A stretch of DNA of 56,473 nucleotides from Bacteroidaceae bacterium. GTDB lineage: Bacteria; Bacteroidota; Bacteroidia; Bacteroidales; Bacteroidaceae. Below, piece after piece: positions 1 to 56,473 of this stretch. The number at the start of each line of letters is the position of its first letter. Position 1 is the stretch's first letter. The notes below the pieces were generated by a model that was not told where the DNA came from, ran no database searches, and saw only the letters and a list, made by a program, of their open reading frames with translations. A program made the translations under genes and the position numbers. The stretch is from assembly GCA_017535725.1 (NCBI GenBank), contig JAFXTO010000008.1, positions 1 to 56,473 of the forward strand. Reading direction: 5' to 3'.

Positions 1-323
1 GTCTCTGCATTGTTGGGCCAGTAGAGCGGGCCGGCGTTGTCGCCGTTGTAGGTGTAGCTCCACGTGCTGCCGCTCTTGGCGAGCGTGAGCACGGGGTTCA
101 CCACGTCGTTGCCATCGGCCGTCACGAAGGTGCCGGTGACATCGACGGTAAGCGCGGTCAGGTTGTCCATCGTGATCTGAGCAGCACGTGTCTGCGTCTT
201 CACCACGGGCACAATCTCCAAGGGTGCACTACCCTTCTGTGCGACGGATGCAATCTCGTCGCTGGAGCAGGCGGCCATCATCAGCGCCGCCACTGCCAAG
301 GAAAGAAACTTGATTTTCTTCAT
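1..323 (-). CDS. Fimbrillin-family lipoprotein, N-terminal part
   Basis: Partial gene running off the left edge; about 107 residues are visible. It begins MKKIKFLSLAVAALMMAACSSDE, a signal peptide with lipobox MAAC, so the protein should be lipidated and exported. After it come EIVPVVKTQTRAA and a segment ending WSYTYNGDNAGPLYWPNN, a pattern typical of the Bacteroidales fimbrillin (Mfa_like_1) fold, in which a Tyr-Trp-Pro motif closes an N-terminal strand. It is the last visible gene of a leftward operon with DUF5119 and DUF3575 genes, the usual company of such fimbrillins. I infer a fimbrial shaft or tip subunit; subunit type cannot be decided from the fragment. Confidence 0.75.
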   Translation of the reverse strand, partial: MKKIKFLSLAVAALMMAACSSDEIASVAQKGSAPLEIVPVVKTQTRAAQITMDNLTALTVDVTGTFVTADGNDVVNPVLTLAKSGSTWSYTYNGDNAGPLYWPNNAE

Positions 324-573
324 TGTTGTTGTTTTTAAAAGGGTTAATAAATAATTTATTTAATTGGGTAATCGGGTAATCGGGTAATCGGGTAATCGGG
401 TAATCGGGTAATCGGGGGGCGTTTATTCGGGGGGCGTTTAATCGGATAATCGGACATTCTTTCAATTTTCCAATTTTTCAATGTTTCAACTTTTTTCGCG
501 GCCTTCGTTATCACGTTATTCCGACGATTTATCGGCCGCTTTCAACTCGTCAACTCGTCAACTCGTCAACTTT
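324..573. repeat. Gap with GGGTAATC array and composite repeat copy A
   Basis: No gene. 366-413 holds six exact copies of the octamer GGGTAATC. 498-539 is a short (42 bp) copy of the GCGGCC-ended element. Two bases later an array of TCAACTCG/TCAACTTG octamers starts (542-581) and runs into the end of the DUF5119 gene. The spacing of the TCAAC units is exactly 8 bp throughout. Confidence 0.85.
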
Positions 574-1836
574 TCAACTTGGAAACACGTCCCATTCTTC
601 GGTGATGAAATCTCCGATGTCGATGTCGAAGAGTCCGGTGGACGTGGGTTGGTCGGGTATGGGGATGTCATCGATGCGTATATTGATGACCACCTCTCCC
701 GTCTGTTCATCGATGCTGCTGGAGCTGGGGTGCTGCATGTCCTCGGTGACATCGTAGGCGAAGCCATAGCGCGTGCCGTTGTCCATGGTGACGTAGAGCA
801 TCAGTTGGTTCGTGAGGTCTGCGGGCAGAGCCGTGTTCTCTTCTGGCGAGTGGCCGAAGACGCGCAGGGTGCCGCGGATGCTGGAGGCATCGACCTTGTG
901 GAACGAGAAAATCTCGGCCACCTTGTAGTTGAGCGGACCATGCGCCGACGGGCGGTAGCACTCGGCCAGTCCGTCGAGGGTGGCGCTGATGCTGGCCACG
1001 CGGTCCAGGTTGGACACATTACGGATGAGGAAGGTATATTGGTAGGTGGCGGCCCACATCGGCATGGTCAGCGTCTGCTCGGTGTTGGGCAGTACGGGGT
1101 AGTCCTGCGCCGTGCTCACCCACACGCGCTCAGGCTCCCAAATGTATTTGAGGTCGTCGTCAAAGGGGATGGAGTCGGAGGGGGAGCGGTTGTCATCGCT
1201 GCGTGTGGTGCGCGTGCCGTCGCTGCGACATGCGCCGAAGCGGGTGAAGCTCTCGGCCTGTGCGCGGAAGGCGGTGATGAAACGTGATAGGTCGCGCGGC
1301 ACGCCGCAGACCTCGTAGTCGTCGTAGCAGGTGCCACGTGTCTGCGTGGTCTCGGTGTCGCTGTTGTAGGCCACGAACCAGTAGGTGCCGCCCCATAGTG
1401 TCACGTCGCCGCCATTCATGCCCGCCAGCGGGTAGGTCACTGGGCTGCGGCCACCCAGGAAGGTCACGAGGTGCATCTCCGAGGCCGTGGGGTTCTGCGT
1501 GGCGCTCCAATCGAAGACGACTTTCAGGCGGCCGTGGTTCTCGTCGGCGCTGTCGTGGGGGTGGTGGTAGCAGAGGTCTTTTTGGCAGGAAGTGAATAAT
1601 AAGAGGAGAAAGGCCTCACCCCCGACCCCTCTCCCGTGGGAGAGGGGTGAAGAAGCCTCACCCCCAGCCCCTCTCCAAATGGAGAGGGGAGTAGATAGAT
1701 GGAGGGGGCGCAGGAGGGGGCGCAGAAGGGGGAGGAGGAGGGAGAGGAGGAATGAAAAAAGAGAAATGAAAAATGAAAAATATAAGTTTGCTCTGTGGCC
1801 TCTGTGTTGACGCCGTATGGCGGCAATATTTCTCAT
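574..1836 (-). CDS. DUF5119-type lipoprotein of a fimbrial operon
   Basis: Protein of 420 residues. From about residue 85 it reads LLLLFTSCQKDLCYHHPHD, a lipobox Cys followed by the KDLCY-H motif usual at the mature start of DUF5119 proteins, then a body with the motif VFDWS. The start ATG overlaps the DUF3575 stop as ATGA, which supports coupled translation. The odd part is the front: before the lipobox lie a Phe-rich stretch read from ATGAAAA-type repeats and two copies of a GC-rich palindrome encoding LSIWRGAGGEA and LSHGRGVGGEA. The signal peptide is therefore much longer than normal and may not work. The stop TGA lies inside a GTTGAC-type repeat. Likely role: accessory or anchor protein of fimbriae, inferred from neighbours. 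Confidence 0.75.
   Translation of the reverse strand: MRNIAAIRRQHRGHRANLYFSFFISLFSFLLSLLLPLLRPLLRPLHLSTPLSIWRGAGGEASSPLSHGRGVGGEAFLLLLFTSCQKDLCYHHPHDSADENHGRLKVVFDWSATQNPTASEMHLVTFLGGRSPVTYPLAGMNGGDVTLWGGTYWFVAYNSDTETTQTRGTCYDDYEVCGVPRDLSRFITAFRAQAESFTRFGACRSDGTRTTRSDDNRSPSDSIPFDDDLKYIWEPERVWVSTAQDYPVLPNTEQTLTMPMWAATYQYTFLIRNVSNLDRVASISATLDGLAECYRPSAHGPLNYKVAEIFSFHKVDASSIRGTLRVFGHSPEENTALPADLTNQLMLYVTMDNGTRYGFAYDVTEDMQHPSSSSIDEQTGEVVINIRIDDIPIPDQPTSTGLFDIDIGDFITEEWDVFPS
1619..1700. repeat. Two GC-rich palindromic repeats inside the DUF5119 frame
   Basis: Two adjacent copies of a motif CTCACCCCC.ACCCC/CAGCCCC followed by CTCTCC...GGAGAGG lie in the signal-peptide region of the DUF5119 gene. 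Each can fold as a hairpin. They are read in frame on the minus strand as Gly/Arg/Glu-rich peptides. Related sequence occurs in ApbE, DUF1080, the B12 binding protein and receptor, and the MFS gene of this window. Confidence 0.7.
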
Positions 1837-3047
1837 TGGGCACCTCCTTTCTTATTAAAGAGGGACCAGCGGGGGTACCAGACGAGGGTGATTTCGGCCT
1901 TGGTGGGGATGAAGAGGTGGTGGCGCATGGTGCGCTGCCAGACGTAGCAGCCTGCATCGGGGATGTACTCCTTGTGGGTGCCGCCGAGGTAGCCCAGGCC
2001 GATGCTCATGTCGAGAGTGAAGCGCTCTTTCCACTTGGGGAACAGACGCAGGGCATAGCCGTAGCTGACGCCGACGCCGTAGTTGGCATCGCCCATCCAA
2101 CCCTCGCCGCCGAACTCGAAGTCGTAGCGGTAGAAACCTGCATAGAGGCCGAAGTGGTGGCCGGTGCGCACGTCGCAGGTCTGCGGCCGGAGCCAGTAGC
2201 GGCCTTCCACGTCGGTGGAGAAGAGACGCCAGTAGCGGTGGCGCATGTCATTCTTTGTCCAGATGTACATCACGTTGGCCGCCACGGACCAGTGCTCGTT
2301 GGCAAACCACTCCACGCCCACGTTCGGTACGACGACAAGGTCATAGAGGAGGTTGGTGCGCAGGGCGAGACGGGGACAGGAAAATGAAAAATGAGAAATG
2401 AAAAATGAAAAATCGGCTGCGCTGTCGAGGACGAGGGAGTCGGGGGTGGATGAAGAATGAGAAATGAAAGATGAAGAATTGGCGGTGCTGTCGAGGGCGA
2501 CGTTGTCGGGGGTGGATGAGAGATGAGAGATGAAAGATGAAGAATCGGCTGCGCTGTCGGGGGCGACGCTGTCGGGGGTGGATGAGAGATGAGAGATGAA
2601 AGATGAAGAATCGGCTGCGCTGTCGGGGGCGAGGGAGTCGGCAGGCTCTTCTGTTACCGGCAGGGCAAACAACAGGTCCACGCGCCGGGCGTACTTGGCG
2701 GCGTTGGCTTTGTCTATACCATTATTTATAATAGGGAAGATGCGTTTGCTGGCTATGCCCCTCCGCATCAGCGCTTTCTTCACGGTCAGCAGCCGCTTGG
2801 CCACTAATCGGCGGTTGTACCTCGCGGTGCCGACGTTGGAGGCATAGCCCTGCAGTGCCACCGCGCCCGTGTCCTCACGTAGCAGCCGTGCCACCGAATC
2901 CACCTTAACAGCCTCGCGCCTCAGTCCGTAGCGGTCGTGGGCAAAGAAGATACTCACAAGGGTATCGCTCATGACACTCTGGGCCGTGACTGTTGTCAGG
3001 CTAACGCCCCACAAAAGGGCGACGAGTATCATCATGAGCCGCTTCAT
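1833..3047 (-). CDS. OmpA-like plus DUF3575 outer-membrane protein
   Basis: Protein of 404 residues with a signal peptide (MKRLMMILVALLWGVSLTTVTAQ). Residues 30-130 resemble an OmpA C-terminal-like peptidoglycan-binding domain (FFAHDRYGLRREAVKVDSVARLL and LQGYASNVGTARYNRRLVAKR). About residues 145-220 form a repetitive Ser/Asp linker of four 22-residue units. The rest, from LALRTNLLYD, matches the DUF3575 barrel pattern (NVGVEWF, GRYWLRP, GHHFGLYAG). Known family context: DUF3575 genes lead fimbrillin operons in Bacteroidales. ATGA overlaps join it to both the AraC gene before and the DUF5119 gene after, so the three are probably translationally coupled. Inferred role: tether between cell wall and outer-membrane fimbrial machinery. 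Confidence 0.8.
   Translation of the reverse strand: MKRLMMILVALLWGVSLTTVTAQSVMSDTLVSIFFAHDRYGLRREAVKVDSVARLLREDTGAVALQGYASNVGTARYNRRLVAKRLLTVKKALMRRGIASKRIFPIINNGIDKANAAKYARRVDLLFALPVTEEPADSLAPDSAADSSSFISHLSSTPDSVAPDSAADSSSFISHLSSTPDNVALDSTANSSSFISHSSSTPDSLVLDSAADFSFFISHFSFSCPRLALRTNLLYDLVVVPNVGVEWFANEHWSVAANVMYIWTKNDMRHRYWRLFSTDVEGRYWLRPQTCDVRTGHHFGLYAGFYRYDFEFGGEGWMGDANYGVGVSYGYALRLFPKWKERFTLDMSIGLGYLGGTHKEYIPDAGCYVWQRTMRHHLFIPTKAEITLVWYPRWSLFNKKGGAQ
2381..2645. repeat. 66-bp tandem repeat coding for the DUF3575 protein linker
   Basis: About four units of 66 bp, the last degenerate, each containing ATGAGAGATGA-type A-rich sequence followed by GC-rich TCGGCTGCGCTGTCGGGGG. Read on the minus strand they give 22-residue units of the form PDS(V/L)APDSAADSSSFISHLSST. 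The A-rich part is the same kind of sequence as the ATGAAAA repeats found between genes elsewhere in the window. Confidence 0.85.
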
Positions 3048-3940
3048 TCCTCTCCTCTCTGGTATTTCATGCGGTATTCCATCGGTGTCATGCCGAGGTG
3101 CTCCTTCACATACTTGCCGAAGAAGGAGGGGGTGGCGAAGCGAAGGTCACGGGCTATCTGCTGCATCGTCATATCGGTGAAACGCAGGCGATACTCGATA
3201 GCATTGATGGTGTAGAAGGCAATCATATCACTTGGTCTTCGGCTGATGGTCTCCATGAGTATACGCGAGAGGTATTTTGGCGTGACATGGAGCATTCGGG
3301 CAAATTCATCCACGCGGCGAATGCGGCCGTCGCTCTGTTCTACGAGCTGAATGAAGCGGTCGGCCAGCTGCTTGCCATGGAGCGAAGAACTTTCTACGGA
3401 AGTTTCTGCGCTGATATTGCTGTTACTACGCATAAGAGAGAGCATCTTCAGCATGAGCGAGCCTGCGAGTGAGCGCACAATGTCGCTGTAGAGCGGCACG
3501 TCGGTATCGCGCATTATGCGGCATAAAAGGAGGAAGTGGCTGTCAAGCAGGTCGGCCTGAGCCTCGTTGAGCGATACCTTGGGATTGTTCTTGAGAAACA
3601 CGAGATCTGGCAGTGCGGTGTTGCTGTGGATGTTCATGTTCCACATTTCGCTTTGTGAGAACCAGAGCTGGCGACAGTTGAAATCGGCCGATGCCATGAA
3701 GTTCTCGGCTACGCTGTGGGCCATGTAGAGGAAGAGATCATTCTTGTGCAGCTGTATGGTGTGACCGTCATAGTCGAATTGCGCCATACCCTGAGTGCAG
3801 AACACCACGAGCCCGTGGTGTTCGAGCATGAGCTGTCCTTTGGGCAGATGGCCGAAATTCTCCATGACTACCAACTCGTCGTAGCCTTCGATGCGCAAGG
3901 TGTCGTCGCCATGTCTCGGTAAGAGAGATTGTATCGACAT
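3044..3940 (-). CDS. AraC-family transcriptional regulator
   Basis: Protein of 298 residues. The C-terminal 100 residues form the two helix-turn-helix units of AraC regulators: FARMLHVTPKYLSRILMETISRRPSDMI then QQIARDLRFATPSFFGKYVKEHLGMTPMEYR. The N-terminal 180 residues look like a cupin-type sensor (HHGLVVFCTQGMAQFDYDG). No signal peptide. It is the first gene of the fimbria-type operon and overlaps the next gene by ATGA, so it probably controls that operon and itself. A TACCTTTG promoter lies 28 nt upstream. The inducer is unknown. Confidence 0.88.
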   Translation of the reverse strand: MSIQSLLPRHGDDTLRIEGYDELVVMENFGHLPKGQLMLEHHGLVVFCTQGMAQFDYDGHTIQLHKNDLFLYMAHSVAENFMASADFNCRQLWFSQSEMWNMNIHSNTALPDLVFLKNNPKVSLNEAQADLLDSHFLLLCRIMRDTDVPLYSDIVRSLAGSLMLKMLSLMRSNSNISAETSVESSSLHGKQLADRFIQLVEQSDGRIRRVDEFARMLHVTPKYLSRILMETISRRPSDMIAFYTINAIEYRLRFTDMTMQQIARDLRFATPSFFGKYVKEHLGMTPMEYRMKYQRGEE

Positions 3941-3967
3941 AATGTCCGTTTAGTCTTAATTCGGGCG

Positions 3968-3997
3968 CAAAGGTAGCGACTTTTCGGTATTTATCAA
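3968..3997 (-). promoter_or_regulatory. Promoter of the AraC-fimbria operon
   Basis: Minus-strand TACCTTTG (3968-3975) with TTG (3995-3997) 19 nt upstream, matching the Bacteroidota primary sigma consensus TTTG N19-21 TAnnTTTG. Confidence 0.7.
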
Positions 3998-4092
3998 TAT
4001 CCGATTTTTCCCAAAATATGTCACGTACCTGTTTTTTCTATAAAAAAAGGTGGAAAAAACGACTATCAATTCATGTTTCCCACCCACAATAA

Positions 4093-4138
4093 ATGGATGC
4101 AACACGTAGACGCTGTGGCGTCCATGTGTTGCATCCAT
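4093..4138. terminator. Strong inverted repeat after the aldo/keto reductase gene
   Basis: Two 21-nt arms (4093-4113 and 4118-4138) pair with about two mismatches around a 4-nt loop TGTG. It lies 35 nt past the stop of the leftward reductase gene. There is no clean U-run, so it may be a terminator or an mRNA end-protecting hairpin. Confidence 0.5.
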
Positions 4139-4172
4139 ACAAATAGGCTGTGCAAAACTCGAATTGAATGAA

Positions 4173-5528
4173 TTAACTGCGGCGCTTTCTTGTGAGCTCC
4201 ACGAGTCGGTTCATCTGGTTCGGGATGCGGATTTGCTGTGGGCACTTGCTGAGGCACTCGCCGCAATCCTGACAGGCGGTGGCACGTTTCTCCTCGGGGA
4301 TGGCCTTGCGATAGGCATCGGTGTAGGCGCGCTGCTTCTCGGCGAAGTCCGGGGCCGTGGCGGCGGGCAGGGGCAGCATCCCCTTGGTGACGGCATCGTT
4401 GTAGAAGGCGAAGTTGCCGGGGATATCGACGCCATAAGGACACGGCATACAGTAGGCGCAGGTGGTGCAACCGATGGTCGGGAAACCGGCCATCTGGTCT
4501 GCGATGCTGGCCAGCAGTTCGTCCTCGGCGGGCGAACAGGGCTGCAGGGGCGAGAAGGTGGCCACGTTCTCTTCCAGATGTTCCATACGGTTCATGCCAC
4601 TGAGGGTGGTCAGCACGTTCGAATGAGAGCCTACCCAGCGGAATCCCCAGCGGGCAGGGCTGTCGTCTGGACGTGCAGCCTGGAGCTGCTTTCGAATCTC
4701 TTCGTTTACGTTGGCAAGTCCTCCGCCACGGATAGGTTCCATGATGACTGCCTGGATGCCCAGCTTCTCCAACCGGCCGTAGAGGTACTCTGCATCGGCG
4801 TCGGAGCGGCGACGTCCACGTCCGGCGTGACGCCAGTCGAGGTAGTTCATCTGTATCTGCACGAAGTCCCAATGGTACTCGTCGTTGTGATCCAGCAACC
4901 AGTCGAAAGCACTGACGTCGCCATGATAGCTGAATCCAAGGTGACGGATGCGCTTGGCCTCACGCTCCTTGAGGAGGAAGTCCAGCACCCCGTTGTCGAG
5001 GAAGCGCCCCTTGAGGGCATCCACACCGCCACCACCGATGCTGTGCAGGAGGTAGTAGTCGATATAGTCGACCTGCAGCTTGCGGAACGAGTTCTCGTAC
5101 ATCTCCTTGGAACGGTCGAAGGACCAGAGGTCACGGTTCTGTGTGGACATCTTCGTAGCGACGTAATACTTGTCGCGCGGATAACGGCTGAGGGTACGTC
5201 CCGTGACTTCCTCGTTGCGTCCTCCTCCGTACATGGGAGCAGTGTCGAAGTAATTGACGCCGTGGGCAATGGCGTAATCGACGAGGCGGTCCACCTCCTC
5301 CTGTTCGCGCGGCAGGCGCATCATCCCGAAGCCGAGCAGGGAGATGGCTTCGCCCGTGCCATTCTGAATGCGGTAGGTCATGCGGTTTTCCGAACCCGAA
5401 ACGGGGTCGTCGGGACGGGAGGGCATAGCAAGGGTTGAGAGGGGGCTCATGGCCACGAGGGCGGAGCCGAAGCCGAGGCGGCGGAGAAATTGCCGACGGC
5501 TGATTTCCTGTAGTTCTTTCTTTGACAT
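4173..5528 (-). CDS. Tat-exported aldo/keto reductase with two Fe-S motifs
   Basis: Protein of 451 residues. It starts with a twin-arginine signal (SRRQFLRRLGFGSALVAM). The aldo/keto reductase barrel follows: GFGMMRLP, YFDTAPMYGGG (catalytic Asp and Tyr), VATKMS (Lys) and YYLLHSIGG. The C-terminus has CTTCAYCMPCPYGVDIP and CQDCGECLSKCPQQI, eight Cys arranged as for 4Fe-4S clusters. This layout is known for ferredoxin-type aldo/keto reductases of anaerobes. Tat export fits folding with cofactors before transport. Substrate unknown. No TAnnTTTG box was seen between it and the Gfo/Idh gene upstream, so the two may be co-transcribed, possibly acting together on oxidised sugars. Confidence 0.88.
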   Translation of the reverse strand: MSKKELQEISRRQFLRRLGFGSALVAMSPLSTLAMPSRPDDPVSGSENRMTYRIQNGTGEAISLLGFGMMRLPREQEEVDRLVDYAIAHGVNYFDTAPMYGGGRNEEVTGRTLSRYPRDKYYVATKMSTQNRDLWSFDRSKEMYENSFRKLQVDYIDYYLLHSIGGGGVDALKGRFLDNGVLDFLLKEREAKRIRHLGFSYHGDVSAFDWLLDHNDEYHWDFVQIQMNYLDWRHAGRGRRRSDADAEYLYGRLEKLGIQAVIMEPIRGGGLANVNEEIRKQLQAARPDDSPARWGFRWVGSHSNVLTTLSGMNRMEHLEENVATFSPLQPCSPAEDELLASIADQMAGFPTIGCTTCAYCMPCPYGVDIPGNFAFYNDAVTKGMLPLPAATAPDFAEKQRAYTDAYRKAIPEEKRATACQDCGECLSKCPQQIRIPNQMNRLVELTRKRRS

Positions 5529-5540
5529 AGCGTTGTCTGT

Positions 5541-5803
5541 TTTATTTGAGTTTTTGAGTTTTTGAGGGAGTTTATTAGTTTTTGAGTTTATGAGTTAGGG
5601 GGCGTTTTTTTCGGAATTACGGGATTTCGGAATTACGGGATTTCGGAATTACGGTAAAACGAATCAACGATTATACGATTATACGGTATAACGATATAAC
5701 GACATAACGGGATAACGAAATAACGGGATAACGAAATAACGGGATAACGAAATTTAAAGATTTAAAGATTTAAAGATTTGAGGATTGGGGGATTGGGGGA
5801 TTT
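5541..5803. repeat. Gap filled by octamer repeats
   Basis: The gap between the reductase and the Gfo/Idh gene holds two array types: TTTGAGTT units (about 5541-5604), then from 5612 about 24 consecutive octamers of the pattern CGNNATNN (CGGAATTA, CGGGATTT, CGATTATA, CGGGATAA, CGAAATAA) passing without loss of phase into AAAGATTT units. The array ends about 5 nt from the Gfo/Idh stop codon. No gene. Confidence 0.85.
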
Positions 5804-5808
5804 CAGGT

Positions 5809-6852
5809 TTACTTTGGGAACTCCACGGGGGCGAAGCCGTGTTTGATGCTCTCCTCGGAGAGGGGGATGACGGTGCACCAGAGGGCGAGGTCCTGCACGC
5901 TGATGCCGAAGGGCTGGCCACCCGTGAGGGCGGCAATGAGGCGGCGATTCATCTCCAGTGTCATCTCTTCGTGCGAGGGGCGGCCTGTGTCACAGAGTTC
6001 GATGCGCCCGCGGGTGCCGATGAAGAGCAGGCGGCGGTCGTAGGGCTGTTGGGTCAGCACGTCATGGCGCAGCAGGATGGTGCGGCCGCGGCGGGTGCGG
6101 ATGAGTGTGGTGGTGTGGTCGCCGTTCTGGAAGTCGGGTGCTTCCTCCTGCGTGCGTTCCTTATATATCTGAGGCCCCGTGAAGGCTGCCGAGTCCATGC
6201 AGACGAGGGTTTGCAGGTCGTCCGAACGCCCGATGTCCATCGCCTGACAGATGGGTCCCAGCTCGTGGGTGGGATAGAGGTCGCCGCGATGCCGGCGGTT
6301 GGCTTCGAGTCGCCAAGCCGTCCAACGGTCGTCGAGGCAGTGGTAGTAGTTGCCCTCGGCATGCACCAGTTCTCCAATGTCACCCCGACGGATGGCGACG
6401 ATGGCGTCCTGCAGTTGTCGCTCGAAACAGGCGTTCTCCAACAGCAGGCACTGACGGTGGGTCTCCGTGGCCGTGCGCACCAGTGCCTGGATAGCCTCCA
6501 TCGTCGTGGCAGCAGGCACTTCGATGGCCACATGCTTACCCTGCCGCATGGCTTCCACGGCGATAATCGGATGAGAATTCCAGTCGCTGCAGATGTACAC
6601 CAAATCCACTTCCGGCAGTCGGCAAGCGGCCTTGTAGGCATCGGCACCGGAGAAGCAATGCACCGCACTTTCCCCTGGCAGCAACGCCCTCGCAGCCTCC
6701 ACGCTGGCGGCGCAGACATCACACAGCGCCACGACCTCAGCGCCCTCCACAGGGAGCATCAGCCGCAACGCAGCACGACCGCGTTCGCCTAACCCAACGA
6801 AGGCCACTCGCACGTGCTGCAAAGCAAGGTCACTGGAAGTGGTTTTTGCCAT
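5809..6852 (-). CDS. Gfo/Idh/MocA-family protein, GH109-like
   Basis: Protein of 347 residues without signal peptide. It has a Rossmann start (VRVAFVGLGERGRAALRLML), CDV after the second strand, the EVPAA motif in place of the usual EKP, and GDLYPTHELGPICQAMDIGR, close to the YPTH-LGP motif I associate with GH109 NAD-dependent glycosidases. Typical GH109 proteins are about 100 residues longer and exported, so either a cytoplasmic relative or a plain sugar dehydrogenase is possible. A TATTTTTG promoter box lies 32 nt upstream. It may be transcribed with the aldo/keto reductase. Confidence 0.78.
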   Translation of the reverse strand: MAKTTSSDLALQHVRVAFVGLGERGRAALRLMLPVEGAEVVALCDVCAASVEAARALLPGESAVHCFSGADAYKAACRLPEVDLVYICSDWNSHPIIAVEAMRQGKHVAIEVPAATTMEAIQALVRTATETHRQCLLLENACFERQLQDAIVAIRRGDIGELVHAEGNYYHCLDDRWTAWRLEANRRHRGDLYPTHELGPICQAMDIGRSDDLQTLVCMDSAAFTGPQIYKERTQEEAPDFQNGDHTTTLIRTRRGRTILLRHDVLTQQPYDRRLLFIGTRGRIELCDTGRPSHEEMTLEMNRRLIAALTGGQPFGISVQDLALWCTVIPLSEESIKHGFAPVEFPK

Positions 6853-6883
6853 AAATACATGCTTCGAATCGTAATTTCAGCGG

Positions 6884-6891
6884 CAAAAATA
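6884..6891 (-). promoter_or_regulatory. -7 box for the Gfo/Idh gene
   Basis: Minus-strand TATTTTTG, 32 nt before the start codon. No good -33 TTG at the usual distance. Confidence 0.45.
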
Positions 6892-6965
6892 GTCCTTTTT
6901 AGCTTAATTCCCGCTTCCTAACGACAAAAAAACAACTCTAAGAAGGAGAAAAGGATTGTTTTTTG

Positions 6966-6973
6966 TACTTTTG
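6966..6973 (+). promoter_or_regulatory. -7 box for the DUF5020 gene
   Basis: TACTTTTG followed by GCGCGCC, 21 nt before the ATG. It is divergent from the Gfo/Idh promoter. Confidence 0.5.
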
Positions 6974-6993
6974 CGCGCCAAAAAAGTACTTCT

Positions 6994-7737
6994 ATGAAGA
7001 AAATCCTCTTTCTCGCCCTGCTGTTTCTCACAGCCCTCAGCACCAAGGCGCAGAACATTCAGCTCCACTACGACCTAGGCGCCAACCTCTATCCTACCGA
7101 GGAGGCTACACGCCAGGCCGTGACCGTCACCTTCGAACACTTCCGTCCCGACCGACTGGGAAATATCTTCTACTTCATCGACCTGGATTTCTACGCCAAG
7201 GGAATCAAAGGTGTTTACCTCGAATTCAGCCGTGAGTTCAATATCGGCAAGAAAGGCTTTGCCGTACACGGGGAGTACAACGGCGGATGCACTACGGGCA
7301 AGGACGCCACCTGGGCATCCCAGTTCCAGCACGCCGTGCTCATCGGGCCTGCCTACAACGGACACAACGCCGACTACAGCTTCACGTGGAGTGTACAGGC
7401 CCTGTACAAGCACTATATCAAAGGCAATACGTCCAAAGCCTATCCCAGCTTTCAGCTGACAGGTGTTTGGGGTTGGAACTTCGGACGCCAACAGATGTTC
7501 ACCTTCTCGGGGTACATCGACCTCTGGCGCAACCACACCGCAAGCGACACCTACAACCTCATCCTCCTGTCCGAGTCCCAGTTCTGGTTCAACCTGAACA
7601 GCGTGACGAAGCACAAGACGAACCTCAGCGTAGGGACCGAGGCGGAAATCAGCAATAACTTCATCTTCACCGACGACGCCACCAGCACCAAGACCTTCTT
7701 CGTCAACCCGACGCTCGCCCTCAAATGGGCTTTCTAA
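6994..7737 (+). CDS. DUF5020-family outer-membrane protein
   Basis: Protein of 247 residues with signal peptide MKKILFLALLFLTALSTKAQ. The mature part starts NIQLHYDLGANLYP and has alternating aromatic strands (VTFEHFRPDRLGNIFYFIDLDFY, YLEFSREFNIG, FNLNSVTKHKTNLSVGTEAEISNNF), ending LALKWAF with the terminal Phe usual in outer-membrane barrels. I recognise the DUF5020 pattern, related to Tsx-type nucleoside channels. The function (nucleoside or small-molecule pore) is inferred from that relation only. Single gene with its own promoter, followed by a palindrome cluster. Confidence 0.8.
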   Translation: MKKILFLALLFLTALSTKAQNIQLHYDLGANLYPTEEATRQAVTVTFEHFRPDRLGNIFYFIDLDFYAKGIKGVYLEFSREFNIGKKGFAVHGEYNGGCTTGKDATWASQFQHAVLIGPAYNGHNADYSFTWSVQALYKHYIKGNTSKAYPSFQLTGVWGWNFGRQQMFTFSGYIDLWRNHTASDTYNLILLSESQFWFNLNSVTKHKTNLSVGTEAEISNNFIFTDDATSTKTFFVNPTLALKWAF

Positions 7738-7763
7738 GAAATTCTAGTTTCGCAAGTGGCAAA

Positions 7764-7958
7764 AGCGCCCTGAAAGGGCTTTAAGCACATAGCCCAAGGC
7801 AGCGCCTTGGGTATTTGGACGCAAAGGGAACCACGCCCTGTAAGGGCAGAAGCATTACAAAAAAACAATGCTTTTGCCCTTACAGGGCGAATAAATATAT
7901 ATCGCATTTACACCCAGGGCGATGCCCTGGGCTGACAGCTTGTCGGCCTTTTAGGCCG
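7764..7958. repeat. Cluster of five GC-rich palindromes
   Basis: Between convergent genes lie in order: GCCCT/AGGGC (7767-7779); CCCAAGGC/GCCTTGGG (7793-7811); a long inverted repeat with 23-nt arms matching at 22 positions (7834-7856 and 7867-7889), each arm starting with its own short palindrome CGCCCTGTAAGGGC; CCCAGGGC/GCCCTGGG (7913-7931); and CGGCCT/AGGCCG (7944-7958). It could terminate transcription from both sides. The density and common GCCC..GGGC theme suggest a repetitive element rather than a simple terminator. Confidence 0.75.
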
Positions 7959-7964
7959 TATATA

Positions 7965-9266
7965 CTAAGAAGCGGAGTAGAAACGCGTGAAGGCCAAGAT
8001 GGTGTACAATTGGTCTGCCACGCTGCCCGTCTCGCGGCAGCTATGCATGGCCAGGATGGGATTTCCCATATCCACTCCCCGCAGAGGAAGTGATGACGTA
8101 AGGATGTTGCCAAGGGTACTGCCGCCTGCGATGTCGCTGTGGTTGACAAACTGCTGGCAGGGTACGCCAGCTTCGCGACAGATTTCGGCGAAGACAGCAG
8201 CCGAGGAGGCATCGCTGGCATATTTCTGCGCTGCATTGAGCTTGACGACAGGGCCACCGCCCAGGACGGGGTGGTTCGTGAGGTCGTACATCTCGCTGTA
8301 GTTGGGGTGCCAGGCGTGGGCGTTGTCGGCAGAGACCATGAAGGCGCGCTCCACCGCCTGATAAAACGCTTCCACCGTGCCACTCTGTGCGAAAGCGAGG
8401 CGCTGCAGCATCGAAGAAAGGAACGGACTGCCTGCGCCCTGCTTCGTCTGGGAACCTGTCTCCTCGTTGTCGAAGATAGCAAGAACTTTGGTGACATCGC
8501 CTGCGGGCGAACCCAACAGGGCCTCCAAGCCTGCATGACACATCGAAAGGTCGTCCAACCTGCCCGACGAGATGAACTCGTTGTGCAGACCAAAGGTGCA
8601 GGCAGGCGAGGCATCAGCCAGATAGAGGTCGAAATCCAGGATGTCCGTGAGTGCCGTAGGCTGCTCGCGGCTCAGTTCCTCACAGATGAGGTTGATGAGC
8701 TGGTTGCCGCACTCCAGTTCATTCGTCAGGATTCCCAGCAGCGGAAGCATATCCTTCTGCTTGCTGAGCTTCACGCCGTCGTTGACCTGACGGTTGAAGT
8801 GGATGGCCAAGTTACTGATTTGCAGCAGTGGCCTACGGATATGCAGCAATCTCGTCTGTGGATGCAAGGCATCCTCACCGCGTACGATGACCCGTCCGGC
8901 CAGCGTCAGTGGACGGTCGAACCAAGTGGACATGATGGGTCCGCCGTAAACCTCCGTGTTCAACTTGATGATGCCGCCCTCGCAGGTTATCTCCGCGTTA
9001 GGCTTGATGCGGAAGGTGGGCGAATCGCAATGGGCACAGATGATATGGAATCCCACGTCGGCCAAAGGCTTGCGACCGATTTCAAAAGCGTAGACGGACG
9101 AATCGTTCTTCGTCACGAACAGACGGTCACCCGCTGCCACCTCACCTATCGGCTCGCAGGGATTCAGACGACGGTAGCCTGCCTGCTCCAGTTCTTTCAC
9201 AATATTGCTCACCGCGAGGAAGTTCACGGGTGAGGAGTCCAGAAAATGCAATAAACGTTGTATCAT
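7965..9266 (-). CDS. apeB: M18-family metallo-aminopeptidase (aspartyl aminopeptidase type)
   Basis: Cytoplasmic protein of 433 residues, the normal length for M18. Metal-site motifs are all present: IICAHCDSPTF (His), SGRLDDLSM (Asp), FDNEETGSQT (Glu-Glu), SADNAHAWHPN (Asp) and a His close to the C-terminus (LAMHSCRE). GGVDMGNPIL-type sequence near the end fits the family. It removes acidic or neutral N-terminal residues from peptides. Starts at ATG 24 nt from a TATCTTTG box; single gene. The symbol follows the bacterial family name. Confidence 0.92.
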   Translation of the reverse strand: MIQRLLHFLDSSPVNFLAVSNIVKELEQAGYRRLNPCEPIGEVAAGDRLFVTKNDSSVYAFEIGRKPLADVGFHIICAHCDSPTFRIKPNAEITCEGGIIKLNTEVYGGPIMSTWFDRPLTLAGRVIVRGEDALHPQTRLLHIRRPLLQISNLAIHFNRQVNDGVKLSKQKDMLPLLGILTNELECGNQLINLICEELSREQPTALTDILDFDLYLADASPACTFGLHNEFISSGRLDDLSMCHAGLEALLGSPAGDVTKVLAIFDNEETGSQTKQGAGSPFLSSMLQRLAFAQSGTVEAFYQAVERAFMVSADNAHAWHPNYSEMYDLTNHPVLGGGPVVKLNAAQKYASDASSAAVFAEICREAGVPCQQFVNHSDIAGGSTLGNILTSSLPLRGVDMGNPILAMHSCRETGSVADQLYTILAFTRFYSAS

Positions 9267-9289
9267 AGGAAAAAACTTGTTTGACGCCG

Positions 9290-9297
9290 CAAAGATA
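9290..9297 (-). promoter_or_regulatory. -7 box for the M18 peptidase gene
   Basis: Minus-strand TATCTTTG, 24 nt before the start codon. Confidence 0.5.
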
Positions 9298-9399
9298 CCT
9301 AAAATATGGCATATTCCATTCGGCTTGCCTCTTTTTTTGTGCCAAAGCAGCTTGACATAGCAAAAAACGCCCCCATGAGACGGGCTTAGTAACGGTTAC

Positions 9400-10413
9400 T
9401 CAGCCGTTGACTTTGTTTTTCAGGATGACCCAAATGACGACGGGAGCCCCAAGGACAGGGGTGATGACGTTAATGGGGATGAGGCTGTCGGTGGGCAGCG
9501 TGGAGAGGAGGTTGCACAGGAGGGTCAGACAAGCTCCCGTCAACAACGTAGCAGGCAGCAACGTGCGGTGATCCGCCGTGCCCAAGAGCAGGCGGGCTAT
9601 GTGCGGAACGGCAAGGCCCACGAAGGCGATGGGGCCACAGAAAGCGGTGCTGGTGGCGGTGAGCAACCCAGTACAACAGAGTAATAAGGTGCGGATGCGC
9701 CGCACGTTGACGCCCAGGTTGGCGGCGTAGTTCTCGCCCAAGAGCAGGGCGTTCAGCGGCTTGATTAGCAACAGGGCACAGACGATGCCCGCGCCCATCG
9801 TGGCCGCGAAGGCAGGCAGACGGTCGACGGTGACATTAGAAAAGGTGCCTAACCCCCAGACCATGAGTGAACGCACGCCCTCCTCCGTGGCACCGTAGTT
9901 CAGCAACGAGATGAAGGAGGAGGTGAGGTAGCCTATCATCACGCCCGCAATGAGCAGCATGGTGTTCGAGCGCAGCAGGTGGGAGAAGGCAATGAGCACC
10001 AGCATCACTAACCACGCCCCTAACATCGCAGCCACAATCACGAGCATGAAACCTGTGAGCGAGAAGGCACCGGCCATAAACGTACCGCCCAGCAGCAACA
10101 TGGCTATCGCCACACCCAGATTAGCGCCTCCGTCAATACCCAGAATACTGGGACCTGCCAGGGGATTGCGGAACACGGTCTGCAACAACAGACCGGACGC
10201 CGCCAGTCCTGCGCCAGAGAAGACAGCAGTGATGGCCTGCGGGATGCGATTCTCGAAGAGGATGTAGCCCCAGGAAGGACGCTCTGCCACCTCTCCCAGC
10301 AGGATATCCGTAACGGCACGGGCGGGTATGTGAACAGCGCCGAAATAGAGGTTGGCGCTAAAGAGCGCCAGCAAAACCACGGCAAGGACCACTAAACTGA
10401 TATAACTCTTCAT
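9400..10413 (-). CDS. FecCD/BtuC-family ABC permease
   Basis: Protein of 337 residues with about nine or ten hydrophobic helices. Family motifs: FENRIPQAITAVFSGAGLAASGLLLQTVFRNPLAGPSILGIDGGANLG, FCGPIAFVGLAVPHIARLL (contact loop for the ATPase) and LPTDSLIPINVITPVLGAPVVIWVIL. Permeases of this family move cobalamin, haem or siderophores across the inner membrane. It is the last gene of the operon starting at 17.9 kb, 40 nt behind the binding-protein gene. The neighbours (BtuG-like and receptor genes) point to cobalamin. No ATPase gene follows; it must be elsewhere. Confidence 0.88.
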   Translation of the reverse strand: MKSYISLVVLAVVLLALFSANLYFGAVHIPARAVTDILLGEVAERPSWGYILFENRIPQAITAVFSGAGLAASGLLLQTVFRNPLAGPSILGIDGGANLGVAIAMLLLGGTFMAGAFSLTGFMLVIVAAMLGAWLVMLVLIAFSHLLRSNTMLLIAGVMIGYLTSSFISLLNYGATEEGVRSLMVWGLGTFSNVTVDRLPAFAATMGAGIVCALLLIKPLNALLLGENYAANLGVNVRRIRTLLLCCTGLLTATSTAFCGPIAFVGLAVPHIARLLLGTADHRTLLPATLLTGACLTLLCNLLSTLPTDSLIPINVITPVLGAPVVIWVILKNKVNG

Positions 10414-10453
10414 AGGAACTCTAAACTAATTTTCAACGTTTCAACTTTTCAAC

Positions 10454-11653
10454 TCAATCCTGCTCTCCCAGCGGCTTATAATACACCGTCTGCTGGCCGG
10501 GCAGTAATTCCGGGTGCAAGAGGATGATGAAGTCGCGGAGAAGGCGGTCTGGGTGAAACGGGGTCTCCTCGTAGAAGTGGTTGTGCGCCAAGTCACAACC
10601 GTAGATATGGCGCTGCTGGAAGGCTCGGAAGCGGGTGTAGGGCTGGTAGTCGCGCGCCAACTGGCTGTAGGTCAGCGGCTGCTGACTGTTGTATTTCACC
10701 AACCACAGGTCGGCATCCTGCGCCTCATCCAACACGGTTTCGAAGGAGAGGGCAGTGCTGCCGCTACCCTTACGGTTGCGGAAGAGGTAGTCGGCACCCG
10801 CATCGGCAAACATTTTTCCCATGGTACTCTGTCCGCAGGGGACGAACCACTGGCCACCGTAGAGCAACTCGGAAAGCAGGCGGGGACGGGTGGTGGCGGC
10901 TGTGGCACGCTGCTTCAGCTCCAGATAGTTCTGTTCCACGGCACGAAAGATGCTGTCGGCCCGCTCCTTAACGCCAAAGAGCTCGGCGTAGAAGCGAATC
11001 CACTCAGCACGTGCCAGCGGCGAGGATTCCATGTATTCCGCACATTCGATGATGGGAATCCCCAGTCGCTCCACGCGCCCATAGCCGCCGCTGTGCTCGA
11101 AGGGAGTGAGCAGCAACACATCGGGCGCCACATCCATGATGCGTTCGACGTTGGGATTCATGCCATTTCCGAAGTCGGCGATGCGTCCGGCGGCCAAGCC
11201 CTCTGCGACCGCAGGCAAATCGATATACTCCTTCTCACAGACACCGCTGATGGCGGAGGCCACGCCCAGCTCGTCGAGCAGGCCGCAGTGGACAGCGGTG
11301 GCAACGCCTGCGGAGCGGACAGGAACATGAATGACAGACACATTACCTTCCGCAAGGGAGGGGAGGGCTTGCATGAACGCCTCATCACTCATGCTGGAGG
11401 ATGACTCACCCTCACGGGAGGGGGCGAGTCTTAGGATATATTGATGGAGCACCGCAGTTGTGTCCCAAGGATTGCGCAGCGTCCAGATGCTGTAGCCGTC
11501 GCCTCGCTCGCAGGAGAGGTGGGTGGCGTAGCTCAGGGGGACGGGGGAGAGGTCAGAGGTCGCCGCCCGTCTCTCGCCGCAGGAGAGGAGGAGAAGGCAG
11601 GAGAGGAGGACGAAGGCTGCAACTGAAAAGGCAGAACGGGTGATGGTATTCAT
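10454..11653 (-). CDS. Periplasmic substrate-binding lipoprotein (BtuF/FecB type)
   Basis: Protein of 399 residues, signal peptide with lipobox LLLLSCGERR. Type III binding-protein fold: VSVIHVPVRSAGVATAVHCGLLDELG at the start of lobe one, NPNVERIMDVAPDVLLLTPFEHSGGYGRVERLGIPIIEC, a long linking helix (RFYAELFGVKERADSIFRAVEQNYLELKQR), then lobe two. Only 6 nt separate it from the receptor gene upstream. A segment about residues 85-110 (LAPSREGESSS and LPSLAEGN) looks like a palindrome-derived insert. It would deliver the vitamin or chelate from the receptor to the permease at 9400. Confidence 0.87.
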   Translation of the reverse strand: MNTITRSAFSVAAFVLLSCLLLLSCGERRAATSDLSPVPLSYATHLSCERGDGYSIWTLRNPWDTTAVLHQYILRLAPSREGESSSSMSDEAFMQALPSLAEGNVSVIHVPVRSAGVATAVHCGLLDELGVASAISGVCEKEYIDLPAVAEGLAAGRIADFGNGMNPNVERIMDVAPDVLLLTPFEHSGGYGRVERLGIPIIECAEYMESSPLARAEWIRFYAELFGVKERADSIFRAVEQNYLELKQRATAATTRPRLLSELLYGGQWFVPCGQSTMGKMFADAGADYLFRNRKGSGSTALSFETVLDEAQDADLWLVKYNSQQPLTYSQLARDYQPYTRFRAFQQRHIYGCDLAHNHFYEETPFHPDRLLRDFIILLHPELLPGQQTVYYKPLGEQD

Positions 11654-11659
11654 TTCTTG

Positions 11660-14236
11660 TTAGTATTTTATGTCTAAGAACACCTCGAAGTGGCGCCCGG
11701 CCATTGGACGGGAGAGGACGGTGACGTACTCGGAGCCAAGGAGGTTGAAGACGACGGCCTTGAGAGAGACCTGCAGACGGCGGAAGCGGAACAGTTTTTC
11801 TGCTGTGAGGTCGCTCATGTAGTAAGGCTTCAGACGTCCTGTGATGTAGCCGACTTCGTTGCTGGTCGTGGTGAAACGCTCGCTGTAGGAGTACCACTGA
11901 TAGAGGAGCGCCCACGTGCGCCATTGCAGGCGGGCAGAGAGGTTGACGGAGTGCAACGGGACGTAGACGAGTTGCTTGCCGTAGGAGGCATCGGCGGCGT
12001 CGAGGTCTTCGCTACGATTGAGGGAGGGGGTGTAGGCGTAGTTGCCAGCGAGGGTGAAACGCCAGTCGTGGGGCAGGCAGAGCTCTGCGTTGAGGGTGAG
12101 TTCAGTGCCGTAGTTGTGTACTTTCTTCAGGTTAGAGGGTTGCCAGTAGCCTTTGGCGTTAGGCGTCCAGAGGATCCAGTCGGTGATATAGGAGTCAAAA
12201 GCCGAGAGGTTGGCGGTCAGGGTCAGGCCGTTCTGCTGGCGGGGGGGCGGGGAATATTGGAGGGTGGCTGAATCTTGCGGGGCGGTGGTGGAATCTTGTG
12301 GGGTGGTGGAATCTTGTGGAGTGGTTGAAGATTGGGAGGTGGTGGAACGGAAGGGAAGTCGGATCTTGGCTTCCAGACCGCCGTCGTAGGAAAAGCCCCG
12401 TTCTGGGCGCAGGTCGCGGTTGCCGCCAGGCTTGAAGTAGAGATCGTCCATTGTCGGATAGCGGTAGTTGCGGGCGATGGAGGCTTTGAGGTAGAGGGCG
12501 GTGGAGGGGCCTTCGCCTGCAGAGGGCGACAACAGGGTGTACTCGCCGAAGAGGGCGGGAATCAGGGGCACGAGGTCGCGGCCGTAGAGTTCCTCGCGGA
12601 GTAGGGCGGAAAGGGTGAGGCGGGGGGTGGGGCGGTACTTGGCCGAGAGGCTGAGAGCAGTCTCTATGCGGCCTTCGTTGTAGTTGTCGCCGATGTGGAA
12701 GGGGCTCTGGTCACGGCTGCGGACGTGGTTGTAGGTCAGACCGAGGAGGGCACTGAGGAGCCAGGAGGGGGCGGGGGAGTAGTCGGCGCAGGCCTGGAGG
12801 CTGGCCTGATGGGAGAAGGAATGGGAGTCGGTGATGGTGGTGAAGACGGCGGACGAACCGCCGTCAACAGAGCTCTGCGAAGGGGAGGAAGAAGGGGAAA
12901 GGGAGGAGGAGGACCGGGAAGAAAGGGAAGGGGAGGAAGAGGGGGAAAGGGAAGAGGAGGACCGGGAAGAAAGGGAAGGGGAGGAAGAGGGGGAAAGGAA
13001 GGAGGAGGACCGGGAAGAAAGGGAAGGGGAGGAGGAGGTGGAAAGGGAAGAGGAGGACCGGGAAGAAAGGGAAGAGGAGGAAGAGGGGAAATGGGAAGAG
13101 GAGGACCGGGAAGAAAGGGAAGGGAAGGAAGAGGGGGAATGGGAAGAGGAGGACCGGGAAGAAAGGGAAGGGAAGGAAGAGGGGGAAGAGGTGGAAAGGG
13201 AAGGGGAGGAAAGGGAAGAGGGGGAAGGAGAGGAGGAAAGGGAGGAGGAGGTGCGGGAGCGGGTGGAGTAATCGTAGGCGAGGGACTGGAAGGTATAGCC
13301 AGCGTGAGCTTTAAGGGAGGCGGAGGGGCCTAAGGGCTGCTGCCAGGAGACGACGCTGCGCACAGCATCCTGCAGCTGTTCGTTGCGGAAATCACGGTCG
13401 TCGCGATAGTCCACGCTCAGGAAAGGGAGGCCACGGAGGCTATGGGTGTACCACACGGCAGCGGTGGCCAGGGCACCAGACACTCCCGCAGGCTTATAGG
13501 AAAACTCCTGGAGGGCGTGGAAGTCATGGAAATAGCCGCTGCGATTCTGTTCCGTGGGGTGGTAAGAGCGAACAATGGCACCGTCAGCGTCGCGTTCGTC
13601 CACCTTCTTGTCGTAGTTCGTGTAGTGGAAGTTGTTGTTGCTGGTGGCATACACCACGCGGGTGCTACTGCTCCAGCGTTTGCCGCCGTAGGTGAGACGC
13701 AGGAACTGGTCGTAGGTGTCGTAGGAGCCGATGCCCTGGATGTATTGCACGCCCAGCCCCGGCTGGCGCACGGGCTGGGTGTTGAGCTGTACGGCTCCCC
13801 CCAGTCCGCCCCCCAAGAGCAGCAACGACGAAGCTCCGTGGAAGAGGGTGGCCTCATCGACGAAGTAGGCGGGGATGGTGCTGAAATCCACAGTCCCTAA
13901 CATAGGCGAATTGATTTTCAGACCGTTCCAGAGCACCTGCGTGTGACTGGGTGAGGTACCACGAAACTCAGCCGTTGATTCCGTGGCGCGGCCATAACTC
14001 TTGATGAACAGCGGGGAGTGCTGCGTGAGGATATCAGACATTGATAGGGCGACGTTCTGATGCAGCACGGCAGTATCCAGCTTGGTTTGTTGCACTCCCG
14101 CCTCGCTGAGACGTCGCAGGGCTGTTACGCGCACCTCATTCAGGGTGCTATCAGCGGCAGACCCTCTCTCCTGCCCCAACCTTGCTGGGAGGGGAATACA
14201 TAGTATTGCATACAGAAGAGGGATCAAAAGATTCAT
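11660..14236 (-). CDS. TonB-dependent receptor, BtuB-like, with a Ser-rich loop
   Basis: Protein of 858 residues. A short signal peptide (MNLLIPLLYAILCIPLPA) is followed by a plug domain (VRVTALRR, LSMSDILTQHSPLFIKSYG, TAEFRGTSPSHTQVLWNGLKINSPMLG, GGGLGGAVQLNT). The rest is a 22-strand type barrel ending in LDIKY. The C-terminal part has the usual aromatic strand pattern (FEVFLDIKY). Between two barrel strands, about residues 335-460, sits a low-complexity insert of 16-residue units rich in Ser. Ordered in an operon with BtuG-like and binding-protein genes, so cobalamin import is the best inference. The PLPARLGQERGS stretch looks palindrome-derived. Confidence 0.87.
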   Translation of the reverse strand: MNLLIPLLYAILCIPLPARLGQERGSAADSTLNEVRVTALRRLSEAGVQQTKLDTAVLHQNVALSMSDILTQHSPLFIKSYGRATESTAEFRGTSPSHTQVLWNGLKINSPMLGTVDFSTIPAYFVDEATLFHGASSLLLLGGGLGGAVQLNTQPVRQPGLGVQYIQGIGSYDTYDQFLRLTYGGKRWSSSTRVVYATSNNNFHYTNYDKKVDERDADGAIVRSYHPTEQNRSGYFHDFHALQEFSYKPAGVSGALATAAVWYTHSLRGLPFLSVDYRDDRDFRNEQLQDAVRSVVSWQQPLGPSASLKAHAGYTFQSLAYDYSTRSRTSSSLSSSPSPSSLSSPSLSTSSPSSFPSLSSRSSSSHSPSSFPSLSSRSSSSHFPSSSSSLSSRSSSSLSTSSSPSLSSRSSSFLSPSSSPSLSSRSSSSLSPSSSPSLSSRSSSSLSPSSSPSQSSVDGGSSAVFTTITDSHSFSHQASLQACADYSPAPSWLLSALLGLTYNHVRSRDQSPFHIGDNYNEGRIETALSLSAKYRPTPRLTLSALLREELYGRDLVPLIPALFGEYTLLSPSAGEGPSTALYLKASIARNYRYPTMDDLYFKPGGNRDLRPERGFSYDGGLEAKIRLPFRSTTSQSSTTPQDSTTPQDSTTAPQDSATLQYSPPPRQQNGLTLTANLSAFDSYITDWILWTPNAKGYWQPSNLKKVHNYGTELTLNAELCLPHDWRFTLAGNYAYTPSLNRSEDLDAADASYGKQLVYVPLHSVNLSARLQWRTWALLYQWYSYSERFTTTSNEVGYITGRLKPYYMSDLTAEKLFRFRRLQVSLKAVVFNLLGSEYVTVLSRPMAGRHFEVFLDIKY
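12870..13258. repeat. 48-bp tandem repeat; purine/pyrimidine-skewed tract in the receptor gene
   Basis: About 390 bp in which the plus strand is nearly all G and A. The unit is 48 bp, about six and a half copies, coding on the minus strand for SSPSLSSRSSSSLSPS and variants. It falls where an extracellular loop of the barrel is expected. Such one-sided purine tracts can form triplex DNA and are prone to copy-number change, which here would change loop length in 16-residue steps. Confidence 0.88.
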
Positions 14237-14250
14237 GCCAAGTCAGGTCG

Positions 14251-15789
14251 CTACTTCCCGCCCGTTTCACAATGATAATCGCTGATATAATAAATCTCCG
14301 TGCTGATGTCACCCAAGTTGGGCGTACTTCCAATTTGTGCGGTCTGAATACGGATGAAGTCAATGTATTCGAGGTTGGCGGGCTGTCCGTCCCACGTGCG
14401 GGCATTGGCGAGCCGGAAATAATTCATCTTGCCGGCGGGACCATCGATGAAATCGCTACCCAGGTTATCCACGTAGCCCCAGTCGTATGGAGGAATGGAC
14501 GAGACACCATTTCCGTAGGTACTGCGGTCAGCCAGTCGCGCTCCATAGTAGGTGTGTTCCGTGCCCTCTATCCACGGTTGCCAGTAGTAGTCGTGCGGGT
14601 TCCAGTAGCTCATGTAAGGCACGTAACCGGTGTTGCCTAAGCAGTCGCGCCAAGCGGTGGCGGACTTGCGCGCCTCGGGGCGATAGTAGGTGATGGCGTA
14701 CTCCGCGAGGTGACGCTCCGTGCCATACTCCGAGCCAGCAAGCTCAAACCATTGGTCGTTGGGCAGTCCGTCGCCGTTGTCGTCTTGACTCACCCAGATG
14801 ATTCCCGGCTCGGACTGGTAGTCGTAGGGATTGCCCTTGATACAGAGGTCGTAGTCTCCGCTGGAGTTGCGCACGCTATGGTCGAAACCAGCGATGAGGT
14901 AGCCACCCTGTGAGCCCAGACTCACAGACCAGCGGCGCTGGAAATGGGCTAGCACACTGTCACAGGCCTGTTCGTGGGTGCAATTTTCCGGGTAAGAGTC
15001 GCCGACGATGATGTAGCCATTGACCTGATGGCCAGGGGCAGGCTGGAAGGCGTAAACCTGATTGACCAAGGCCTTCCCCTCGAACGGACGCCGATAGGTG
15101 CCCTCGGGCGGACACACATTTAGGAGAAAACGCTGTTCCACCTGTGTGTCTGCATCTACGAGCCTGAGGGTTAAGTGATGTACGCCCACTTGTTCAGCTT
15201 TGAAAACAAAGGCATATTCGTCCGCAAGCCCAGCAGCTGGCTCGCCGTCAATCGTCCAGATGGCTTCGGGCGACGTTGTGTTGCCAAAGAGGAAGGCTTT
15301 CACCTTGATGGTGCGACCTTGGACGATATTGGTTTCCGTCCAGGGAACACGTAGGCAAAGGCCCTCAATCGGTGGCAGTTCTGGCAGTTCGGTGACCTCT
15401 TTCTCGATGACCGTGATCTTCACCTCGTCCTCTGCACTGCCGTAGCGGTTGGTGACCCGCAACTGGATGAAGTATTCTCCAGCGGCGGACGAGACAAAAG
15501 AATAGTGAGACTCGGTGCTGACCACCGCCCCGTCCCTCGTCCAGAGGTAGGTTGAGGTGCTATCCGTTCCTGTGAGGATAGGTACCAAGGTCAGCGTCTC
15601 GTCCGTATAGATGCGGAATCGTGCCGAGGGTTCGTCCCAGGCAATGGTGGGCGCGACACCCTGTGAGTCCTCCACCTCCTGCTCGGGCAAGGTGGGACTG
15701 CTGGGAGTCTCCTCGGAGCAGGCTGCGAGGAGGAATGCACCGACCACGAGAGCTTGCAAAGGCTGGAGTAAGATGAGTCGTCTTTTCAT
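14251..15789 (-). CDS. Surface lipoprotein with PKD-like domains
   Basis: Protein of 512 residues with lipobox LLAACSEE. Residues 45-130 (TLVPILTGTDSTSTYLWTRDGAVVSTE and AAGEYFIQLRVTNRYGSAEDEVKITV) form a PKD/Ig-like domain; a second similar segment follows near residues 150-225. The C-terminal 280 residues have VNGYIIVGDSYPENC, YDLCIKGNPYD, SQDDNGDGLPNDQWFELAGSE and NLEYIDFIRIQT, a carbohydrate-binding-like sheet fold seen in Bacteroidales cell-surface proteins of B12 loci. It overlaps BtuG by ATGA and is 15 nt from the receptor gene, so it probably sits on the receptor complex. Exact ligand unknown. Confidence 0.75.
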   Translation of the reverse strand: MKRRLILLQPLQALVVGAFLLAACSEETPSSPTLPEQEVEDSQGVAPTIAWDEPSARFRIYTDETLTLVPILTGTDSTSTYLWTRDGAVVSTESHYSFVSSAAGEYFIQLRVTNRYGSAEDEVKITVIEKEVTELPELPPIEGLCLRVPWTETNIVQGRTIKVKAFLFGNTTSPEAIWTIDGEPAAGLADEYAFVFKAEQVGVHHLTLRLVDADTQVEQRFLLNVCPPEGTYRRPFEGKALVNQVYAFQPAPGHQVNGYIIVGDSYPENCTHEQACDSVLAHFQRRWSVSLGSQGGYLIAGFDHSVRNSSGDYDLCIKGNPYDYQSEPGIIWVSQDDNGDGLPNDQWFELAGSEYGTERHLAEYAITYYRPEARKSATAWRDCLGNTGYVPYMSYWNPHDYYWQPWIEGTEHTYYGARLADRSTYGNGVSSIPPYDWGYVDNLGSDFIDGPAGKMNYFRLANARTWDGQPANLEYIDFIRIQTAQIGSTPNLGDISTEIYYISDYHCETGGK

Positions 15790-16907
15790 TTGAATGCGAA
15801 CCCATTAGGATTGATACCCACGCGGAACTGGTCTATCAACGTACCGTCTGCTGTATAGCGGCGCACCACCCCCGACTGACTATAGTCCACCGCATCGGCC
15901 ACGTAGAGCTCACCAGTATGCGGGTCAACGCCAATTCCATAGAGCTTGTGGCGCAGGCCGCGTTCGTTGCGCTCAGCAGTAATGAACGGTCGCACGGGCA
16001 GGTGGGCGTCCGTGATAGCCATCTGATAGACATCATTATTAATAAGGTATAGCACGGTTCCATCAGGATTCGTGGCCAGCTGTACGCTGCTCTCGTCGGT
16101 GTCTAGTGCCTGGTCGAGTTCGATGTGGTGTGTGGCGGCGTCGATACGGTAGAGGTGTGGTATGTTGTCGCTGAAGGAGTCCTCGTCTGTGGCGTAGCCT
16201 CCGTCGGTGACGACCCACAGCTTACCCCTTGCGTCGAGCACCATACTCTTGGGTTGCCAGCTGGATAGGAGGATGCTATCTTTCACGACATCGCGCTCAC
16301 TATCCACGACGAGGAGTTTGTTGCTGTAGCTCCAGCAGTTGGTGAAGACCTCACTTCCGTACTGTACCAGCTGCTCCGTGCTGCTGTAGCCGTAGGCATC
16401 GGGTTGCAGGGTGCTGATACTGGCTGTATAGGTCATCCGCTGTGGGTTGAAAATGGTGATGAAGGGAGCGTAGAGGTCTGTCACGTAGGCTTTGGTATCC
16501 GACAGGAAATGGATGTAGCGGGGATTCGACATGTGCTGCGTCTGGCCTGCCGTCAGCTGTCCTCGCACCCGGAACGTTCTGGTGTCGATAGCCCAGATGA
16601 TACCACTATTCTCTACAGCGATGTATGCCGTGGAATCATGCAGGCAGATGCTCTGCCCCGTGTCGCCCAGACGGCGGTCATTGGCGCGGCGGAAGATGGC
16701 GTTCTGCACCTCGCGGGTCTGGGGATTGTAGTAAGACAACGAGGCGTTGCCGGCGTTGAAGTTTCCCTCGCAGAGCACAAAGACACCCTGTTCCGAGGCC
16801 TCGAATTGTTCCTCCTCGGCACCAGAGTCTGAATTAGAGCAAGCTACCAGTAGCACTACGGCTACCAGCAGCTTGCACGTCCAATGTAGTCTACGCGGCA
16901 GGGACAT
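15786..16907 (-). CDS. btuG: BtuG-like surface beta-propeller lipoprotein
   Basis: Protein of 373 residues, lipobox VVLLVACSNSD. The mature protein has GVFVLCEGNFNAGNASLSYYNPQTREVQN, the signature opening of BtuG-type proteins, and repeated propeller blades (GIIWAIDTRTFRVRG, KAYVTDLYAPFITIFNP, KLLVVDSERDVVKDSI, GKLWVVTDGG, GELYVADAVDY). Known for Bacteroides: BtuG is a seven-bladed surface propeller that captures cobalamin at high affinity and caps BtuB. The gene abuts the DUF4465 gene and overlaps the PKD gene by ATGA. Assignment rests on the opening motif and operon context. Confidence 0.82.
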   Translation of the reverse strand: MSLPRRLHWTCKLLVAVVLLVACSNSDSGAEEEQFEASEQGVFVLCEGNFNAGNASLSYYNPQTREVQNAIFRRANDRRLGDTGQSICLHDSTAYIAVENSGIIWAIDTRTFRVRGQLTAGQTQHMSNPRYIHFLSDTKAYVTDLYAPFITIFNPQRMTYTASISTLQPDAYGYSSTEQLVQYGSEVFTNCWSYSNKLLVVDSERDVVKDSILLSSWQPKSMVLDARGKLWVVTDGGYATDEDSFSDNIPHLYRIDAATHHIELDQALDTDESSVQLATNPDGTVLYLINNDVYQMAITDAHLPVRPFITAERNERGLRHKLYGIGVDPHTGELYVADAVDYSQSGVVRRYTADGTLIDQFRVGINPNGFAFK

Positions 16908-17909
16908 TTAGAACTTCACAACCACGTTGTCGAAGGCGAAATAAGCGGGGGTATTGAGGTAGGTAGTTCCTTCCCAAGTTGAGGAGTCGCTGCCTTTCAT
17001 GGTGAAGGTGAGCTTGTTGACTTCGCCCAGGCTGGTGAGGTCTACCGGCGTCCACTGCTTCAGCACTTCACCGTTGCGAGCCATATTTACCTTTACGGTC
17101 TTATCGTTATCGGCCGTGATAGTAAGTATAAGGGAATCACCTTCTTCTGTCAGATTTTTAGCATATTCATTTCCATAGTTTACAACGCCCAGCTCATAGG
17201 TGGTGTGGCCTATCTGCATGGACTTGATGAGGTGCTTCACACCTTCGGGGAACTGGATGGAGGCATCGCAGTACACGATGGCAAAGTTCTGGCTGTTGTT
17301 GCCCTCAGGAACAGACAGTTGATAATCAGGGGTGGCGTGTTCCTGAATATTGTGGTCGATGTAGTTGGAGACCACGACACCGCCTTCTGCAAAACCAGAA
17401 GAACCGCCGTAGGCAAAGGTTAACTTGCTAGAGAGGCCAGTAACTTCGTCAGTCCACAGGTAGTTGGCAGCCTCTTCTCCATAGATGAGATTGCAACCGT
17501 AGACCTGACTCGAAGGAATCCACTTGCTCCACTCGCTACCCTCGAAATTCAGGGTCTTCAGGTTTTCCCTTACAGTTACCTTGAACTCCTTGCGAGAAGT
17601 TCCAGCCGAGTTGGTCACACGAAGTACAATGATGTATTCGCCGTCGCTCTCGGGAGTATAGGTGAGGGTGGAATCGGTGCTGATAACTTTGTTGTCGATA
17701 CTCCACTCGTATTTGGTGTTCGCGTCAACATCCTTGTAGGTCGGAGAAATGGTGACGGTCTCGCCGTCAATGATAATCAGGTTCTCCACAGCCGCCTCGG
17801 TCGTGATGGTTGGCGGCACAGGTTCGGGCTCAGGGTCGTCACTGCTACATGCGTTAAACACAACCATACTCATCAGGAGCACGGCGAAGGACAAAAGATA
17901 CTTCTTCAT
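16908..17909 (-). CDS. DUF4465-like lipoprotein with Ig/PKD domain, candidate B12 binder
   Basis: I start the protein at MKKYLLSFAVLLMSMVVFNACSSDD (333 residues) because this gives a clean lipoprotein signal and lies downstream of the promoter. Residues 35-125 form a PKD/Ig-like domain (TVTISPTYKDVDANTKYEWSID, GEYIIVLRVTNSAGTSRKEF). Residues 130-333 (LNFEGSEWSKWIP, YGGSSGFAEGGVVVSNYID, YFAFDNVVVKF) match the DUF4465 sandwich pattern. Proteins of this architecture occur in Bacteroidota B12 loci, and the BtuH class of cobalamin-binding lipoproteins is a plausible match, from memory only. First gene of the six-gene uptake operon. Confidence 0.75.
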   Translation of the reverse strand: MKKYLLSFAVLLMSMVVFNACSSDDPEPEPVPPTITTEAAVENLIIIDGETVTISPTYKDVDANTKYEWSIDNKVISTDSTLTYTPESDGEYIIVLRVTNSAGTSRKEFKVTVRENLKTLNFEGSEWSKWIPSSQVYGCNLIYGEEAANYLWTDEVTGLSSKLTFAYGGSSGFAEGGVVVSNYIDHNIQEHATPDYQLSVPEGNNSQNFAIVYCDASIQFPEGVKHLIKSMQIGHTTYELGVVNYGNEYAKNLTEEGDSLILTITADNDKTVKVNMARNGEVLKQWTPVDLTSLGEVNKLTFTMKGSDSSTWEGTTYLNTPAYFAFDNVVVKF

Positions 17910-17969
17910 TTTGCTTTGTTTTTCTTTATGTTGAACATTAAGTTTTGAATCATTCTTGCTTTCGGGGCG

Positions 17970-18001
17970 CAAAGGTACTCCAACTTTCCGAGACAGACAA
18001 A
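17970..18001 (-). promoter_or_regulatory. Promoter of the B12-type uptake operon
   Basis: Minus-strand TACCTTTG (17970-17977) with TTTG (17998-18001) 20 nt upstream, full Bacteroidota consensus. The leader to the first ATG is only about 55-60 nt and shows no cobalamin riboswitch. Confidence 0.75.
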
Positions 18002-18046
18002 TTTTTCTCTGAAAAAATGGTTTGTGTGTACCTCATATTGCCTCCT

Positions 18047-19669
18047 CTATTTCGCAATCTTCAGCACAGGAGCAATCTTGTTGCAGGGCTTGGGCAGGTT
18101 GACCACCAGACCCTCGGCAGTCTGCTGTGCTTTCACCTTGCCGTAGCCCAAGAGGGTGACGCTGGTGATGCGTTTCCTAAAATTGGTGTTGTCCTTGGCC
18201 AGCGACTTCACCACCAGACGACCGTCCTCTGGCCAACCCATAGCGGTGACATAGAGGTGTTTAGGAGTCTGGTTGAAGCGAATGTCACGATAATCCATAT
18301 TTGAGAACTGTCCGTCGTTGAAGCCCTGGGCATTGATTTTAATGTCCTTCTCTGCCACGGGGCCTTCGCCGAACTTCACCCACGGGCGAGTACCGAAGAT
18401 GCTTTCGCCGTTGACAGTCATCCAAGCCTCGAGGTCATCCAGGATGACAGCTTCCTTCTCGTCGTAGGTGCCGTCGGCACGAAGTGGAATGGAGAGCAGC
18501 AGGTTGCCGTTCTTCGACACGATGTCTACCAGTTGCTTCACCACCGTTGCAGCACTCTTGTAATGACCGGCTTCGTAGATACTGGTGTTGTAGTGCCAGC
18601 CGCCGATGCAGTTGCATGTCTGCCACGGTTCGGGGATAATCTCATTGGGAGCGCCTCGCTCCACATCCCACGTCAGCGCCTTGCGCTGATCATCGCTCAG
18701 AATCTTGCCGAAGACCACGGCGCGGGGGTTCTTATTGTACATGTGAGCGGCAATCTTCATACCGCAGTCACTCAATGGATAAAAGGGCAACACGGTGACA
18801 TCGAAGTAAATAAGGTCAGGCTGGTAGCGGTTGATGGCATCCAGCGTGCGGTCGTAGAAATTGGTCACGAACTCCTGTGAGGGCGGGCAGGCTCCGTGGC
18901 TCCAGTCCCATTGTCCGTGACAGGCTCCGTTGTCCCACGAGCCCTTGCTCAGGGGGTGTGCCTGCTGGTAGAGCTGCTGGGGATCCAGTCCTTCCCACCA
19001 TTTGCCTTTGCCGTCTTCCTTTCGCAGGTTACCATCGTAATACACGCCAGCCTTCGGTCCTTCGAGGTCGTAGCGCTGAGAGGGTTCGTACCAGTTCCAC
19101 GCATGATCTGCATGGAACGAGATACCTAATGGCAGGCCTACCTTCTTGGCAGCCTTGGCCCATTCGTCCAGAATATCGCGCTTGGGACCGATATTCTGCG
19201 AGTTCCAAGGCTGATACTTGGAGTCCCAGAGGTCAAAGTTATCGTGGTGATTGCCCAAGGCAAAGAAGTACTGGGCGCCACACCGCTTGTATTTCTCAAC
19301 CAGGGCTTCCGGGTCCCACCGCTCGGCCTTGAACAGCGGCAGGATATCCTTGAAGCCAAATTCCGACGGATGACCGTAGTGCTCCACGTGGTACTTGTAC
19401 TCGCGGCCTCCTTCCATGTACATGGAACGCGCCATCCAGTCGCCAGTGCCTTCTACACACTGCGGTCCCCAGTGCGCCCAGATGCCGAACTTGGCATCGC
19501 GGAACCATTCAGGGGTCTGGTGGGTCTGAAGTGACTCCCAAGTGGGTTGGTACTGACCTGTCTGCATGGGCTCATGCTCTTCTGAAACGGGAATGCGATA
19601 CTGCTGTGCCGTCACAGACACAATGGTCAGCAAGGTGCTGAAGCTGAGGAAACTGATGAATCTTTTCAT
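18047..19669 (-). CDS. Secreted GH29 alpha-L-fucosidase
   Basis: I place the start at MKRFISFLSFSTLLTIVSVTAQQ (540 residues), a clear signal peptide, 7 nt after the esterase stop. GH29 motifs: WFRDAKFGIWAHWG, YFFALGNHHDNFDLWDS, GLPLGISFHADHAWNW, then LIYFDVTVLPFYP carrying the expected nucleophile Asp. VSKNGNLLLSIPLRADG closes the barrel and a sandwich domain follows. The bulky DVERGAPNEIIPEPWQT segment is typical of the family. It removes alpha-linked fucose from glycans. Third gene of an operon with a GH30 and a CE1-type esterase, so it probably trims plant cell-wall polysaccharide side chains. Confidence 0.88.
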   Translation of the reverse strand: MKRFISFLSFSTLLTIVSVTAQQYRIPVSEEHEPMQTGQYQPTWESLQTHQTPEWFRDAKFGIWAHWGPQCVEGTGDWMARSMYMEGGREYKYHVEHYGHPSEFGFKDILPLFKAERWDPEALVEKYKRCGAQYFFALGNHHDNFDLWDSKYQPWNSQNIGPKRDILDEWAKAAKKVGLPLGISFHADHAWNWYEPSQRYDLEGPKAGVYYDGNLRKEDGKGKWWEGLDPQQLYQQAHPLSKGSWDNGACHGQWDWSHGACPPSQEFVTNFYDRTLDAINRYQPDLIYFDVTVLPFYPLSDCGMKIAAHMYNKNPRAVVFGKILSDDQRKALTWDVERGAPNEIIPEPWQTCNCIGGWHYNTSIYEAGHYKSAATVVKQLVDIVSKNGNLLLSIPLRADGTYDEKEAVILDDLEAWMTVNGESIFGTRPWVKFGEGPVAEKDIKINAQGFNDGQFSNMDYRDIRFNQTPKHLYVTAMGWPEDGRLVVKSLAKDNTNFRKRITSVTLLGYGKVKAQQTAEGLVVNLPKPCNKIAPVLKIAK

Positions 19670-19676
19670 GTTTATG

Positions 19677-21059
19677 TTACTTGATGATGATTTTCTTTCC
19701 GTCTTTGATGATGAAGCCCTTCGTGGGATGGTTGATCTGCAGCCCGTCCAGCGTATAGCACAGGTCGTCAGACTTGGAGGTGCAGGGAACCATGGTGACA
19801 CCTACCGCTTCCTCATCGGTCAACGCATAAATACAAAGGTTGCTGATGGTGATTTCGTCGGCAGCGGTGGGACGCGTGAACGTGATTTTGTACTGTCCGA
19901 AGTTACTGTTGGTGATATCGAAATAGATAGTGGCATCCTCACCTACCGCAACGGTTGTATTAAACACCGACTTGGAGGGCTGCAGCCGCTGCAGTTTTAC
20001 GCCGACGGTTTTACCCGCCTCGCCTTCGGAATGAAAGCACAACTTGTAGTGACCATTGGTGAACTGGAGCGAAGGATAGACATTCTGGTTGGCATCGGTC
20101 TTGGAACCCTGACCGAAGGACAGAAGCGTCTTACCCGTATTGACCGTCCAGCCGTGCTCCTTGGGGTTGAAGCCCTCGGTCTCTAAACGAGGCATCCATT
20201 TCAAGGTGGTGTCGCAGGGGGTGTCGAGGGTGTACTTACGGAAGAACTTCCACATGGTGAGCGACGAGTTGCCATCCTCAGTATTTTGGGTGAAATCGTT
20301 GTGACCCATACCATCAATCTCGTAGTAAATATAAGGGAAGCTGCCTTCCATGGCCTCATAGATGCTCTTGTCGTACTTGCCCTTGACCGTCTTCTTCACA
20401 GGGACTGGGTTGGCACCCAAGCGGGCCACCATCTCATCCACAATCGTCGGCATCAGCCTGTAGCGCACAAAGTCGTCGTTCTTGCCGTGGATATGCAGGA
20501 AAGGCACTGGACGCTTGCCGACATGCCGCAGGTGGAACTCGTTGAGTGGGAAGCCGCTGATGGCGGCGAAAGCGGCAAAGACATCGCTGCAAGCGTTGGA
20601 CATCGCGTAGGTGTTCATGCCACCATTGGAGAATCCACAGCAATAGACGCGCCGGCGGTCTATCTCATAGTCCTCAACCAAGTCATCGATGATTGCCCGG
20701 AGGAAAGCAGCCTCGGCGTTGTCCTCTCCCGTGGCATCCCAGCCCGTGACGGTTCCTCCGAATACGGGGAAGTAGATGAGTTTGCCCTGCGGATAGGCCA
20801 CTATAAACTTCGCAGTGTCGGCAATCTCATTGAAGCGAGGGCTCTGGTCGTCCTTGCTGCCGCTGGCGCCATGCATGGCGATAACCAATGGAGCACCAGC
20901 CTTGCAACCCTTAGGCACGTAGAGGCGGTAGGAGCGCGTCTCGCCTCCAACGGTGATATCCACCGTCTGATCAATGGTTTTACTTGCTGCTTTTAGGCTT
21001 GCCACAGAGACGACAAATAGTGCCAGTGTGAGCCATGTTTCTGCAAATATCCGTTTCAT
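19677..21059 (-). CDS. Secreted CE1/LpqC-type esterase
   Basis: Protein of 460 residues with signal peptide ending SLKAASK. The alpha/beta-hydrolase part has the oxyanion segment PLVIAMHGASGSKDD, the nucleophile motif CCGFSNGGMN, an Asp in LHIHGKNDDFV and a His in DGMGHNDF. About residues 280-400 form a beta-rich extra domain. The last 25 residues (YTLDGLQINHPTKGFIIKDGKKIIIK) are the short sorting-tail-like ending frequent in Prevotella secreted enzymes. Family members act as feruloyl or acetyl esterases or polyester depolymerases. Next to a GH30 xylanase-type gene, a feruloyl or acetyl xylan esterase is the best guess. Confidence 0.82.
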   Translation of the reverse strand: MKRIFAETWLTLALFVVSVASLKAASKTIDQTVDITVGGETRSYRLYVPKGCKAGAPLVIAMHGASGSKDDQSPRFNEIADTAKFIVAYPQGKLIYFPVFGGTVTGWDATGEDNAEAAFLRAIIDDLVEDYEIDRRRVYCCGFSNGGMNTYAMSNACSDVFAAFAAISGFPLNEFHLRHVGKRPVPFLHIHGKNDDFVRYRLMPTIVDEMVARLGANPVPVKKTVKGKYDKSIYEAMEGSFPYIYYEIDGMGHNDFTQNTEDGNSSLTMWKFFRKYTLDTPCDTTLKWMPRLETEGFNPKEHGWTVNTGKTLLSFGQGSKTDANQNVYPSLQFTNGHYKLCFHSEGEAGKTVGVKLQRLQPSKSVFNTTVAVGEDATIYFDITNSNFGQYKITFTRPTAADEITISNLCIYALTDEEAVGVTMVPCTSKSDDLCYTLDGLQINHPTKGFIIKDGKKIIIK

Positions 21060-21131
21060 AAGTAGGTATTCAATATTAGTTTACATGATAATTAAAGGTG
21101 CATATCATGCCTCTTAGCTTCTCTTTGGCGC

Positions 21132-22652
21132 CTATTTGACAACAATCTTCTTGCCATTTTTCACATAAATGCCGGGACGGAGCGGACGAGTACCATCATA
21201 ACGCTGACCACGCAAGTCAAAATAATTACCCTGTGACCAGTTCCCATTGTCAGGTTGTTGGTTGGTTTGCTTGACCTCTTCGATGCCATTCTCATCCTTG
21301 GCAATCATGAAGATATAGGTGTTCAGGCTGCGGGCTGGCATTTCTACAACGAGGTTGTTGGTTGGTTCGTCGATGGTGATAGGCTTCTCCTGACAAAGAT
21401 TCTCGGTCTCATTGCCCGTTGACAATAGATGGGTGCCGCTTTTCACCTCGACAGGCAGTTTCAACTTCAGGTCGTAGGCCGTCTTGGTGGTGTCAATAGC
21501 CATCACAATAAGTGAGTCACCTTTGATGTATGCAGAAAACTCCATGGCAGCTTCCGATCCGGAGGACATTTCGCGTGAGGTAGTCAAGCGAGTGGAGCCG
21601 GTGACGTGCTTGGAGAAGTGGGACATCACGAAGGCGCGAGGCAGCAGCTTGTTCTTCTTGTTGTCTGTCCCGTACTTTGATTCACCAGTTCCTACGAAAG
21701 CCCAATGCGCGCGCATGTACCAATAAATATATCCTGTGCATCCAGCCATCATACATTCGTTAAGTTCCTCGGCAAAGAGAAGTTGTTCGTGCCAGTTGGG
21801 CAGACGATTACCGATATTGTCGGTCGACGAGTGTTCGGTCATCCAAACTTCCTTGCCGTACCTTTCGGCGAGGACGGCCGATTTCTTCATATAATCGAGG
21901 GGTGCATGGCCGTAGAGGTGTCCTGCCACGATGTCAATCTGCTCGCGACACGTTTTGTCTTGCATGAGCGGGTCGGTGTAGTTCTGAGTGAAGCCTAAGC
22001 TCTCGCCGCTAATCAGCTTGACCCCAGGATAAGTCTCGCGATCCAGCATATATGCATAGTTCTTGACAAGTTTGACCAAATCCTGAGGATCATAGAGACA
22101 GCCTGAATAGCTTACCCACCAGTCCGGCTCGTTTTGGATGGACACGGCATCCACTTTGACACCTTTGGACTTCATATATTTAAGATAGGAGTTCAGCCAG
22201 GGGAAGAATTTCTCATAACAGTCCTCACGCAGCTTGCCTTTTTGATTACCTTGACTATCGGCATTGCCACCCTGAGCCGTTCCGTTGGTCTTGTAATCAC
22301 CTGGAGGCGACCAGGGTGTTCCGAAGACGATACCGCCACGCTGCTTCACAATCTTGGCCGAAGGCACACAGCCCTGCCAATTGTAGTTGCTCCAAGCCGA
22401 GTTCTCATCGCCCTTGAAACTGGGAGAAATCTCCATACGCATGATGTTCAGACCAATCTGGGAGGTTGGACCGTAGAGCAGTTTGACGGGCTGAGTATCT
22501 GTTCCGTACGGGCACATGGCACCATCGCAACAAGCAGCACCGAAGCCTGTGATGGTCTGCTTGCGGGTTTTGTTCACCACTAAGGTGGTGGTTGCTGCCT
22601 GCATAGCTGTAGCCACAAACAGCATCACAAAAGGAATAATGAGCTTTTTCAT
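21132..22652 (-). CDS. Secreted GH30 glycoside hydrolase, probably xylanase
   Basis: I start at MKKLIIPFVMLFVATAMQAA (506 residues). The barrel shows TITGFGAACCD, GLNIMRMEISPS, GTPWSPPGDYKTN, the acid/base Glu in VSIQNEPDW and the nucleophile Glu in VWMTEHSS, then a beta-domain. The spacing and the SIQNEPDW motif fit GH30 xylanase-type members. The tail (YFDLRGQRYDGTRPLRPGIYVKNGKKIVVK) is again the Prevotella-type C-terminal ending, which suggests export by a type IX-like route or cell-surface retention. First gene of the GH30-esterase-fucosidase operon. Exact substrate is inferred, not shown. Confidence 0.85.
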   Translation of the reverse strand: MKKLIIPFVMLFVATAMQAATTTLVVNKTRKQTITGFGAACCDGAMCPYGTDTQPVKLLYGPTSQIGLNIMRMEISPSFKGDENSAWSNYNWQGCVPSAKIVKQRGGIVFGTPWSPPGDYKTNGTAQGGNADSQGNQKGKLREDCYEKFFPWLNSYLKYMKSKGVKVDAVSIQNEPDWWVSYSGCLYDPQDLVKLVKNYAYMLDRETYPGVKLISGESLGFTQNYTDPLMQDKTCREQIDIVAGHLYGHAPLDYMKKSAVLAERYGKEVWMTEHSSTDNIGNRLPNWHEQLLFAEELNECMMAGCTGYIYWYMRAHWAFVGTGESKYGTDNKKNKLLPRAFVMSHFSKHVTGSTRLTTSREMSSGSEAAMEFSAYIKGDSLIVMAIDTTKTAYDLKLKLPVEVKSGTHLLSTGNETENLCQEKPITIDEPTNNLVVEMPARSLNTYIFMIAKDENGIEEVKQTNQQPDNGNWSQGNYFDLRGQRYDGTRPLRPGIYVKNGKKIVVK

Positions 22653-22719
22653 TACGTAATACATTTCTTATGATTCGTATTTTATAGGTTAACGACCAAA
22701 TATCATCCAATTTCGGGCG

Positions 22720-22727
22720 CAAAGATA
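22720..22727 (-). promoter_or_regulatory. -7 box of the GH30 operon
   Basis: Minus-strand TATCTTTG followed by GCGCCCG, 68 nt before the chosen ATG. The -33 element is weak. Confidence 0.5.
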
Positions 22728-22951
22728 ACGAAAAATGTGCAACAAGAGAAATAAATCGTTGAACATTCTCGAAAATAGGTTTCATTCCAAATAAAAACTA
22801 CCCAACCGATATGTTTCATGATGTGTTCAGACCGAAAGAATGACCCAAAAAGGACGTTACAGAGAGAAAGAGAAGAATAAGGTAGGTTATGCCAGTTGGG
22901 CGGTAGAAAGAAAAAAGGTAGATATGCTACCTCAGGCGAATTAAGAAAGAA

Positions 22952-22978
22952 GGGGAAGCTGCGGTTTGCTGCTTCCCC
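22952..22978 (-). terminator. Terminator after tRNA-Met
   Basis: Hairpin of 11-nt arms GGGGAAGCAGC/GCAGCTTCCCC (minus strand, one mismatch) followed by TTCTTTCTT, 14 nt beyond the tRNA 3' end. Confidence 0.75.
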
Positions 22979-22991
22979 TTCAGGTGATGAG

Positions 22992-23064
22992 TTGCGGAGG
23001 TTGGACTCGAACCGACGACCTCCAGGTTATGAGCCTGGCGAGCTACCAACTGCTCCACTCCGCG
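22992..23064 (-). tRNA. tRNA-Met(CAU), initiator-like
   Basis: Folds as a complete cloverleaf of 73 nt: acceptor CGCGGAG/CTCCGCA, D arm GAGC/GCTC, anticodon stem CCAGG/CCTGG around CTCATAA, T loop TTCGAGT. Base 1 is C opposite A72, the unpaired end typical of bacterial initiator tRNA. Of the three G:C pairs next to the anticodon loop only two are G:C (29-41 is A:U), and the T stem has a C-A mismatch. The CCA end is not encoded. Confidence 0.92.
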
Positions 23065-23088
23065 ATGTTTGTTTCTCGTTTGCGGGTG

Positions 23089-23120
23089 CAAAGGTACGGC
23101 AAAAAAGCGAAACCGCCAAA
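23089..23120 (-). promoter_or_regulatory. Promoter of tRNA-Met
   Basis: Minus-strand TACCTTTG (23089-23096) with TTTG (23117-23120) exactly 20 nt upstream. The tRNA begins 25 nt downstream. Confidence 0.75.
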
Positions 23121-23188
23121 CTTTTCAGATAAAAAGTACAAGAAAAACGCATTTTTTGCACACTTGCGCAAAAAGTGAGTCCCTTTTC

Positions 23189-23219
23189 TTGGAGAAATCA
23201 GTGAAAACAGCTACTTTTG
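23189..23219 (+). promoter_or_regulatory. Promoter of the TetR gene
   Basis: TTG (23189-23191), 20 nt, TACTTTTG (23212-23219), 27 nt before the ATG. Confidence 0.6.
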
Positions 23220-23245
23220 CGCCGAAAAGTAGATTAATATTCATT

Positions 23246-23845
23246 ATGCCTCAACAAAAAACCAGACAACTGCTGACTGACGTAGCACGCCAGTTATTCG
23301 CACGACAAGGTTTCGAGAACACGACGATGAACGATATCGCCGAAGCTTCGGGTAAGGGCCGGCGCACACTCTACACTTATTTCAAGAGTAAGGATGAGGT
23401 CTATTCCGCAGTCATCAATGGTGAACTGACACGTATTTCATCAACCTTCCTCGCAGTGGCTCGAAAGCAGTTGCCCCCACTGGAAAAACTGGTGGAACTG
23501 ATGTTCGCACACCTGAGTCTGATGAAGGAGGCGGTGGAACGCAACGGAAACTTGCGTGCCGAGTTTTTCCGAAACATCTGGCAGGTGGAGCGCGTGCGTA
23601 AGAAATACGACAAGAAGGAACGCGATATCTTCGCCAAGATTCTGGTAGAAGGACAGCGAGAAGGCGTCTTCGACATCGAAAACATCGAACTTTATACCGA
23701 TATTATACAAGGGTGCGCGCGAGGACTGGAGGTGCCGTATATCTATGGGCGTCTGGGCAGTGGCATGAACATCGGAATCACCCGACCCATCGTCACCAAC
23801 CTCCTGCGAAAAGCACTGGGACGGGAGAGGAATCTGGTGTTGTGA
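23246..23845 (+). CDS. TetR/AcrR-family regulator
   Basis: Start chosen at ATG 23246 (MPQQKTRQLL), 27 nt from the promoter box; the longer open frame begins upstream of the promoter. Protein of 199 residues. The N-terminal helix-turn-helix reads ARQLFARQGFENTTMNDIAEASGKGRRTLYTYFKSKDEVYSAVI, textbook TetR. The C-terminal ligand domain is helical with no clear signature. It lies 88 nt before fabG on the same strand, an arrangement common in Bacteroidales, so it may sense acyl compounds and affect fatty-acid genes; this is inference. Confidence 0.9.
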   Translation: MPQQKTRQLLTDVARQLFARQGFENTTMNDIAEASGKGRRTLYTYFKSKDEVYSAVINGELTRISSTFLAVARKQLPPLEKLVELMFAHLSLMKEAVERNGNLRAEFFRNIWQVERVRKKYDKKERDIFAKILVEGQREGVFDIENIELYTDIIQGCARGLEVPYIYGRLGSGMNIGITRPIVTNLLRKALGRERNLVL

Positions 23846-23933
23846 ATGAATATGAAAAGTGAATAGTTAAGATTTGTTGTCGATAGTTCGACATTCAGAC
23901 ATTTTATAAATCTGTAACTTCGTTAATCAAAAT

Positions 23934-24671
23934 ATGAAACTATTAGAAGGAAAGACTGCGCTGATAACGGGCGCAGCACGGGGCATTGGCAAGGCCATCG
24001 CTCTGAGGTTCGCCTCCGAAGGCGCTAACATTGCATTCACAGATCTCGCAGTAAACGAGGAGACTCACGCTGAGATAGCAGCTTTGGGTGTCCAATGCAA
24101 GAGTTATGCTTCCAATGCAGCCGACTTTGCCGAAACGGATGCATTGGTGAAGCAGGTGCAACAGGACTTTGGAAGCATTGATGTACTCGTGAACAACGCC
24201 GGTATCACTAAGGACGGACTGATGCTACGCATGAGCGAGGCCCAATGGGACGCCGTGATTGGCGTGAACCTAAAATCGGCCTTCAACTTTATCCACGCCG
24301 TAGTGCCCATCATGATGCGGCAGCGCGGTGGTTCGATTATCAATATGGCCAGCGTCGTAGGTGTTCACGGCAATGCAGGTCAGGCCAACTACGCTGCTTC
24401 GAAGGCTGGTATGATAGCCCTCGCAAAAAGCATCGCTCAGGAGATGGGTCCCAAAGGAATCCGTGCCAACGCCATCGCTCCTGGCTTCATAGAAACCGCC
24501 ATGACTGCTCAGCTGTCAGAGGCCGTTCGTGAGGAATGGAAGAAAAAGATTCCTCTTCGTCGAGGTGGAACTCCTGAAGACGTGGCCAACGTAGCGCTCT
24601 TCCTCGCCTCCGACCTCAGTTCTTATGTCAGCGGGCAGGTCATCCAGATTGACGGCGGAATGAATATGTAA
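23934..24671 (+). CDS. fabG: 3-oxoacyl-[ACP] reductase FabG
   Basis: Protein of 245 residues, the standard length. Cofactor motif TGAARGIGKAIA, NNAGITKDGLMLRM, catalytic Ser in INMASVVG, Tyr and Lys in NYAASKAGMIALAKS, and the C-terminal VSGQVIQIDGGMNM. NADPH-dependent reduction of 3-oxoacyl-ACP in fatty-acid elongation. Follows a TetR gene. A 20-unit octamer array starts 4 nt after its stop codon. Confidence 0.95.
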   Translation: MKLLEGKTALITGAARGIGKAIALRFASEGANIAFTDLAVNEETHAEIAALGVQCKSYASNAADFAETDALVKQVQQDFGSIDVLVNNAGITKDGLMLRMSEAQWDAVIGVNLKSAFNFIHAVVPIMMRQRGGSIINMASVVGVHGNAGQANYAASKAGMIALAKSIAQEMGPKGIRANAIAPGFIETAMTAQLSEAVREEWKKKIPLRRGGTPEDVANVALFLASDLSSYVSGQVIQIDGGMNM

Positions 24672-24675
24672 TTTC

Positions 24676-24835
24676 GTTGACAAGTTGACGAGTTGACAAG
24701 TTGACGAGTTGACGAGTTGACAAGTTGATGAGTTGACGAGTTGACAAGTTGACGAGTTGACAAGTTGACAAGTTGACAAGTTGACAAGTTGACAAGTTGA
24801 CAAGTTGACGAGTTGACAAGTTGACGAGTTGAAAA
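24676..24835. repeat. Array of 20 octamers GTTGACRA
   Basis: Twenty consecutive 8-bp units from 24676 to 24835 with no phase error: mostly GTTGACAA or GTTGACGA, one GTTGATGA and a last GTTGAAAA. Because 8 and 3 share no factor, TGA falls in every reading frame every 24 nt in this orientation. The array fills the space between fabG and the RluA-type gene. Confidence 0.95.
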
Positions 24836-24848
24836 TGAGGATTGAGAA

Positions 24849-25544
24849 TTGAAAGTTCTCTACGAAGATAATCATGTTATCATCGTCTCGAAGAGTGCGG
24901 GCGAGATTGTCCAAGGGGACAAGACTGGCGACACCCCACTCTCCGAGACGGTGAAATCGTATATTAAGGAGAAGTACCAGAAGCCTGGCAACGTGTTTCT
25001 GGGTGTCGTCCATCGTCTGGATCGCCCTGTTAGTGGCGTGGTGATATTCGCAAGAACTAGTAAGGCGCTGGCGCGACTTAACGAAATGTTTCGGACGGGT
25101 GCAGTGCAGAAGACCTACTGGGCGCTGGTGCAGAACCTTCCTCGAGAGGAAGAGGCCACGCTGACACACTACCTTGTTCGCAACGAACAGAAAAACAAAT
25201 CCTTCGCCTATTCTACCGAACGGTCTGGGGCTAAGAAAGCCGTTCTCGACTACCGCGTCATCGGCCACACAGACCGCTACCACCTCCTCGAAGTGCATCT
25301 CCACACGGGTCGTCACCATCAGATTCGCTGCCAGTTAGCAGCTATGGGCTGTCCCATCCGAGGCGATCTGAAATATGGTGCGGCCCGCAGCAACCCGGAT
25401 GGCAGCATCAGCTTGCATGCCCGCAGCATCCGCTTCGAGCATCCCGTTTCGCATCAGATAATAGAAGTTGTAGCCCCCTGCCCTACCGAGGGGCCTTGGC
25501 TCGCCTTTACAAAACCTGAGGAAAGCCAATCTCAGGAAACTTGA
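24849..25544 (+). CDS. RluA-family pseudouridine synthase
   Basis: Protein of 231 residues. Catalytic motif VVHRLDRPVSGVVIFARTS with the conserved Asp; KTYWALVQ, HLHTGRHHQIRCQLAAMGCPIRGDLKYGA complete the family signature. No S4 domain, so it is a short RluA type that modifies rRNA or tRNA uridine; the exact site is unknown. The only start fitting the motif spacing is TTG at 24849; no ATG occurs in frame upstream of the conserved LYEDNHVIIVSK. The start is 13 nt behind the octamer array, and no promoter box was seen, so it may depend on fabG transcription. Confidence 0.87.
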   Translation: MKVLYEDNHVIIVSKSAGEIVQGDKTGDTPLSETVKSYIKEKYQKPGNVFLGVVHRLDRPVSGVVIFARTSKALARLNEMFRTGAVQKTYWALVQNLPREEEATLTHYLVRNEQKNKSFAYSTERSGAKKAVLDYRVIGHTDRYHLLEVHLHTGRHHQIRCQLAAMGCPIRGDLKYGAARSNPDGSISLHARSIRFEHPVSHQIIEVVAPCPTEGPWLAFTKPEESQSQET

Positions 25545-25556
25545 ACACGCTCTTAT

Positions 25557-26297
25557 TTAGTGAGGTATCGTGTAGTGGTAACTCACCGCTCCCATGAATC
25601 CACTTCCATGTACCAAGACTGCCTGCATGAACAGATGTCGCCAAAGCAACACATCGACACCTGCATTCACTCCGAGGCCGTCCCATTCGACGACTGCCCG
25701 TAGTGGTCGGTAGAAGGCGGGACGTACGGTCACGCCACCAGCCACACCCCGACGGTCGCTGTTGTTGTTTCGGGTGTAATACCGGTAGGCCAGATGAGCG
25801 CCCAGTTCCCAACCCTTCGCATCAAAATGCTTAGAGGCTACGGCATAGATATTCTGGAAGTAATTGTTCGCACCCACTCCAGTCTTGATATTCTCCCAGC
25901 GACCTACATCCTCCATACCCAGCGCGATGGCCGGCCACCATTTCCCCTCATAGAGCGGAGTGACTTTCGCATTCACTCGGCGGTCTTCGTTGAAATAGCC
26001 CATCTCTTGCTTGGAGTCGCCGTTCTTGTGCATATAGAGCATGACTGCACCATACGAAATTTCCATCCATCGGAACGGCGTTATACCGATGACATACCCA
26101 AAGGAACTCTTATCCTTCTTACGTAAAAGTGTCGGGAGGAAATTTTTGTCCAAGTAAGAGAAGCCACCGCGGAACGTACCCACCGAGTCCGTCTCTGCAC
26201 TCGGAACGTGTATCAGTCCCGTCAAGCCCTGATATTCCTGACCCGTTGCACAGAACGACGTTAGAAAGAAAACGATACACAGACAAATCCTATTCAT
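25557..26297 (-). CDS. YjbH-like outer-membrane protein
   Basis: Protein of 246 residues, signal peptide MNRICLCIVFFLTSFCATGQ. The mature start YQGLTGLIHVPSAETDSVGTFRGGFSYLD and later TPFRWMEISYGAVM are the pattern of YjbH-domain proteins linked with exopolysaccharide export. The rest is beta-rich (WELGAHLAYRYY, VRPAFYRPLRAVVEWDG). It ends the leftward operon of nucleotide-sugar genes, 28 nt after the nucleotidyltransferase, which supports a role at the outer membrane for a surface polysaccharide. I am unsure of its exact function. Confidence 0.75.
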   Translation of the reverse strand: MNRICLCIVFFLTSFCATGQEYQGLTGLIHVPSAETDSVGTFRGGFSYLDKNFLPTLLRKKDKSSFGYVIGITPFRWMEISYGAVMLYMHKNGDSKQEMGYFNEDRRVNAKVTPLYEGKWWPAIALGMEDVGRWENIKTGVGANNYFQNIYAVASKHFDAKGWELGAHLAYRYYTRNNNSDRRGVAGGVTVRPAFYRPLRAVVEWDGLGVNAGVDVLLWRHLFMQAVLVHGSGFMGAVSYHYTIPH

Positions 26298-26324
26298 ACT
26301 ACTATCTATTATTAGACAAGGTGA

Positions 26325-27071
26325 TTATGCATTCTGGCCATATTTCCTCTTGGCCTCCTCGTATGTGTCTAAAGAACCAATATCGAATCGTTCGCCGGGC
26401 ATTTCCCACGCATGAACAGGTGTCTTCGTGGACAGCCAAGCAACGAAACTACCTGGTGCATCCGTCCCGCAACCTTCGTCGATACCTTTGGGCACAAGCT
26501 TCAGGTCTTCTTTTCTGTAGCAATAGAAGGGCGGACAACACCAATGACTCTTTGGCTGAGCCGGTTTCTCTTCCATCGAGAGCACCAGCCCGTCGGCGTC
26601 GATTTCCACTACGCCGCACTTGTGGAGCCGGTTCTCGTCGGGTTCATAATAGCGCATGATGCAGGAGGTTCCTTTCTCGCGGGCATAGTCGATAAAACCT
26701 TTTAGGCTGAACGACAAGAGGTTGTCTCCTGCCATGACGAGCAGGTCATCATCCACGTTCCTCGTTCGAATTCCCAACTCGATATCCCTCACCGCTCCCA
26801 GACGAGTCTCGTTAGTACAGGTTCCATCGTCCACAATATGGATGGATCCGTGAAGGTCAGCAGCGCGTTTCTCGGCCCAGTCCTCGAAGATGGAGGAAAA
26901 CCTGTGGTTGGTCACCACAATGTATTCATCTATGAGCTGGCTCTCGTTGAGGTCGTCAATCAGCCAGTCCAAGATCGTTTTGTCCCCCACCGTCAACAGG
27001 GGTTTGGGAAAATTCTCCGTCAGGGGATAGAGCCGTGTGGCATAGCCTGCGGCAAGGATAAGACACTTCAT
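26325..27071 (-). CDS. Sugar-1-phosphate nucleotidyltransferase
   Basis: Protein of 248 residues. Opens MKCLILAAGYATRLYPLTENFPKPLLTVGDKTILDWLID, the NTP_transferase nucleotide-binding signature with Lys of KPLL. VMAGDNLLSF carries the metal Asp, then YEPDENRLHKCGVVEID and MEEKPAQPKS, the sugar-phosphate site. Ten nt separate it from the kinase gene upstream. Together with that kinase it should make an NDP-sugar; if the kinase acts on galacturonate, the product would be UDP-galacturonate. Nucleotide and sugar specificity cannot be read from sequence. Confidence 0.85.
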   Translation of the reverse strand: MKCLILAAGYATRLYPLTENFPKPLLTVGDKTILDWLIDDLNESQLIDEYIVVTNHRFSSIFEDWAEKRAADLHGSIHIVDDGTCTNETRLGAVRDIELGIRTRNVDDDLLVMAGDNLLSFSLKGFIDYAREKGTSCIMRYYEPDENRLHKCGVVEIDADGLVLSMEEKPAQPKSHWCCPPFYCYRKEDLKLVPKGIDEGCGTDAPGSFVAWLSTKTPVHAWEMPGERFDIGSLDTYEEAKRKYGQNA

Positions 27072-27081
27072 AATACGTCAA

Positions 27082-28254
27082 TTATAATACTACTCCATCT
27101 GCACTATCGCAAATATAGACATCATATTTTCCTTTCATCTCAGGGAAGGCTTTCAGGTACTGCTCCGTCACCGTCCGTCGGATGCTCTCTTCGTAGGCGG
27201 GATCGATGAGTGCCATACAGCACCCCTTGAATCCAGCTCCAGAGAAGCGTCCGCCGTAGATGCCATCGGTCTGAGTCATAATCTCATAAAGTCGGATTTG
27301 TTCCGGAGCACCTGACTCCCAGTTGTGGATGCTGCTCCATCCGGATTCAAAGGAGAGTCGTCCATATTCCTCGATATCCCCTTTTCGCCACGCTTCGGCA
27401 CCCTTCTCCACACGCTCGTACTCGGTGTACCAGTGTTCACAGCGCTTGGCCCAGGGTTCGGGCAAACGATCCTTGTACTGCCTGTATATCTCAGGGGCGA
27501 CATCGCGGGCCATCGCTTCCTGGAACTTGCCGTAGTCCAATCCGGCAAAGGCCTGCAAGGCATAAACTCCCGCACGCAGTTCATCCACTCGCATGTTGAA
27601 CTTGGAACTGGCCAGACTGTGCTCCAGCCCGGAAAAGAAGATGGCAATCCTGTAGGGCTTCATCTGCGGGTTCTGCGGAATCAACTCATACTGTCCGTCC
27701 TTGGTATCTAAGTAGAGCAGTTGGTTCTTCTTACAGAGTACTTCACAGCTTTGGTCGAGCTTGCCAACGCTCACTCCCACGTAGTTCCGCTCTGCATCGT
27801 AGGCTATATCAATGAGTTCCTGTGGTTGGAGGGTGATATTATTTACTTTGCATAGTGCCTTGAGGAAGGAGATAATCACCGCAGCAGAAGAGGATAGTCC
27901 TCCGATGGGCAGGCTTCCCTCGATGACTCCGCAGAGTCCCACGCCGAGATTGTAGTTCTTCTCCAGGGCCATGGTAGCACCGCGGAGGTAGTCGGCCCAA
28001 TCGCCCTGTTTCTGAGCAGGAATCGAGTTAATATGCCACTGGGCACGCTTGGGGAATTGCAACGACACGACCTCCACGACACCGTTATGCTTGGGTGCGT
28101 AGGCGATGTGGATTCCCTTGTCGATGGCCAGTCCTGTTATCTTCCCGAGATTATGGTCCGAGTGGGCACCAATGGGGCAGATACGATAGGGGCAGAAGGA
28201 GATGTCTGCTGGCTCGCGGCCATATAGTTCCTTGAAACGTTCTTCGCTTTTCAT
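27082..28254 (-). CDS. GHMP kinase, galactokinase/galacturonokinase type
   Basis: Protein of 390 residues. The sugar-binding motif reads CPYRICPIGAHSDHNLG (residues 21-37), where ordinary galactokinases have RVNLIGEHTDYN. The Glu of GEH, which contacts the sugar O6 side, is Ala here. YRICP.GAH.DH is the form I recall from plant galacturonokinase. The phosphate loop GSLPIGGLSSSAAVI, the catalytic-base region GKLDQSCEVL and GGRFSGAGFKGCC complete the fold. Neighbours are UDP-glucuronate 4-epimerase and UDP-glucose dehydrogenase, and no galactose-1-phosphate uridylyltransferase or galactose mutarotase is present. I infer a uronic acid or other C6-modified sugar kinase; plain galactokinase remains possible. 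Confidence 0.8.
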   Translation of the reverse strand: MKSEERFKELYGREPADISFCPYRICPIGAHSDHNLGKITGLAIDKGIHIAYAPKHNGVVEVVSLQFPKRAQWHINSIPAQKQGDWADYLRGATMALEKNYNLGVGLCGVIEGSLPIGGLSSSAAVIISFLKALCKVNNITLQPQELIDIAYDAERNYVGVSVGKLDQSCEVLCKKNQLLYLDTKDGQYELIPQNPQMKPYRIAIFFSGLEHSLASSKFNMRVDELRAGVYALQAFAGLDYGKFQEAMARDVAPEIYRQYKDRLPEPWAKRCEHWYTEYERVEKGAEAWRKGDIEEYGRLSFESGWSSIHNWESGAPEQIRLYEIMTQTDGIYGGRFSGAGFKGCCMALIDPAYEESIRRTVTEQYLKAFPEMKGKYDVYICDSADGVVL

Positions 28255-28274
28255 CTGTTTTGCACTTTACTTTT

Positions 28275-29348
28275 TCAACTCTGATAATATTCTTTATACC
28301 ATTCAGCGAACTTCCTCAACCCCTCCCTCAGCGTGATGTGTGGGGTGAATCCGAAGTCACGTTCGAGGGCGGTAGCGTCAGCGTAGGTGGTGGGGACGTC
28401 GCCCGGCTGCATGGGCACAAGTTCCTTGTGTGCCTCGAAATCGTAGTCAGCGGGCAGGACGCCAGCTCGCAACAACTCCTCCTGGAGAATGTTCACAAAA
28501 TCCAACAGGTTCTCCGGCTGACCGCCACCTATATTATAGATGGCGTAGGGCGGTATGGGTAGGCCATCGTCGCCTTTATGGCGTTCAGGTGCCTTGGCCA
28601 TGACGCGAACAATACCCTCCACAATATCATCCACGTAGGTGAAGTCGCGACGACAGTTGCCGTAGTTGTAGATTTGGATGGTCTTTCCGGCCAACAGCTT
28701 GTTGGTGAAGCCGAAGTAAGCCATATCGGGACGACCGGCAGGGCCATAGACTGTGAAGAAACGCAGGCCAGTGGTGGGGATGTCATAGAGCTTGGAGTAA
28801 CAATGGGCAAACAGCTCGTTGCTCTTTTTCGTGGCGGCATAGAGCGACACGGGATTGTCCACGCGGTCGTCCACGCTGAAAGGCACCTTCTTGTTGCCGC
28901 CGTAGACGGAGCTGGAGCTGGCATAAACCAAGTGCTCCACGGGATTGTTGCGGCAGGCTTCCAGGATGTTGTAGAACCCGATCATGTTGCTCTGGATATA
29001 TGCATCTGGATTCTCTATGGAATAGCGCACACCCGCCTGTGCTGCCAGATTGACCACGATGTCGAACTTGTGCTCTGCAAAGAGGTTGTCGATAAGCGCT
29101 TTGTCGGCGAGGTCGCCGCGCACAAACTGATAGCTGCGGACGGTGGGGTTCGGCTGTTGCGCCTGCAGGTCATATTTCTCCTGAATCAGGCGCAGGCGGT
29201 ATTCCTTCAGCGAGGGGTCGTAATAGGAGTTGACATTGTCCAGTCCCACAATGCTTAGGGGCTCTTGGCCGAAGCCTTCGCCCAGAAGCCTGAGTACAAA
29301 GTTGGAACCAATGAAGCCGGCACTACCGGTAACGAGGATGCTACCCAT
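28275..29348 (-). CDS. UDP-glucuronate 4-epimerase-type SDR
   Basis: Protein of 357 residues. NAD site ILVTGSAGFIGSNFVLRLL, GLDNVNSYYDPSLKEYRL (the NxYYDxxLK motif usual in UDP-glucuronate epimerases), NLAAQAGVRYSIENPDAYI, YASSSSVYGGN, catalytic Tyr and Lys in SLYAATKKSNE, and LRFFTVYGPAGRPDMA. The product would be UDP-galacturonate. It follows the UDP-glucose dehydrogenase gene by 40 nt, so the two form the route UDP-glucose to UDP-glucuronate to UDP-galacturonate for a surface polysaccharide. Confidence 0.88.
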   Translation of the reverse strand: MGSILVTGSAGFIGSNFVLRLLGEGFGQEPLSIVGLDNVNSYYDPSLKEYRLRLIQEKYDLQAQQPNPTVRSYQFVRGDLADKALIDNLFAEHKFDIVVNLAAQAGVRYSIENPDAYIQSNMIGFYNILEACRNNPVEHLVYASSSSVYGGNKKVPFSVDDRVDNPVSLYAATKKSNELFAHCYSKLYDIPTTGLRFFTVYGPAGRPDMAYFGFTNKLLAGKTIQIYNYGNCRRDFTYVDDIVEGIVRVMAKAPERHKGDDGLPIPPYAIYNIGGGQPENLLDFVNILQEELLRAGVLPADYDFEAHKELVPMQPGDVPTTYADATALERDFGFTPHITLREGLRKFAEWYKEYYQS

Positions 29349-29388
29349 GGAGGAGTTGATGAGTTTATGCGTAGATGAATCTTATGAG

Positions 29389-30672
29389 TTAATCGCGCTT
29401 GAAGATGTCGCGGGTGTACACCTTGTCGATGACGTCATCCAAGCTGGAATCATAGCGGTTGGCGATGATGGCATCGGATTGTGCCTTGAAAGTGGCAAGG
29501 TCGTTGACCACGCGGCTGCCGAAGAAGGTGGTGCCGTCCTCCAGGGTGGGTTCGTAGATGATGACACGGGCGCCCTTGGCCTTGATGCGCTTCATGATGC
29601 CCTGGATGGCACTTTGGCGGAAGTTGTCGGAGTTGGACTTCATAGTCAGGCGATAGACACCAATGGTGACTTCGTGTTCCTTGGCGGTGTCGTAGTCGCT
29701 GTTGGCGCTGTAGTAGCCAGCCTTGCTGAGCACCTGGTCCGCGATGTAGTCCTTGCGGGTTCGGTTGCTGTCCACGATGGCCTTGATAAGGTTCTCCGGC
29801 ACGTCGTTGAAGTTGGCCAACAGCTGCTTGGTGTCCTTCGGCAGGCAGTAGCCGCCGTAGCCGAACGAGGGATTGTTGTAATGACTACCAATACGCGGAT
29901 CGAGGCACACGCCTTCGATGATAGCCTGTGTATCAAGGCCTTTCATCTCGGCGTAGGTATCCAGCTCGTTAAAGTAGCTGACGCGCAGGGCGAGGTAGGT
30001 GTTGGCGAAAAGCTTCACGGCCTCGGCCTCGGTGCTACCCATGAAGAGGACGGGCACGTCCTCCTTGATGGCCCCCTCCTTAATGAGGAAGGCAAAGGTG
30101 TGGGCTGCTTCCTCCAGCTCCGGCTCGTCGTAACCGACAATGATGCGGCTGGGATAGAGGTTGTCGTACAGCGCCTTGCTCTCGCGCAGGAACTCCGGTG
30201 CAAAGATGATTTTAGGGGTGACGACCCGCATCGTGCCGTCGGCCAGCCGCTCGCGGTAACCGAACTTCTCACGGGCGTGCTGCGTGTAGCCCACGGGGAT
30301 GGTGGACTTGATGACCATCACGGCGTCAGGGTTCACCTCCAGTACGAGCTCGATGACTTCCTCTACGTGGCGGGTGTCGAAATAGTTCTTCTTGGGGTCG
30401 TAGTTGGTGGGAGCTGCAATGACCACGAAGTCGGCATTGCGGTAGGCGGCACGTCCGTCGAGAGTGGCCGTGAGGTCCAAATCCTTCTCTGCCAGAAACT
30501 GCTCGATATAATCATCCTGAATGGGAGACTTCTTGTTGTTGATGAGTTCCACCTTCTCCGGGATGACATCCACGGCTGTGACGGAGTGATTCTGCGCCAA
30601 CAGGGTAGCAATGGACAGACCCACATAGCCCGTTCCTGCCACCGCTATTCTTATTTTTTCGTTGTTTTCCAA
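29389..30672 (-). CDS. ugd: UDP-glucose 6-dehydrogenase-type nucleotide sugar dehydrogenase
   Basis: Protein of 427 residues. Rossmann start [38 protein letters not shown], the stretch APEFLRE, and the catalytic Cys in [15 protein letters not shown]. The C-terminal domain with [10 protein letters not shown] and [10 protein letters not shown] fits the UDP-binding part. It makes UDP-glucuronate from UDP-glucose with two NAD. First gene of the leftward operon, 106 nt from a TACATTTG box. Dehydrogenases for UDP-ManNAc share the fold, but the downstream glucuronate epimerase favours UDP-glucose. Confidence 0.88.
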
Positions 30673-30777
30673 ATATCTTAATCTTGATTATTGAATAACT
30701 TATCTTTTCTTTCGGATGGTCTCCAGACGAATGTCACCTGTCTGTATATTCTATCTCACAGATAAATGAATTCGGTG

Positions 30778-30785
30778 CAAATGTA
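30778..30785 (-). promoter_or_regulatory. -7 box of the nucleotide-sugar operon
   Basis: Minus-strand TACATTTG with GCAC downstream, 106 nt before the dehydrogenase start. No clear -33 TTG. Confidence 0.45.
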
Positions 30786-30902
30786 CGGATATTATTTGAT
30801 GTACAGGCCACAGAGACCCAGAAAACTTATATTAGCGCGCGTATTTTAACACTTTTAACGACTCGGACACTATTTCCCCTGAACACCACCCGCAGTCTAT
30901 CC

Positions 30903-31559
30903 TCACACGCATGGCTTTTTCACGATTTCCAGCAACTCCTCCCACGACTCCACGATATACTCCGCATGGTACAGCTCCATCTCCTCCCGTGTGCCATAGC
31001 CACCCCAGAGTATTCCCGCTGCTGGCATTCCCACCGCGTGCGCCCCTTCCACATCGTGGCATCGGTCGCCAATCATCAGCGTCGTTGCAGGGTCCAAGTG
31101 GTGCCGTTCGATGGCGCTCCGCAGGACGTCGGCCTTCGTGTGCAACGTACCCGCCTCATCACGTGCGGCCTTGAAGTCGAAGAAGCGATCGAGGTCAAAG
31201 TAGCGGAGCACCTCGAGCACCATAGGCAGGTTCTTGCTCGAACCGATGCCCATGCGGAAACCGCAACGCTGCAACTCTGTCAACGCCTCCACCGTACCTG
31301 GATATACCTTATTTTCATATACACCCGTGGTGAAATAACGTTCGCGATACACCCGAACGGCCTCGTCGGCCTGCTCCGATGTGAAACCAAAGAAGTCGAT
31401 GAACGAATCCTCCAAAGGAGGACCCACAAAGCATCTCAGCGACCTGTAGTCTGCTACTTGGATGCCGAAATGAGCCAACGCATACTGCGCACAACGCATG
31501 ATGCCTTCACCGCTGTCCGTCAGCGTGCCATCGAGATCAAAGAGGAGGGTGGTGAACAT
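30903..31559 (-). CDS. HAD-family phosphatase, Gph-like
   Basis: Protein of 218 residues. Motif I LLFDLDGTLTDSGEG, motif II IGSSK, Lys in HTKADVLRSAIE, motif IV MIGDRCHDVEGAHAVG. The alpha-helical cap and length match phosphoglycolate phosphatase and phosphorylated-nucleotide phosphatases of the HAD superfamily; substrate not decidable. Single gene with TATTTTTG box; an octamer array separates promoter from start, so the leader would contain the repeats. Confidence 0.85.
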   Translation of the reverse strand: MFTTLLFDLDGTLTDSGEGIMRCAQYALAHFGIQVADYRSLRCFVGPPLEDSFIDFFGFTSEQADEAVRVYRERYFTTGVYENKVYPGTVEALTELQRCGFRMGIGSSKNLPMVLEVLRYFDLDRFFDFKAARDEAGTLHTKADVLRSAIERHHLDPATTLMIGDRCHDVEGAHAVGMPAAGILWGGYGTREEMELYHAEYIVESWEELLEIVKKPCV

Positions 31560-31569
31560 GGGGCGGGTC

Positions 31570-31633
31570 TATGAGTTTGTAAGTTTATGAGTCTATGAGT
31601 TTGTAAGTCTATGAGTTTGTAAGTTTGGGAGTT
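31570..31633. repeat. Octamer array TATGAGTT/TGTAAGTT in the leader of the HAD gene
   Basis: Eight octamers in perfect phase: TATGAGTT, TGTAAGTT, TATGAGTC, TATGAGTT, TGTAAGTC, TATGAGTT, TGTAAGTT, TGGGAGTT. They lie between the promoter box at 31660 and the HAD start at 31559. Confidence 0.9.
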
Positions 31634-31659
31634 TGACACCTTGTACATTATTTGCGGCG

Positions 31660-31667
31660 CAAAAATA
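31660..31667 (-). promoter_or_regulatory. -7 box for the HAD gene
   Basis: Minus-strand TATTTTTG followed by GCGCC; about 100 nt from the start codon, with repeats between. Confidence 0.45.
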
Positions 31668-31762
31668 AGCAAAAAGTATCATAAAAGCCCTTCCGAAGCA
31701 CAAAAATTTTCTGCTTTCTACATTTTTTTCGTTTTTCTCTTTTCTCTTATCATTATTTTCCA

Positions 31763-31770
31763 TACCTTTG
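31763..31770 (+). promoter_or_regulatory. -7 box for tRNA-Ser and the MFS gene
   Basis: TACCTTTG followed by CACCCGC, 61 nt before the tRNA. The MFS gene 53 nt after the tRNA shows no separate box, so both may share this promoter. Confidence 0.55.
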
Positions 31771-31831
31771 CACCCGCAAAAACGAAAGGAATGTCGGAAT
31801 CCACTATCTTAGAACGTTGATTCCCCTTCCT

Positions 31832-31916
31832 GGAAGGATGGCAGAGTGGTCTATTGCATCGGTCTTGAAAACCGACGTGCTGAGAGGCACCGGGGGTTCG
31901 AATCCCTCTCCTTCCG
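31832..31916 (+). tRNA. tRNA-Ser(UGA)
   Basis: Cloverleaf of 85 nt with a long variable arm: acceptor GGAAGGA/TCCTTCC, anticodon loop CTTGAAA with anticodon TGA, variable arm around GTGCTGAGAGGCAC, T loop TTCGAAT, discriminator G. CCA is not encoded. Confidence 0.95.
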
Positions 31917-31969
31917 CAGAACATCCTCCTATCATATCTTTTCCGCATAAGAACAAGGAGGGTGCTTTT

Positions 31970-33205
31970 ATGGCACAAGATAGACTTTGGAACAAGAACT
32001 ACTGTAGGGTGATGACGGCGAACTTCTCGCTGTTCTTCGCCTTTTACTTATTGACCCCGCTACTACCTCTTTATCTCGTCGAACGTTTCGATGCCACGAA
32101 GGATGTGGTGGGGCTGGTACTGAGCGGCTATACACTCACGGCCCTGCTGACTCGCCCCTTCAGCGGCTTCCTCGTCGACACCTTTCCGCGCAAGCGGGTG
32201 CTGATGATTTGCTTTGCACTCTTCTTCCTCTTCTTCGGAGGATATCTGGGCGCTTCGTCGCTGCTGCTCTTCACCATCGTCCGCACGTTGCATGGTGCTC
32301 CCTTTGGGGCGCTGACGGTGGCGAACTCCACAGTAGCTATCGATGTCCTGCCTTCCTCGCGCCGCAACGAGGGCATTGGTTACTACGGGCTCTCGAATAA
32401 CCTCGCAATGGCCATTGCTCCTACCGTCGCCATCTACCTCTATCGCCTGACAGATAACTTCCAGTTGCTGTTCTGGCTGGCGCTGGTGATTGCCGGATTG
32501 GGAATGGCGGTGGTGAGCCCCCTCCCCTCCTCCCCCAAGGCTGAAAGGAACAAGTCCCCAGAAAATCATACGGATACAAATCCCCGCTCCCTTGAAGGAG
32601 GACGAAAGAGGGCCGGAGCCATTCTCCGCCTCGACCGTTTCTTCCTCTTGCGTGCCTGGGTGCTGGCCGTGAACATGGTGTTCTTTGGATTCTGTTTCGG
32701 TGTGATAAGCAACTACTTAGCCATCTACAGCCGACAAGTAATGGGCATCACGGGCGGCACGGGCACGTGGTTCCTACTGGTGGCCGGTGGACTCATGGCC
32801 TCCCGTCTGCAAGGCGCCAAGGCGCTGCGCGAGGGCAAACTCGTGATGAATGCTGCCGAGGGAACCATCATCTCGTCTGCGGCCTACCTCCTCTTCGTAC
32901 TCCTCCCCAACGAGATAGGCTATTATGGCTCGGCCATCCTGCTGGGCTTAGGCAATGGGCACCTATGGCCTGCCTTCCAGAACATGATTATCTCCATGGC
33001 GCACCACAACGAACGTGGCACGGCCAACTCCACCCTGCTCATCTCCTGGGACATCGGCATCGGACTGGGCGTACTCGCCGGTGGCTTCGTCAGCGAACAC
33101 CTCAGCTACACCGCCGCCTTCTGGATGGTAGCCATCGCTCAACTCCTCGGCACCACCCTCTTCTTCCTCGCCACACGCCTGAACTACTTGAGAAAGAAGC
33201 TGTAG
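31970..33205 (+). CDS. MFS transporter
   Basis: Start set at ATG 31970 (MAQDRLWNKNYCRVM), because the longer open frame runs through the tRNA. Protein of 411 residues with 12 predicted helices. The loop motif between helices 2 and 3 reads SGFLVDTFPRKRVLM, the usual MFS signature. The centre (about residues 185-220) is a hydrophilic loop SPLPSSPKAERNKSPENH...RSLEGGRKRAG, whose DNA (CCCCTCCCCTCCTCCCCC and CTCCCTTGAAGGAGG) looks like inserted palindromic repeat. Family members export drugs or metabolites; substrate unknown. Confidence 0.87.
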   Translation: MAQDRLWNKNYCRVMTANFSLFFAFYLLTPLLPLYLVERFDATKDVVGLVLSGYTLTALLTRPFSGFLVDTFPRKRVLMICFALFFLFFGGYLGASSLLLFTIVRTLHGAPFGALTVANSTVAIDVLPSSRRNEGIGYYGLSNNLAMAIAPTVAIYLYRLTDNFQLLFWLALVIAGLGMAVVSPLPSSPKAERNKSPENHTDTNPRSLEGGRKRAGAILRLDRFFLLRAWVLAVNMVFFGFCFGVISNYLAIYSRQVMGITGGTGTWFLLVAGGLMASRLQGAKALREGKLVMNAAEGTIISSAAYLLFVLLPNEIGYYGSAILLGLGNGHLWPAFQNMIISMAHHNERGTANSTLLISWDIGIGLGVLAGGFVSEHLSYTAAFWMVAIAQLLGTTLFFLATRLNYLRKKL

Positions 33206-33262
33206 TATTGCATAAAACAATTTCACCCATTAGAGTATCCCAATTTCGGGTGGACAAGCAAA

Positions 33263-33292
33263 CGCCGAAACATCTTGCGGGATGTCTCGGCG
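33263..33292. terminator. Stem-loop after the MFS gene
   Basis: Arms of 12 nt, CGCCGAAACATC and GATGTCTCGGCG, 11 paired, around a 6-nt loop, 57 nt past the MFS stop. No T-run. The adjacent 33206-33357 shows no gene. Confidence 0.45.
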
Positions 33293-33357
33293 GATATAAT
33301 CTGATGAGAATCGGAGCCCCGTCCCCTTCAGATGTACTAAAGCAGGCTGTCCTTTTC

Positions 33358-33471
33358 TTAAAGGAGACCGTTCATTCGCATCCAACGTCTGCCCGAAGGA
33401 GTCAGCCACAAATAGATGAGTGCTAACAAGCACGGCAGACCGACAAAAAGTCCTACTAAATACATTCCCAT
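33358..33471 (-). CDS. Small single-helix membrane protein, 37 residues
   Basis: Open frame of 37 residues too short for usual gene calling: MGMYLVGLFVGLPCLLALIY, then LWLTPSGRRWMRMNGLL. It has one hydrophobic helix followed by a basic tail, the order expected of a small inner-membrane protein. It starts 4 nt after the stop of the DUF6722-like gene and shares its strand, so it is probably translated from the same mRNA. Function unknown. The alternative start two codons later (MYLVGL) is equally possible. Confidence 0.55.
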   Translation of the reverse strand: MGMYLVGLFVGLPCLLALIYLWLTPSGRRWMRMNGLL

Positions 33472-33475
33472 AATA

Positions 33476-33754
33476 TTAGTCCTTTCTTTTACTTGTTAAA
33501 GTTAATCCTAACAATAGCGTCGTGCACACAACGCCCAAGCCTATTAAATAGATAGTTGTCTTATCCGTGACATCATTAAAGAGCGACGTGATGACCACGC
33601 CCGTAAGTACGTATTTTGAAACATCAATTAAGAAGTCGGCAAATTTTTCCTTTCGCTGGTTCACTATCGGCTTCTTTTCCGTCGCTTCCACCGCTTCCAG
33701 CTGCCTGTTGATTTGCGGCTTCTGCGGCTTCGCCTTCTCGCGTCTCGTTGTCAT
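33476..33754 (-). CDS. DUF6722-like small membrane protein
   Basis: Protein of 92 residues. The first 40 are charged (MTTRREKAKPQKPQINRQ), then EKFADFLIDVSKYVLTGVVITSLFNDV and TTIYLIGLGVVCTTLLLGLTL give two membrane helices. KFADFLIDVSKYVLTGVVI resembles the core of DUF6722 proteins. Promoter box TATCTTTG 29 nt upstream. It likely forms a two-gene unit with the 37-residue protein after it. No function known. Confidence 0.65.
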   Translation of the reverse strand: MTTRREKAKPQKPQINRQLEAVEATEKKPIVNQRKEKFADFLIDVSKYVLTGVVITSLFNDVTDKTTIYLIGLGVVCTTLLLGLTLTSKRKD

Positions 33755-33782
33755 TATCTCGTTGTTTTACGTTTTGACGCTG

Positions 33783-33790
33783 CAAAGATA
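33783..33790 (-). promoter_or_regulatory. -7 box for the small membrane protein pair
   Basis: Minus-strand TATCTTTG followed by GCAGC, 29 nt before the ATG. Confidence 0.5.
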
Positions 33791-34126
33791 AGCATTTTCC
33801 GCGAAACCTGTTTCTTTTTCATACGAGATTTGTCGAAGACCCACGAATTTATGAGTAATTATTACGAGAATAACACCGAATTAACCATAAATTCATGGAA
33901 AATTCTTGCTTAGGCAAGCGATCAAAGGTCAGAAGAGGTGGCTAGTGGCCACGAAAAGTTAGTCTTCATTATAGATGACTCCTTGCCCTTTTTGTTGAGC
34001 AATTGTGAGCAGGATGTCGCCAGCTTGCAGTTCAAGTTTGCCGTTGGGTACAATGAAGGGAGTGCAGAAAGCTTGCTCTATGCTGAGGCGCAGCCTGTTC
34101 TCGCGGTATGATATTAAATCACGCCG
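33791..34126. other. Transcribed-looking gap without a convincing gene
   Basis: A full-consensus leftward promoter lies at 34127-34156, but the sequence it would transcribe has no ATG-started frame of useful length. One open frame to 33959 (ending LELQAGDILLTIAQQKGQGVIYNED) lacks a start downstream of the promoter. A 15-codon frame, MKTNFSWPLATSSDL, begins near its end. Either a decayed gene or a small RNA is possible. Confidence 0.3.
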
Positions 34127-34156
34127 CAAAGGTACGGCCTTTTCCTGTGCTGACAA
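34127..34156 (-). promoter_or_regulatory. Consensus promoter with no clear gene
   Basis: Minus-strand TACCTTTG (34127-34134) with TTG (34154-34156) 19 nt upstream. Confidence 0.6.
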
Positions 34157-34190
34157 TGAAATAAAACGGACGGAAATGTCACTTTTCGGG

Positions 34191-34255
34191 ACATTACGCG
34201 AACGTAGGGAGCGAAATGCCTACAAAGACATTACGCGACCATAGGAAGCGAAATG
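34191..34255. repeat. Pair of 28-bp direct repeats
   Basis: 34191-34218 and 34228-34255 begin ACATTACGCGA and end AGCGAAATG, differing at three positions. Spacing start to start is 37 bp. They lie between the LytTR gene and the orphan promoter and could be operator-like sites. Confidence 0.75.
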
Positions 34256-34306
34256 TTATCAAAGAATAGTGATGTCATTCTAAGAGCACAAAAGTAGCAA
34301 AAGTTG

Positions 34307-35065
34307 TCAACCCTCTTCTTCTGTGTTTTTATAAGCTCCTTTTATATTCAAATTATCCAGAATCTCCTGCACTTCTGTCTTATACTTGCGCGAAATAGGA
34401 AGACGGAGATCGTTTAGCACGATGTTCTCGCTCTCACGGCCTTGGCAAGCAGAGATGCGGACAATATAAGAGCGGTGGATGCGAAGGAAGTCGCGGCCCA
34501 AGAGGTCGGCCCATGCGGAGATGGGGCGCTTGTTGCGATAGCGGCGGTCGCCTGTGGCATGAACCCATGTCTCTGTGTCGCAACTCTCGACATAGAGAAT
34601 TTCCTTCCTTGTAAGGGTCACAGGCTGACGGTCGCTGACGAAAGTTATTGTCTCTTGGCTCTCGGGCAGATGTCGTTCAATAATACGTCCGAAGAAGTTG
34701 TCACCTGCGATGAGAAGCAGGAGCATGGCAAGGAGGAAGACGGGATTGAGTAGCATCGGGGGTACGCCGAGCTCGGTAGTCGGTATTTGGTGGCGGAGGG
34801 TGAGGACGGCGGTGTGAGCCAGATGGATGATGAGGAAAGCGAGTGTGAGAATGAACAAAGAGAGACAGCTCAGTTCCCACAGGCTCTGCCGACAGATACC
34901 AAAGCGAATATGAGCCAGCAGGTAACGATACAACACGGCGACGGGTAAAAGCGACGTGCCGAGAAAGAGCGCATCGGGCAGTGAATAGCCTGCGCTGCAA
35001 AGGATGACGGCAAACATGAGCAAGGCCATCGTCCAGTAGGTCAAAAGGAGGATGTTTCGTTTCAT
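34307..35065 (-). CDS. Membrane-anchored LytTR regulator
   Basis: Chosen start MKRNILLLTYW gives 252 residues. Residues 1-125 contain four hydrophobic helices (LLTYWTMALLMFAVILCSAGY, ALFLGTSLLPVAVLYRYLLA, LSCLSLFILTLAFLIIHLA, LLNPVFLLAMLLLLIAG). The C-terminal 110 residues are a LytTR DNA-binding domain: EILYVESCDTETWVHATGDRRYRNKRPISAWADLLGRDFLRIHRSYIVRI and LPISRKYKTEVQEIL. No kinase or receiver domain. Promoter box 35073-35080 is only 8 nt before this ATG, implying a nearly leaderless mRNA. It is divergent from a MotA/ExbB-like gene that may be its target. Confidence 0.87.
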   Translation of the reverse strand: MKRNILLLTYWTMALLMFAVILCSAGYSLPDALFLGTSLLPVAVLYRYLLAHIRFGICRQSLWELSCLSLFILTLAFLIIHLAHTAVLTLRHQIPTTELGVPPMLLNPVFLLAMLLLLIAGDNFFGRIIERHLPESQETITFVSDRQPVTLTRKEILYVESCDTETWVHATGDRRYRNKRPISAWADLLGRDFLRIHRSYIVRISACQGRESENIVLNDLRLPISRKYKTEVQEILDNLNIKGAYKNTEEEG

Positions 35066-35072
35066 CGCGCTG

Positions 35073-35080
35073 CAAAGATA
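35073..35080 (-). promoter_or_regulatory. -7 box for the LytTR gene
   Basis: Minus-strand TATCTTTG 8 nt from the preferred ATG. TTTG at 35097-35100 is 16 nt upstream, shorter than usual. Confidence 0.5.
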
Positions 35081-35174
35081 GTTCTTTTCTTCCATTCAAA
35101 AGCCATCATAGCAACGTAAAATCCGTTTATAGAGGGTTTCTGCACGCAAACAAGGGGTTTAAACCGCAGATTTT

Positions 35175-35206
35175 TTTGGCAACCCTGCTGAATCGCCGTA
35201 CCTTTG
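35175..35206 (+). promoter_or_regulatory. Promoter of the MotA/ExbB-like gene
   Basis: TTTG (35175-35178), 20 nt, TACCTTTG (35199-35206), 50 nt before the ATG. Full consensus. Confidence 0.75.
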
Positions 35207-35255
35207 CACCAGCAGCTGCAAAAAAACTATTGTTTAACCTAAAAAAGTAACAATT

Positions 35256-35575
35256 ATGACTACACTATCTGAAATGTTTCTGTCGGGCAACATCCTCTTT
35301 ATGTCCGTCCTTACCATTCTGTTTGCCCTGACGTTCTTGGCAACATGGAAAGCCCCTGCCTGGGTTCGCAACGTGGCCGCATCGCAGCATCCTTTGGACT
35401 GTTTTTCGGCCTGCTTGGCCTAAGCCAAATATATGGCTATTTGCAGCAGGCTGGCGATGTCGCTCCAGCCGTTCTCTACGGGGGTTACAAGTGCGCCATC
35501 ATTCCCGTAGCCTACGGTTTTGTCATCTACATCGTCTCCCTCATCCTCGACACCTGTAAGAAGCCGAGGATTTAA
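35256..35575 (+). pseudogene. MotA/TolQ/ExbB-like small membrane protein, frameshifted
   Basis: Frame one from ATG 35256 reads MTTLSEMFLSGNILFMSVLT...TFLATWKAPAWVRNV, then leaves the family pattern and stops. The continuation GRIAASFGLFFGLLGLSQIYGYLQQAGDVAPAVLYGGYKCAIIPVAYGFVIYIVSLILDTCKKPRI lies in another frame. Together they make a protein of about 106 residues with three helices, matching short MotA/TolQ/ExbB-like proteins of Bacteroidales. One missing G in the GTGGCCGC stretch near 35375 would explain the break. It is either a true frameshift or a sequencing error. The intact promoter suggests recent change or an error. Confidence 0.7.
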
Positions 35576-35738
35576 CGAGACAAGATTCTACATGTGTGGG
35601 AAACAATGTGGGGATAGGCTGCCGTTATACAGTCTATCCCCCAATTATTATAGGAATAAACGGTAGTACCGTCTGTATATCCGCTCATGTGTTATAACTT
35701 TATGATATACTACAGCCCTTCGATTACTTTTCTAACAC

Positions 35739-36147
35739 CTATTGCCACAACGGTTCGTTCTCCCATCCATGGGGAAAGCCCATTTTCTTGACGTTGATTT
35801 GCGGATAGGCTTTGAACAAGTTCAACAGCCAGTCTTTAATTTGACTATTGGGTGTGATGCTTTGTTCAAGGTAGAGCAAAGAACATAGCTGTGCGTATAA
35901 CTTCATGGGTCGTATGTGCCGTGTGTCAACCCATACAAGCGGCAATCGGCTTGGCATCTGGGGCATGGCGGGATAGCGGCGGTTCCATGCACTACCATGG
36001 TGAGCACAGCAGTTTCGTAGTACTGTGAGACTACGCATCCAACTCTCCAAGTGAATGTATTGTATCATTAACAATGAGACCACGCTGTTTCAGCATGGCA
36101 AGCTGTGTGGTGATGTCCGTTGGTCGTTTATTATAAATCATATCCAT
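35739..36147 (-). pseudogene. Abi_2-family abortive-infection gene with internal deletion
   Basis: The left-hand frame (35739-36083) contains HLESWMRSLTVLRNCCAHHGSAWNRRYP, the C-terminal signature of Abi_2 (AbiD/AbiF) proteins with their R-N-x-x-x-H motif. Upstream in another frame from ATG 36147: MDMIYNKRPTDITTQLAMLKQRG then LIVNDTIHSL, the typical Abi_2 N-terminus. The middle 150 or so residues are missing and the two parts are out of frame, joined near ATACATTCACTTGG. A full promoter remains in front. I read this as a dead phage-defence gene produced by deletion. Confidence 0.75.
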
Positions 36148-36208
36148 ATAAATGACGAAGTCCCGCCGTGGTACGCATTGTTAGGAGGCGTGGCGGGAAC
36201 TATTGGAG

Positions 36209-36240
36209 CAAAGATAGTGCTTTTCATTGAAACAGCCAAA
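36209..36240 (-). promoter_or_regulatory. Promoter of the Abi_2 remnant
   Basis: Minus-strand TATCTTTG (36209-36216) with TTTG (36237-36240) 20 nt upstream, full consensus, kept although the gene is broken. Confidence 0.65.
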
Positions 36241-36557
36241 TATTTTATGGAAAAACTGCTGTTTGCGGTTCTTTTGCCCGTTAAAGAAGCAAAAAGCGGG
36301 CAATAAATCCCCGTTTTGTCACCTTCGCCCGCCTAAATTATCCCTCCTCGCCTTACATTATATATTGACGTTTCAGGAGTTAATTAGTGTGGATAAACGG
36401 CGCAACTGCTTTTAATAAATCAACCAACATCGCTCAGAAATAAATCCTGAAAGATTCATAAACATTTGATATGAGAAGGAAGAACGGAAGCTGTAGGGAG
36501 CTTAGGGAAAGAGATATGGGCGTATGGAACGTTTGACAATTGTCAAACGATTCACTC

Positions 36558-36693
36558 GTCCGTACGTGTTTGCCATCACGTCCGTACGTGTTTGTGATTT
36601 CGTCCGTATCTTATTGGACTTACATATGTATCTTATTGGACTTACATACGTATCTTATTGGACTTACATACGTATCTTATTTGTCTAAGATAC
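36558..36693. repeat. Tandem repeats in gene-poor region
   Basis: Two copies of CGTCCGTACGTGTTTG (within 36558-36595), then three and a half copies of a 22-bp unit starting GTATCTTATTGGACTTACAT at 36606, 36628 and 36650, with a degenerate fourth from 36672. The whole stretch 36241-37403 shows no convincing gene. Confidence 0.85.
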
Positions 36694-36844
36694 TTATCTT
36701 ATTGACCTTACTTCCGTATGTAATTATTCTATGGTTATTCGCGTACGCGCATACGCGCGCGGGCACGAAAGAAAGAAAAATCCCGTCACTTCGTCACAAA
36801 TGGATGTTTTAAGGTCTCTAATTGTTGAATATTAGATGTTTGAA

Positions 36845-37216
36845 AGTGTGACGAAAGGTGTGACGGGGCGTGACGAAGTGACGAAAACGCCCAAAAACGC
36901 CCTAATTCATGATAAATTCATGGATCAATTTGTGATAAATTCGTGTAAAAATGAATCCAATACATCAGCAAATCTTCTTTTTCTTTCTCACATAAATTAT
37001 CCATGCGCTCGGCTCGAAGAGACGCTTGACACTTCAAGAATGAACCCACGAATTTCCCATGAATTATTGCTGCGCAAAGTTGACAAAAGACAACGAATTA
37101 TTGTGCATATGTGACGATTTCGTCACTTCGTCACGCTCCGTCACGGTCTTCGTCACACATTATTTCGCTGGAGCACAAGATGTTATACCAGAATGTGACG
37201 AAGTGACGAATTTTTC
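36845..37216. repeat. Scattered GTGACGAAGTGACGA repeats in both orientations
   Basis: GTGACGAA-type units lie forward at 36847-36890, reversed (TTCGTCAC) at about 37111-37157, and forward again at 37194-37213. Copies on opposite strands could pair. Between them are ATAAATTC(A/G)TG motifs related to sequence near 33835-33895. No gene. Confidence 0.7.
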
Positions 37217-37403
37217 AATGCTTTCGTGCCCGCGCGCACGCGTAGAGTTGGTGACGGGTGCGCAATACCCTCGGAATGCCCGATGACAGAAATTATGCAC
37301 CCTGATGATGTTAAGGGGAAAAGGAACATGCAGGTGAAGGCCAAGCGGCTGTAGCTGGTGGAGCTAAAAAAATGGCGGAACTGAGCGTATGAGAAAGAAC
37401 AGC

Positions 37404-37826
37404 TTATCTTTCCCTCCAGTTCTCAACTATCAACCCAGGAATGCGGCTGAAATGTTTGATATTATCAGTGATAACGATCAGACCCTCAGTGAGCGCCTGG
37501 CCAGCAATAATCATGTCAAATTCATCAATCAACAGCCCTGTCTCTCTCAAAACATTTTTAATTTCTGCGTATTCATCAGCATTCTTAGGCAAATCGAGGA
37601 CAGAGAAATGTTCGAGCAATTTGTTAATCATCCTCATTTCCTTCTCATAATAATCCTTCTTTATTCTTTTTGCATAATATGCCCCATAATAAAGCTCATG
37701 AAGGGAAACAACAGACATACAACACTTTTCCGCCCCAACTGCCAAAACATGATTAAGAACAGAAGGGGTGCCTGCGTTGAATTCAATCAGGGTATTAGTG
37801 TCCAAAATGTATTGTTTATTCTTCAT
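37404..37826 (-). CDS. vapC: VapC-like PIN-domain toxin
   Basis: Protein of 140 residues. PIN-domain acidic residues: YILDTNTLIEF (Asp), SVVSLHELYYGAYYA (Glu), FDMIIAGQALTEGLIVITDNIKHFSRIPGLIVENW (Asp and Asp). Such toxins cut RNA, often tRNA, and are held off by a partner antitoxin. Its start overlaps the end of the upstream small gene by 11 nt, the usual antitoxin-toxin layout. Accessory, AT-rich context. Symbol by family. Confidence 0.88.
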   Translation of the reverse strand: MKNKQYILDTNTLIEFNAGTPSVLNHVLAVGAEKCCMSVVSLHELYYGAYYAKRIKKDYYEKEMRMINKLLEHFSVLDLPKNADEYAEIKNVLRETGLLIDEFDMIIAGQALTEGLIVITDNIKHFSRIPGLIVENWRER

Positions 37827-38088
37827 CTGTGTAGTTATATCTTATGTTGCGGCCGACAAAAGATCGACTCTCTCTTAAGATTCGTTTTTTTTCTTCAGCA
37901 CTGGGTTCGCCCTCATAATGCAAAGCCTGAAGCTCGCGAATCCACTGTTCATCGCGTTTTCTCTGCAATTCACGCTCGTTTTCGACCTCACTTGGTTCTA
38001 TCAGGTGCTCTGCCAACCACTGACGGTTACTCAAACTAAGGCCTTTCAACATCTCAAGGATGCTTTCCAGGGAAAGAGATTCATTCAT
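37816..38088 (-). CDS. VapB-like antitoxin
   Basis: Protein of 90 residues: MNESLSLESILEMLKGLSLSNRQWLAEHLIEPSEVENERELQRKRDEQ... It is charged and mostly helical, with a conserved-looking C-terminus (EEKKRILRESRSFVGRNIRYNY). It lies directly before and overlaps the PIN toxin and has its own TACTTTTG box, so it is the antitoxin by position; I see no AbrB or ribbon-helix-helix signature. Confidence 0.75.
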   Translation of the reverse strand: MNESLSLESILEMLKGLSLSNRQWLAEHLIEPSEVENERELQRKRDEQWIRELQALHYEGEPSAEEKKRILRESRSFVGRNIRYNYTDEE

Positions 38089-38118
38089 AATGACATGTCA
38101 TTTTATGGTTTCTGGGCG

Positions 38119-38126
38119 CAAAAGTA
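38119..38126 (-). promoter_or_regulatory. -7 box of the toxin-antitoxin pair
   Basis: Minus-strand TACTTTTG followed by GCGCCC, 31 nt before the antitoxin ATG. Confidence 0.5.
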
Positions 38127-38240
38127 CAAATAATATTTCATAAACAAGCAAATAATAGATAAAAAATGAGGTAACAAAGGATGTAAGAGTGATATGACAA
38201 TAAAATAAGGGATTCAACGTTAATATAATAAATTGTGGAA

Positions 38241-38280
38241 TCGAATAGTCGATTAAGCGAGGAAACGAAAAAACGATTAG
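38241..38280. repeat. Short octamer array of CGANN type
   Basis: TCGAATAG, TCGATTAA, GCGAGGAA, ACGAAAAA, ACGATTAG in phase; degenerate octamers upstream of the FMN-binding gene. The rest of 38127-38371 shows nothing else. Confidence 0.7.
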
Positions 38281-38371
38281 ATGTTTAACTGATTAATCGT
38301 TAAAACGACTAATGACCGAGTTGGATTAAACCTTTTTGTGGAAATGGTGTCCAAGGATTAGATTACACAAA

Positions 38372-38809
38372 ATGGAATATATGAATATGGAAAAACTAAT
38401 TATGAGAGGATGGGTCGGTAGGACCTGCTGGATTTGCTGTGCCTTTGTAATGGCCCTTTTGTTTATGAGCCTCCGCCCCGCCGAGGACGTCATCACGAAA
38501 GAGGATGGTATGGACGTCATCAATACCGCGTCGCTGGCAGAGGACGTAGAGGGCTATGCCGGCACCACCCCCCTGAAAATCTACGTCAAGAAAGGAAAGA
38601 TTGAGCGCATCGAGGCCCTCAAGAACGTCGAGACACCCAAGTATTTTGCTCTCATCAAGCGCGATTTGCTCAATAAGTGGAACGGCCTCACCGTGAAGAA
38701 AGCTGCTGCACAGCAGGTTGACGTCATCACCGGCGCAACCTACTCCTCTGATGCTGTCATCGAGAATGTGCGCCGCGGACTCGAATTCTACCAGAAAAAT
38801 AAGAAATGA
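38372..38809 (+). CDS. FMN-binding domain protein, membrane-anchored
   Basis: From ATG 38372 the protein has 145 residues; starts at 38381 or 38387 are also possible. One N-terminal helix (TCWICCAFVMALLFMSL) anchors it. The rest is an FMN_bind domain: GYAGTTPLKIYVKKGKIERIEALKNVETPKYF and VDVITGATYSSDAVIENVRRGLEFYQ, where Thr of TGAT is the expected attachment site for FMN. ApbE, the enzyme that attaches FMN, is encoded at 45415. Role: a small extracytoplasmic electron carrier; partner unknown. No clear promoter. Confidence 0.85.
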   Translation: MEYMNMEKLIMRGWVGRTCWICCAFVMALLFMSLRPAEDVITKEDGMDVINTASLAEDVEGYAGTTPLKIYVKKGKIERIEALKNVETPKYFALIKRDLLNKWNGLTVKKAAAQQVDVITGATYSSDAVIENVRRGLEFYQKNKK

Positions 38810-38820
38810 CGAAAGAAATA

Positions 38821-38892
38821 TTCGATTATTCGATTAAACGATTGACCGATTAAGCGATTAAACGATTATTCGATTTAAAGATTTAAGGATTT
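38821..38892. repeat. Nine-unit octamer array overlapping a stop codon
   Basis: TTCGATTA, TTCGATTA, AACGATTG, ACCGATTA, AGCGATTA, AACGATTA, TTCGATTT, AAAGATTT, AAGGATTT. The last unit and a half reach into the leftward Gfo/Idh gene and supply its stop codon and last codons. Confidence 0.9.
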
Positions 38893-39863
38893 AATAAGGA
38901 AATCGTCTGCATGACTGCCAAGGAGTGGTCGAGCAGGCGATTCATTGTATCGTAGTCCTGACGGTGGAAGATGTCGGCGAAGACGCTGAACTCTGGGGCG
39001 AGGCGGTGGGTGACGGGCGGCAGGGGTATCAGGCGGGGCTGCTGACCGCGCAGGCCGAGGGTGATGGAGGAGAGGGTGCTGACAGGGCCGTCGATGCGCA
39101 GCCAGCCGCGGTCGCCCTGAATGAGACCGAAGCTGGGGGCGTCGGTGGACTTGGAGCTGGTGCAGAGGGCCAGGAGGTGCTCGTGGGGCGTAGGGGGCTC
39201 ATAACTCAACAGGGCTGTCCCGCTGAGATCTATGCCGTTGAAGCCTCGGGTGCAGAAGTAGGTGGCATGGTGAGGACGGCCGAGGAGGGTGTGGGCGAAA
39301 TGGATGTTGTAGATATTCAGGTCCATGAGCGCTCCACCACCGGCAGCGGGGTCAAAGGCGGGCAGCACCTCGCCGCGCAGGTAGGCGTCGTAGCGGGAGG
39401 AACGCTGGCTGTAGTTGCACTCAATATGGCGTATGGTGCCCAGCTGTGGCAGGAGCTCGTCGCGCAGGATGCGGAAGGCGGGCAGGTGCAACAGGGTCAC
39501 GGCCTCGAAGAGCATCAGGCGGCGGGCGCGGGCTTCATCCACTAACTGCTGGAACTGGCTGGCAGAGAGGCAGGCGGGCTTCTCGAGGATGACGTGCTTG
39601 CCTGCCAGGAGGGCGCGCAGGGCGAAGTCGTGGTGGGCGCTGTTGATGATTGCGATGTACACGGCCTCTACCTGCGGGTCTGACAGCACTGCGTCGTAGT
39701 CGGTGGCTACGAGTGGAATGCCGTAAGTCTCAGCAAGTGCCGAAGCTCGCTCCAGCGAGTGTTGTCGTGCGAGAATGCTGCGAACGAAGATGCCGTCAGT
39801 GGCAACAATCACAGGCAGTGCCTCTTGGACAATCTTGCCTGTTCCGATGATGCTGATGTTCAT
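38883..39863 (-). CDS. Gfo/Idh/MocA-family oxidoreductase
   Basis: Protein of 326 residues, cytoplasmic. NISIIGTGKIVQEALPVI is the Rossmann start, VYIAIINSAHHDFALRALLAGKHVILEKPACLS contains the catalytic Lys of EKP, and GGGALMDLNIYNIHFAHTLLG with His fits the substrate domain. Length and sequence are those of common sugar or dihydrodiol-type dehydrogenases. It overlaps the small Cys-rich gene by 68 nt in another frame, so it is the third gene of the FeoAB operon; a link to iron is not evident. Its stop codon is part of an octamer array. Confidence 0.85.
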   Translation of the reverse strand: MNISIIGTGKIVQEALPVIVATDGIFVRSILARQHSLERASALAETYGIPLVATDYDAVLSDPQVEAVYIAIINSAHHDFALRALLAGKHVILEKPACLSASQFQQLVDEARARRLMLFEAVTLLHLPAFRILRDELLPQLGTIRHIECNYSQRSSRYDAYLRGEVLPAFDPAAGGGALMDLNIYNIHFAHTLLGRPHHATYFCTRGFNGIDLSGTALLSYEPPTPHEHLLALCTSSKSTDAPSFGLIQGDRGWLRIDGPVSTLSSITLGLRGQQPRLIPLPPVTHRLAPEFSVFADIFHRQDYDTMNRLLDHSLAVMQTISLLNP

Positions 39864-40026
39864 GGGTGGAAGGGGTGGAAGGGTGGTGGTGTGTGCAGGT
39901 ATCGGCCAGCGGACAACCTTCGCAGCGTGCGTCGGCGGCAGGAGGGGCTGTGAAGCGGTGCCAGAGGCGGCGCACGGTGTAAACGACGCAAAGGGCGAGG
40001 ATGAGGGTGACGAGGAGGGACTGCAC
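39796..40026 (-). CDS. FeoB-associated Cys-rich membrane protein
   Basis: Protein of 76 residues: one membrane helix (SLLVTLILALCVVYTVRRLW) then CEGCPLADTC and a His/Cys-rich tail ending CPRGTACDCCH. The C-x-x-C form and place behind feoB are the marks of FeoB-associated Cys-rich proteins. The tail runs 68 nt into the Gfo/Idh gene in another frame; its last 20 residues may reflect loss of an earlier stop codon. It lies 264 nt behind FeoAB, with repeats between. Possible role: assisting iron delivery or FeoB assembly. Confidence 0.78.
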   Translation of the reverse strand: MQSLLVTLILALCVVYTVRRLWHRFTAPPAADARCEGCPLADTCTHHHPSTPSTHEHQHHRNRQDCPRGTACDCCH

Positions 40027-40039
40027 GGAGGGAGGAAAG

Positions 40040-40285
40040 TTGAAAAATTGAAATATTGAAATATTGAAATATTGAAAGCGGCCGATAAATCGTCGGAATA
40101 ACGTGATAACGGAATAACGTGATAACGAAGGCCGCGGAATGATGAAAAATTGAAAAATTGAAATATTGAAAATTAGAAATTAACGATTAAACGAATTATC
40201 GATTAAACGGGATAACGATTATTCGATTAAACGAGATAACGACTTGATGATTAATTTTTTCATTCTTTCATTCTTTCATTTTTTC
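40040..40285. repeat. Composite repeat copy B with octamer arrays
   Basis: ATTGAAAT octamers (40040-40077), the 58-bp GCGGCC-ended element in reverse orientation (40078-40135), more ATTGAAAA octamers, then AACGATTA/TTCGATTA octamers, and finally ATTCTTTC octamers up to the FeoAB stop at 40291. No gene in this gap. Confidence 0.9.
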
Positions 40286-40290
40286 ATTCT

Positions 40291-42900
40291 TCAAAAAATC
40301 TGTCCTATCTGTACGACTGCGGCGGAGACGAGCCAGGCGACGCAGGTGGTGTAGGTGGCGGAGAAGAGAGCCCAGCGCCAACTGCCGGTCTCGTTCTTGA
40401 TGGCCACGATGGTAGCCAGACAGGGGAAGTAGAGCAGGATGAAGAGTAGGTAGGCGTAGGCGGTGAGGGGCGTGAGGCCGTCGGCTGCCATGAGCTGGTG
40501 CAGGCGGGTGAAGCGCTCTGCCCCCTCGGAGCTGTCGGTGGTCTGTGACATGCTCGTCAGCTCGCCGAAGCTGTCGTCGCCCGAGTAGAGGACACCCATG
40601 GTGGATGCCACAATTTCCTTGGCGCCGACGCCTGCGATGAGGCTCACGTCCAGCTTCCAGTTGAAGCCCTGCGGGGCAAACACGGGTTCGATGGCTTTGC
40701 CCATAAGGGCGAGGTAGGATGATTCCATCTCGTCAGCAGCTGAAATGTTGAAGAGTTGACAAGTTGACGAGTTGACAAGTTGACAAGTTGACGAGTTGAC
40801 AAGTTGACGAGTTGACAAGTTGACAAGTTGACAAGTTGACGAGTTGAAGAGTTGACAAGTTGACGAGTTGACGTGTTGACAAGTTGACGAGTTGACGAGT
40901 TGACAAGTTGACGAGTTGTCTTGTTGTGAGCTCGACGGGCCAAAATAACTCAGCGCCCACACGATGATGCTGGCGACGAGGATGATGCCACCCATCTTCT
41001 TCAGGTACTCCTTGCCCTTCTCCCATGTGTGGCGACCGATGGCCTTGGCCGTCGGCCAGCGGTATGGCGGCAGTTCCATGACGAAGGGTGTGTCCTCGCC
41101 GGGGACTACGAAGCGCGAGAAGAGGCGCGAGAGGACGACGGCCACGACGATGCCCATGACGTAGAGCGAGAGCATCACCCATGAGCGCAACTGCGCCGCA
41201 AAGAAGGTGCCAACCACCATGATATAGATGGGCAGGCGCGCGGAACAGGACATGAAGGGCAGGATCATCATCGTGATGATGCGCGATCGGCGACTCTCGA
41301 TGGTGCGTGTGGCCATCACGGCGGGCACGTTGCAGCCGAAGCCCATCACCAAGGGGATGAACGACTTGCCGTGCAGGCCCATGCGGTGCATCAGCTTGTC
41401 CATGATGAAGGCGGCGCGGCTCATGTAGCCCGAGTCCTCCATGAGCGAGATGAAGAAGTAGAGTATTAGGATCTGCGGCAGGAAGACAATCACGCTGCCC
41501 ACACCGCCGATGACGCCGTCCACGAGCATCGAGCGCAGCGGCCCCTCGGCCATCGAGCTGCCTATCCACTCGCCCAGCCATGCCACGCCCGCCTCAATCC
41601 AGTCCATCGGGTACTGGCCGAGGGTGAAGGTGGTCTGGAACATGATGAAGAGGATGAGGAAGAAAATGGGAAAGCCCAGGAAACGATGCGATAGCACATG
41701 GTCAATGAGGTGGGTCACGCGGTAGGTATCTTCCTTGTTGCCCGTCTGGAACTCCGCTTCGGCCAGGGCGCCGTGGATGAATCCGTACTTAGCGTCCATG
41801 ATGGCCGTTTCGGCGTCGGTGCCCGTTTCCTCCAGCACGCGCATAGCGGCGTAGTCGCGGGCGGCGAAGAGCTTCTTGCGGTCTGCCGTGTTGTGCTCTT
41901 CGGTCAGGTGCTGGCCGATGTATTTCGTGGCGTGGGTATCGTTCTCCAGCAGCTTGATGGCCAGGTAGCGGGTAGAATAGCGCTGTGCGATGTGCTCGTC
42001 GGCCTTCAGGTAGCGCTGGATGTGCTCGATGCCATTTTCAATCTCGTGACCGTAGTTGATATGCAGGTGGCGTGCCACTGCGTTCTGTCCCTCGTAGACG
42101 GAGATAACGGTGCGGAAAAGCTCGTCAACACCCCGGCCGCTCTTGAACGATGTAGGCACCATGGGCACCCCGACCAGCGTCTGTAGCACGTCGATATTCA
42201 CGTGGTCGCCGCGCCGCTCGAACTCGTCGAACATATTCAGCGCGCAGACCATGCGCACATTCAAGTCCACCAGTTGCGTGGTCAGGTAGAGGTTGCGCTC
42301 GAGGTTGGAGGCGTCGATGACATTGATGACTACATCGGGCATCTGCTCCGTAAGGTGTTGGCGCACATAGAGTTCTTCGGGAGAGTAGCAGGAGAGGGAG
42401 TAGGTGCCGGGCAAGTCGGTTAGGTTGAATGTGTAGTCCTCGAAGGTCGCCTTGGCCACCGTGGCATCCACGGTGACTCCCGAGTAGTTGCCCACGTGGG
42501 CGTGGGCTCCGCTGGCGAAGTTGAAGAGCGATGTCTTACCGCAGTTGGGGTTGCCCACGAGTGCCACGTTGATGGTGTGGCGGTGACGGCGTGCGGCAGC
42601 GTGCAGCTCCTCCTGGCCGATATGCTCCAGGGTCAGTGGCTCGCGCCCTTCGTTGGCCGTCTCCTTCCCTGCCTCGTCCGCGCCCACGACCTCAATCATC
42701 GCAGCCTCGTCGTGGCGCAGACTCACCTCGTAGCCCATGATGCGGTATTTCACGGGGTCTTGCAGCGGGGCGTTGAGCAATACCTCCACGTCCTTGCCTG
42801 CAATGAAACCCATCTCGATGATGCGCTTGCGGAAACCGCCGTGACCGCTCACCTTGACAATCACGCCGTGCTCACCTGTCTGTAAGTCTGAAAGTCTCAT
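40291..42900 (-). CDS. feoB: Fused FeoAB ferrous iron transporter with repeat-coded linker
   Basis: Start chosen at MRLSDLQTGEHG (869 residues), 26 nt after a TATTTTTG box. Residues 1-72 are a FeoA-type SH3 domain. The FeoB G domain follows: GNPNCGKTSLFN, the VTVD switch segment, DLPGTYSL and NMFDE. Then come the membrane part and Gate motifs (GFGCNVPAVMATRTIESRRSRIITMMILPFMSCSARLPIY, DVSLIAGVGAKEIVASTMGVLY). Between GGIILVASIIVWALSYFGP and SYLALMGKAIEPVF sits a linker of about 60 residues made of STCQLVNS-type octapeptides, read from 23 DNA octamers. Imports Fe(II) at the inner membrane. Confidence 0.93.
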   Translation of the reverse strand: MRLSDLQTGEHGVIVKVSGHGGFRKRIIEMGFIAGKDVEVLLNAPLQDPVKYRIMGYEVSLRHDEAAMIEVVGADEAGKETANEGREPLTLEHIGQEELHAAARRHRHTINVALVGNPNCGKTSLFNFASGAHAHVGNYSGVTVDATVAKATFEDYTFNLTDLPGTYSLSCYSPEELYVRQHLTEQMPDVVINVIDASNLERNLYLTTQLVDLNVRMVCALNMFDEFERRGDHVNIDVLQTLVGVPMVPTSFKSGRGVDELFRTVISVYEGQNAVARHLHINYGHEIENGIEHIQRYLKADEHIAQRYSTRYLAIKLLENDTHATKYIGQHLTEEHNTADRKKLFAARDYAAMRVLEETGTDAETAIMDAKYGFIHGALAEAEFQTGNKEDTYRVTHLIDHVLSHRFLGFPIFFLILFIMFQTTFTLGQYPMDWIEAGVAWLGEWIGSSMAEGPLRSMLVDGVIGGVGSVIVFLPQILILYFFISLMEDSGYMSRAAFIMDKLMHRMGLHGKSFIPLVMGFGCNVPAVMATRTIESRRSRIITMMILPFMSCSARLPIYIMVVGTFFAAQLRSWVMLSLYVMGIVVAVVLSRLFSRFVVPGEDTPFVMELPPYRWPTAKAIGRHTWEKGKEYLKKMGGIILVASIIVWALSYFGPSSSQQDNSSTCQLVNSSTCQHVNSSTCQLFNSSTCQLVNLSTRQLVNSSTCQLVNSSTCQLFNISAADEMESSYLALMGKAIEPVFAPQGFNWKLDVSLIAGVGAKEIVASTMGVLYSGDDSFGELTSMSQTTDSSEGAERFTRLHQLMAADGLTPLTAYAYLLFILLYFPCLATIVAIKNETGSWRWALFSATYTTCVAWLVSAAVVQIGQIF
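40747..40930. repeat. Array of 23 octamers inside feoB
   Basis: 184 bp of GTTGACAA/GTTGACGA units on the plus strand without a phase error, including GTTGAAGA, GTTGACGT and degraded ends GTTGTCTT and GTTGTGAG. The coding strand reads TCAACTTG, which has no stop codon in any frame. The insert is 61.3 codons long and lies in a hydrophilic loop of the transporter. Confidence 0.95.
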
Positions 42901-42925
42901 AACATTGTCGTTTATTTTTGCGGTG

Positions 42926-42933
42926 CAAAAATA
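42926..42933 (-). promoter_or_regulatory. -7 box of the FeoAB operon
   Basis: Minus-strand TATTTTTG followed by CACCGC, 26 nt before the ATG. No Fur-like palindrome was recognised. Confidence 0.5.
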
Positions 42934-43034
42934 CAAACTTGTCACCAAAAGCGCAAGTAATCACTCCCCAAGAAGCAGCACGAATACCTGCTTTTCACCA
43001 AAAAATCATCAAAAGTAGGTATGATTGTTCATTT

Positions 43035-45314
43035 TTAATTTACACTCATCTGAAAGGTGGAGGCGGGCAGGCCTTGGGCGTTGCGCAGGTCGGCGTCGGT
43101 GAACCCGCTCCAGCCGTAGCGTACCACCACAGGATTCTTTACAGCAGGCGATGAGAGCAGAATCTTGTCGCCTTCTATCTTTATGTCTGCCGGATAGAAC
43201 AGGCCGTCGGACGATGCCAACTCGAAGCCGCGGGAGCAGGTGAGGCCGTCGGCGTGGTCGAACCGCAGTACCAGGGTGTGATTCTGTCCTCGGACGGCAG
43301 AGCGCGGTGAGGGGCCTTCGCTCACGAGCGAGTGGCCATAGGTGTGGTGCAACGCCTGCAATGCCAGGCGTTCGCCAACAGGCCGTTTTGTGCGGTAGTG
43401 TACATCGGCCGAATCACCGAGGTCGGTGGATACCGCCATCCATGTGTTGGGCAACTCATCCGCAAGGCGGCGCTGGCTGTCGCGGAAGGCCGGCCACGAG
43501 GAACGCGGCAGGCTGGAGAGCTGGACGACATAGAAGGGTAGGACGGGTTTCTTCTGGAACTCGCAGTTCCAGCGGCGTGCAAAGTGTTGGCGCCACGATT
43601 GTTCCAGCAGGCGGAACAGGTGCTCGTGGACTTCGATGTTGTGGGCGTTGCTCTCGCCCTGATACCAGAGGACGCCCTTGATGGGCAGGTGGCCGAGGGG
43701 GGCAATGGCGGCCTCGAAGAGGTAGGCGGGCTCGTAGGGGTGGCGCTGCAGCGCGTTGTAGGCAGGCGACTCCTTGTCGAGGGCGTGGGCGATGTTCTGG
43801 GTCATGCGGCCGCGAGCCCAAGGCTGGCCGAAGTCGCCGTTGCGCCAGTCTCGCAGGATGTTCGGGAACTCCCATTCCAACGTGGTGCGGTCTGTCCAAG
43901 ACTCTGTCGTAGAGCCGCCTACGGCGTTGCAGATGATGCCGATGGGAACATCTGGCAGGCTGTCGCAGAGGACTCGTCCGAAGTTGAAGGCCACGGCAGA
44001 GAAGGCACGGACGGCCTCGGGCGTAGCGGTCTTCCAGCCCTGGAAGTCCATGTGGCGGAGTTCGTTCGTGTAGCGGAGCACGCTGTCGTCCCATTCTACG
44101 GCATCCGTACGGGCACGCGCGGGCATATTATAAAGATGTAGTCGCTGTCCGAGGCGGGAGGCAGCGGCCAGATCCTCTTCGAGGGTATTGCACTGATCCA
44201 CGCGCAGCTCCATATTCGACTGTCCGCTAGCCAGCCACAGGTCGCCGAAGAAGAGGCTGTCGATGGTCAGCGTCTGCCCGGCACCCTTCGTCAGGTTCTC
44301 CAACAGGAAAGGATAGTTCGCGGGATAATAGAAACGGTAGTCATCGGGAGGCAGCGGCGTAGCCGTGAGGGTGAGCGTGTAGGGTCCTCCGGCGGGCATG
44401 TGAGGCAGTTCCATCCACCACGAGCCGTCGGCGCGTGTGAAGGCAGCCCCTTCGTCCACCACCTTTCCCTCCTTGGTCAGCACGCGGCGGATTTGGCGTC
44501 GCGCGTCGGCACGTCCTTCAATCAGCAGGTGCTCGTCGCGAGGCAAGACCATGCCGCTGGAATACACAGGCGGCAGGCAGAGTCCACCGTAGTTCCCCGT
44601 TAGGGCGCCGTAGATGGTTCTGGCCAGAATCATGGCGCCTTCTGGATTGGGATGCAGTGCATCGGGGAAGAGGTCGGGACGAGAGTGCAGTGGCGTGTTG
44701 AGGTCAACGAGTTGGACGCCAGCTCCCTGTGCCACTTGTCCGATGGCCTGTTGAATCTGTGCGTGCCAGTCGCGTGTGCCGCTCTGGAAGCGGGAGTGAC
44801 GGTCGAAGATGGGGGTCATCTTGCAGATGAGGATGCGTGCCTCGGGGTTCACCAAGCGGAAGGAGTCAATCAGGGCGCGGTAGTTGGGGATGAAATCCTC
44901 TTTCCAGTCGGGCCAGTCCCGTGGGTCGGTATCGTTGAGACCCAGATGGATGACCACCCAGTCGGCCTTGAAGGCGAGTGCTTGCTGAAACTCCTCCGTT
45001 TTGATATAAGGGCGGTGGCCTTTATATAATAAGGTGGCACCGGAGCGCCCGAAGTTGCCCACTTCGAAGCGGTTGGCTCCGTAGGTGCTGTCGAGCATCT
45101 GTTGCAGTCTGACGGGATAGGCGTCGCGGTCGCGATGCTGGAGTCCATAGCCGAAGGTGACGCTGTTGCCCACACAAGCCACACGCAACGGGCGCTCCTC
45201 CACTTTCTTCTTGTGGGCGCCCCACGCAGGGGAGGTCGTGAGAAGGAACAGGACAAAAAGAATGGGCAGACGGAGTGCTGTCCGCCGTTGAATGATGCAG
45301 TCAATTCGTTTCAT
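43035..45314 (-). CDS. Two-domain SGNH esterase, sialate O-acetylesterase type
   Basis: Protein of 759 residues with signal peptide ending TSPAWGAHKK. Residues 40-240 form an SGNH hydrolase: ACVGNSVTFGYG (Ser), NFGRSGATLL (Gly), HLGLNDTD (Asn), DALHPNPEG (Asp, His). Residues about 250-750 form a second esterase of the SASA family: WLASGQSNMELRV (Ser), CNAVGGSTTESW, GVLWYQGESNAHNI. Such double esterases remove acetyl groups from sialic acids or other glycans. Single gene with its own promoter. Whether both domains act on sialate or one acts on plant acetyl groups is not decidable. Confidence 0.87.
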   Translation of the reverse strand: MKRIDCIIQRRTALRLPILFVLFLLTTSPAWGAHKKKVEERPLRVACVGNSVTFGYGLQHRDRDAYPVRLQQMLDSTYGANRFEVGNFGRSGATLLYKGHRPYIKTEEFQQALAFKADWVVIHLGLNDTDPRDWPDWKEDFIPNYRALIDSFRLVNPEARILICKMTPIFDRHSRFQSGTRDWHAQIQQAIGQVAQGAGVQLVDLNTPLHSRPDLFPDALHPNPEGAMILARTIYGALTGNYGGLCLPPVYSSGMVLPRDEHLLIEGRADARRQIRRVLTKEGKVVDEGAAFTRADGSWWMELPHMPAGGPYTLTLTATPLPPDDYRFYYPANYPFLLENLTKGAGQTLTIDSLFFGDLWLASGQSNMELRVDQCNTLEEDLAAASRLGQRLHLYNMPARARTDAVEWDDSVLRYTNELRHMDFQGWKTATPEAVRAFSAVAFNFGRVLCDSLPDVPIGIICNAVGGSTTESWTDRTTLEWEFPNILRDWRNGDFGQPWARGRMTQNIAHALDKESPAYNALQRHPYEPAYLFEAAIAPLGHLPIKGVLWYQGESNAHNIEVHEHLFRLLEQSWRQHFARRWNCEFQKKPVLPFYVVQLSSLPRSSWPAFRDSQRRLADELPNTWMAVSTDLGDSADVHYRTKRPVGERLALQALHHTYGHSLVSEGPSPRSAVRGQNHTLVLRFDHADGLTCSRGFELASSDGLFYPADIKIEGDKILLSSPAVKNPVVVRYGWSGFTDADLRNAQGLPASTFQMSVN

Positions 45315-45343
45315 TTTTCATGAGCATTTTGTTTTTGGCGCGA

Positions 45344-45375
45344 CAAAATTACTCACCAGCAACATTCCCTCCAAA
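45344..45375 (-). promoter_or_regulatory. Promoter of the SGNH esterase gene
   Basis: Minus-strand TAATTTTG (45344-45351) with TTTG (45372-45375) 20 nt upstream; 30 nt before the ATG. Confidence 0.65.
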
Positions 45376-45414
45376 TTTTTGTTGATAAAAAGACTCTTGA
45401 AAGTGCTCTTCTCC

Positions 45415-46254
45415 CTAATTATTGTGTTGCAGCGGGCTTGCCTCCTGAATGAAACGGGTGGTGGCAATGATTTCGCCGTCGATGGCGTTGGGAGTGATGA
45501 CGGAAACGGTGTGCTGGCCGGTGATGAACTTGCCGGTGAGGGGATTGCGGATGTGACGGCGGTCGGGAGTAGCGTTGCCGGAGGTGGTGAGGCACTGGCC
45601 GGAAGGGATGTCAGAGGGGTTCGAGCCGAGGGAGAGGATGGAGCTGTTGCCGAGGCTGATGAGGGCGTCGGTGATGCCGTATGCAGGTAGGAGGGGGCGC
45701 AGGCGCTCGAGGGCGTAGCCTTTCAGAATGCCGGAGAGGTCGAGAATAATAGGCCTCACCCCCGTCTCCTCTCCTATAGGAGAGGGGAGTGGCTGAGCAT
45801 CGTTTGCCGGCTGAAATGCGAGTCTCCCCTGACGGGGAGAGATAGAGGGGGCTTCTGAGAGTCTTACCCTGTTGATGAGGCCGGGATAGAAGGCGGGGCT
45901 GTTGACGGTAATGTCGAAGAGGCCGCCGGTTTCGCGGTGAGCCTGAAGGCAGCGGGCGAGGAGCGCGTAGAGCTCAGGACTTAAATCAGATTCCAGTCCT
46001 TGATTGGCGGCCTGCACGGCTCTCGACAGTTCGCTGTCGGGGTCGAAACGGTTGCCCATCATTTCCACCGCGAGGAGTTCCTTGCGCACAGAAGCCTCCG
46101 CCGCCTCGAACTCCGATTCAGAGAGGGGCGCAAGCAGCAGGAGATCCACGCGGGTATGCAGCGCCTCGAACCAGGCGTAATAACGGTTCTGCGAGGGAGC
46201 AAGGTCTCCTTGGTCGGGGCGTTGCGGGCTGCCAGGGCGGAAGAGGTGGGGCAT
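45415..46254 (-). CDS. apbE: FAD:protein FMN transferase (ApbE)
   Basis: Start taken at MPHLFRPGSPQRP because the longer frame includes the terminator hairpin of the gene before it; about 279 residues. Motifs: MMGNRFDPDSELSRAVQA, LFDITVNSPAFYP, LDLSGILKGYALERL (in place of the common DLGGIAKGYA), LISLGNSSILSLG, and HIRNPLTGKF. It attaches FMN to Thr of target proteins, such as the FMN-binding protein at 38372. No clear signal peptide is left. About 35 residues (PSISPRQGRLAFQ...PLPSPIGEETGVRP) come from palindromic repeat DNA at 45750-45860. The changed GG to SG in the key motif and this insert make reduced activity possible. Confidence 0.82.
   Translation of the reverse strand: MPHLFRPGSPQRPDQGDLAPSQNRYYAWFEALHTRVDLLLLAPLSESEFEAAEASVRKELLAVEMMGNRFDPDSELSRAVQAANQGLESDLSPELYALLARCLQAHRETGGLFDITVNSPAFYPGLINRVRLSEAPSISPRQGRLAFQPANDAQPLPSPIGEETGVRPIILDLSGILKGYALERLRPLLPAYGITDALISLGNSSILSLGSNPSDIPSGQCLTTSGNATPDRRHIRNPLTGKFITGQHTVSVITPNAIDGEIIATTRFIQEASPLQHNN
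45752..45865. repeat. Palindromic repeat pair inside apbE
   Basis: CTCCTCTCCTATAGGAGAGG and a second hairpin TCTCCCC..GGGGAGA lie 50 bp apart, both read in frame by apbE. Same family as the hairpins at 1619-1700. Confidence 0.7.
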
Positions 46255-46305
46255 GGGGCGGAAAGGTGGAAGATGGGTGGAGGCGACGGAAGAGGGGAAA
46301 AAGAA

Positions 46306-46330
46306 GCCTCGCGGGAGAAAACCGCGAGGC
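46306..46330 (-). terminator. Terminator after the DUF1080 gene
   Basis: Minus-strand hairpin GCCTCGCGG/CCGCGAGGC with a 7-nt loop followed by TTCTTTTTC, 11 nt past the DUF1080 stop. Confidence 0.75.
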
Positions 46331-46341
46331 ATAGTGGTGGA

Positions 46342-47769
46342 TTACAGTTCCTTGATTTTGATATTCTTGAAATGAACTTCGTCGCCGTGATCCTGCAGGA
46401 GAATATAGCCTTCGGTAGCATTGCCGAAATTAGGCCAGTCTTTGTACTTGCTGTAGGCCACGAGGGCATTCCACTCCTGGTCGTCGCGGTTGTATTCGAG
46501 GAGTTTCACGCCGTTGAGCCAGTGCTCCACGTGCTTGTCCTGAACGATGATGAGTGCGGTGTTCCAGACGCCGATATGGAAGGGCTTCTGTTCGGGTGCA
46601 GGGATAAGGTCGTAGAGCGAGCCGAGGCGGCGGTTGCCCTTCACGCCCAGCTTGGCGTCGGGGTGTCGCTCGTCGTCGAGGATCTGGAACTCGCAACCGA
46701 TGGCCGAGCCTGCACCTTTATTCATCTCCGGATCCACGAAGTACTTGATGCCGCTGTTGGCGCCGTTGGTGATTTTGAAGTCTACGGACAGCATGAAGTT
46801 GCGGTAGGTGCGCGTGGTGACGATGTCGCCGCCATTGGTACTCTCGCCACCTCCAGCTTTGTGGACGATGAGTTCGCCGTTCTTGATGCTCCAACCCTTC
46901 TCGGGGAAGTGGTCGAGACGGGCGCCGCGCCAGCCGTCGGTCGTCTTGCCGTCCCAGAGCAGCTTCCATCCTTCCTTTATCTCGCTGTCGGTGAGGGCGT
47001 TGTCGATGGCATAAATCTGGGGAGCAGAGACATCAGGCGGATTCTGCGAAAAGGGGACATCGGGGGTGGAATAGAGGTAGGCGTCCTGCGTGCAGATGCG
47101 GATGTTGCGCCAGCTGATGGTCTTGCCTTCCTTGGAGGTGTCGTTGCCGATGGAGTGTACTTGCAGGGCGATGAAGCCGCTGGCATCCACCTCGTCGATG
47201 AGGTCGGCGCAGTTGATGCCGTTCACCCAGGTGCGGATGCGGCGGCCTACAGCCTCGATGCGAACTTGGTTCCACTCGTTGTTCTTGAAGGCGCGCTGGG
47301 CGGGTACGTTCTTGATAAGCGGGTAGAGCCATCCACGACGGGCCTCGTCATAGATGCCGCCCGTCCAGGCACGTGGGCTGGGGTCTATCTCAAATTGATA
47401 GCCGTGTACGCGACCGTTCTGGTAATCCTTCGAGCTGTGACTGCGTAGCTGCACGCCGGAGTTCAGGGCGTCGTCCACCAGAAACTCAAACTCCAGGATG
47501 AAGTCGCCGTACTCCTTCTTGGTGCAGAGGAAGGAGTTCTCGGTATTGGTCTTGGAGTAGCCGACGATGACCCCATTTTCCACTTTGTAGGTTGCCTTGC
47601 CGCCGCGCTGAGTCCAGCCGCTGAGGTTCTTGCCGTTGAAGAGGGGAGTCCAAGAAGACCCACCCCCATCCCTCCCTGTGAGGGAGGGAGCGGTTACCTG
47701 TGCAGACAGGGAGAAAAATTGGGTAACGGCGAGGCCTATAACTAATAAGAATTTATGTGTTGTTTTCAT
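46342..47769 (-). CDS. Two-domain DUF1080 (3-keto-glycoside hydrolase type) protein
   Basis: Start set at [24 protein letters not shown] (475 residues). Two copies of the DUF1080 sandwich: [18 protein letters not shown]...[12 protein letters not shown]...[21 protein letters not shown], and [16 protein letters not shown]...[12 protein letters not shown]...[22 protein letters not shown]. This family includes lyase-like hydrolases that act on 3-keto-disaccharides. The gene lies 121 nt after an exported Gfo/Idh protein, the usual oxidising partner. Just behind the signal peptide, [13 protein letters not shown] is read from a palindromic repeat (47661-47695). Likely periplasmic. Confidence 0.85.
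47661..47695. repeat. Palindromic repeat inside the DUF1080 gene
   Basis: CCCTCCCTGTGAGGGAGGG is a near-perfect palindrome, translated as part of [10 protein letters not shown] on the minus strand. Confidence 0.75.
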
Positions 47770-47815
47770 TTGTAATGTTGTTTTAATCAGTGAGTACAAT
47801 TTTTAGAAGGTGACT

Positions 47816-47890
47816 ACTCCCTCCCTCACAGGTGGTTCGAAGCCGGAACTATTAAGTGTTCCGGCTGGAGAAGCTGTGAGGGGTGGGTCT
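47816..47890. repeat. Large cruciform-type palindrome between genes
   Basis: Outer arms CCCTCACAG and CTGTGAGGGG enclose a perfect inner stem AGCCGGAAC/GTTCCGGCT (47841-47849, 47858-47866). It lies directly after the Gfo/Idh stop. The outer arms match the palindrome inside the DUF1080 gene. Confidence 0.75.
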
Positions 47891-49333
47891 TTATCCTTTA
47901 TAAAACTCTTCCCACCCCTTGCGTGGCGGCAGACCACCAGCCAAGAGGGCGTTGGCGAAGGCGTTGTTGGTGAACTGCTTGGTGCGTGGGTCGAAGAAGA
48001 GCTGGGTGTTCAGACGCTGGGCAATGACGCCGAGACAGAAGACCTGCGAGAGTACGCCATTGATTTCGAAGGGCGAGCGTGTCTTCTCGCGCCCCATGCA
48101 GGCAAGAAGGAAGTTCTGCTGATGGTTGCTGGGACTCTTCGGTACTTCGGGCAGTCGGCTCTGCATCTCGCGAGCCTTCTCTTCGGGGATGATACTGAGC
48201 GTACTGCCATGACTGCCGCCTTTGAAGATCAGGTCGCGGCTGTAGATAATCTTACCGGGGTTGAGCTGTGCGCGGGGCGTGTCGCCCTGATTGGTCGATG
48301 GAATATTCGCGTTGTACTCCGAGCCGCCATAACCCTCGGGCAGGGGCGGCAGGTTGTCGAGACCGTCGTACCAGGTGATATCCACGGGTGGCATATTGCC
48401 ACGGGCGCCGAAACGGAAGAGGATGGTGGAGCTGTAGGGGTAGAAGAAGTCGTTGTGCGCCTTCTGGTTGAGCAGCGTCACCTCGTAGGGTAGGCCGAGG
48501 TCCAGGAACTCATGGACGGTATCGAGGATATGCGCTCCCCAGTCGCCCAAGGCTCCCATACCGAAGTCGTACCACGAGCGCCACTCGCCCTGATGGTATT
48601 TGCTCGAATAATCGTGCCACTGCGAGGCGCCGAGCCAGGTGTCCCAGTCCATACCCTGCGGCAAGGTCTCTGCCTCGGGCAAGTGCTTGATATTTGGGTC
48701 GAAGCGGTGCCAGCGTCGGCTGTTGTTCATGTGAGCCGTGACGGCGGTGACATCCTTGATGATGCCGGCCTCCTGCCACGCCTTGAACTGGAAGTAGTTG
48801 GCTTCGGAGTGCCCTTGGTTGCCCACCTGGGTGGCCAGCTCGGGATGACGGCGTGCCATCTGCATGAGGAGTTCTGCCTCGAGGAAAGTGCGCACCATGG
48901 GTTTCTCCAGATAGATATGCTTACCGTGGGAGAGGGCCATCATGGCGATGGGGAAGTGGATGTGGTCGGGGACGGCAGCCACGACGGCCTCGAAGTCACC
49001 GGCGGCCTTCTCGAACAGCTCGCGGAAGTCGCGGTAGCGCTTGACGTTGGGGTACTGGCTGAGGACTTTCTGGCATTGCTTGCCGTCGAGGTCCACGTCA
49101 CAGAGGGCGGTGACTTCGACCATTCCTGTGCGCATGAAGTCGTCGAAGTCCTGTTCGCCGCGATTGCCGATGCCGATGAAGGCGACTTTCACCTTCTCCT
49201 TTTTGGCGTCAGCCGTTTCGCGCGATGTCATGAGGTGGGGCGTGGTGGCAGAGGCCAGAGTCTGCACACCGCCGAGGGCCAGACCGGCAACTCCAGCGCC
49301 CATGGTCTTGAGGAAGTTTCTGCGGGTTGTCAT
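47891..49333 (-). CDS. Tat-exported Gfo/Idh/MocA oxidoreductase
   Basis: Protein of 480 residues. Twin-arginine signal MTTRRNFLKTMGAGVAGLALGG, then VKVAFIGIGNRGEQDFDDFMRTGMVEVTALCDVD, VVAAVPDHIHFPIAMMALSHGKHIYLEKPMVRT with catalytic Lys, and GALGDWGAHILDTVHEF. Exported members of this family carry bound NAD and oxidise or reduce sugars in the periplasm. Together with the downstream DUF1080 gene it fits the 3-keto-sugar pathway of Bacteroidetes; this is inference from context. Confidence 0.88.
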   Translation of the reverse strand: MTTRRNFLKTMGAGVAGLALGGVQTLASATTPHLMTSRETADAKKEKVKVAFIGIGNRGEQDFDDFMRTGMVEVTALCDVDLDGKQCQKVLSQYPNVKRYRDFRELFEKAAGDFEAVVAAVPDHIHFPIAMMALSHGKHIYLEKPMVRTFLEAELLMQMARRHPELATQVGNQGHSEANYFQFKAWQEAGIIKDVTAVTAHMNNSRRWHRFDPNIKHLPEAETLPQGMDWDTWLGASQWHDYSSKYHQGEWRSWYDFGMGALGDWGAHILDTVHEFLDLGLPYEVTLLNQKAHNDFFYPYSSTILFRFGARGNMPPVDITWYDGLDNLPPLPEGYGGSEYNANIPSTNQGDTPRAQLNPGKIIYSRDLIFKGGSHGSTLSIIPEEKAREMQSRLPEVPKSPSNHQQNFLLACMGREKTRSPFEINGVLSQVFCLGVIAQRLNTQLFFDPRTKQFTNNAFANALLAGGLPPRKGWEEFYKG

Positions 49334-49339
49334 GAGGGT

Positions 49340-49436
49340 ATTTAAAGATTTTACGATTTAATTATTTAAAGATTTACGATTTAACGATTATTCGATTAAA
49401 CGATAAATCGAGAAAACAATAATTCGATTTAATGAT
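49340..49436. repeat. Octamer-type AT-rich array
   Basis: AAAGATTT, AACGATTA, TTCGATTA, AACGATAA and TTCGATTT units between the Gfo/Idh gene and the small membrane protein gene. Phase is kept except for one 7-mer. Confidence 0.75.
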
Positions 49437-49745
49437 TTATGGGTGTTGGTGTGAGCGGTACCCGCGCTGATGGCGGTGGATGATGTACTGATGGCGTTGC
49501 TTGCTTTTCGGCTTGCGGCCGATGAGGCAGAGGAAACCGTAGACGAGCAGCCGCAGGACGACCCATACGGCGTAGAGTACGAAGGTGGCTTCCAGAACAT
49601 AGAGCATCGATGTCCACAGCTCAGAGAACGGGGCGTCGTAGTGAATGATGGCGTAAACATTCAATCCTACGGCTATGAGGAAGCAAACGAGGAGCGACAG
49701 GCTCTCTTTGCGGATGCGGCGGGAGGGGAGGTAGAAGTAGGGCAT
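49437..49745 (-). CDS. Small membrane protein, unknown function
   Basis: Start set at MPYFYLPSRRIRKESLSLL (102 residues), because the Phe-rich part before it (FIFIFLYFFIFQI) comes from repeat sequence. Two helices: LSLLVCFLIAVGLNVYAII and MLYVLEATFVLYAVWVVLRLLVYGFLCLI, then a basic tail KPKSKQRHQYIIHRHQRGYRSHQH. I recall similar unnamed proteins in Bacteroidales but no function. It lies between two exported Gfo/Idh genes. Confidence 0.65.
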   Translation of the reverse strand: MPYFYLPSRRIRKESLSLLVCFLIAVGLNVYAIIHYDAPFSELWTSMLYVLEATFVLYAVWVVLRLLVYGFLCLIGRKPKSKQRHQYIIHRHQRGYRSHQHP

Positions 49746-49779
49746 TATTTGAAAAATGAAAAAATATAAAAATATAAAA

Positions 49780-49925
49780 ATGAACAACTCGTCAACTTGT
49801 CAACCTTTCAACTTTTCGCGGCCTCCGTTATTCCGTTATCACGTTATTTCGTTATTACGACGAATTATCGGCCGCTTTCAACTCGTCAACTCGTCAACTT
49901 GTCAACTCGTCAACTCGTCAACTTT
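49780..49925. repeat. Composite repeat copy C
   Basis: TCAAC octamers, the 58-bp element (49818-49875), TT, then six TCAACTCG/TCAACTTG octamers (49878-49925). The last three octamers are inside the upstream Gfo/Idh gene and encode its last residues and its TGA. Confidence 0.92.
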
Positions 49926-51188
49926 CGTCCCATAAGGCACATAGTCAATCTTCATCTCTTCGGGGAAGGGTAGGGGAGTGCCTTGCACGATGGCCTCGTG
50001 ACCGATGAGGCAAAGCTGGGTGGCATAGTAACCTTCTTCGGCAATGCGTGGCGGCTGTTTCTGGGTGCATACCGCTTCCACATAAGCTTCGGTGAGGAGT
50101 GAGGTGCCGTCGGTTTCGGGTGCTTTGCCGAGGATAAATTCACCTGGGTTGTTGCGAGCGACTTCGGGATCCCAGCTGCTGCCGGCGAAGGTATTGGAAC
50201 CCCAGATTTTGTCTTCCCACTCCATCAGCATCTGTACAAAGGCAGGAGCGGGGGCGGGGCCATAGTCCTCGAAGTAGAATTTGCCGCGCTCGGGTTCCAC
50301 GGTTCCTTTGTTCCCGAGAATCTGCTCCTCCAGACCATAGAACTTATTGCTGATGACGGAAGCGTAGGTCATCTGTCGCCCGTCGTTGAATTCATAGATA
50401 CAGTGGACGTTGTCATATACCTCGCGGCCGTCCTTCCAATGGGTGATGGCGCCGCTGCCCATGACGCGTGTTGGCAGTTTGCCTAGCGCCCACGTACCCA
50501 CCTGCAGCTGGTGGCAGGCCAGCTCCGTCATTAGCCCCTTGGACGACTCCTTGTAGAGGCGCCAGTTGATGAGACGTTCCAACTCGGGAGAAGGCACCTC
50601 ACGCCGCCAGTCGCCATTGCGGTTCCAGAAGGCGTGGATGGCGTTGATATCACCGAAAAGTCCTTGGTGAATCATCTCCATGACCTGAATATAGCGGGGG
50701 TCGAAGAGGCGCTGCTGGCCGGTGAAGAAGATACACCCCGTCTCGAGGTGACGGCGGTAGAGGGCGAGCGTCTCTTCCATCGTGTAGGCAATGGCCTTCT
50801 CGCAGTACACGTGTTTGCCTGCATCGAAGGCGTCCATCGCTATCTGGTAGTGTGTGTTCAGCGGGGTGGCGATGACTACTCCGTCGATGTCCTTGTCCGT
50901 CAGGAGCTGGCGATAGTCGTTGAAAGTCTTTGCCGATGGCACAATTTTCAGCGCCTCGTCTAACGAGGGCTGATAGATATCTGCCAAGGCCACGACCTCG
51001 CATTTAGGGTTCTCTGCCAGGAAACTGAGGAGGAACCGTCCACGAGAACCAGGTCCGATCATGCCCAACCGGCAGCGTTCCTTGGCGCTGTCCTCTACCG
51101 TGGCAAAGGTGGACAGCCACGGGCTGGTGGCGGCGAGGGTCGTGACCCCCATCAGCCCCAAGTTCTTCAGGAAATCTCTTCTGTCCAT
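49902..51188 (-). CDS. Exported Gfo/Idh/MocA oxidoreductase with repeat-coded end
   Basis: Protein of 428 residues. Signal MDRRDFLKNLGLMGVTTLAATSPWLS (twin-arginine type, RR-D-FLK). CRLGMIGPGSRGRFLLSFL, VVALADIY, VVIATPLNTHYQIAMDAFDAGKHVYCEKAIAYT (Lys of EKA in place of EKP), ELACHQLQVGTWALG. The end KVDELTS is read from octamers GTTGACGA and the stop TGA belongs to the repeat. Second dehydrogenase of the DUF1080 cluster; two dehydrogenases with one DUF1080 protein is the known layout of 3-keto-sugar loci. Confidence 0.86.
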   Translation of the reverse strand: MDRRDFLKNLGLMGVTTLAATSPWLSTFATVEDSAKERCRLGMIGPGSRGRFLLSFLAENPKCEVVALADIYQPSLDEALKIVPSAKTFNDYRQLLTDKDIDGVVIATPLNTHYQIAMDAFDAGKHVYCEKAIAYTMEETLALYRRHLETGCIFFTGQQRLFDPRYIQVMEMIHQGLFGDINAIHAFWNRNGDWRREVPSPELERLINWRLYKESSKGLMTELACHQLQVGTWALGKLPTRVMGSGAITHWKDGREVYDNVHCIYEFNDGRQMTYASVISNKFYGLEEQILGNKGTVEPERGKFYFEDYGPAPAPAFVQMLMEWEDKIWGSNTFAGSSWDPEVARNNPGEFILGKAPETDGTSLLTEAYVEAVCTQKQPPRIAEEGYYATQLCLIGHEAIVQGTPLPFPEEMKIDYVPYGTKVDELTS

Positions 51189-51214
51189 TATCTATTTAAT
51201 TTCCATTTTTTCAC

Positions 51215-51415
51215 TTGTCAACTCGTCAACTTGTCAACTCGTCAACTTGTCAACTCATTTACTTTTCAACTTTTCAATTTTTCAACTTTTCAACGTTTCA
51301 ACTTTCCGCGGCCTTCGTTATTCCGTTATCACGTTATTCCGTTATTACGACGATTTATCGGCCGCTTTCAACTCGTCAACTCGTCAGCTCGTCAACTTGT
51401 CAACTTTTCAACTTT
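51215..51415. repeat. Composite repeat copy D
   Basis: TCAACTTG octamers (from about 51217), TTTTCAAC octamers, the 58-bp element (51308-51365), TT, then six octamers (51368-51415) ending on the first base of the recG stop triplet. Fills the gap between recG and the Gfo/Idh gene. Confidence 0.92.
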
Positions 51416-53559
51416 CACGAAATGCTGCTCCAGTCGACGGCATTCTTATTCAGTTCTCGCAGATGTGACCACATTCTTGCATTCTCTGGCAAGGACTGAT
51501 TCGGGTCCTCGTCCAAGATTTGGTTGGCGGTGTCGCGGGCCAGCTGCACCAGCTGTCCGTCGCGAGCGAGGTTGGCAATGTGCAGGTCGAAAGCCACGCC
51601 GCTCTGCTGCGTTCCTTCGAGGTCGCCGGGACCGCGGAACTTCAGGTCGGCCTCAGCAATCTCGAAGCCATCGTTTGTCTCGCACATGATGTCGATGCGA
51701 CGTTTGGTGTCCTGCGAGAGCTCGTACTTCGTCACGAGGATGCAGTAGCTCTGGTCGGCGCCGCGACCCACCCGGCCGCGCAGTTGGTGCAGTTGTGCCA
51801 GTCCGAAGCGTTCGGCATTTTGAATCACCATCACTGAGGCATTCGGCACGTTCACGCCCACCTCGATAACAGTCGTGGCCACGAGAATCTTTATTTCTCC
51901 ATCCACGAAGCGCTCCATCACGGCATCTTTCTCTGCGGGCTTCATCTGGCCGTGAACCTTCGCGATTTGCAGGTCGGGAAAGACTTCACAGAGTTGTGCA
52001 AATCCGTTTTCGAGGTCTTGCATATCGCTCTTCTCGCTTTCTTTAATGAGCGGATAGACGACGTACACCTGTCGGCCTTTCTGCACTTCACCGCGGATCC
52101 CGCGGTAGAGTGCTTCAGGCTTCTCGGTCCAGAAGTGGCGTGTCTCAATGGGTTTACGGCCGGGAGGCAGCTCGTCGATGACGCTAACGTCGAGGTCGCC
52201 GTAAAGGGTCATGGCCAGGGTGCGGGGGATGGGCGTCGCTGTCATCACCAGCACGTGGGGCGGCACCTCGCTTTTTTTCCAAAGGCGGGCGCGCTGCGCT
52301 ACGCCGAAGCGGTGCTGCTCGTCGATGATAACCAGCCCTAAGCGTGAGAACTCTACCGTGTCTTCCAGCACGGCGTGAGTGCCGATGAGGATTTGCACTT
52401 CACCCGTGCGCGTACCTTCTATAATAGGATTGCGCCGCTTCTTGCCCTTGACGCTACCTGTCAGCAGTTCTACGCGAACAGGCATGTCTTTCAGGAACTC
52501 ACGGAATGTGGCAAGGTGCTGTTCCGCCAGAATTTCCGTGGGTGCCATTATGCAGGCCTGATAGCCGTTGCCTACGGCGATGAGCATCAGCAGTAGCGCC
52601 ACCAGTGTTTTGCCGCTGCCCACGTCGCCTTGCAGCAGACGGTTCATCTGCTTGCCGGATTTCATGTCGTTCCACATCTCGCGGATGACCCGTTTCTGGG
52701 CTCCCGTAAGTGGAAATGGAAGATAGTTGGAATAAAACGAGTTGAAGTAAGAACCTACCGTGGAGAAGACATAGCCGCGGACTTGCTGTTGCCGCAGTCG
52801 GGTGAAACGCAACAAGTTCAGCTGAATGAAGAACAATTCCTCAAATTTCTGACGGTAGGTGGCGCGGCGCAGGGCTTCGGCACTATCGGGGTAATGCAAG
52901 TCGTGCAGCGACTGTCCGAGGGACACAAGGGCGAGCCGATGGATGAGGCTCTGGGGAAGGGGTTCGGCGAGTTGGGTGTTTATATTGCAGCCTGTAGGAA
53001 ACACCTTGGCAATCAGCGTGCTGGTCAGGCGTTCCATGGCGCGGCTATTCAGTCCCACCTTTTTCATCTTGTCCGTCGTGTTGTAGTAGGGCTGCATCCC
53101 CATGGTTCCTAATTGCAAGGTCTCTGCATCATCTACATCTGGATGCGGAATATTGATTCGCCCATTGAAGACTCCTGGCCTACCGAAGACGATATATCGC
53201 TTGCCGATGAGGTAGTTCTTCTTGATCCACTTGAAGGCACCCGATTGGAACCAGACCAAATCTACAATACCGTGGCCATCGGTGAAGTGAGCCAACAGTC
53301 GCCGCTTGCGGCCCCGACCCTCCTCCTCGAAACTCAGGATTTCACCCAGCACCTGCACAAACGGCATATCTGCCGTCAACTCATGGACAAAGTAGAGACG
53401 CGTGCGGTCGATGTGCTTGTAAGGGAAATAGTACAACATATCGTGGAACGTCGATATGCCGAGTTCCGATTCCAGTATTTTAGCCCGTTGCGGACCGACG
53501 CCTGGCAAATAGGTTATAGGAGTCGTTAGGTCGATAGGCGAGGGGGTATCCGCCTGCAA
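51415..53559 (-). CDS. recG: ATP-dependent DNA helicase RecG
   Basis: Protein of about 714 residues. ITYLPGVGPQRAKILESEL opens the wedge domain. Helicase motifs: LLQGDVGSGKTLVALLL (I), MAPTEILAEQH (Ia), VIIDEQHRFG (II, DEQH), VMTATPIPRTLAMTLYGDLDVS (III), KILVATTVIEVGVNVPNA (V), QLRGRVGRG (VI). Rescues stalled replication forks. No ATG or GTG exists before the conserved region: TTG 53559 gives full length, and TTG at 53511 (LPGVGP) is an alternative. A TACTTTTG box overlaps the first TTG. Confidence 0.92.
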   Translation of the reverse strand: MQADTPSPIDLTTPITYLPGVGPQRAKILESELGISTFHDMLYYFPYKHIDRTRLYFVHELTADMPFVQVLGEILSFEEEGRGRKRRLLAHFTDGHGIVDLVWFQSGAFKWIKKNYLIGKRYIVFGRPGVFNGRINIPHPDVDDAETLQLGTMGMQPYYNTTDKMKKVGLNSRAMERLTSTLIAKVFPTGCNINTQLAEPLPQSLIHRLALVSLGQSLHDLHYPDSAEALRRATYRQKFEELFFIQLNLLRFTRLRQQQVRGYVFSTVGSYFNSFYSNYLPFPLTGAQKRVIREMWNDMKSGKQMNRLLQGDVGSGKTLVALLLMLIAVGNGYQACIMAPTEILAEQHLATFREFLKDMPVRVELLTGSVKGKKRRNPIIEGTRTGEVQILIGTHAVLEDTVEFSRLGLVIIDEQHRFGVAQRARLWKKSEVPPHVLVMTATPIPRTLAMTLYGDLDVSVIDELPPGRKPIETRHFWTEKPEALYRGIRGEVQKGRQVYVVYPLIKESEKSDMQDLENGFAQLCEVFPDLQIAKVHGQMKPAEKDAVMERFVDGEIKILVATTVIEVGVNVPNASVMVIQNAERFGLAQLHQLRGRVGRGADQSYCILVTKYELSQDTKRRIDIMCETNDGFEIAEADLKFRGPGDLEGTQQSGVAFDLHIANLARDGQLVQLARDTANQILDEDPNQSLPENARMWSHLRELNKNAVDWSSIS

Positions 53560-53564
53560 AAGTA
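53557..53564 (-). promoter_or_regulatory. -7-like box overlapping the recG start
   Basis: Minus-strand TACTTTTG whose last three bases are the TTG start triplet of the longest recG frame. If it is used, translation must begin further in. Confidence 0.4.
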
Positions 53565-53651
53565 CGATAAATAATTAAAGGTTCTGCGTTCAGCAGGACG
53601 TAATTAACGATGATTAACAGAAAGGGCGCCCGAAAGTATGGAAATAATGCT

Positions 53652-53659
53652 TACTTTTG
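53652..53659 (+). promoter_or_regulatory. -7 box upstream of the second GH29 gene
   Basis: TACTTTTG followed by CCCTGC. The next ATG (53682) opens ATGAAATAA and stops at once; the usable ATG is at 53818 behind the repeats. Confidence 0.45.
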
Positions 53660-53704
53660 CCCTGCAAACCTCCAGTTCGCGTATGAAATAACATCATTCA
53701 CCCT

Positions 53705-53890
53705 TTCCATATTTCAACTTTTCCATATTTCAACGTTTCCGCGGCCTTCGTTATTTCGTTATCACGTTATTCCGTTATTACGACGATTTATCGGCCGCTT
53801 CCCACCTTTCATTTTTCATGTCCATGTTTCATTCTTCATTCTTTTATCTTTCATTTTTCATTCTTTCATTTTTCATTTCCAATATTTCAT
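53705..53890. repeat. Composite repeat copy E and Phe-coding array
   Basis: ATTTCAAC/GTTTCC octamers, the 58-bp element (53741-53798), TT, then TTTCATT-type repeats (53808-53890) that run into the GH29 frame and encode its N-terminus. Confidence 0.88.
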
Positions 53891-55305
53891 TTTTACACCA
53901 GGGCAACGTCCACGAACGTTCCTCTGAATACCAGTGGCCCACTGATTCCGCTGTGGTGAATAAGCTCCGTTTGTGGCAGGATCAGAAGTTCGGCGTCCTC
54001 ATCCACTGGGGATTGTATTCCGTGCCCGGAATCGTCGAATCGTGGTCAATCTGTGATGAAGACTGGATCACGCGCGACACAACGATGACCTACCAACAGT
54101 ACAAGGACTGGTACTGGGGCCTGGCCGACGCTTTCCGTCCTGTGGACTTCGACCCCGGACAGTGGGCGAAGGTAGCGCAGGAGGCAGGCATGAAATACAT
54201 GATATTCACCACCAAGCACCACGACGGTTTCTGCCTCTGGGACAGTCGCCAGACGGACTTCACCATTGCCCGCCACGTCTATGCCTCCGACACGCGCCGC
54301 GATGTGCTCCGTCACGTCCTCGAGGCCTTCCGCACCCGCGATTTCATGATTGGCACCTATTTCTCCAAACCCGACTGGCACTCCCAGTACTATTGGTGGG
54401 ACGTTTATTCCACCAAGGGTCGTAATGTCAACTACGATGTCAGCCGCTATCCTTGGCGTTGGCAGCAGTTCCGCGACTACACCTATTGTCAGCTCGAGGA
54501 AATCCTCTCCGGCTACGGCACCGTGGACCTCCTCTGGTTAGACGGCGGCTGGGTGTGCCCCGAGAATCGGGGGCAGGATATCGACATGCCACACATCGCC
54601 AAGATGGCCCGTCAGCGTCAGCCCGGACTCCTCATCGTCGATCGCACCATCCACGGCCCCTACGAGAACTACCAGACGCCCGAGCGTACGGTGCCCGAAG
54701 TCCAGCTGCCTTATCCCTGGGAAAGCTGCATCCCGCTCAGCGACGACTGGGGCTGGGTGCCCCAACCCCGATTGAAGACCCCGCAGCACGTCATCAATAC
54801 CCTCATCGAAGTGGTTGCCAAGGGAGGTAACCTTGTGCTCGGTGTTGGACCTACGGCAGAAGGTGTCCTGCAACCCGAAGTGGTAGAACGTCTGCAGGCC
54901 ATCGGCCGCTGGCTCCGCACTTATGGTGATGCCATCTACAACACCGTCCCCGTCCCCGAATACCATGCCACCCTCCTCCCTCCTTCAACCTTTCAACGTT
55001 TCAACCTTTCCGCTCGGCGCCTTGCGACGCTTGACACATCAAGAACGTTTCAACCTTTCTCCCTCTGGTTCACCGGCTCCAAGGACGGCCGCACCCGCTA
55101 CGCCCTCCTCGCCCTTCCGGACGGTGAATCCCTTCCTACCGAACTCCGTTGGCAGGGCAACAATCCCCGTCGCGGCTCTGCCATCCGTCTTCTCGGCAGC
55201 GGTCGCAAGCTGAAGTGGAAACAACAAACCGACGGCATCGTTGTCGTCAGTCTGCCGGAAGACCTGCCCCAAGAGCCACTCGCCCTGGAATTCACGCTAC
55301 AATAA
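53818..55305 (+). CDS. GH29 alpha-L-fucosidase with repeat-derived N-terminus
   Basis: Protein of 495 residues. The first 28 residues (MSMFHSSFFYLSFFILSFFI...) are read from TTTCATT repeats and are hydrophobic enough to act as a signal or anchor. The enzyme follows: QDQKFGVLIHWGLYSVPGIVESWS, KYMIFTTKHHDGFCLWDS, MIGTYFSKPDWHS, and VDLLWLDGGWVCP with the nucleophile Asp; NLVLGVGPTAEG closes the barrel. Near residues 390-415, STFQRFNLSARRLATLDTSRTFQPF is another repeat-coded insert. Only distantly similar to the GH29 at 18047 (GGW type, so more likely GH29 with linkage preference). Convergent with the ABC gene. Confidence 0.85.
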   Translation: MSMFHSSFFYLSFFILSFFISNISFLHQGNVHERSSEYQWPTDSAVVNKLRLWQDQKFGVLIHWGLYSVPGIVESWSICDEDWITRDTTMTYQQYKDWYWGLADAFRPVDFDPGQWAKVAQEAGMKYMIFTTKHHDGFCLWDSRQTDFTIARHVYASDTRRDVLRHVLEAFRTRDFMIGTYFSKPDWHSQYYWWDVYSTKGRNVNYDVSRYPWRWQQFRDYTYCQLEEILSGYGTVDLLWLDGGWVCPENRGQDIDMPHIAKMARQRQPGLLIVDRTIHGPYENYQTPERTVPEVQLPYPWESCIPLSDDWGWVPQPRLKTPQHVINTLIEVVAKGGNLVLGVGPTAEGVLQPEVVERLQAIGRWLRTYGDAIYNTVPVPEYHATLLPPSTFQRFNLSARRLATLDTSRTFQPFSLWFTGSKDGRTRYALLALPDGESLPTELRWQGNNPRRGSAIRLLGSGRKLKWKQQTDGIVVVSLPEDLPQEPLALEFTLQ

Positions 55306-55320
55306 AAGGCTTGTGATACC

Positions 55321-55815
55321 CGCGCGCGTGATAAAAACTTGAAAAAATGAATTGAATCTACTGCAAAGCGCTATATCTTATTGTGTAGTAATAGGTTACT
55401 TTGCAGTAGATTTTTTGAAAAAGGGGAATTTTGCAGCAGATTTTTCCATGATTGGGAATAATTGCTGTTCATCTTCCATCCATTTTGTGCTTGGGGTCGA
55501 GCCGTACTACTCCTCAGCAAGAGCCGTCAACAAAGAAGCATTGATTAGGAGTTCCAGGAAATTCCAAGGCTGGAACTCGTGAGTTCCAGCAGTGGAACTC
55601 GACAGTATGCCCTATCTGCAGGCGGAGAATATGATGCGCTGAAGTGGTAGTCTTGCTACATCTTTTGCCACGATTCAGCTGAAAATCTACTGCAAAAAGC
55701 CCCTTTTTCAAAAAATCTACTGCAATATATCTCATTATATTTCAGCATATTGCGGCGTTTTGCAGTAGATTCAGTTCATTTTTTCATGTTTTTAAATTTA
55801 TTGCGCGTGCTCGCG
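55321..55815. repeat. MITE-like element with long terminal inverted repeats
   Basis: About 500 bp between convergent genes. The ends pair over roughly 60 bp (CGCGCGCGTGATAAAAACTT and AAAAATGAATTGAATCTACT on the left, mirrored on the right) and pairing continues inward to about 120 bp. The 13-mer AATCTACTGCAAA occurs six times (one copy with a changed base, one lacking the last A): + at 55355, - at 55400, - at 55430, + at 55684, + at 55714, - at 55759, a mirror image. The centre contains the perfect palindrome GCTGGAACTC/GAGTTCCAGC. No gene; coding frames seen are by-products. Confidence 0.75.
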
Positions 55816-55841
55816 TGGAATCATTAGACCATCGATTTGTG

Positions 55842-56473
55842 TTACAGCTGTGTCTTCTCCACCACCATACCATCGAGCAGGTTGATGGTTCGTGTGGCGA
55901 AGGAGGCATCGTGTTGGGAGTGGGTGACCATGACGACGGTGGTGCCCTCGGCATTCAACTGCGTGAGCAGATCCATGACTTCCTTACCGTTCTTCGAGTC
56001 CAGGTTTCCCGTGGGCTCATCGGCGAGGACGAGCTTCGGCTTGACGACCACGGCACGGGCGATGGCCACGCGTTGCTGCTGACCGCCCGAGAGCTGTTGG
56101 GGATAGTGCTGGGCGCGATGGCTGATTGCCATTCGCCGCATGATCTCCTCCACACGTTCCTTGCGTTCGGCAGCTGGTACGCCGAGGTACTTCAGCGGCA
56201 GTTCGATGTTCTGCTCCACGGTGAGTTCGTCGATGAGGTTGAACGACTGGAAGACGAAACCGATCTGTCCGCGGCGCGTCAGTGTGCGCTGGCGTTCCTT
56301 CAACTTACCGACCTCGACATTATCCAGCCAGTACTCGCCCTCCGTGGGGTTGTCCAGCAGACCTAAGATGTTCAGCAGCGTCGATTTGCCGCAACCCGAA
56401 GGACCCATGATGGCGACGAACTCGCCGTCCTTCACTTCCATGTTGATGCCCCCGAGGGCAGTGGTCTCCACCA
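55842..56473 (-). CDS. ABC transporter ATPase, MacB/LolD type (partial)
   Basis: The N-terminus lies beyond the window; about 210 residues are visible. VETTALGGINMEVKDGEFVAIMGPSGCGKSTLLNILGLLDNPTEGEYWLDNVEV (Walker A), QIGFVFQSFNLIDELTVEQNIELPL (Q loop), QQLSGGQQQRVAIARAVVVKPKLVLADEPTGNLDSKNG (signature and Walker B), VVMVTHSQHDA (H loop). The length and DEPTGNLDS motif are those of LolD/MacB/FtsE-like ATPases for lipoprotein or peptide export. Partner permease should lie to the right or follow in the same operon. Confidence 0.92.
   Translation of the reverse strand, partial: VETTALGGINMEVKDGEFVAIMGPSGCGKSTLLNILGLLDNPTEGEYWLDNVEVGKLKERQRTLTRRGQIGFVFQSFNLIDELTVEQNIELPLKYLGVPAAERKERVEEIMRRMAISHRAQHYPQQLSGGQQQRVAIARAVVVKPKLVLADEPTGNLDSKNGKEVMDLLTQLNAEGTTVVMVTHSQHDASFATRTINLLDGMVVEKTQL

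Follow-up and report, generated by a model that had tools for sequence, protein, structure and literature searches.

The window analyzed here, a stretch of 56,473 nucleotides of a Bacteroidaceae genome, carries five copies of a short intergenic element with GC-rich ends. A sequence-only reading had placed these copies, and we found its coordinates, strands, and ends to be correct throughout. Copy 1 (498..539, plus strand) lies between a gene start at 323 and a gene stop at 574, both on the minus strand. Copy 2 (40078..40135, minus strand) lies between the start of a GFO_IDH_MocA gene (39863) and the end of a FeoB gene (40291), and its orientation with respect to the neighboring genes is the reverse of that of the other four. 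Copies 3 (49818..49875), 4 (51308..51365), and 5 (53741..53798) are all on the plus strand, and copy 5 occupies the spacer between recG and an alpha-L-fucosidase gene. Genes were called with a codon-score script, and so the start positions are approximate. When the window was searched with Rfam at the gathering score, only two tRNAs and abiF were recovered, and nothing matched the element.

Copy 1 is 42 bp long and the others are 58 bp long, because the core of copy 1 contains two octamers (506..521, plus strand) and each of the other cores contains four (40094..40127 on the minus strand; 49826..49859, 51316..51349, and 53749..53782 on the plus strand). Within the window, core length thus changes in steps of 8, as had been proposed. 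The repeated unit is CGTTATNN, which in the sense of the genes reads NNATAACG, and the four-unit core, (CGTTATNN)4CG, consists of four CGTTAT hexamers at a pitch of 8 bp; the core of copy 3 represents the part that recurs across the genus. An mRNA in gene sense would contain four AUAACG words. Written as RNA, the four-unit core is (AUAACGNN)4. The window also contains an array of eight CGTTATNN units without GC arms (5686..5749, minus strand). Other octamer arrays, all on the plus strand, adjoin the copies: a TTTTCAAC/TCAACTTG array precedes copy 4 (51208..51305), and TCAACTCG arrays follow copy 1 (542..579), copy 3 (49878..49923), and copy 4 (51368..51413). The description of most copies as flanked by such octamers also proved accurate, with TTTCAA- or TCAAC-type octamers on both sides of four of the five copies; the copy at 53741 has them on its left alone.

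The octamer-stepped core is not a product of chance. In 388 kb of the window genome, there were 11 runs of at least three CGTTAT units at a step of 8 and none at steps of 6, 7, 9, 10, 11, or 12. Twelve control hexamers with permuted letters were examined in the same way; eleven gave no runs and one gave a single run.

Five copies in one window had been taken to imply a very high genome load, which we did not find: strict patterns recovered 7–18 copies from the 2.9-Mb draft genome, and the window is a local cluster. A sequence model (R1) gave 73 matches at E ≤ 0.001, including 39 copies that run end to end (start ≤5, end ≥55) and lie on 16 of the 72 contigs, a lower bound given that scoring covered 150 of the 977 first-look candidates. 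Copies elsewhere in the genome have cores of three, four, and five octamers. Among 22 aligned copies, one core is 2 bp short of a step of 8 (C30:4846-4901); in two further copies of this set, the right tail is 2 bp shorter.

When the search was extended to related genomes, the core proved to be widespread in the genus and the full armed element rare. Of the 139 genomes of the genus, 3 contain the strict full pattern and 66 an array with at least three exact units, whereas a reversed-pattern control gave 0 of 139. The array is nearly restricted to this genus: elsewhere in the order it was seen in 3 of 392 genomes, and it was absent from five genomes representing other genera of the family. The element is not indispensable, because 73 of the 139 genomes lack an exact array. 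The sequence-only reading had not described what the species have in common, a core of four octamers positioned ahead of start codons. A segment containing copy 4 (51290-51385 of the window) had no match in plasmid or phage collections with the low-complexity filter on, and a plasmid or phage origin was rejected. Literature searches, mainly of openly available papers, returned no publication on an ATAACG/CGTTAT intergenic repeat.

In the relatives, most arrays are found in short spacers between co-directional genes, upstream of the second gene and near its start codon. The orientation in which ATAACG reads toward this start was seen in 22 of 22 cases in one relative (G069). In ten other relatives the ratio of toward to away was 33:11 (p 0.001), with a sense majority in eight of the ten, and in a further sample of 29 loci, counted without any array that lay 45 bp or less from the end of its locus, it was 26:4 (p 6e-5), the 27 new arrays of that sample contributing 23:2. 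These tallies count orthologous arrays more than once, and the ratio in single genomes could be as low as 0:5 (G016) or 4:4 (G015). The 33 sense arrays of the ten relatives lie a median of 18 bp from the start codon and 13 bp from the preceding stop codon. Among 90 sense arrays, 36 are within 20 bp of a start codon, several of them inside operons, and 19 overlap the preceding stop codon or lie within 2 bp of it. Profile searches identified the neighbors in the arrangements groES-array-groEL, trpD-array-trpC-array-trpF, murG-array-murC, and dapF-array-LL-diaminopimelate aminotransferase (dapL), where TrpF and MurC are best-family assignments that fall below the curated cut-off. In the window genome, the excess of sense arrays does not reach significance (19:12, p 0.28), and the sense copies are farther from starts (median 180 bp). 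Counted by spacer in a contig sample, two are sense and five antisense. Other octamers in the window-genome sample lean toward gene sense without reaching significance (TTTCAA, 10:5; TCAACT, 8:2).

Four is the most frequent number of units in the window genome (27 of 38), in G069 (16 of 23), in the ten other relatives (42 of 55), and, in the last sample, among the arrays that were new (11 of 27). With exact runs alone, the lead of four units over three in G069 is not clear (7 versus 6, both strands counted). Orthologous pairs collected regardless of unit number represent five sites, at two of which the number differs; 11 of the 16 pairs agree, all with four units, and 5 differ. At the four orthologous sites with four units on both sides, site-weighted differences amounted to 3.3 of 96 hexamer positions, 11.9 of 32 positions among the two letters between hexamers (NN), and 29 of 180 positions in the start-side flank, one within-genome pair having been dropped from the 12 pairs. 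The low hexamer divergence is partly due to ascertainment, because the orthologous sites were found through their arrays.

Copies 3, 4, and 5 are missing from two syntenic relatives (G135 and G131) and are therefore recent arrivals. Copy 3 is lacking from the syntenic spacer in both; at the site of copy 4, G135 has five TTTCAANN octamers instead and G131 has no array; copy 5 is absent from both. One of these arrivals overwrote signal-peptide codons of the fucosidase gene, and about 36 bp of the target were replaced at this site. No target site duplication was apparent, as direct repeats of at least 3 bp were present at the ends of 4 of 22 copies versus 2.4 expected from shuffled flanks. The recG loci of 29 relatives gave one period-8 stretch at the threshold (L150) and none in the other 28, and some of these loci may miss a recG spacer because the matches are partial. 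One copy is shared by three species and is identical over its 58 bp. Its near flanks are 93–97% identical (the next 20–80 bp on the left, 0–60 bp on the right), and farther out identity is 76–84% on the left (80–380 bp) but still 91–96% on the right, which makes the case for a conserved island weak.

The GC arms had been read as paired ends that could fold a stem around the core. The complementary ends of a multicopy element are borne out, and the stem only in part. For 22 copies from the window genome, pairing is intact in 83% of the cells at the six end pairs. Covariation of the ends is marginal at best (the score was attained in 36 of 500 shuffles, and one cell changed on both sides), and RNAalifold predicts no common pair; three copies retain GGCCGC as the right arm and now have CCCCCC or TCGCCC on the left. 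Folding gave mixed results. For three window copies, shuffled sequences fold less well than the ATAACG strand (z of -3.1, -2.5, and -3.4, compared with -1.9, -1.5, and -1.9 for the other strand). When three further copies were folded on the CGTTAT strand, one gave a z of -2.3 and the other two showed no advantage over shuffles. A stem as a common structure is thus unsupported in the window genome by covariation, RNAalifold, and folding. In G069, GCCGCC is paired with GCGGCC five times and GCGGCC with GGCCGC five times, and the crossed combinations do not occur (Fisher p 0.008). In the remaining 16 of the 26 rows, one or both recognized arms are lacking or the type is another. A looser test of mean stem length with the same set of rows did not reach significance (the value was attained in 55 of 200 shuffles). 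Because the arms covary in G069, we retain them as a lineage feature. The inverted ends are 6 bp in the window genome, covarying in G069, and absent from most arrays of the ten other relatives, in which 44 of 55 arrays are without GC arms on both sides. The NN letters show no sign of being tuned for folding of the core (mean z of -0.02 over 51 perfect arrays), and thus give no support to core folding as their purpose.

These results bear on several explanations of the element. If the GC ends formed an RNA hairpin, it might serve as an intrinsic terminator or a REP-like palindrome, which would fit the folding of the ATAACG strand in three window copies and the arm covariation in G069, but the rarity of paired arms in the ten relatives, the marginal covariation in the window genome, and the two further copies that fold no better than shuffles make this very improbable. 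Nor do the five window copies combine the GC stem, short loop, and T run of an intrinsic terminator: their ends are followed by TTTCAA or TTCCC rather than a T run, and the loop is 30–46 nt. We consider it equally far-fetched that the array is a frame-independent stop signal, in which three or more TAA-containing units at a step of 8 would place a stop in every frame; TAA is indeed part of the gene-sense unit and 19 of 90 sense arrays sit at the preceding stop codon, but in 538 units from 127 arrays the TAA positions carry more mismatches (54) than the other three positions (24), which disfavors an array of stop codons. A site in DNA would be less surprising, although still improbable. By analogy with the predicted global regulator sites of Geobacter metallireducens, a transcription regulator or nucleoid protein might bind four direct repeats at 8-bp spacing, and an array of octamers in which six positions are fixed and two are loose, present in up to dozens of copies per genome, would fit such a site. 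Repeats spaced by 8 bp face different sides of the helix, however, a DNA site does not require a strand bias, and the proximity of 36 of 90 sense arrays to start codons, several of them within operons, is also unfavorable.

It is possible, although we doubt it, that the array is a neutral or selfish short tandem repeat that grows by slippage and moves between spacers through recombination or templated insertion. Such a repeat would serve no cellular function and would persist chiefly at places where genes stay intact. Spacers of the window genome are made up of many octamer types and those of syntenic relatives differ strongly, the fucosidase codons were overwritten by an insertion, nearby copies resemble one another (two five-octamer copies on contig C24 and tandem composite units on C30), and unit number is unequal at two of five orthologous sites. 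On the other hand, slippage should equalize the NN letters within an array and spread unit number widely, yet the letters are mixed and four units is the mode, and a preference for one strand relative to genes is not predicted.

The explanation that we tentatively favor, from sequence comparison, is that the array is a genus-specific cis element acting at the level of mRNA, which in the window genome has been amplified as an armed, species-level cassette. An RNA-binding protein, or the ribosome itself, would recognize the spaced AUAACG words in intercistronic mRNA, and this recognition would set how strongly the downstream gene is translated. The core of the window-genome element is enclosed by GC-rich complementary ends and set among other octamer repeats (TTTCAANN, TCAACTYG), and such blocks have entered spacers, by a putative copying mechanism, after the split from the nearest relatives compared. 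As entry was in either orientation, many of the window-genome copies may be dispersed passengers. A stronger version, which we regard as rather unlikely, is that one factor is dedicated to the recognition of four AUAACG words spaced at an 8-nt pitch in intercistronic mRNA, for example in the groESL and trp operons, with the NN letters free, that the armed cassette of one species is self-spreading, and that the arrays amount to an undescribed translational code.

Bacteroidota largely initiate translation without Shine-Dalgarno pairing. For the question of how genes within their operons attain different levels, the array offers a concrete, testable sequence, with a fixed pitch, a preferred unit number, a position before start codons in textbook operons, and spacer letters that drift. 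In the window genome, repeats have entered spacers, and even rewritten the start of a gene for a secreted enzyme, within the divergence of close relatives.

The element shares features with several known repeats. REP- and MITE-type repeats are dispersed and intergenic and have inverted ends, as do part of the copies here, but our element has a core of direct repeats, shows no target duplication beyond that of shuffled flanks, and lacks arms in most arrays of the ten relatives. The short tandemly repeated repetitive (STRR) sequences of cyanobacteria are likewise many-copy intergenic arrays of a short unit, are not known to have a fixed unit number, and are heptamers rather than octamers. The closest known systems are the TAACTGA repeats and the four-octanucleotide sites of Geobacter. 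TAACTGA direct repeats occur in marine Beggiatoaceae, Cyanobacteria, and some Bacteroidetes; they are reported to be intergenic, to lie immediately before start codons and for the most part in the forward direction, with some overlapping the end of the preceding gene, and to show no pattern in downstream functions, and they are proposed to be a post-transcriptional site (MacGregor 2015, PMC4679880). They resemble our arrays in being short tandem direct repeats with an intergenic, pre-start position and a unit that contains TAAC, and their forward orientation is matched in the relatives, whereas the bias in the window genome is not significant. Their unit is a heptamer without free positions, of which two copies are commonest and higher numbers progressively fewer (PMC4679880); ours is NNATAACG, which has a period of 8 instead of 7 and two positions that are free beside six that are fixed. 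It occurs most often as four units, carries GC arms in some species, and is nearly confined to one genus. The class 1 sites of Geobacter are described from an alignment of 48 sequences in one genome, in a study that also includes a 49-element family with four tandem heptanucleotides. In the passages concerned, the outer two octamers are poorly conserved and the sites are paired on opposite strands, sometimes beside insertion sequences; these passages mention no placement before start codons, unlike that of our arrays, and the consensus, GTTGCTYN, differs from CGTTATNN. Class 1 sites nevertheless consist of four tandem octamers, the commonest form of the element described here.

All five copies of the cassette that the sequence-only reading had described were confirmed in position, at 498-539 (+), 40078-40135 (-), 49818-49875 (+), 51308-51365 (+) and 53741-53798 (+), with ends and octamers as described. 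Each octamer of the core consists of a fixed hexamer (CGTTAT, or ATAACG in gene sense) and two loose letters (NN). CGTTAT runs are specific to the 8-bp step: in 388 kb of the window genome, runs of at least three units were found 11 times at a step of 8, with none at six other steps, and the same search with 12 permuted versions of the hexamer gave one match in total. The window contains 13 stretches of 8-bp periodicity, composed of several octamer types. By our own gene calls, 11 of these stretches fall in spacers or overlap one, and the other two are inside genes (FeoB and a fucosidase). Within the FeoB gene (ORF 40291-42948, -), an array of ~21 octamers (40747-40918) is in frame, in the stop-free orientation, and encodes VNSSTCQL-type repeats. 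A spacer between two co-directional genes (24676-24832) is filled by ~20 GTTGACRA octamers, and a match to the abiF RNA family (RF03085, 43.7 bits) lies at 36161-36197 (-).

In the window genome (2.9 Mb, 72 contigs, 76% complete), a strict pattern found 7 copies and a slightly looser one 18. A sequence-only model built from 22 copies gave at least 73 matches at E<=0.001, at least 39 of them reaching both element ends, on 16 contigs; these counts are lower bounds, because 150 of 977 first-look candidates were scored. Among the matches scored, end-to-end copies number at least 7 on contig C30, 6 on C57, 5 on the window contig (C8), 5 on C62 and 3 on C24, with one or two on each remaining contig that has any. 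Adjacent copies are alike (two five-octamer cores on C24 are identical), and C30 carries tandem composite units. Because the contig distribution is uneven and neighbouring copies resemble each other, the copies are best described as locally clustered, and the uniformly high genome load expected from five copies in 56 kb was not borne out. A second dispersed module (CCGCTCGGCGCCTTGCGACGC...) lies amid TTTCAAC octamers at ~55010 in the window, where it falls within the fucosidase frame, at C30:3560-5050, and on contig C169 of genome G018. A third module (CTCCCCCCTTTAGGGGGCCAGGGGGCT) precedes some elements (C57:2500-7260), and its C run appears joined to the left arm of other elements.

The region 46000-55400 of the window is syntenic with two relatives, G135 (about 83-89%) and G131 (about 75-85%), and the element is absent from the spacers of both that match the three copies compared (49818, 51308 and 53741), which points to a recent gain of these copies. 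In G135, the spacer orthologous to copy 49818 (L351, 10118-10230) is filled by another octamer, of the GTTTAAGG type, and that matching copy 51308 holds five TTTCAANN units; no octamers are visible in G131 at these two spacers. The repeat type of spacers changes between close species. The site of copy 53741 spans ~37 bp in G135 vs ~190 bp in the window genome, where a repeat block (53705-53900) has replaced fucosidase signal-peptide codons that G135 has. Translation from the former fucosidase start would reach a stop at codon 3; the present open frame starts within TTTCATT repeats, and its putative new N-terminus is a hydrophobic stretch, MSMFHSSFFYLSFFILSFFISNISFLHQ. No target duplication stood out at 22 copies.

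The strict full element was found in 3 of 139 genus genomes: the window genome has 18 copies, and G131 and G135 have a single copy apiece, at the same place as the window-genome copy C24:83181. Model matches in G131 (7) and G135 (8) are mostly core only. The shared copy and its counterparts (L256, L248, L249) are identical over 58 bp in three species; similarity is 76-84% in the left flank (80-380 bp out) and 91-96% in the right flank beyond 60 bp. The core, searched as three exact units, is present in 66 of the 139 genus genomes, including the window genome, with no matches to a reversed-pattern control. Elsewhere in the order it occurs in 3 of 392 genomes besides the window genome: G486 (13 matches, against 5 for the reversed control) and G249 (5 matches), where most arrays repeat one or two unit types, and G349, with one mixed array only. 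By RecG, the best-scoring named relative is Bacteroidales MAG RUI002 (80% identity).

In the armed relative G069, the same core is flanked by GGCGGCC/GGCCGCC, GGCCGCC/GGCGGCC or GGGCGCC/GGCGCCC. Arm pairing was 5/0/0/5 (Fisher p 0.008) in the 10 copies with both arms of the two main types; the other 16 of the 26 G069 rows have a third arm type, or at least one arm was not recognised in them. The suggestion that the paired ends could form a stem is partly supported: the arms change together in G069, but covariation in the window genome is marginal at most. Several copies in G015 have similar arms, and in ten other relatives a pattern search found GC arms on neither side of 44 of 55 arrays. From the presence or absence of arms and their covariation across species, we conclude that the core is what the species have in common and that the arms were added to it; in one lineage or more, these arms behave like genuine inverted repeats.

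Four units is the most common array size in the window genome (27/38), G069 (16/23) and the ten relatives (42/55), in a scan with a floor of three units; a third sample gave 17/35, or 11/27 when earlier arrays were left out. Counting exact runs only, four-unit arrays outnumbered three-unit arrays by 6 to 1 in the window genome sample and by 7 to 6 in G069. Among 16 orthologous pairs at 5 sites, taken without regard to unit number, the number was equal in 11 and unequal in 5. At four orthologous sites with four units on both sides, site-weighted differences were 3.3/96 in hexamers and 11.9/32 in NN (flanks, 29/180 and 41.5/172); as the scan tolerates at most one mismatch per unit, hexamer conservation is partly built in, but the freedom of NN is not. 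No tuning of NN for folding was found. Over 538 units, mismatches at C, G, T, T, A and T numbered 14, 7, 23, 19, 12 and 3, a distribution that disfavours a mere stop-codon role.

Strand was counted in co-directional spacers only, with our own gene caller, and the tallies include orthologous arrays repeatedly. ATAACG reads toward vs away from the downstream start in 22:0 arrays in G069 (excluding three palindromic arrays matched on both strands), 33:11 in the ten relatives, 19:12 in the window genome, and 26:4 at the 29 loci of the third sample (23:2 for its 27 new arrays). Sense arrays predominate in eight of the ten relatives; the ratio is 4:4 in G015 and 0:5 in G016. The 33 sense arrays of the relatives lie a median 18 bp from the start and 13 bp from the preceding stop, and in a set of 90 sense arrays, 36 have their end no more than 20 bp from the start and 64 no more than 50 bp. 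Profile searches identified adjoining genes as groES, groEL, trpD, trpC, trpF, murG, murC, dapF, LL-diaminopimelate aminotransferase and TruB, with TrpF and MurC as best family matches under the curated cut-off; judged by eye from sequence starts, further downstream genes look like dnaG, queA and similar.

Given its position within operons and near start codons, and its strand bias, we interpret the core as a cis element that would be read in mRNA. The main alternative, a neutral repeat family, accounts for the spread but leaves the preferred unit number, the mixed NN and the strand unexplained; a DNA-binding site is a possible role. We regard the window-genome cassette as a derivative that spreads together with other octamer blocks, and any single copy there therefore need not be functional.

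Initiation without a Shine-Dalgarno sequence has reportedly been studied in Flavobacterium and Prevotella (PMC6847099, PMC3155529). A direct literature search found no description of the hexamer (ATAACG/CGTTAT) as an intergenic repeat, and passages of a paper on a Porphyromonas RRM protein (PMC12119571) give no binding sequence. The TAACTGA repeats, as excerpted from PMC4679880 and mentioned also in part of a Thiomargarita paper (PMC4853749), have placing, strand and the TAAC word in common with the core, and the Geobacter class 1 sites, as excerpted from PMC2700814, share its four-octamer anatomy.
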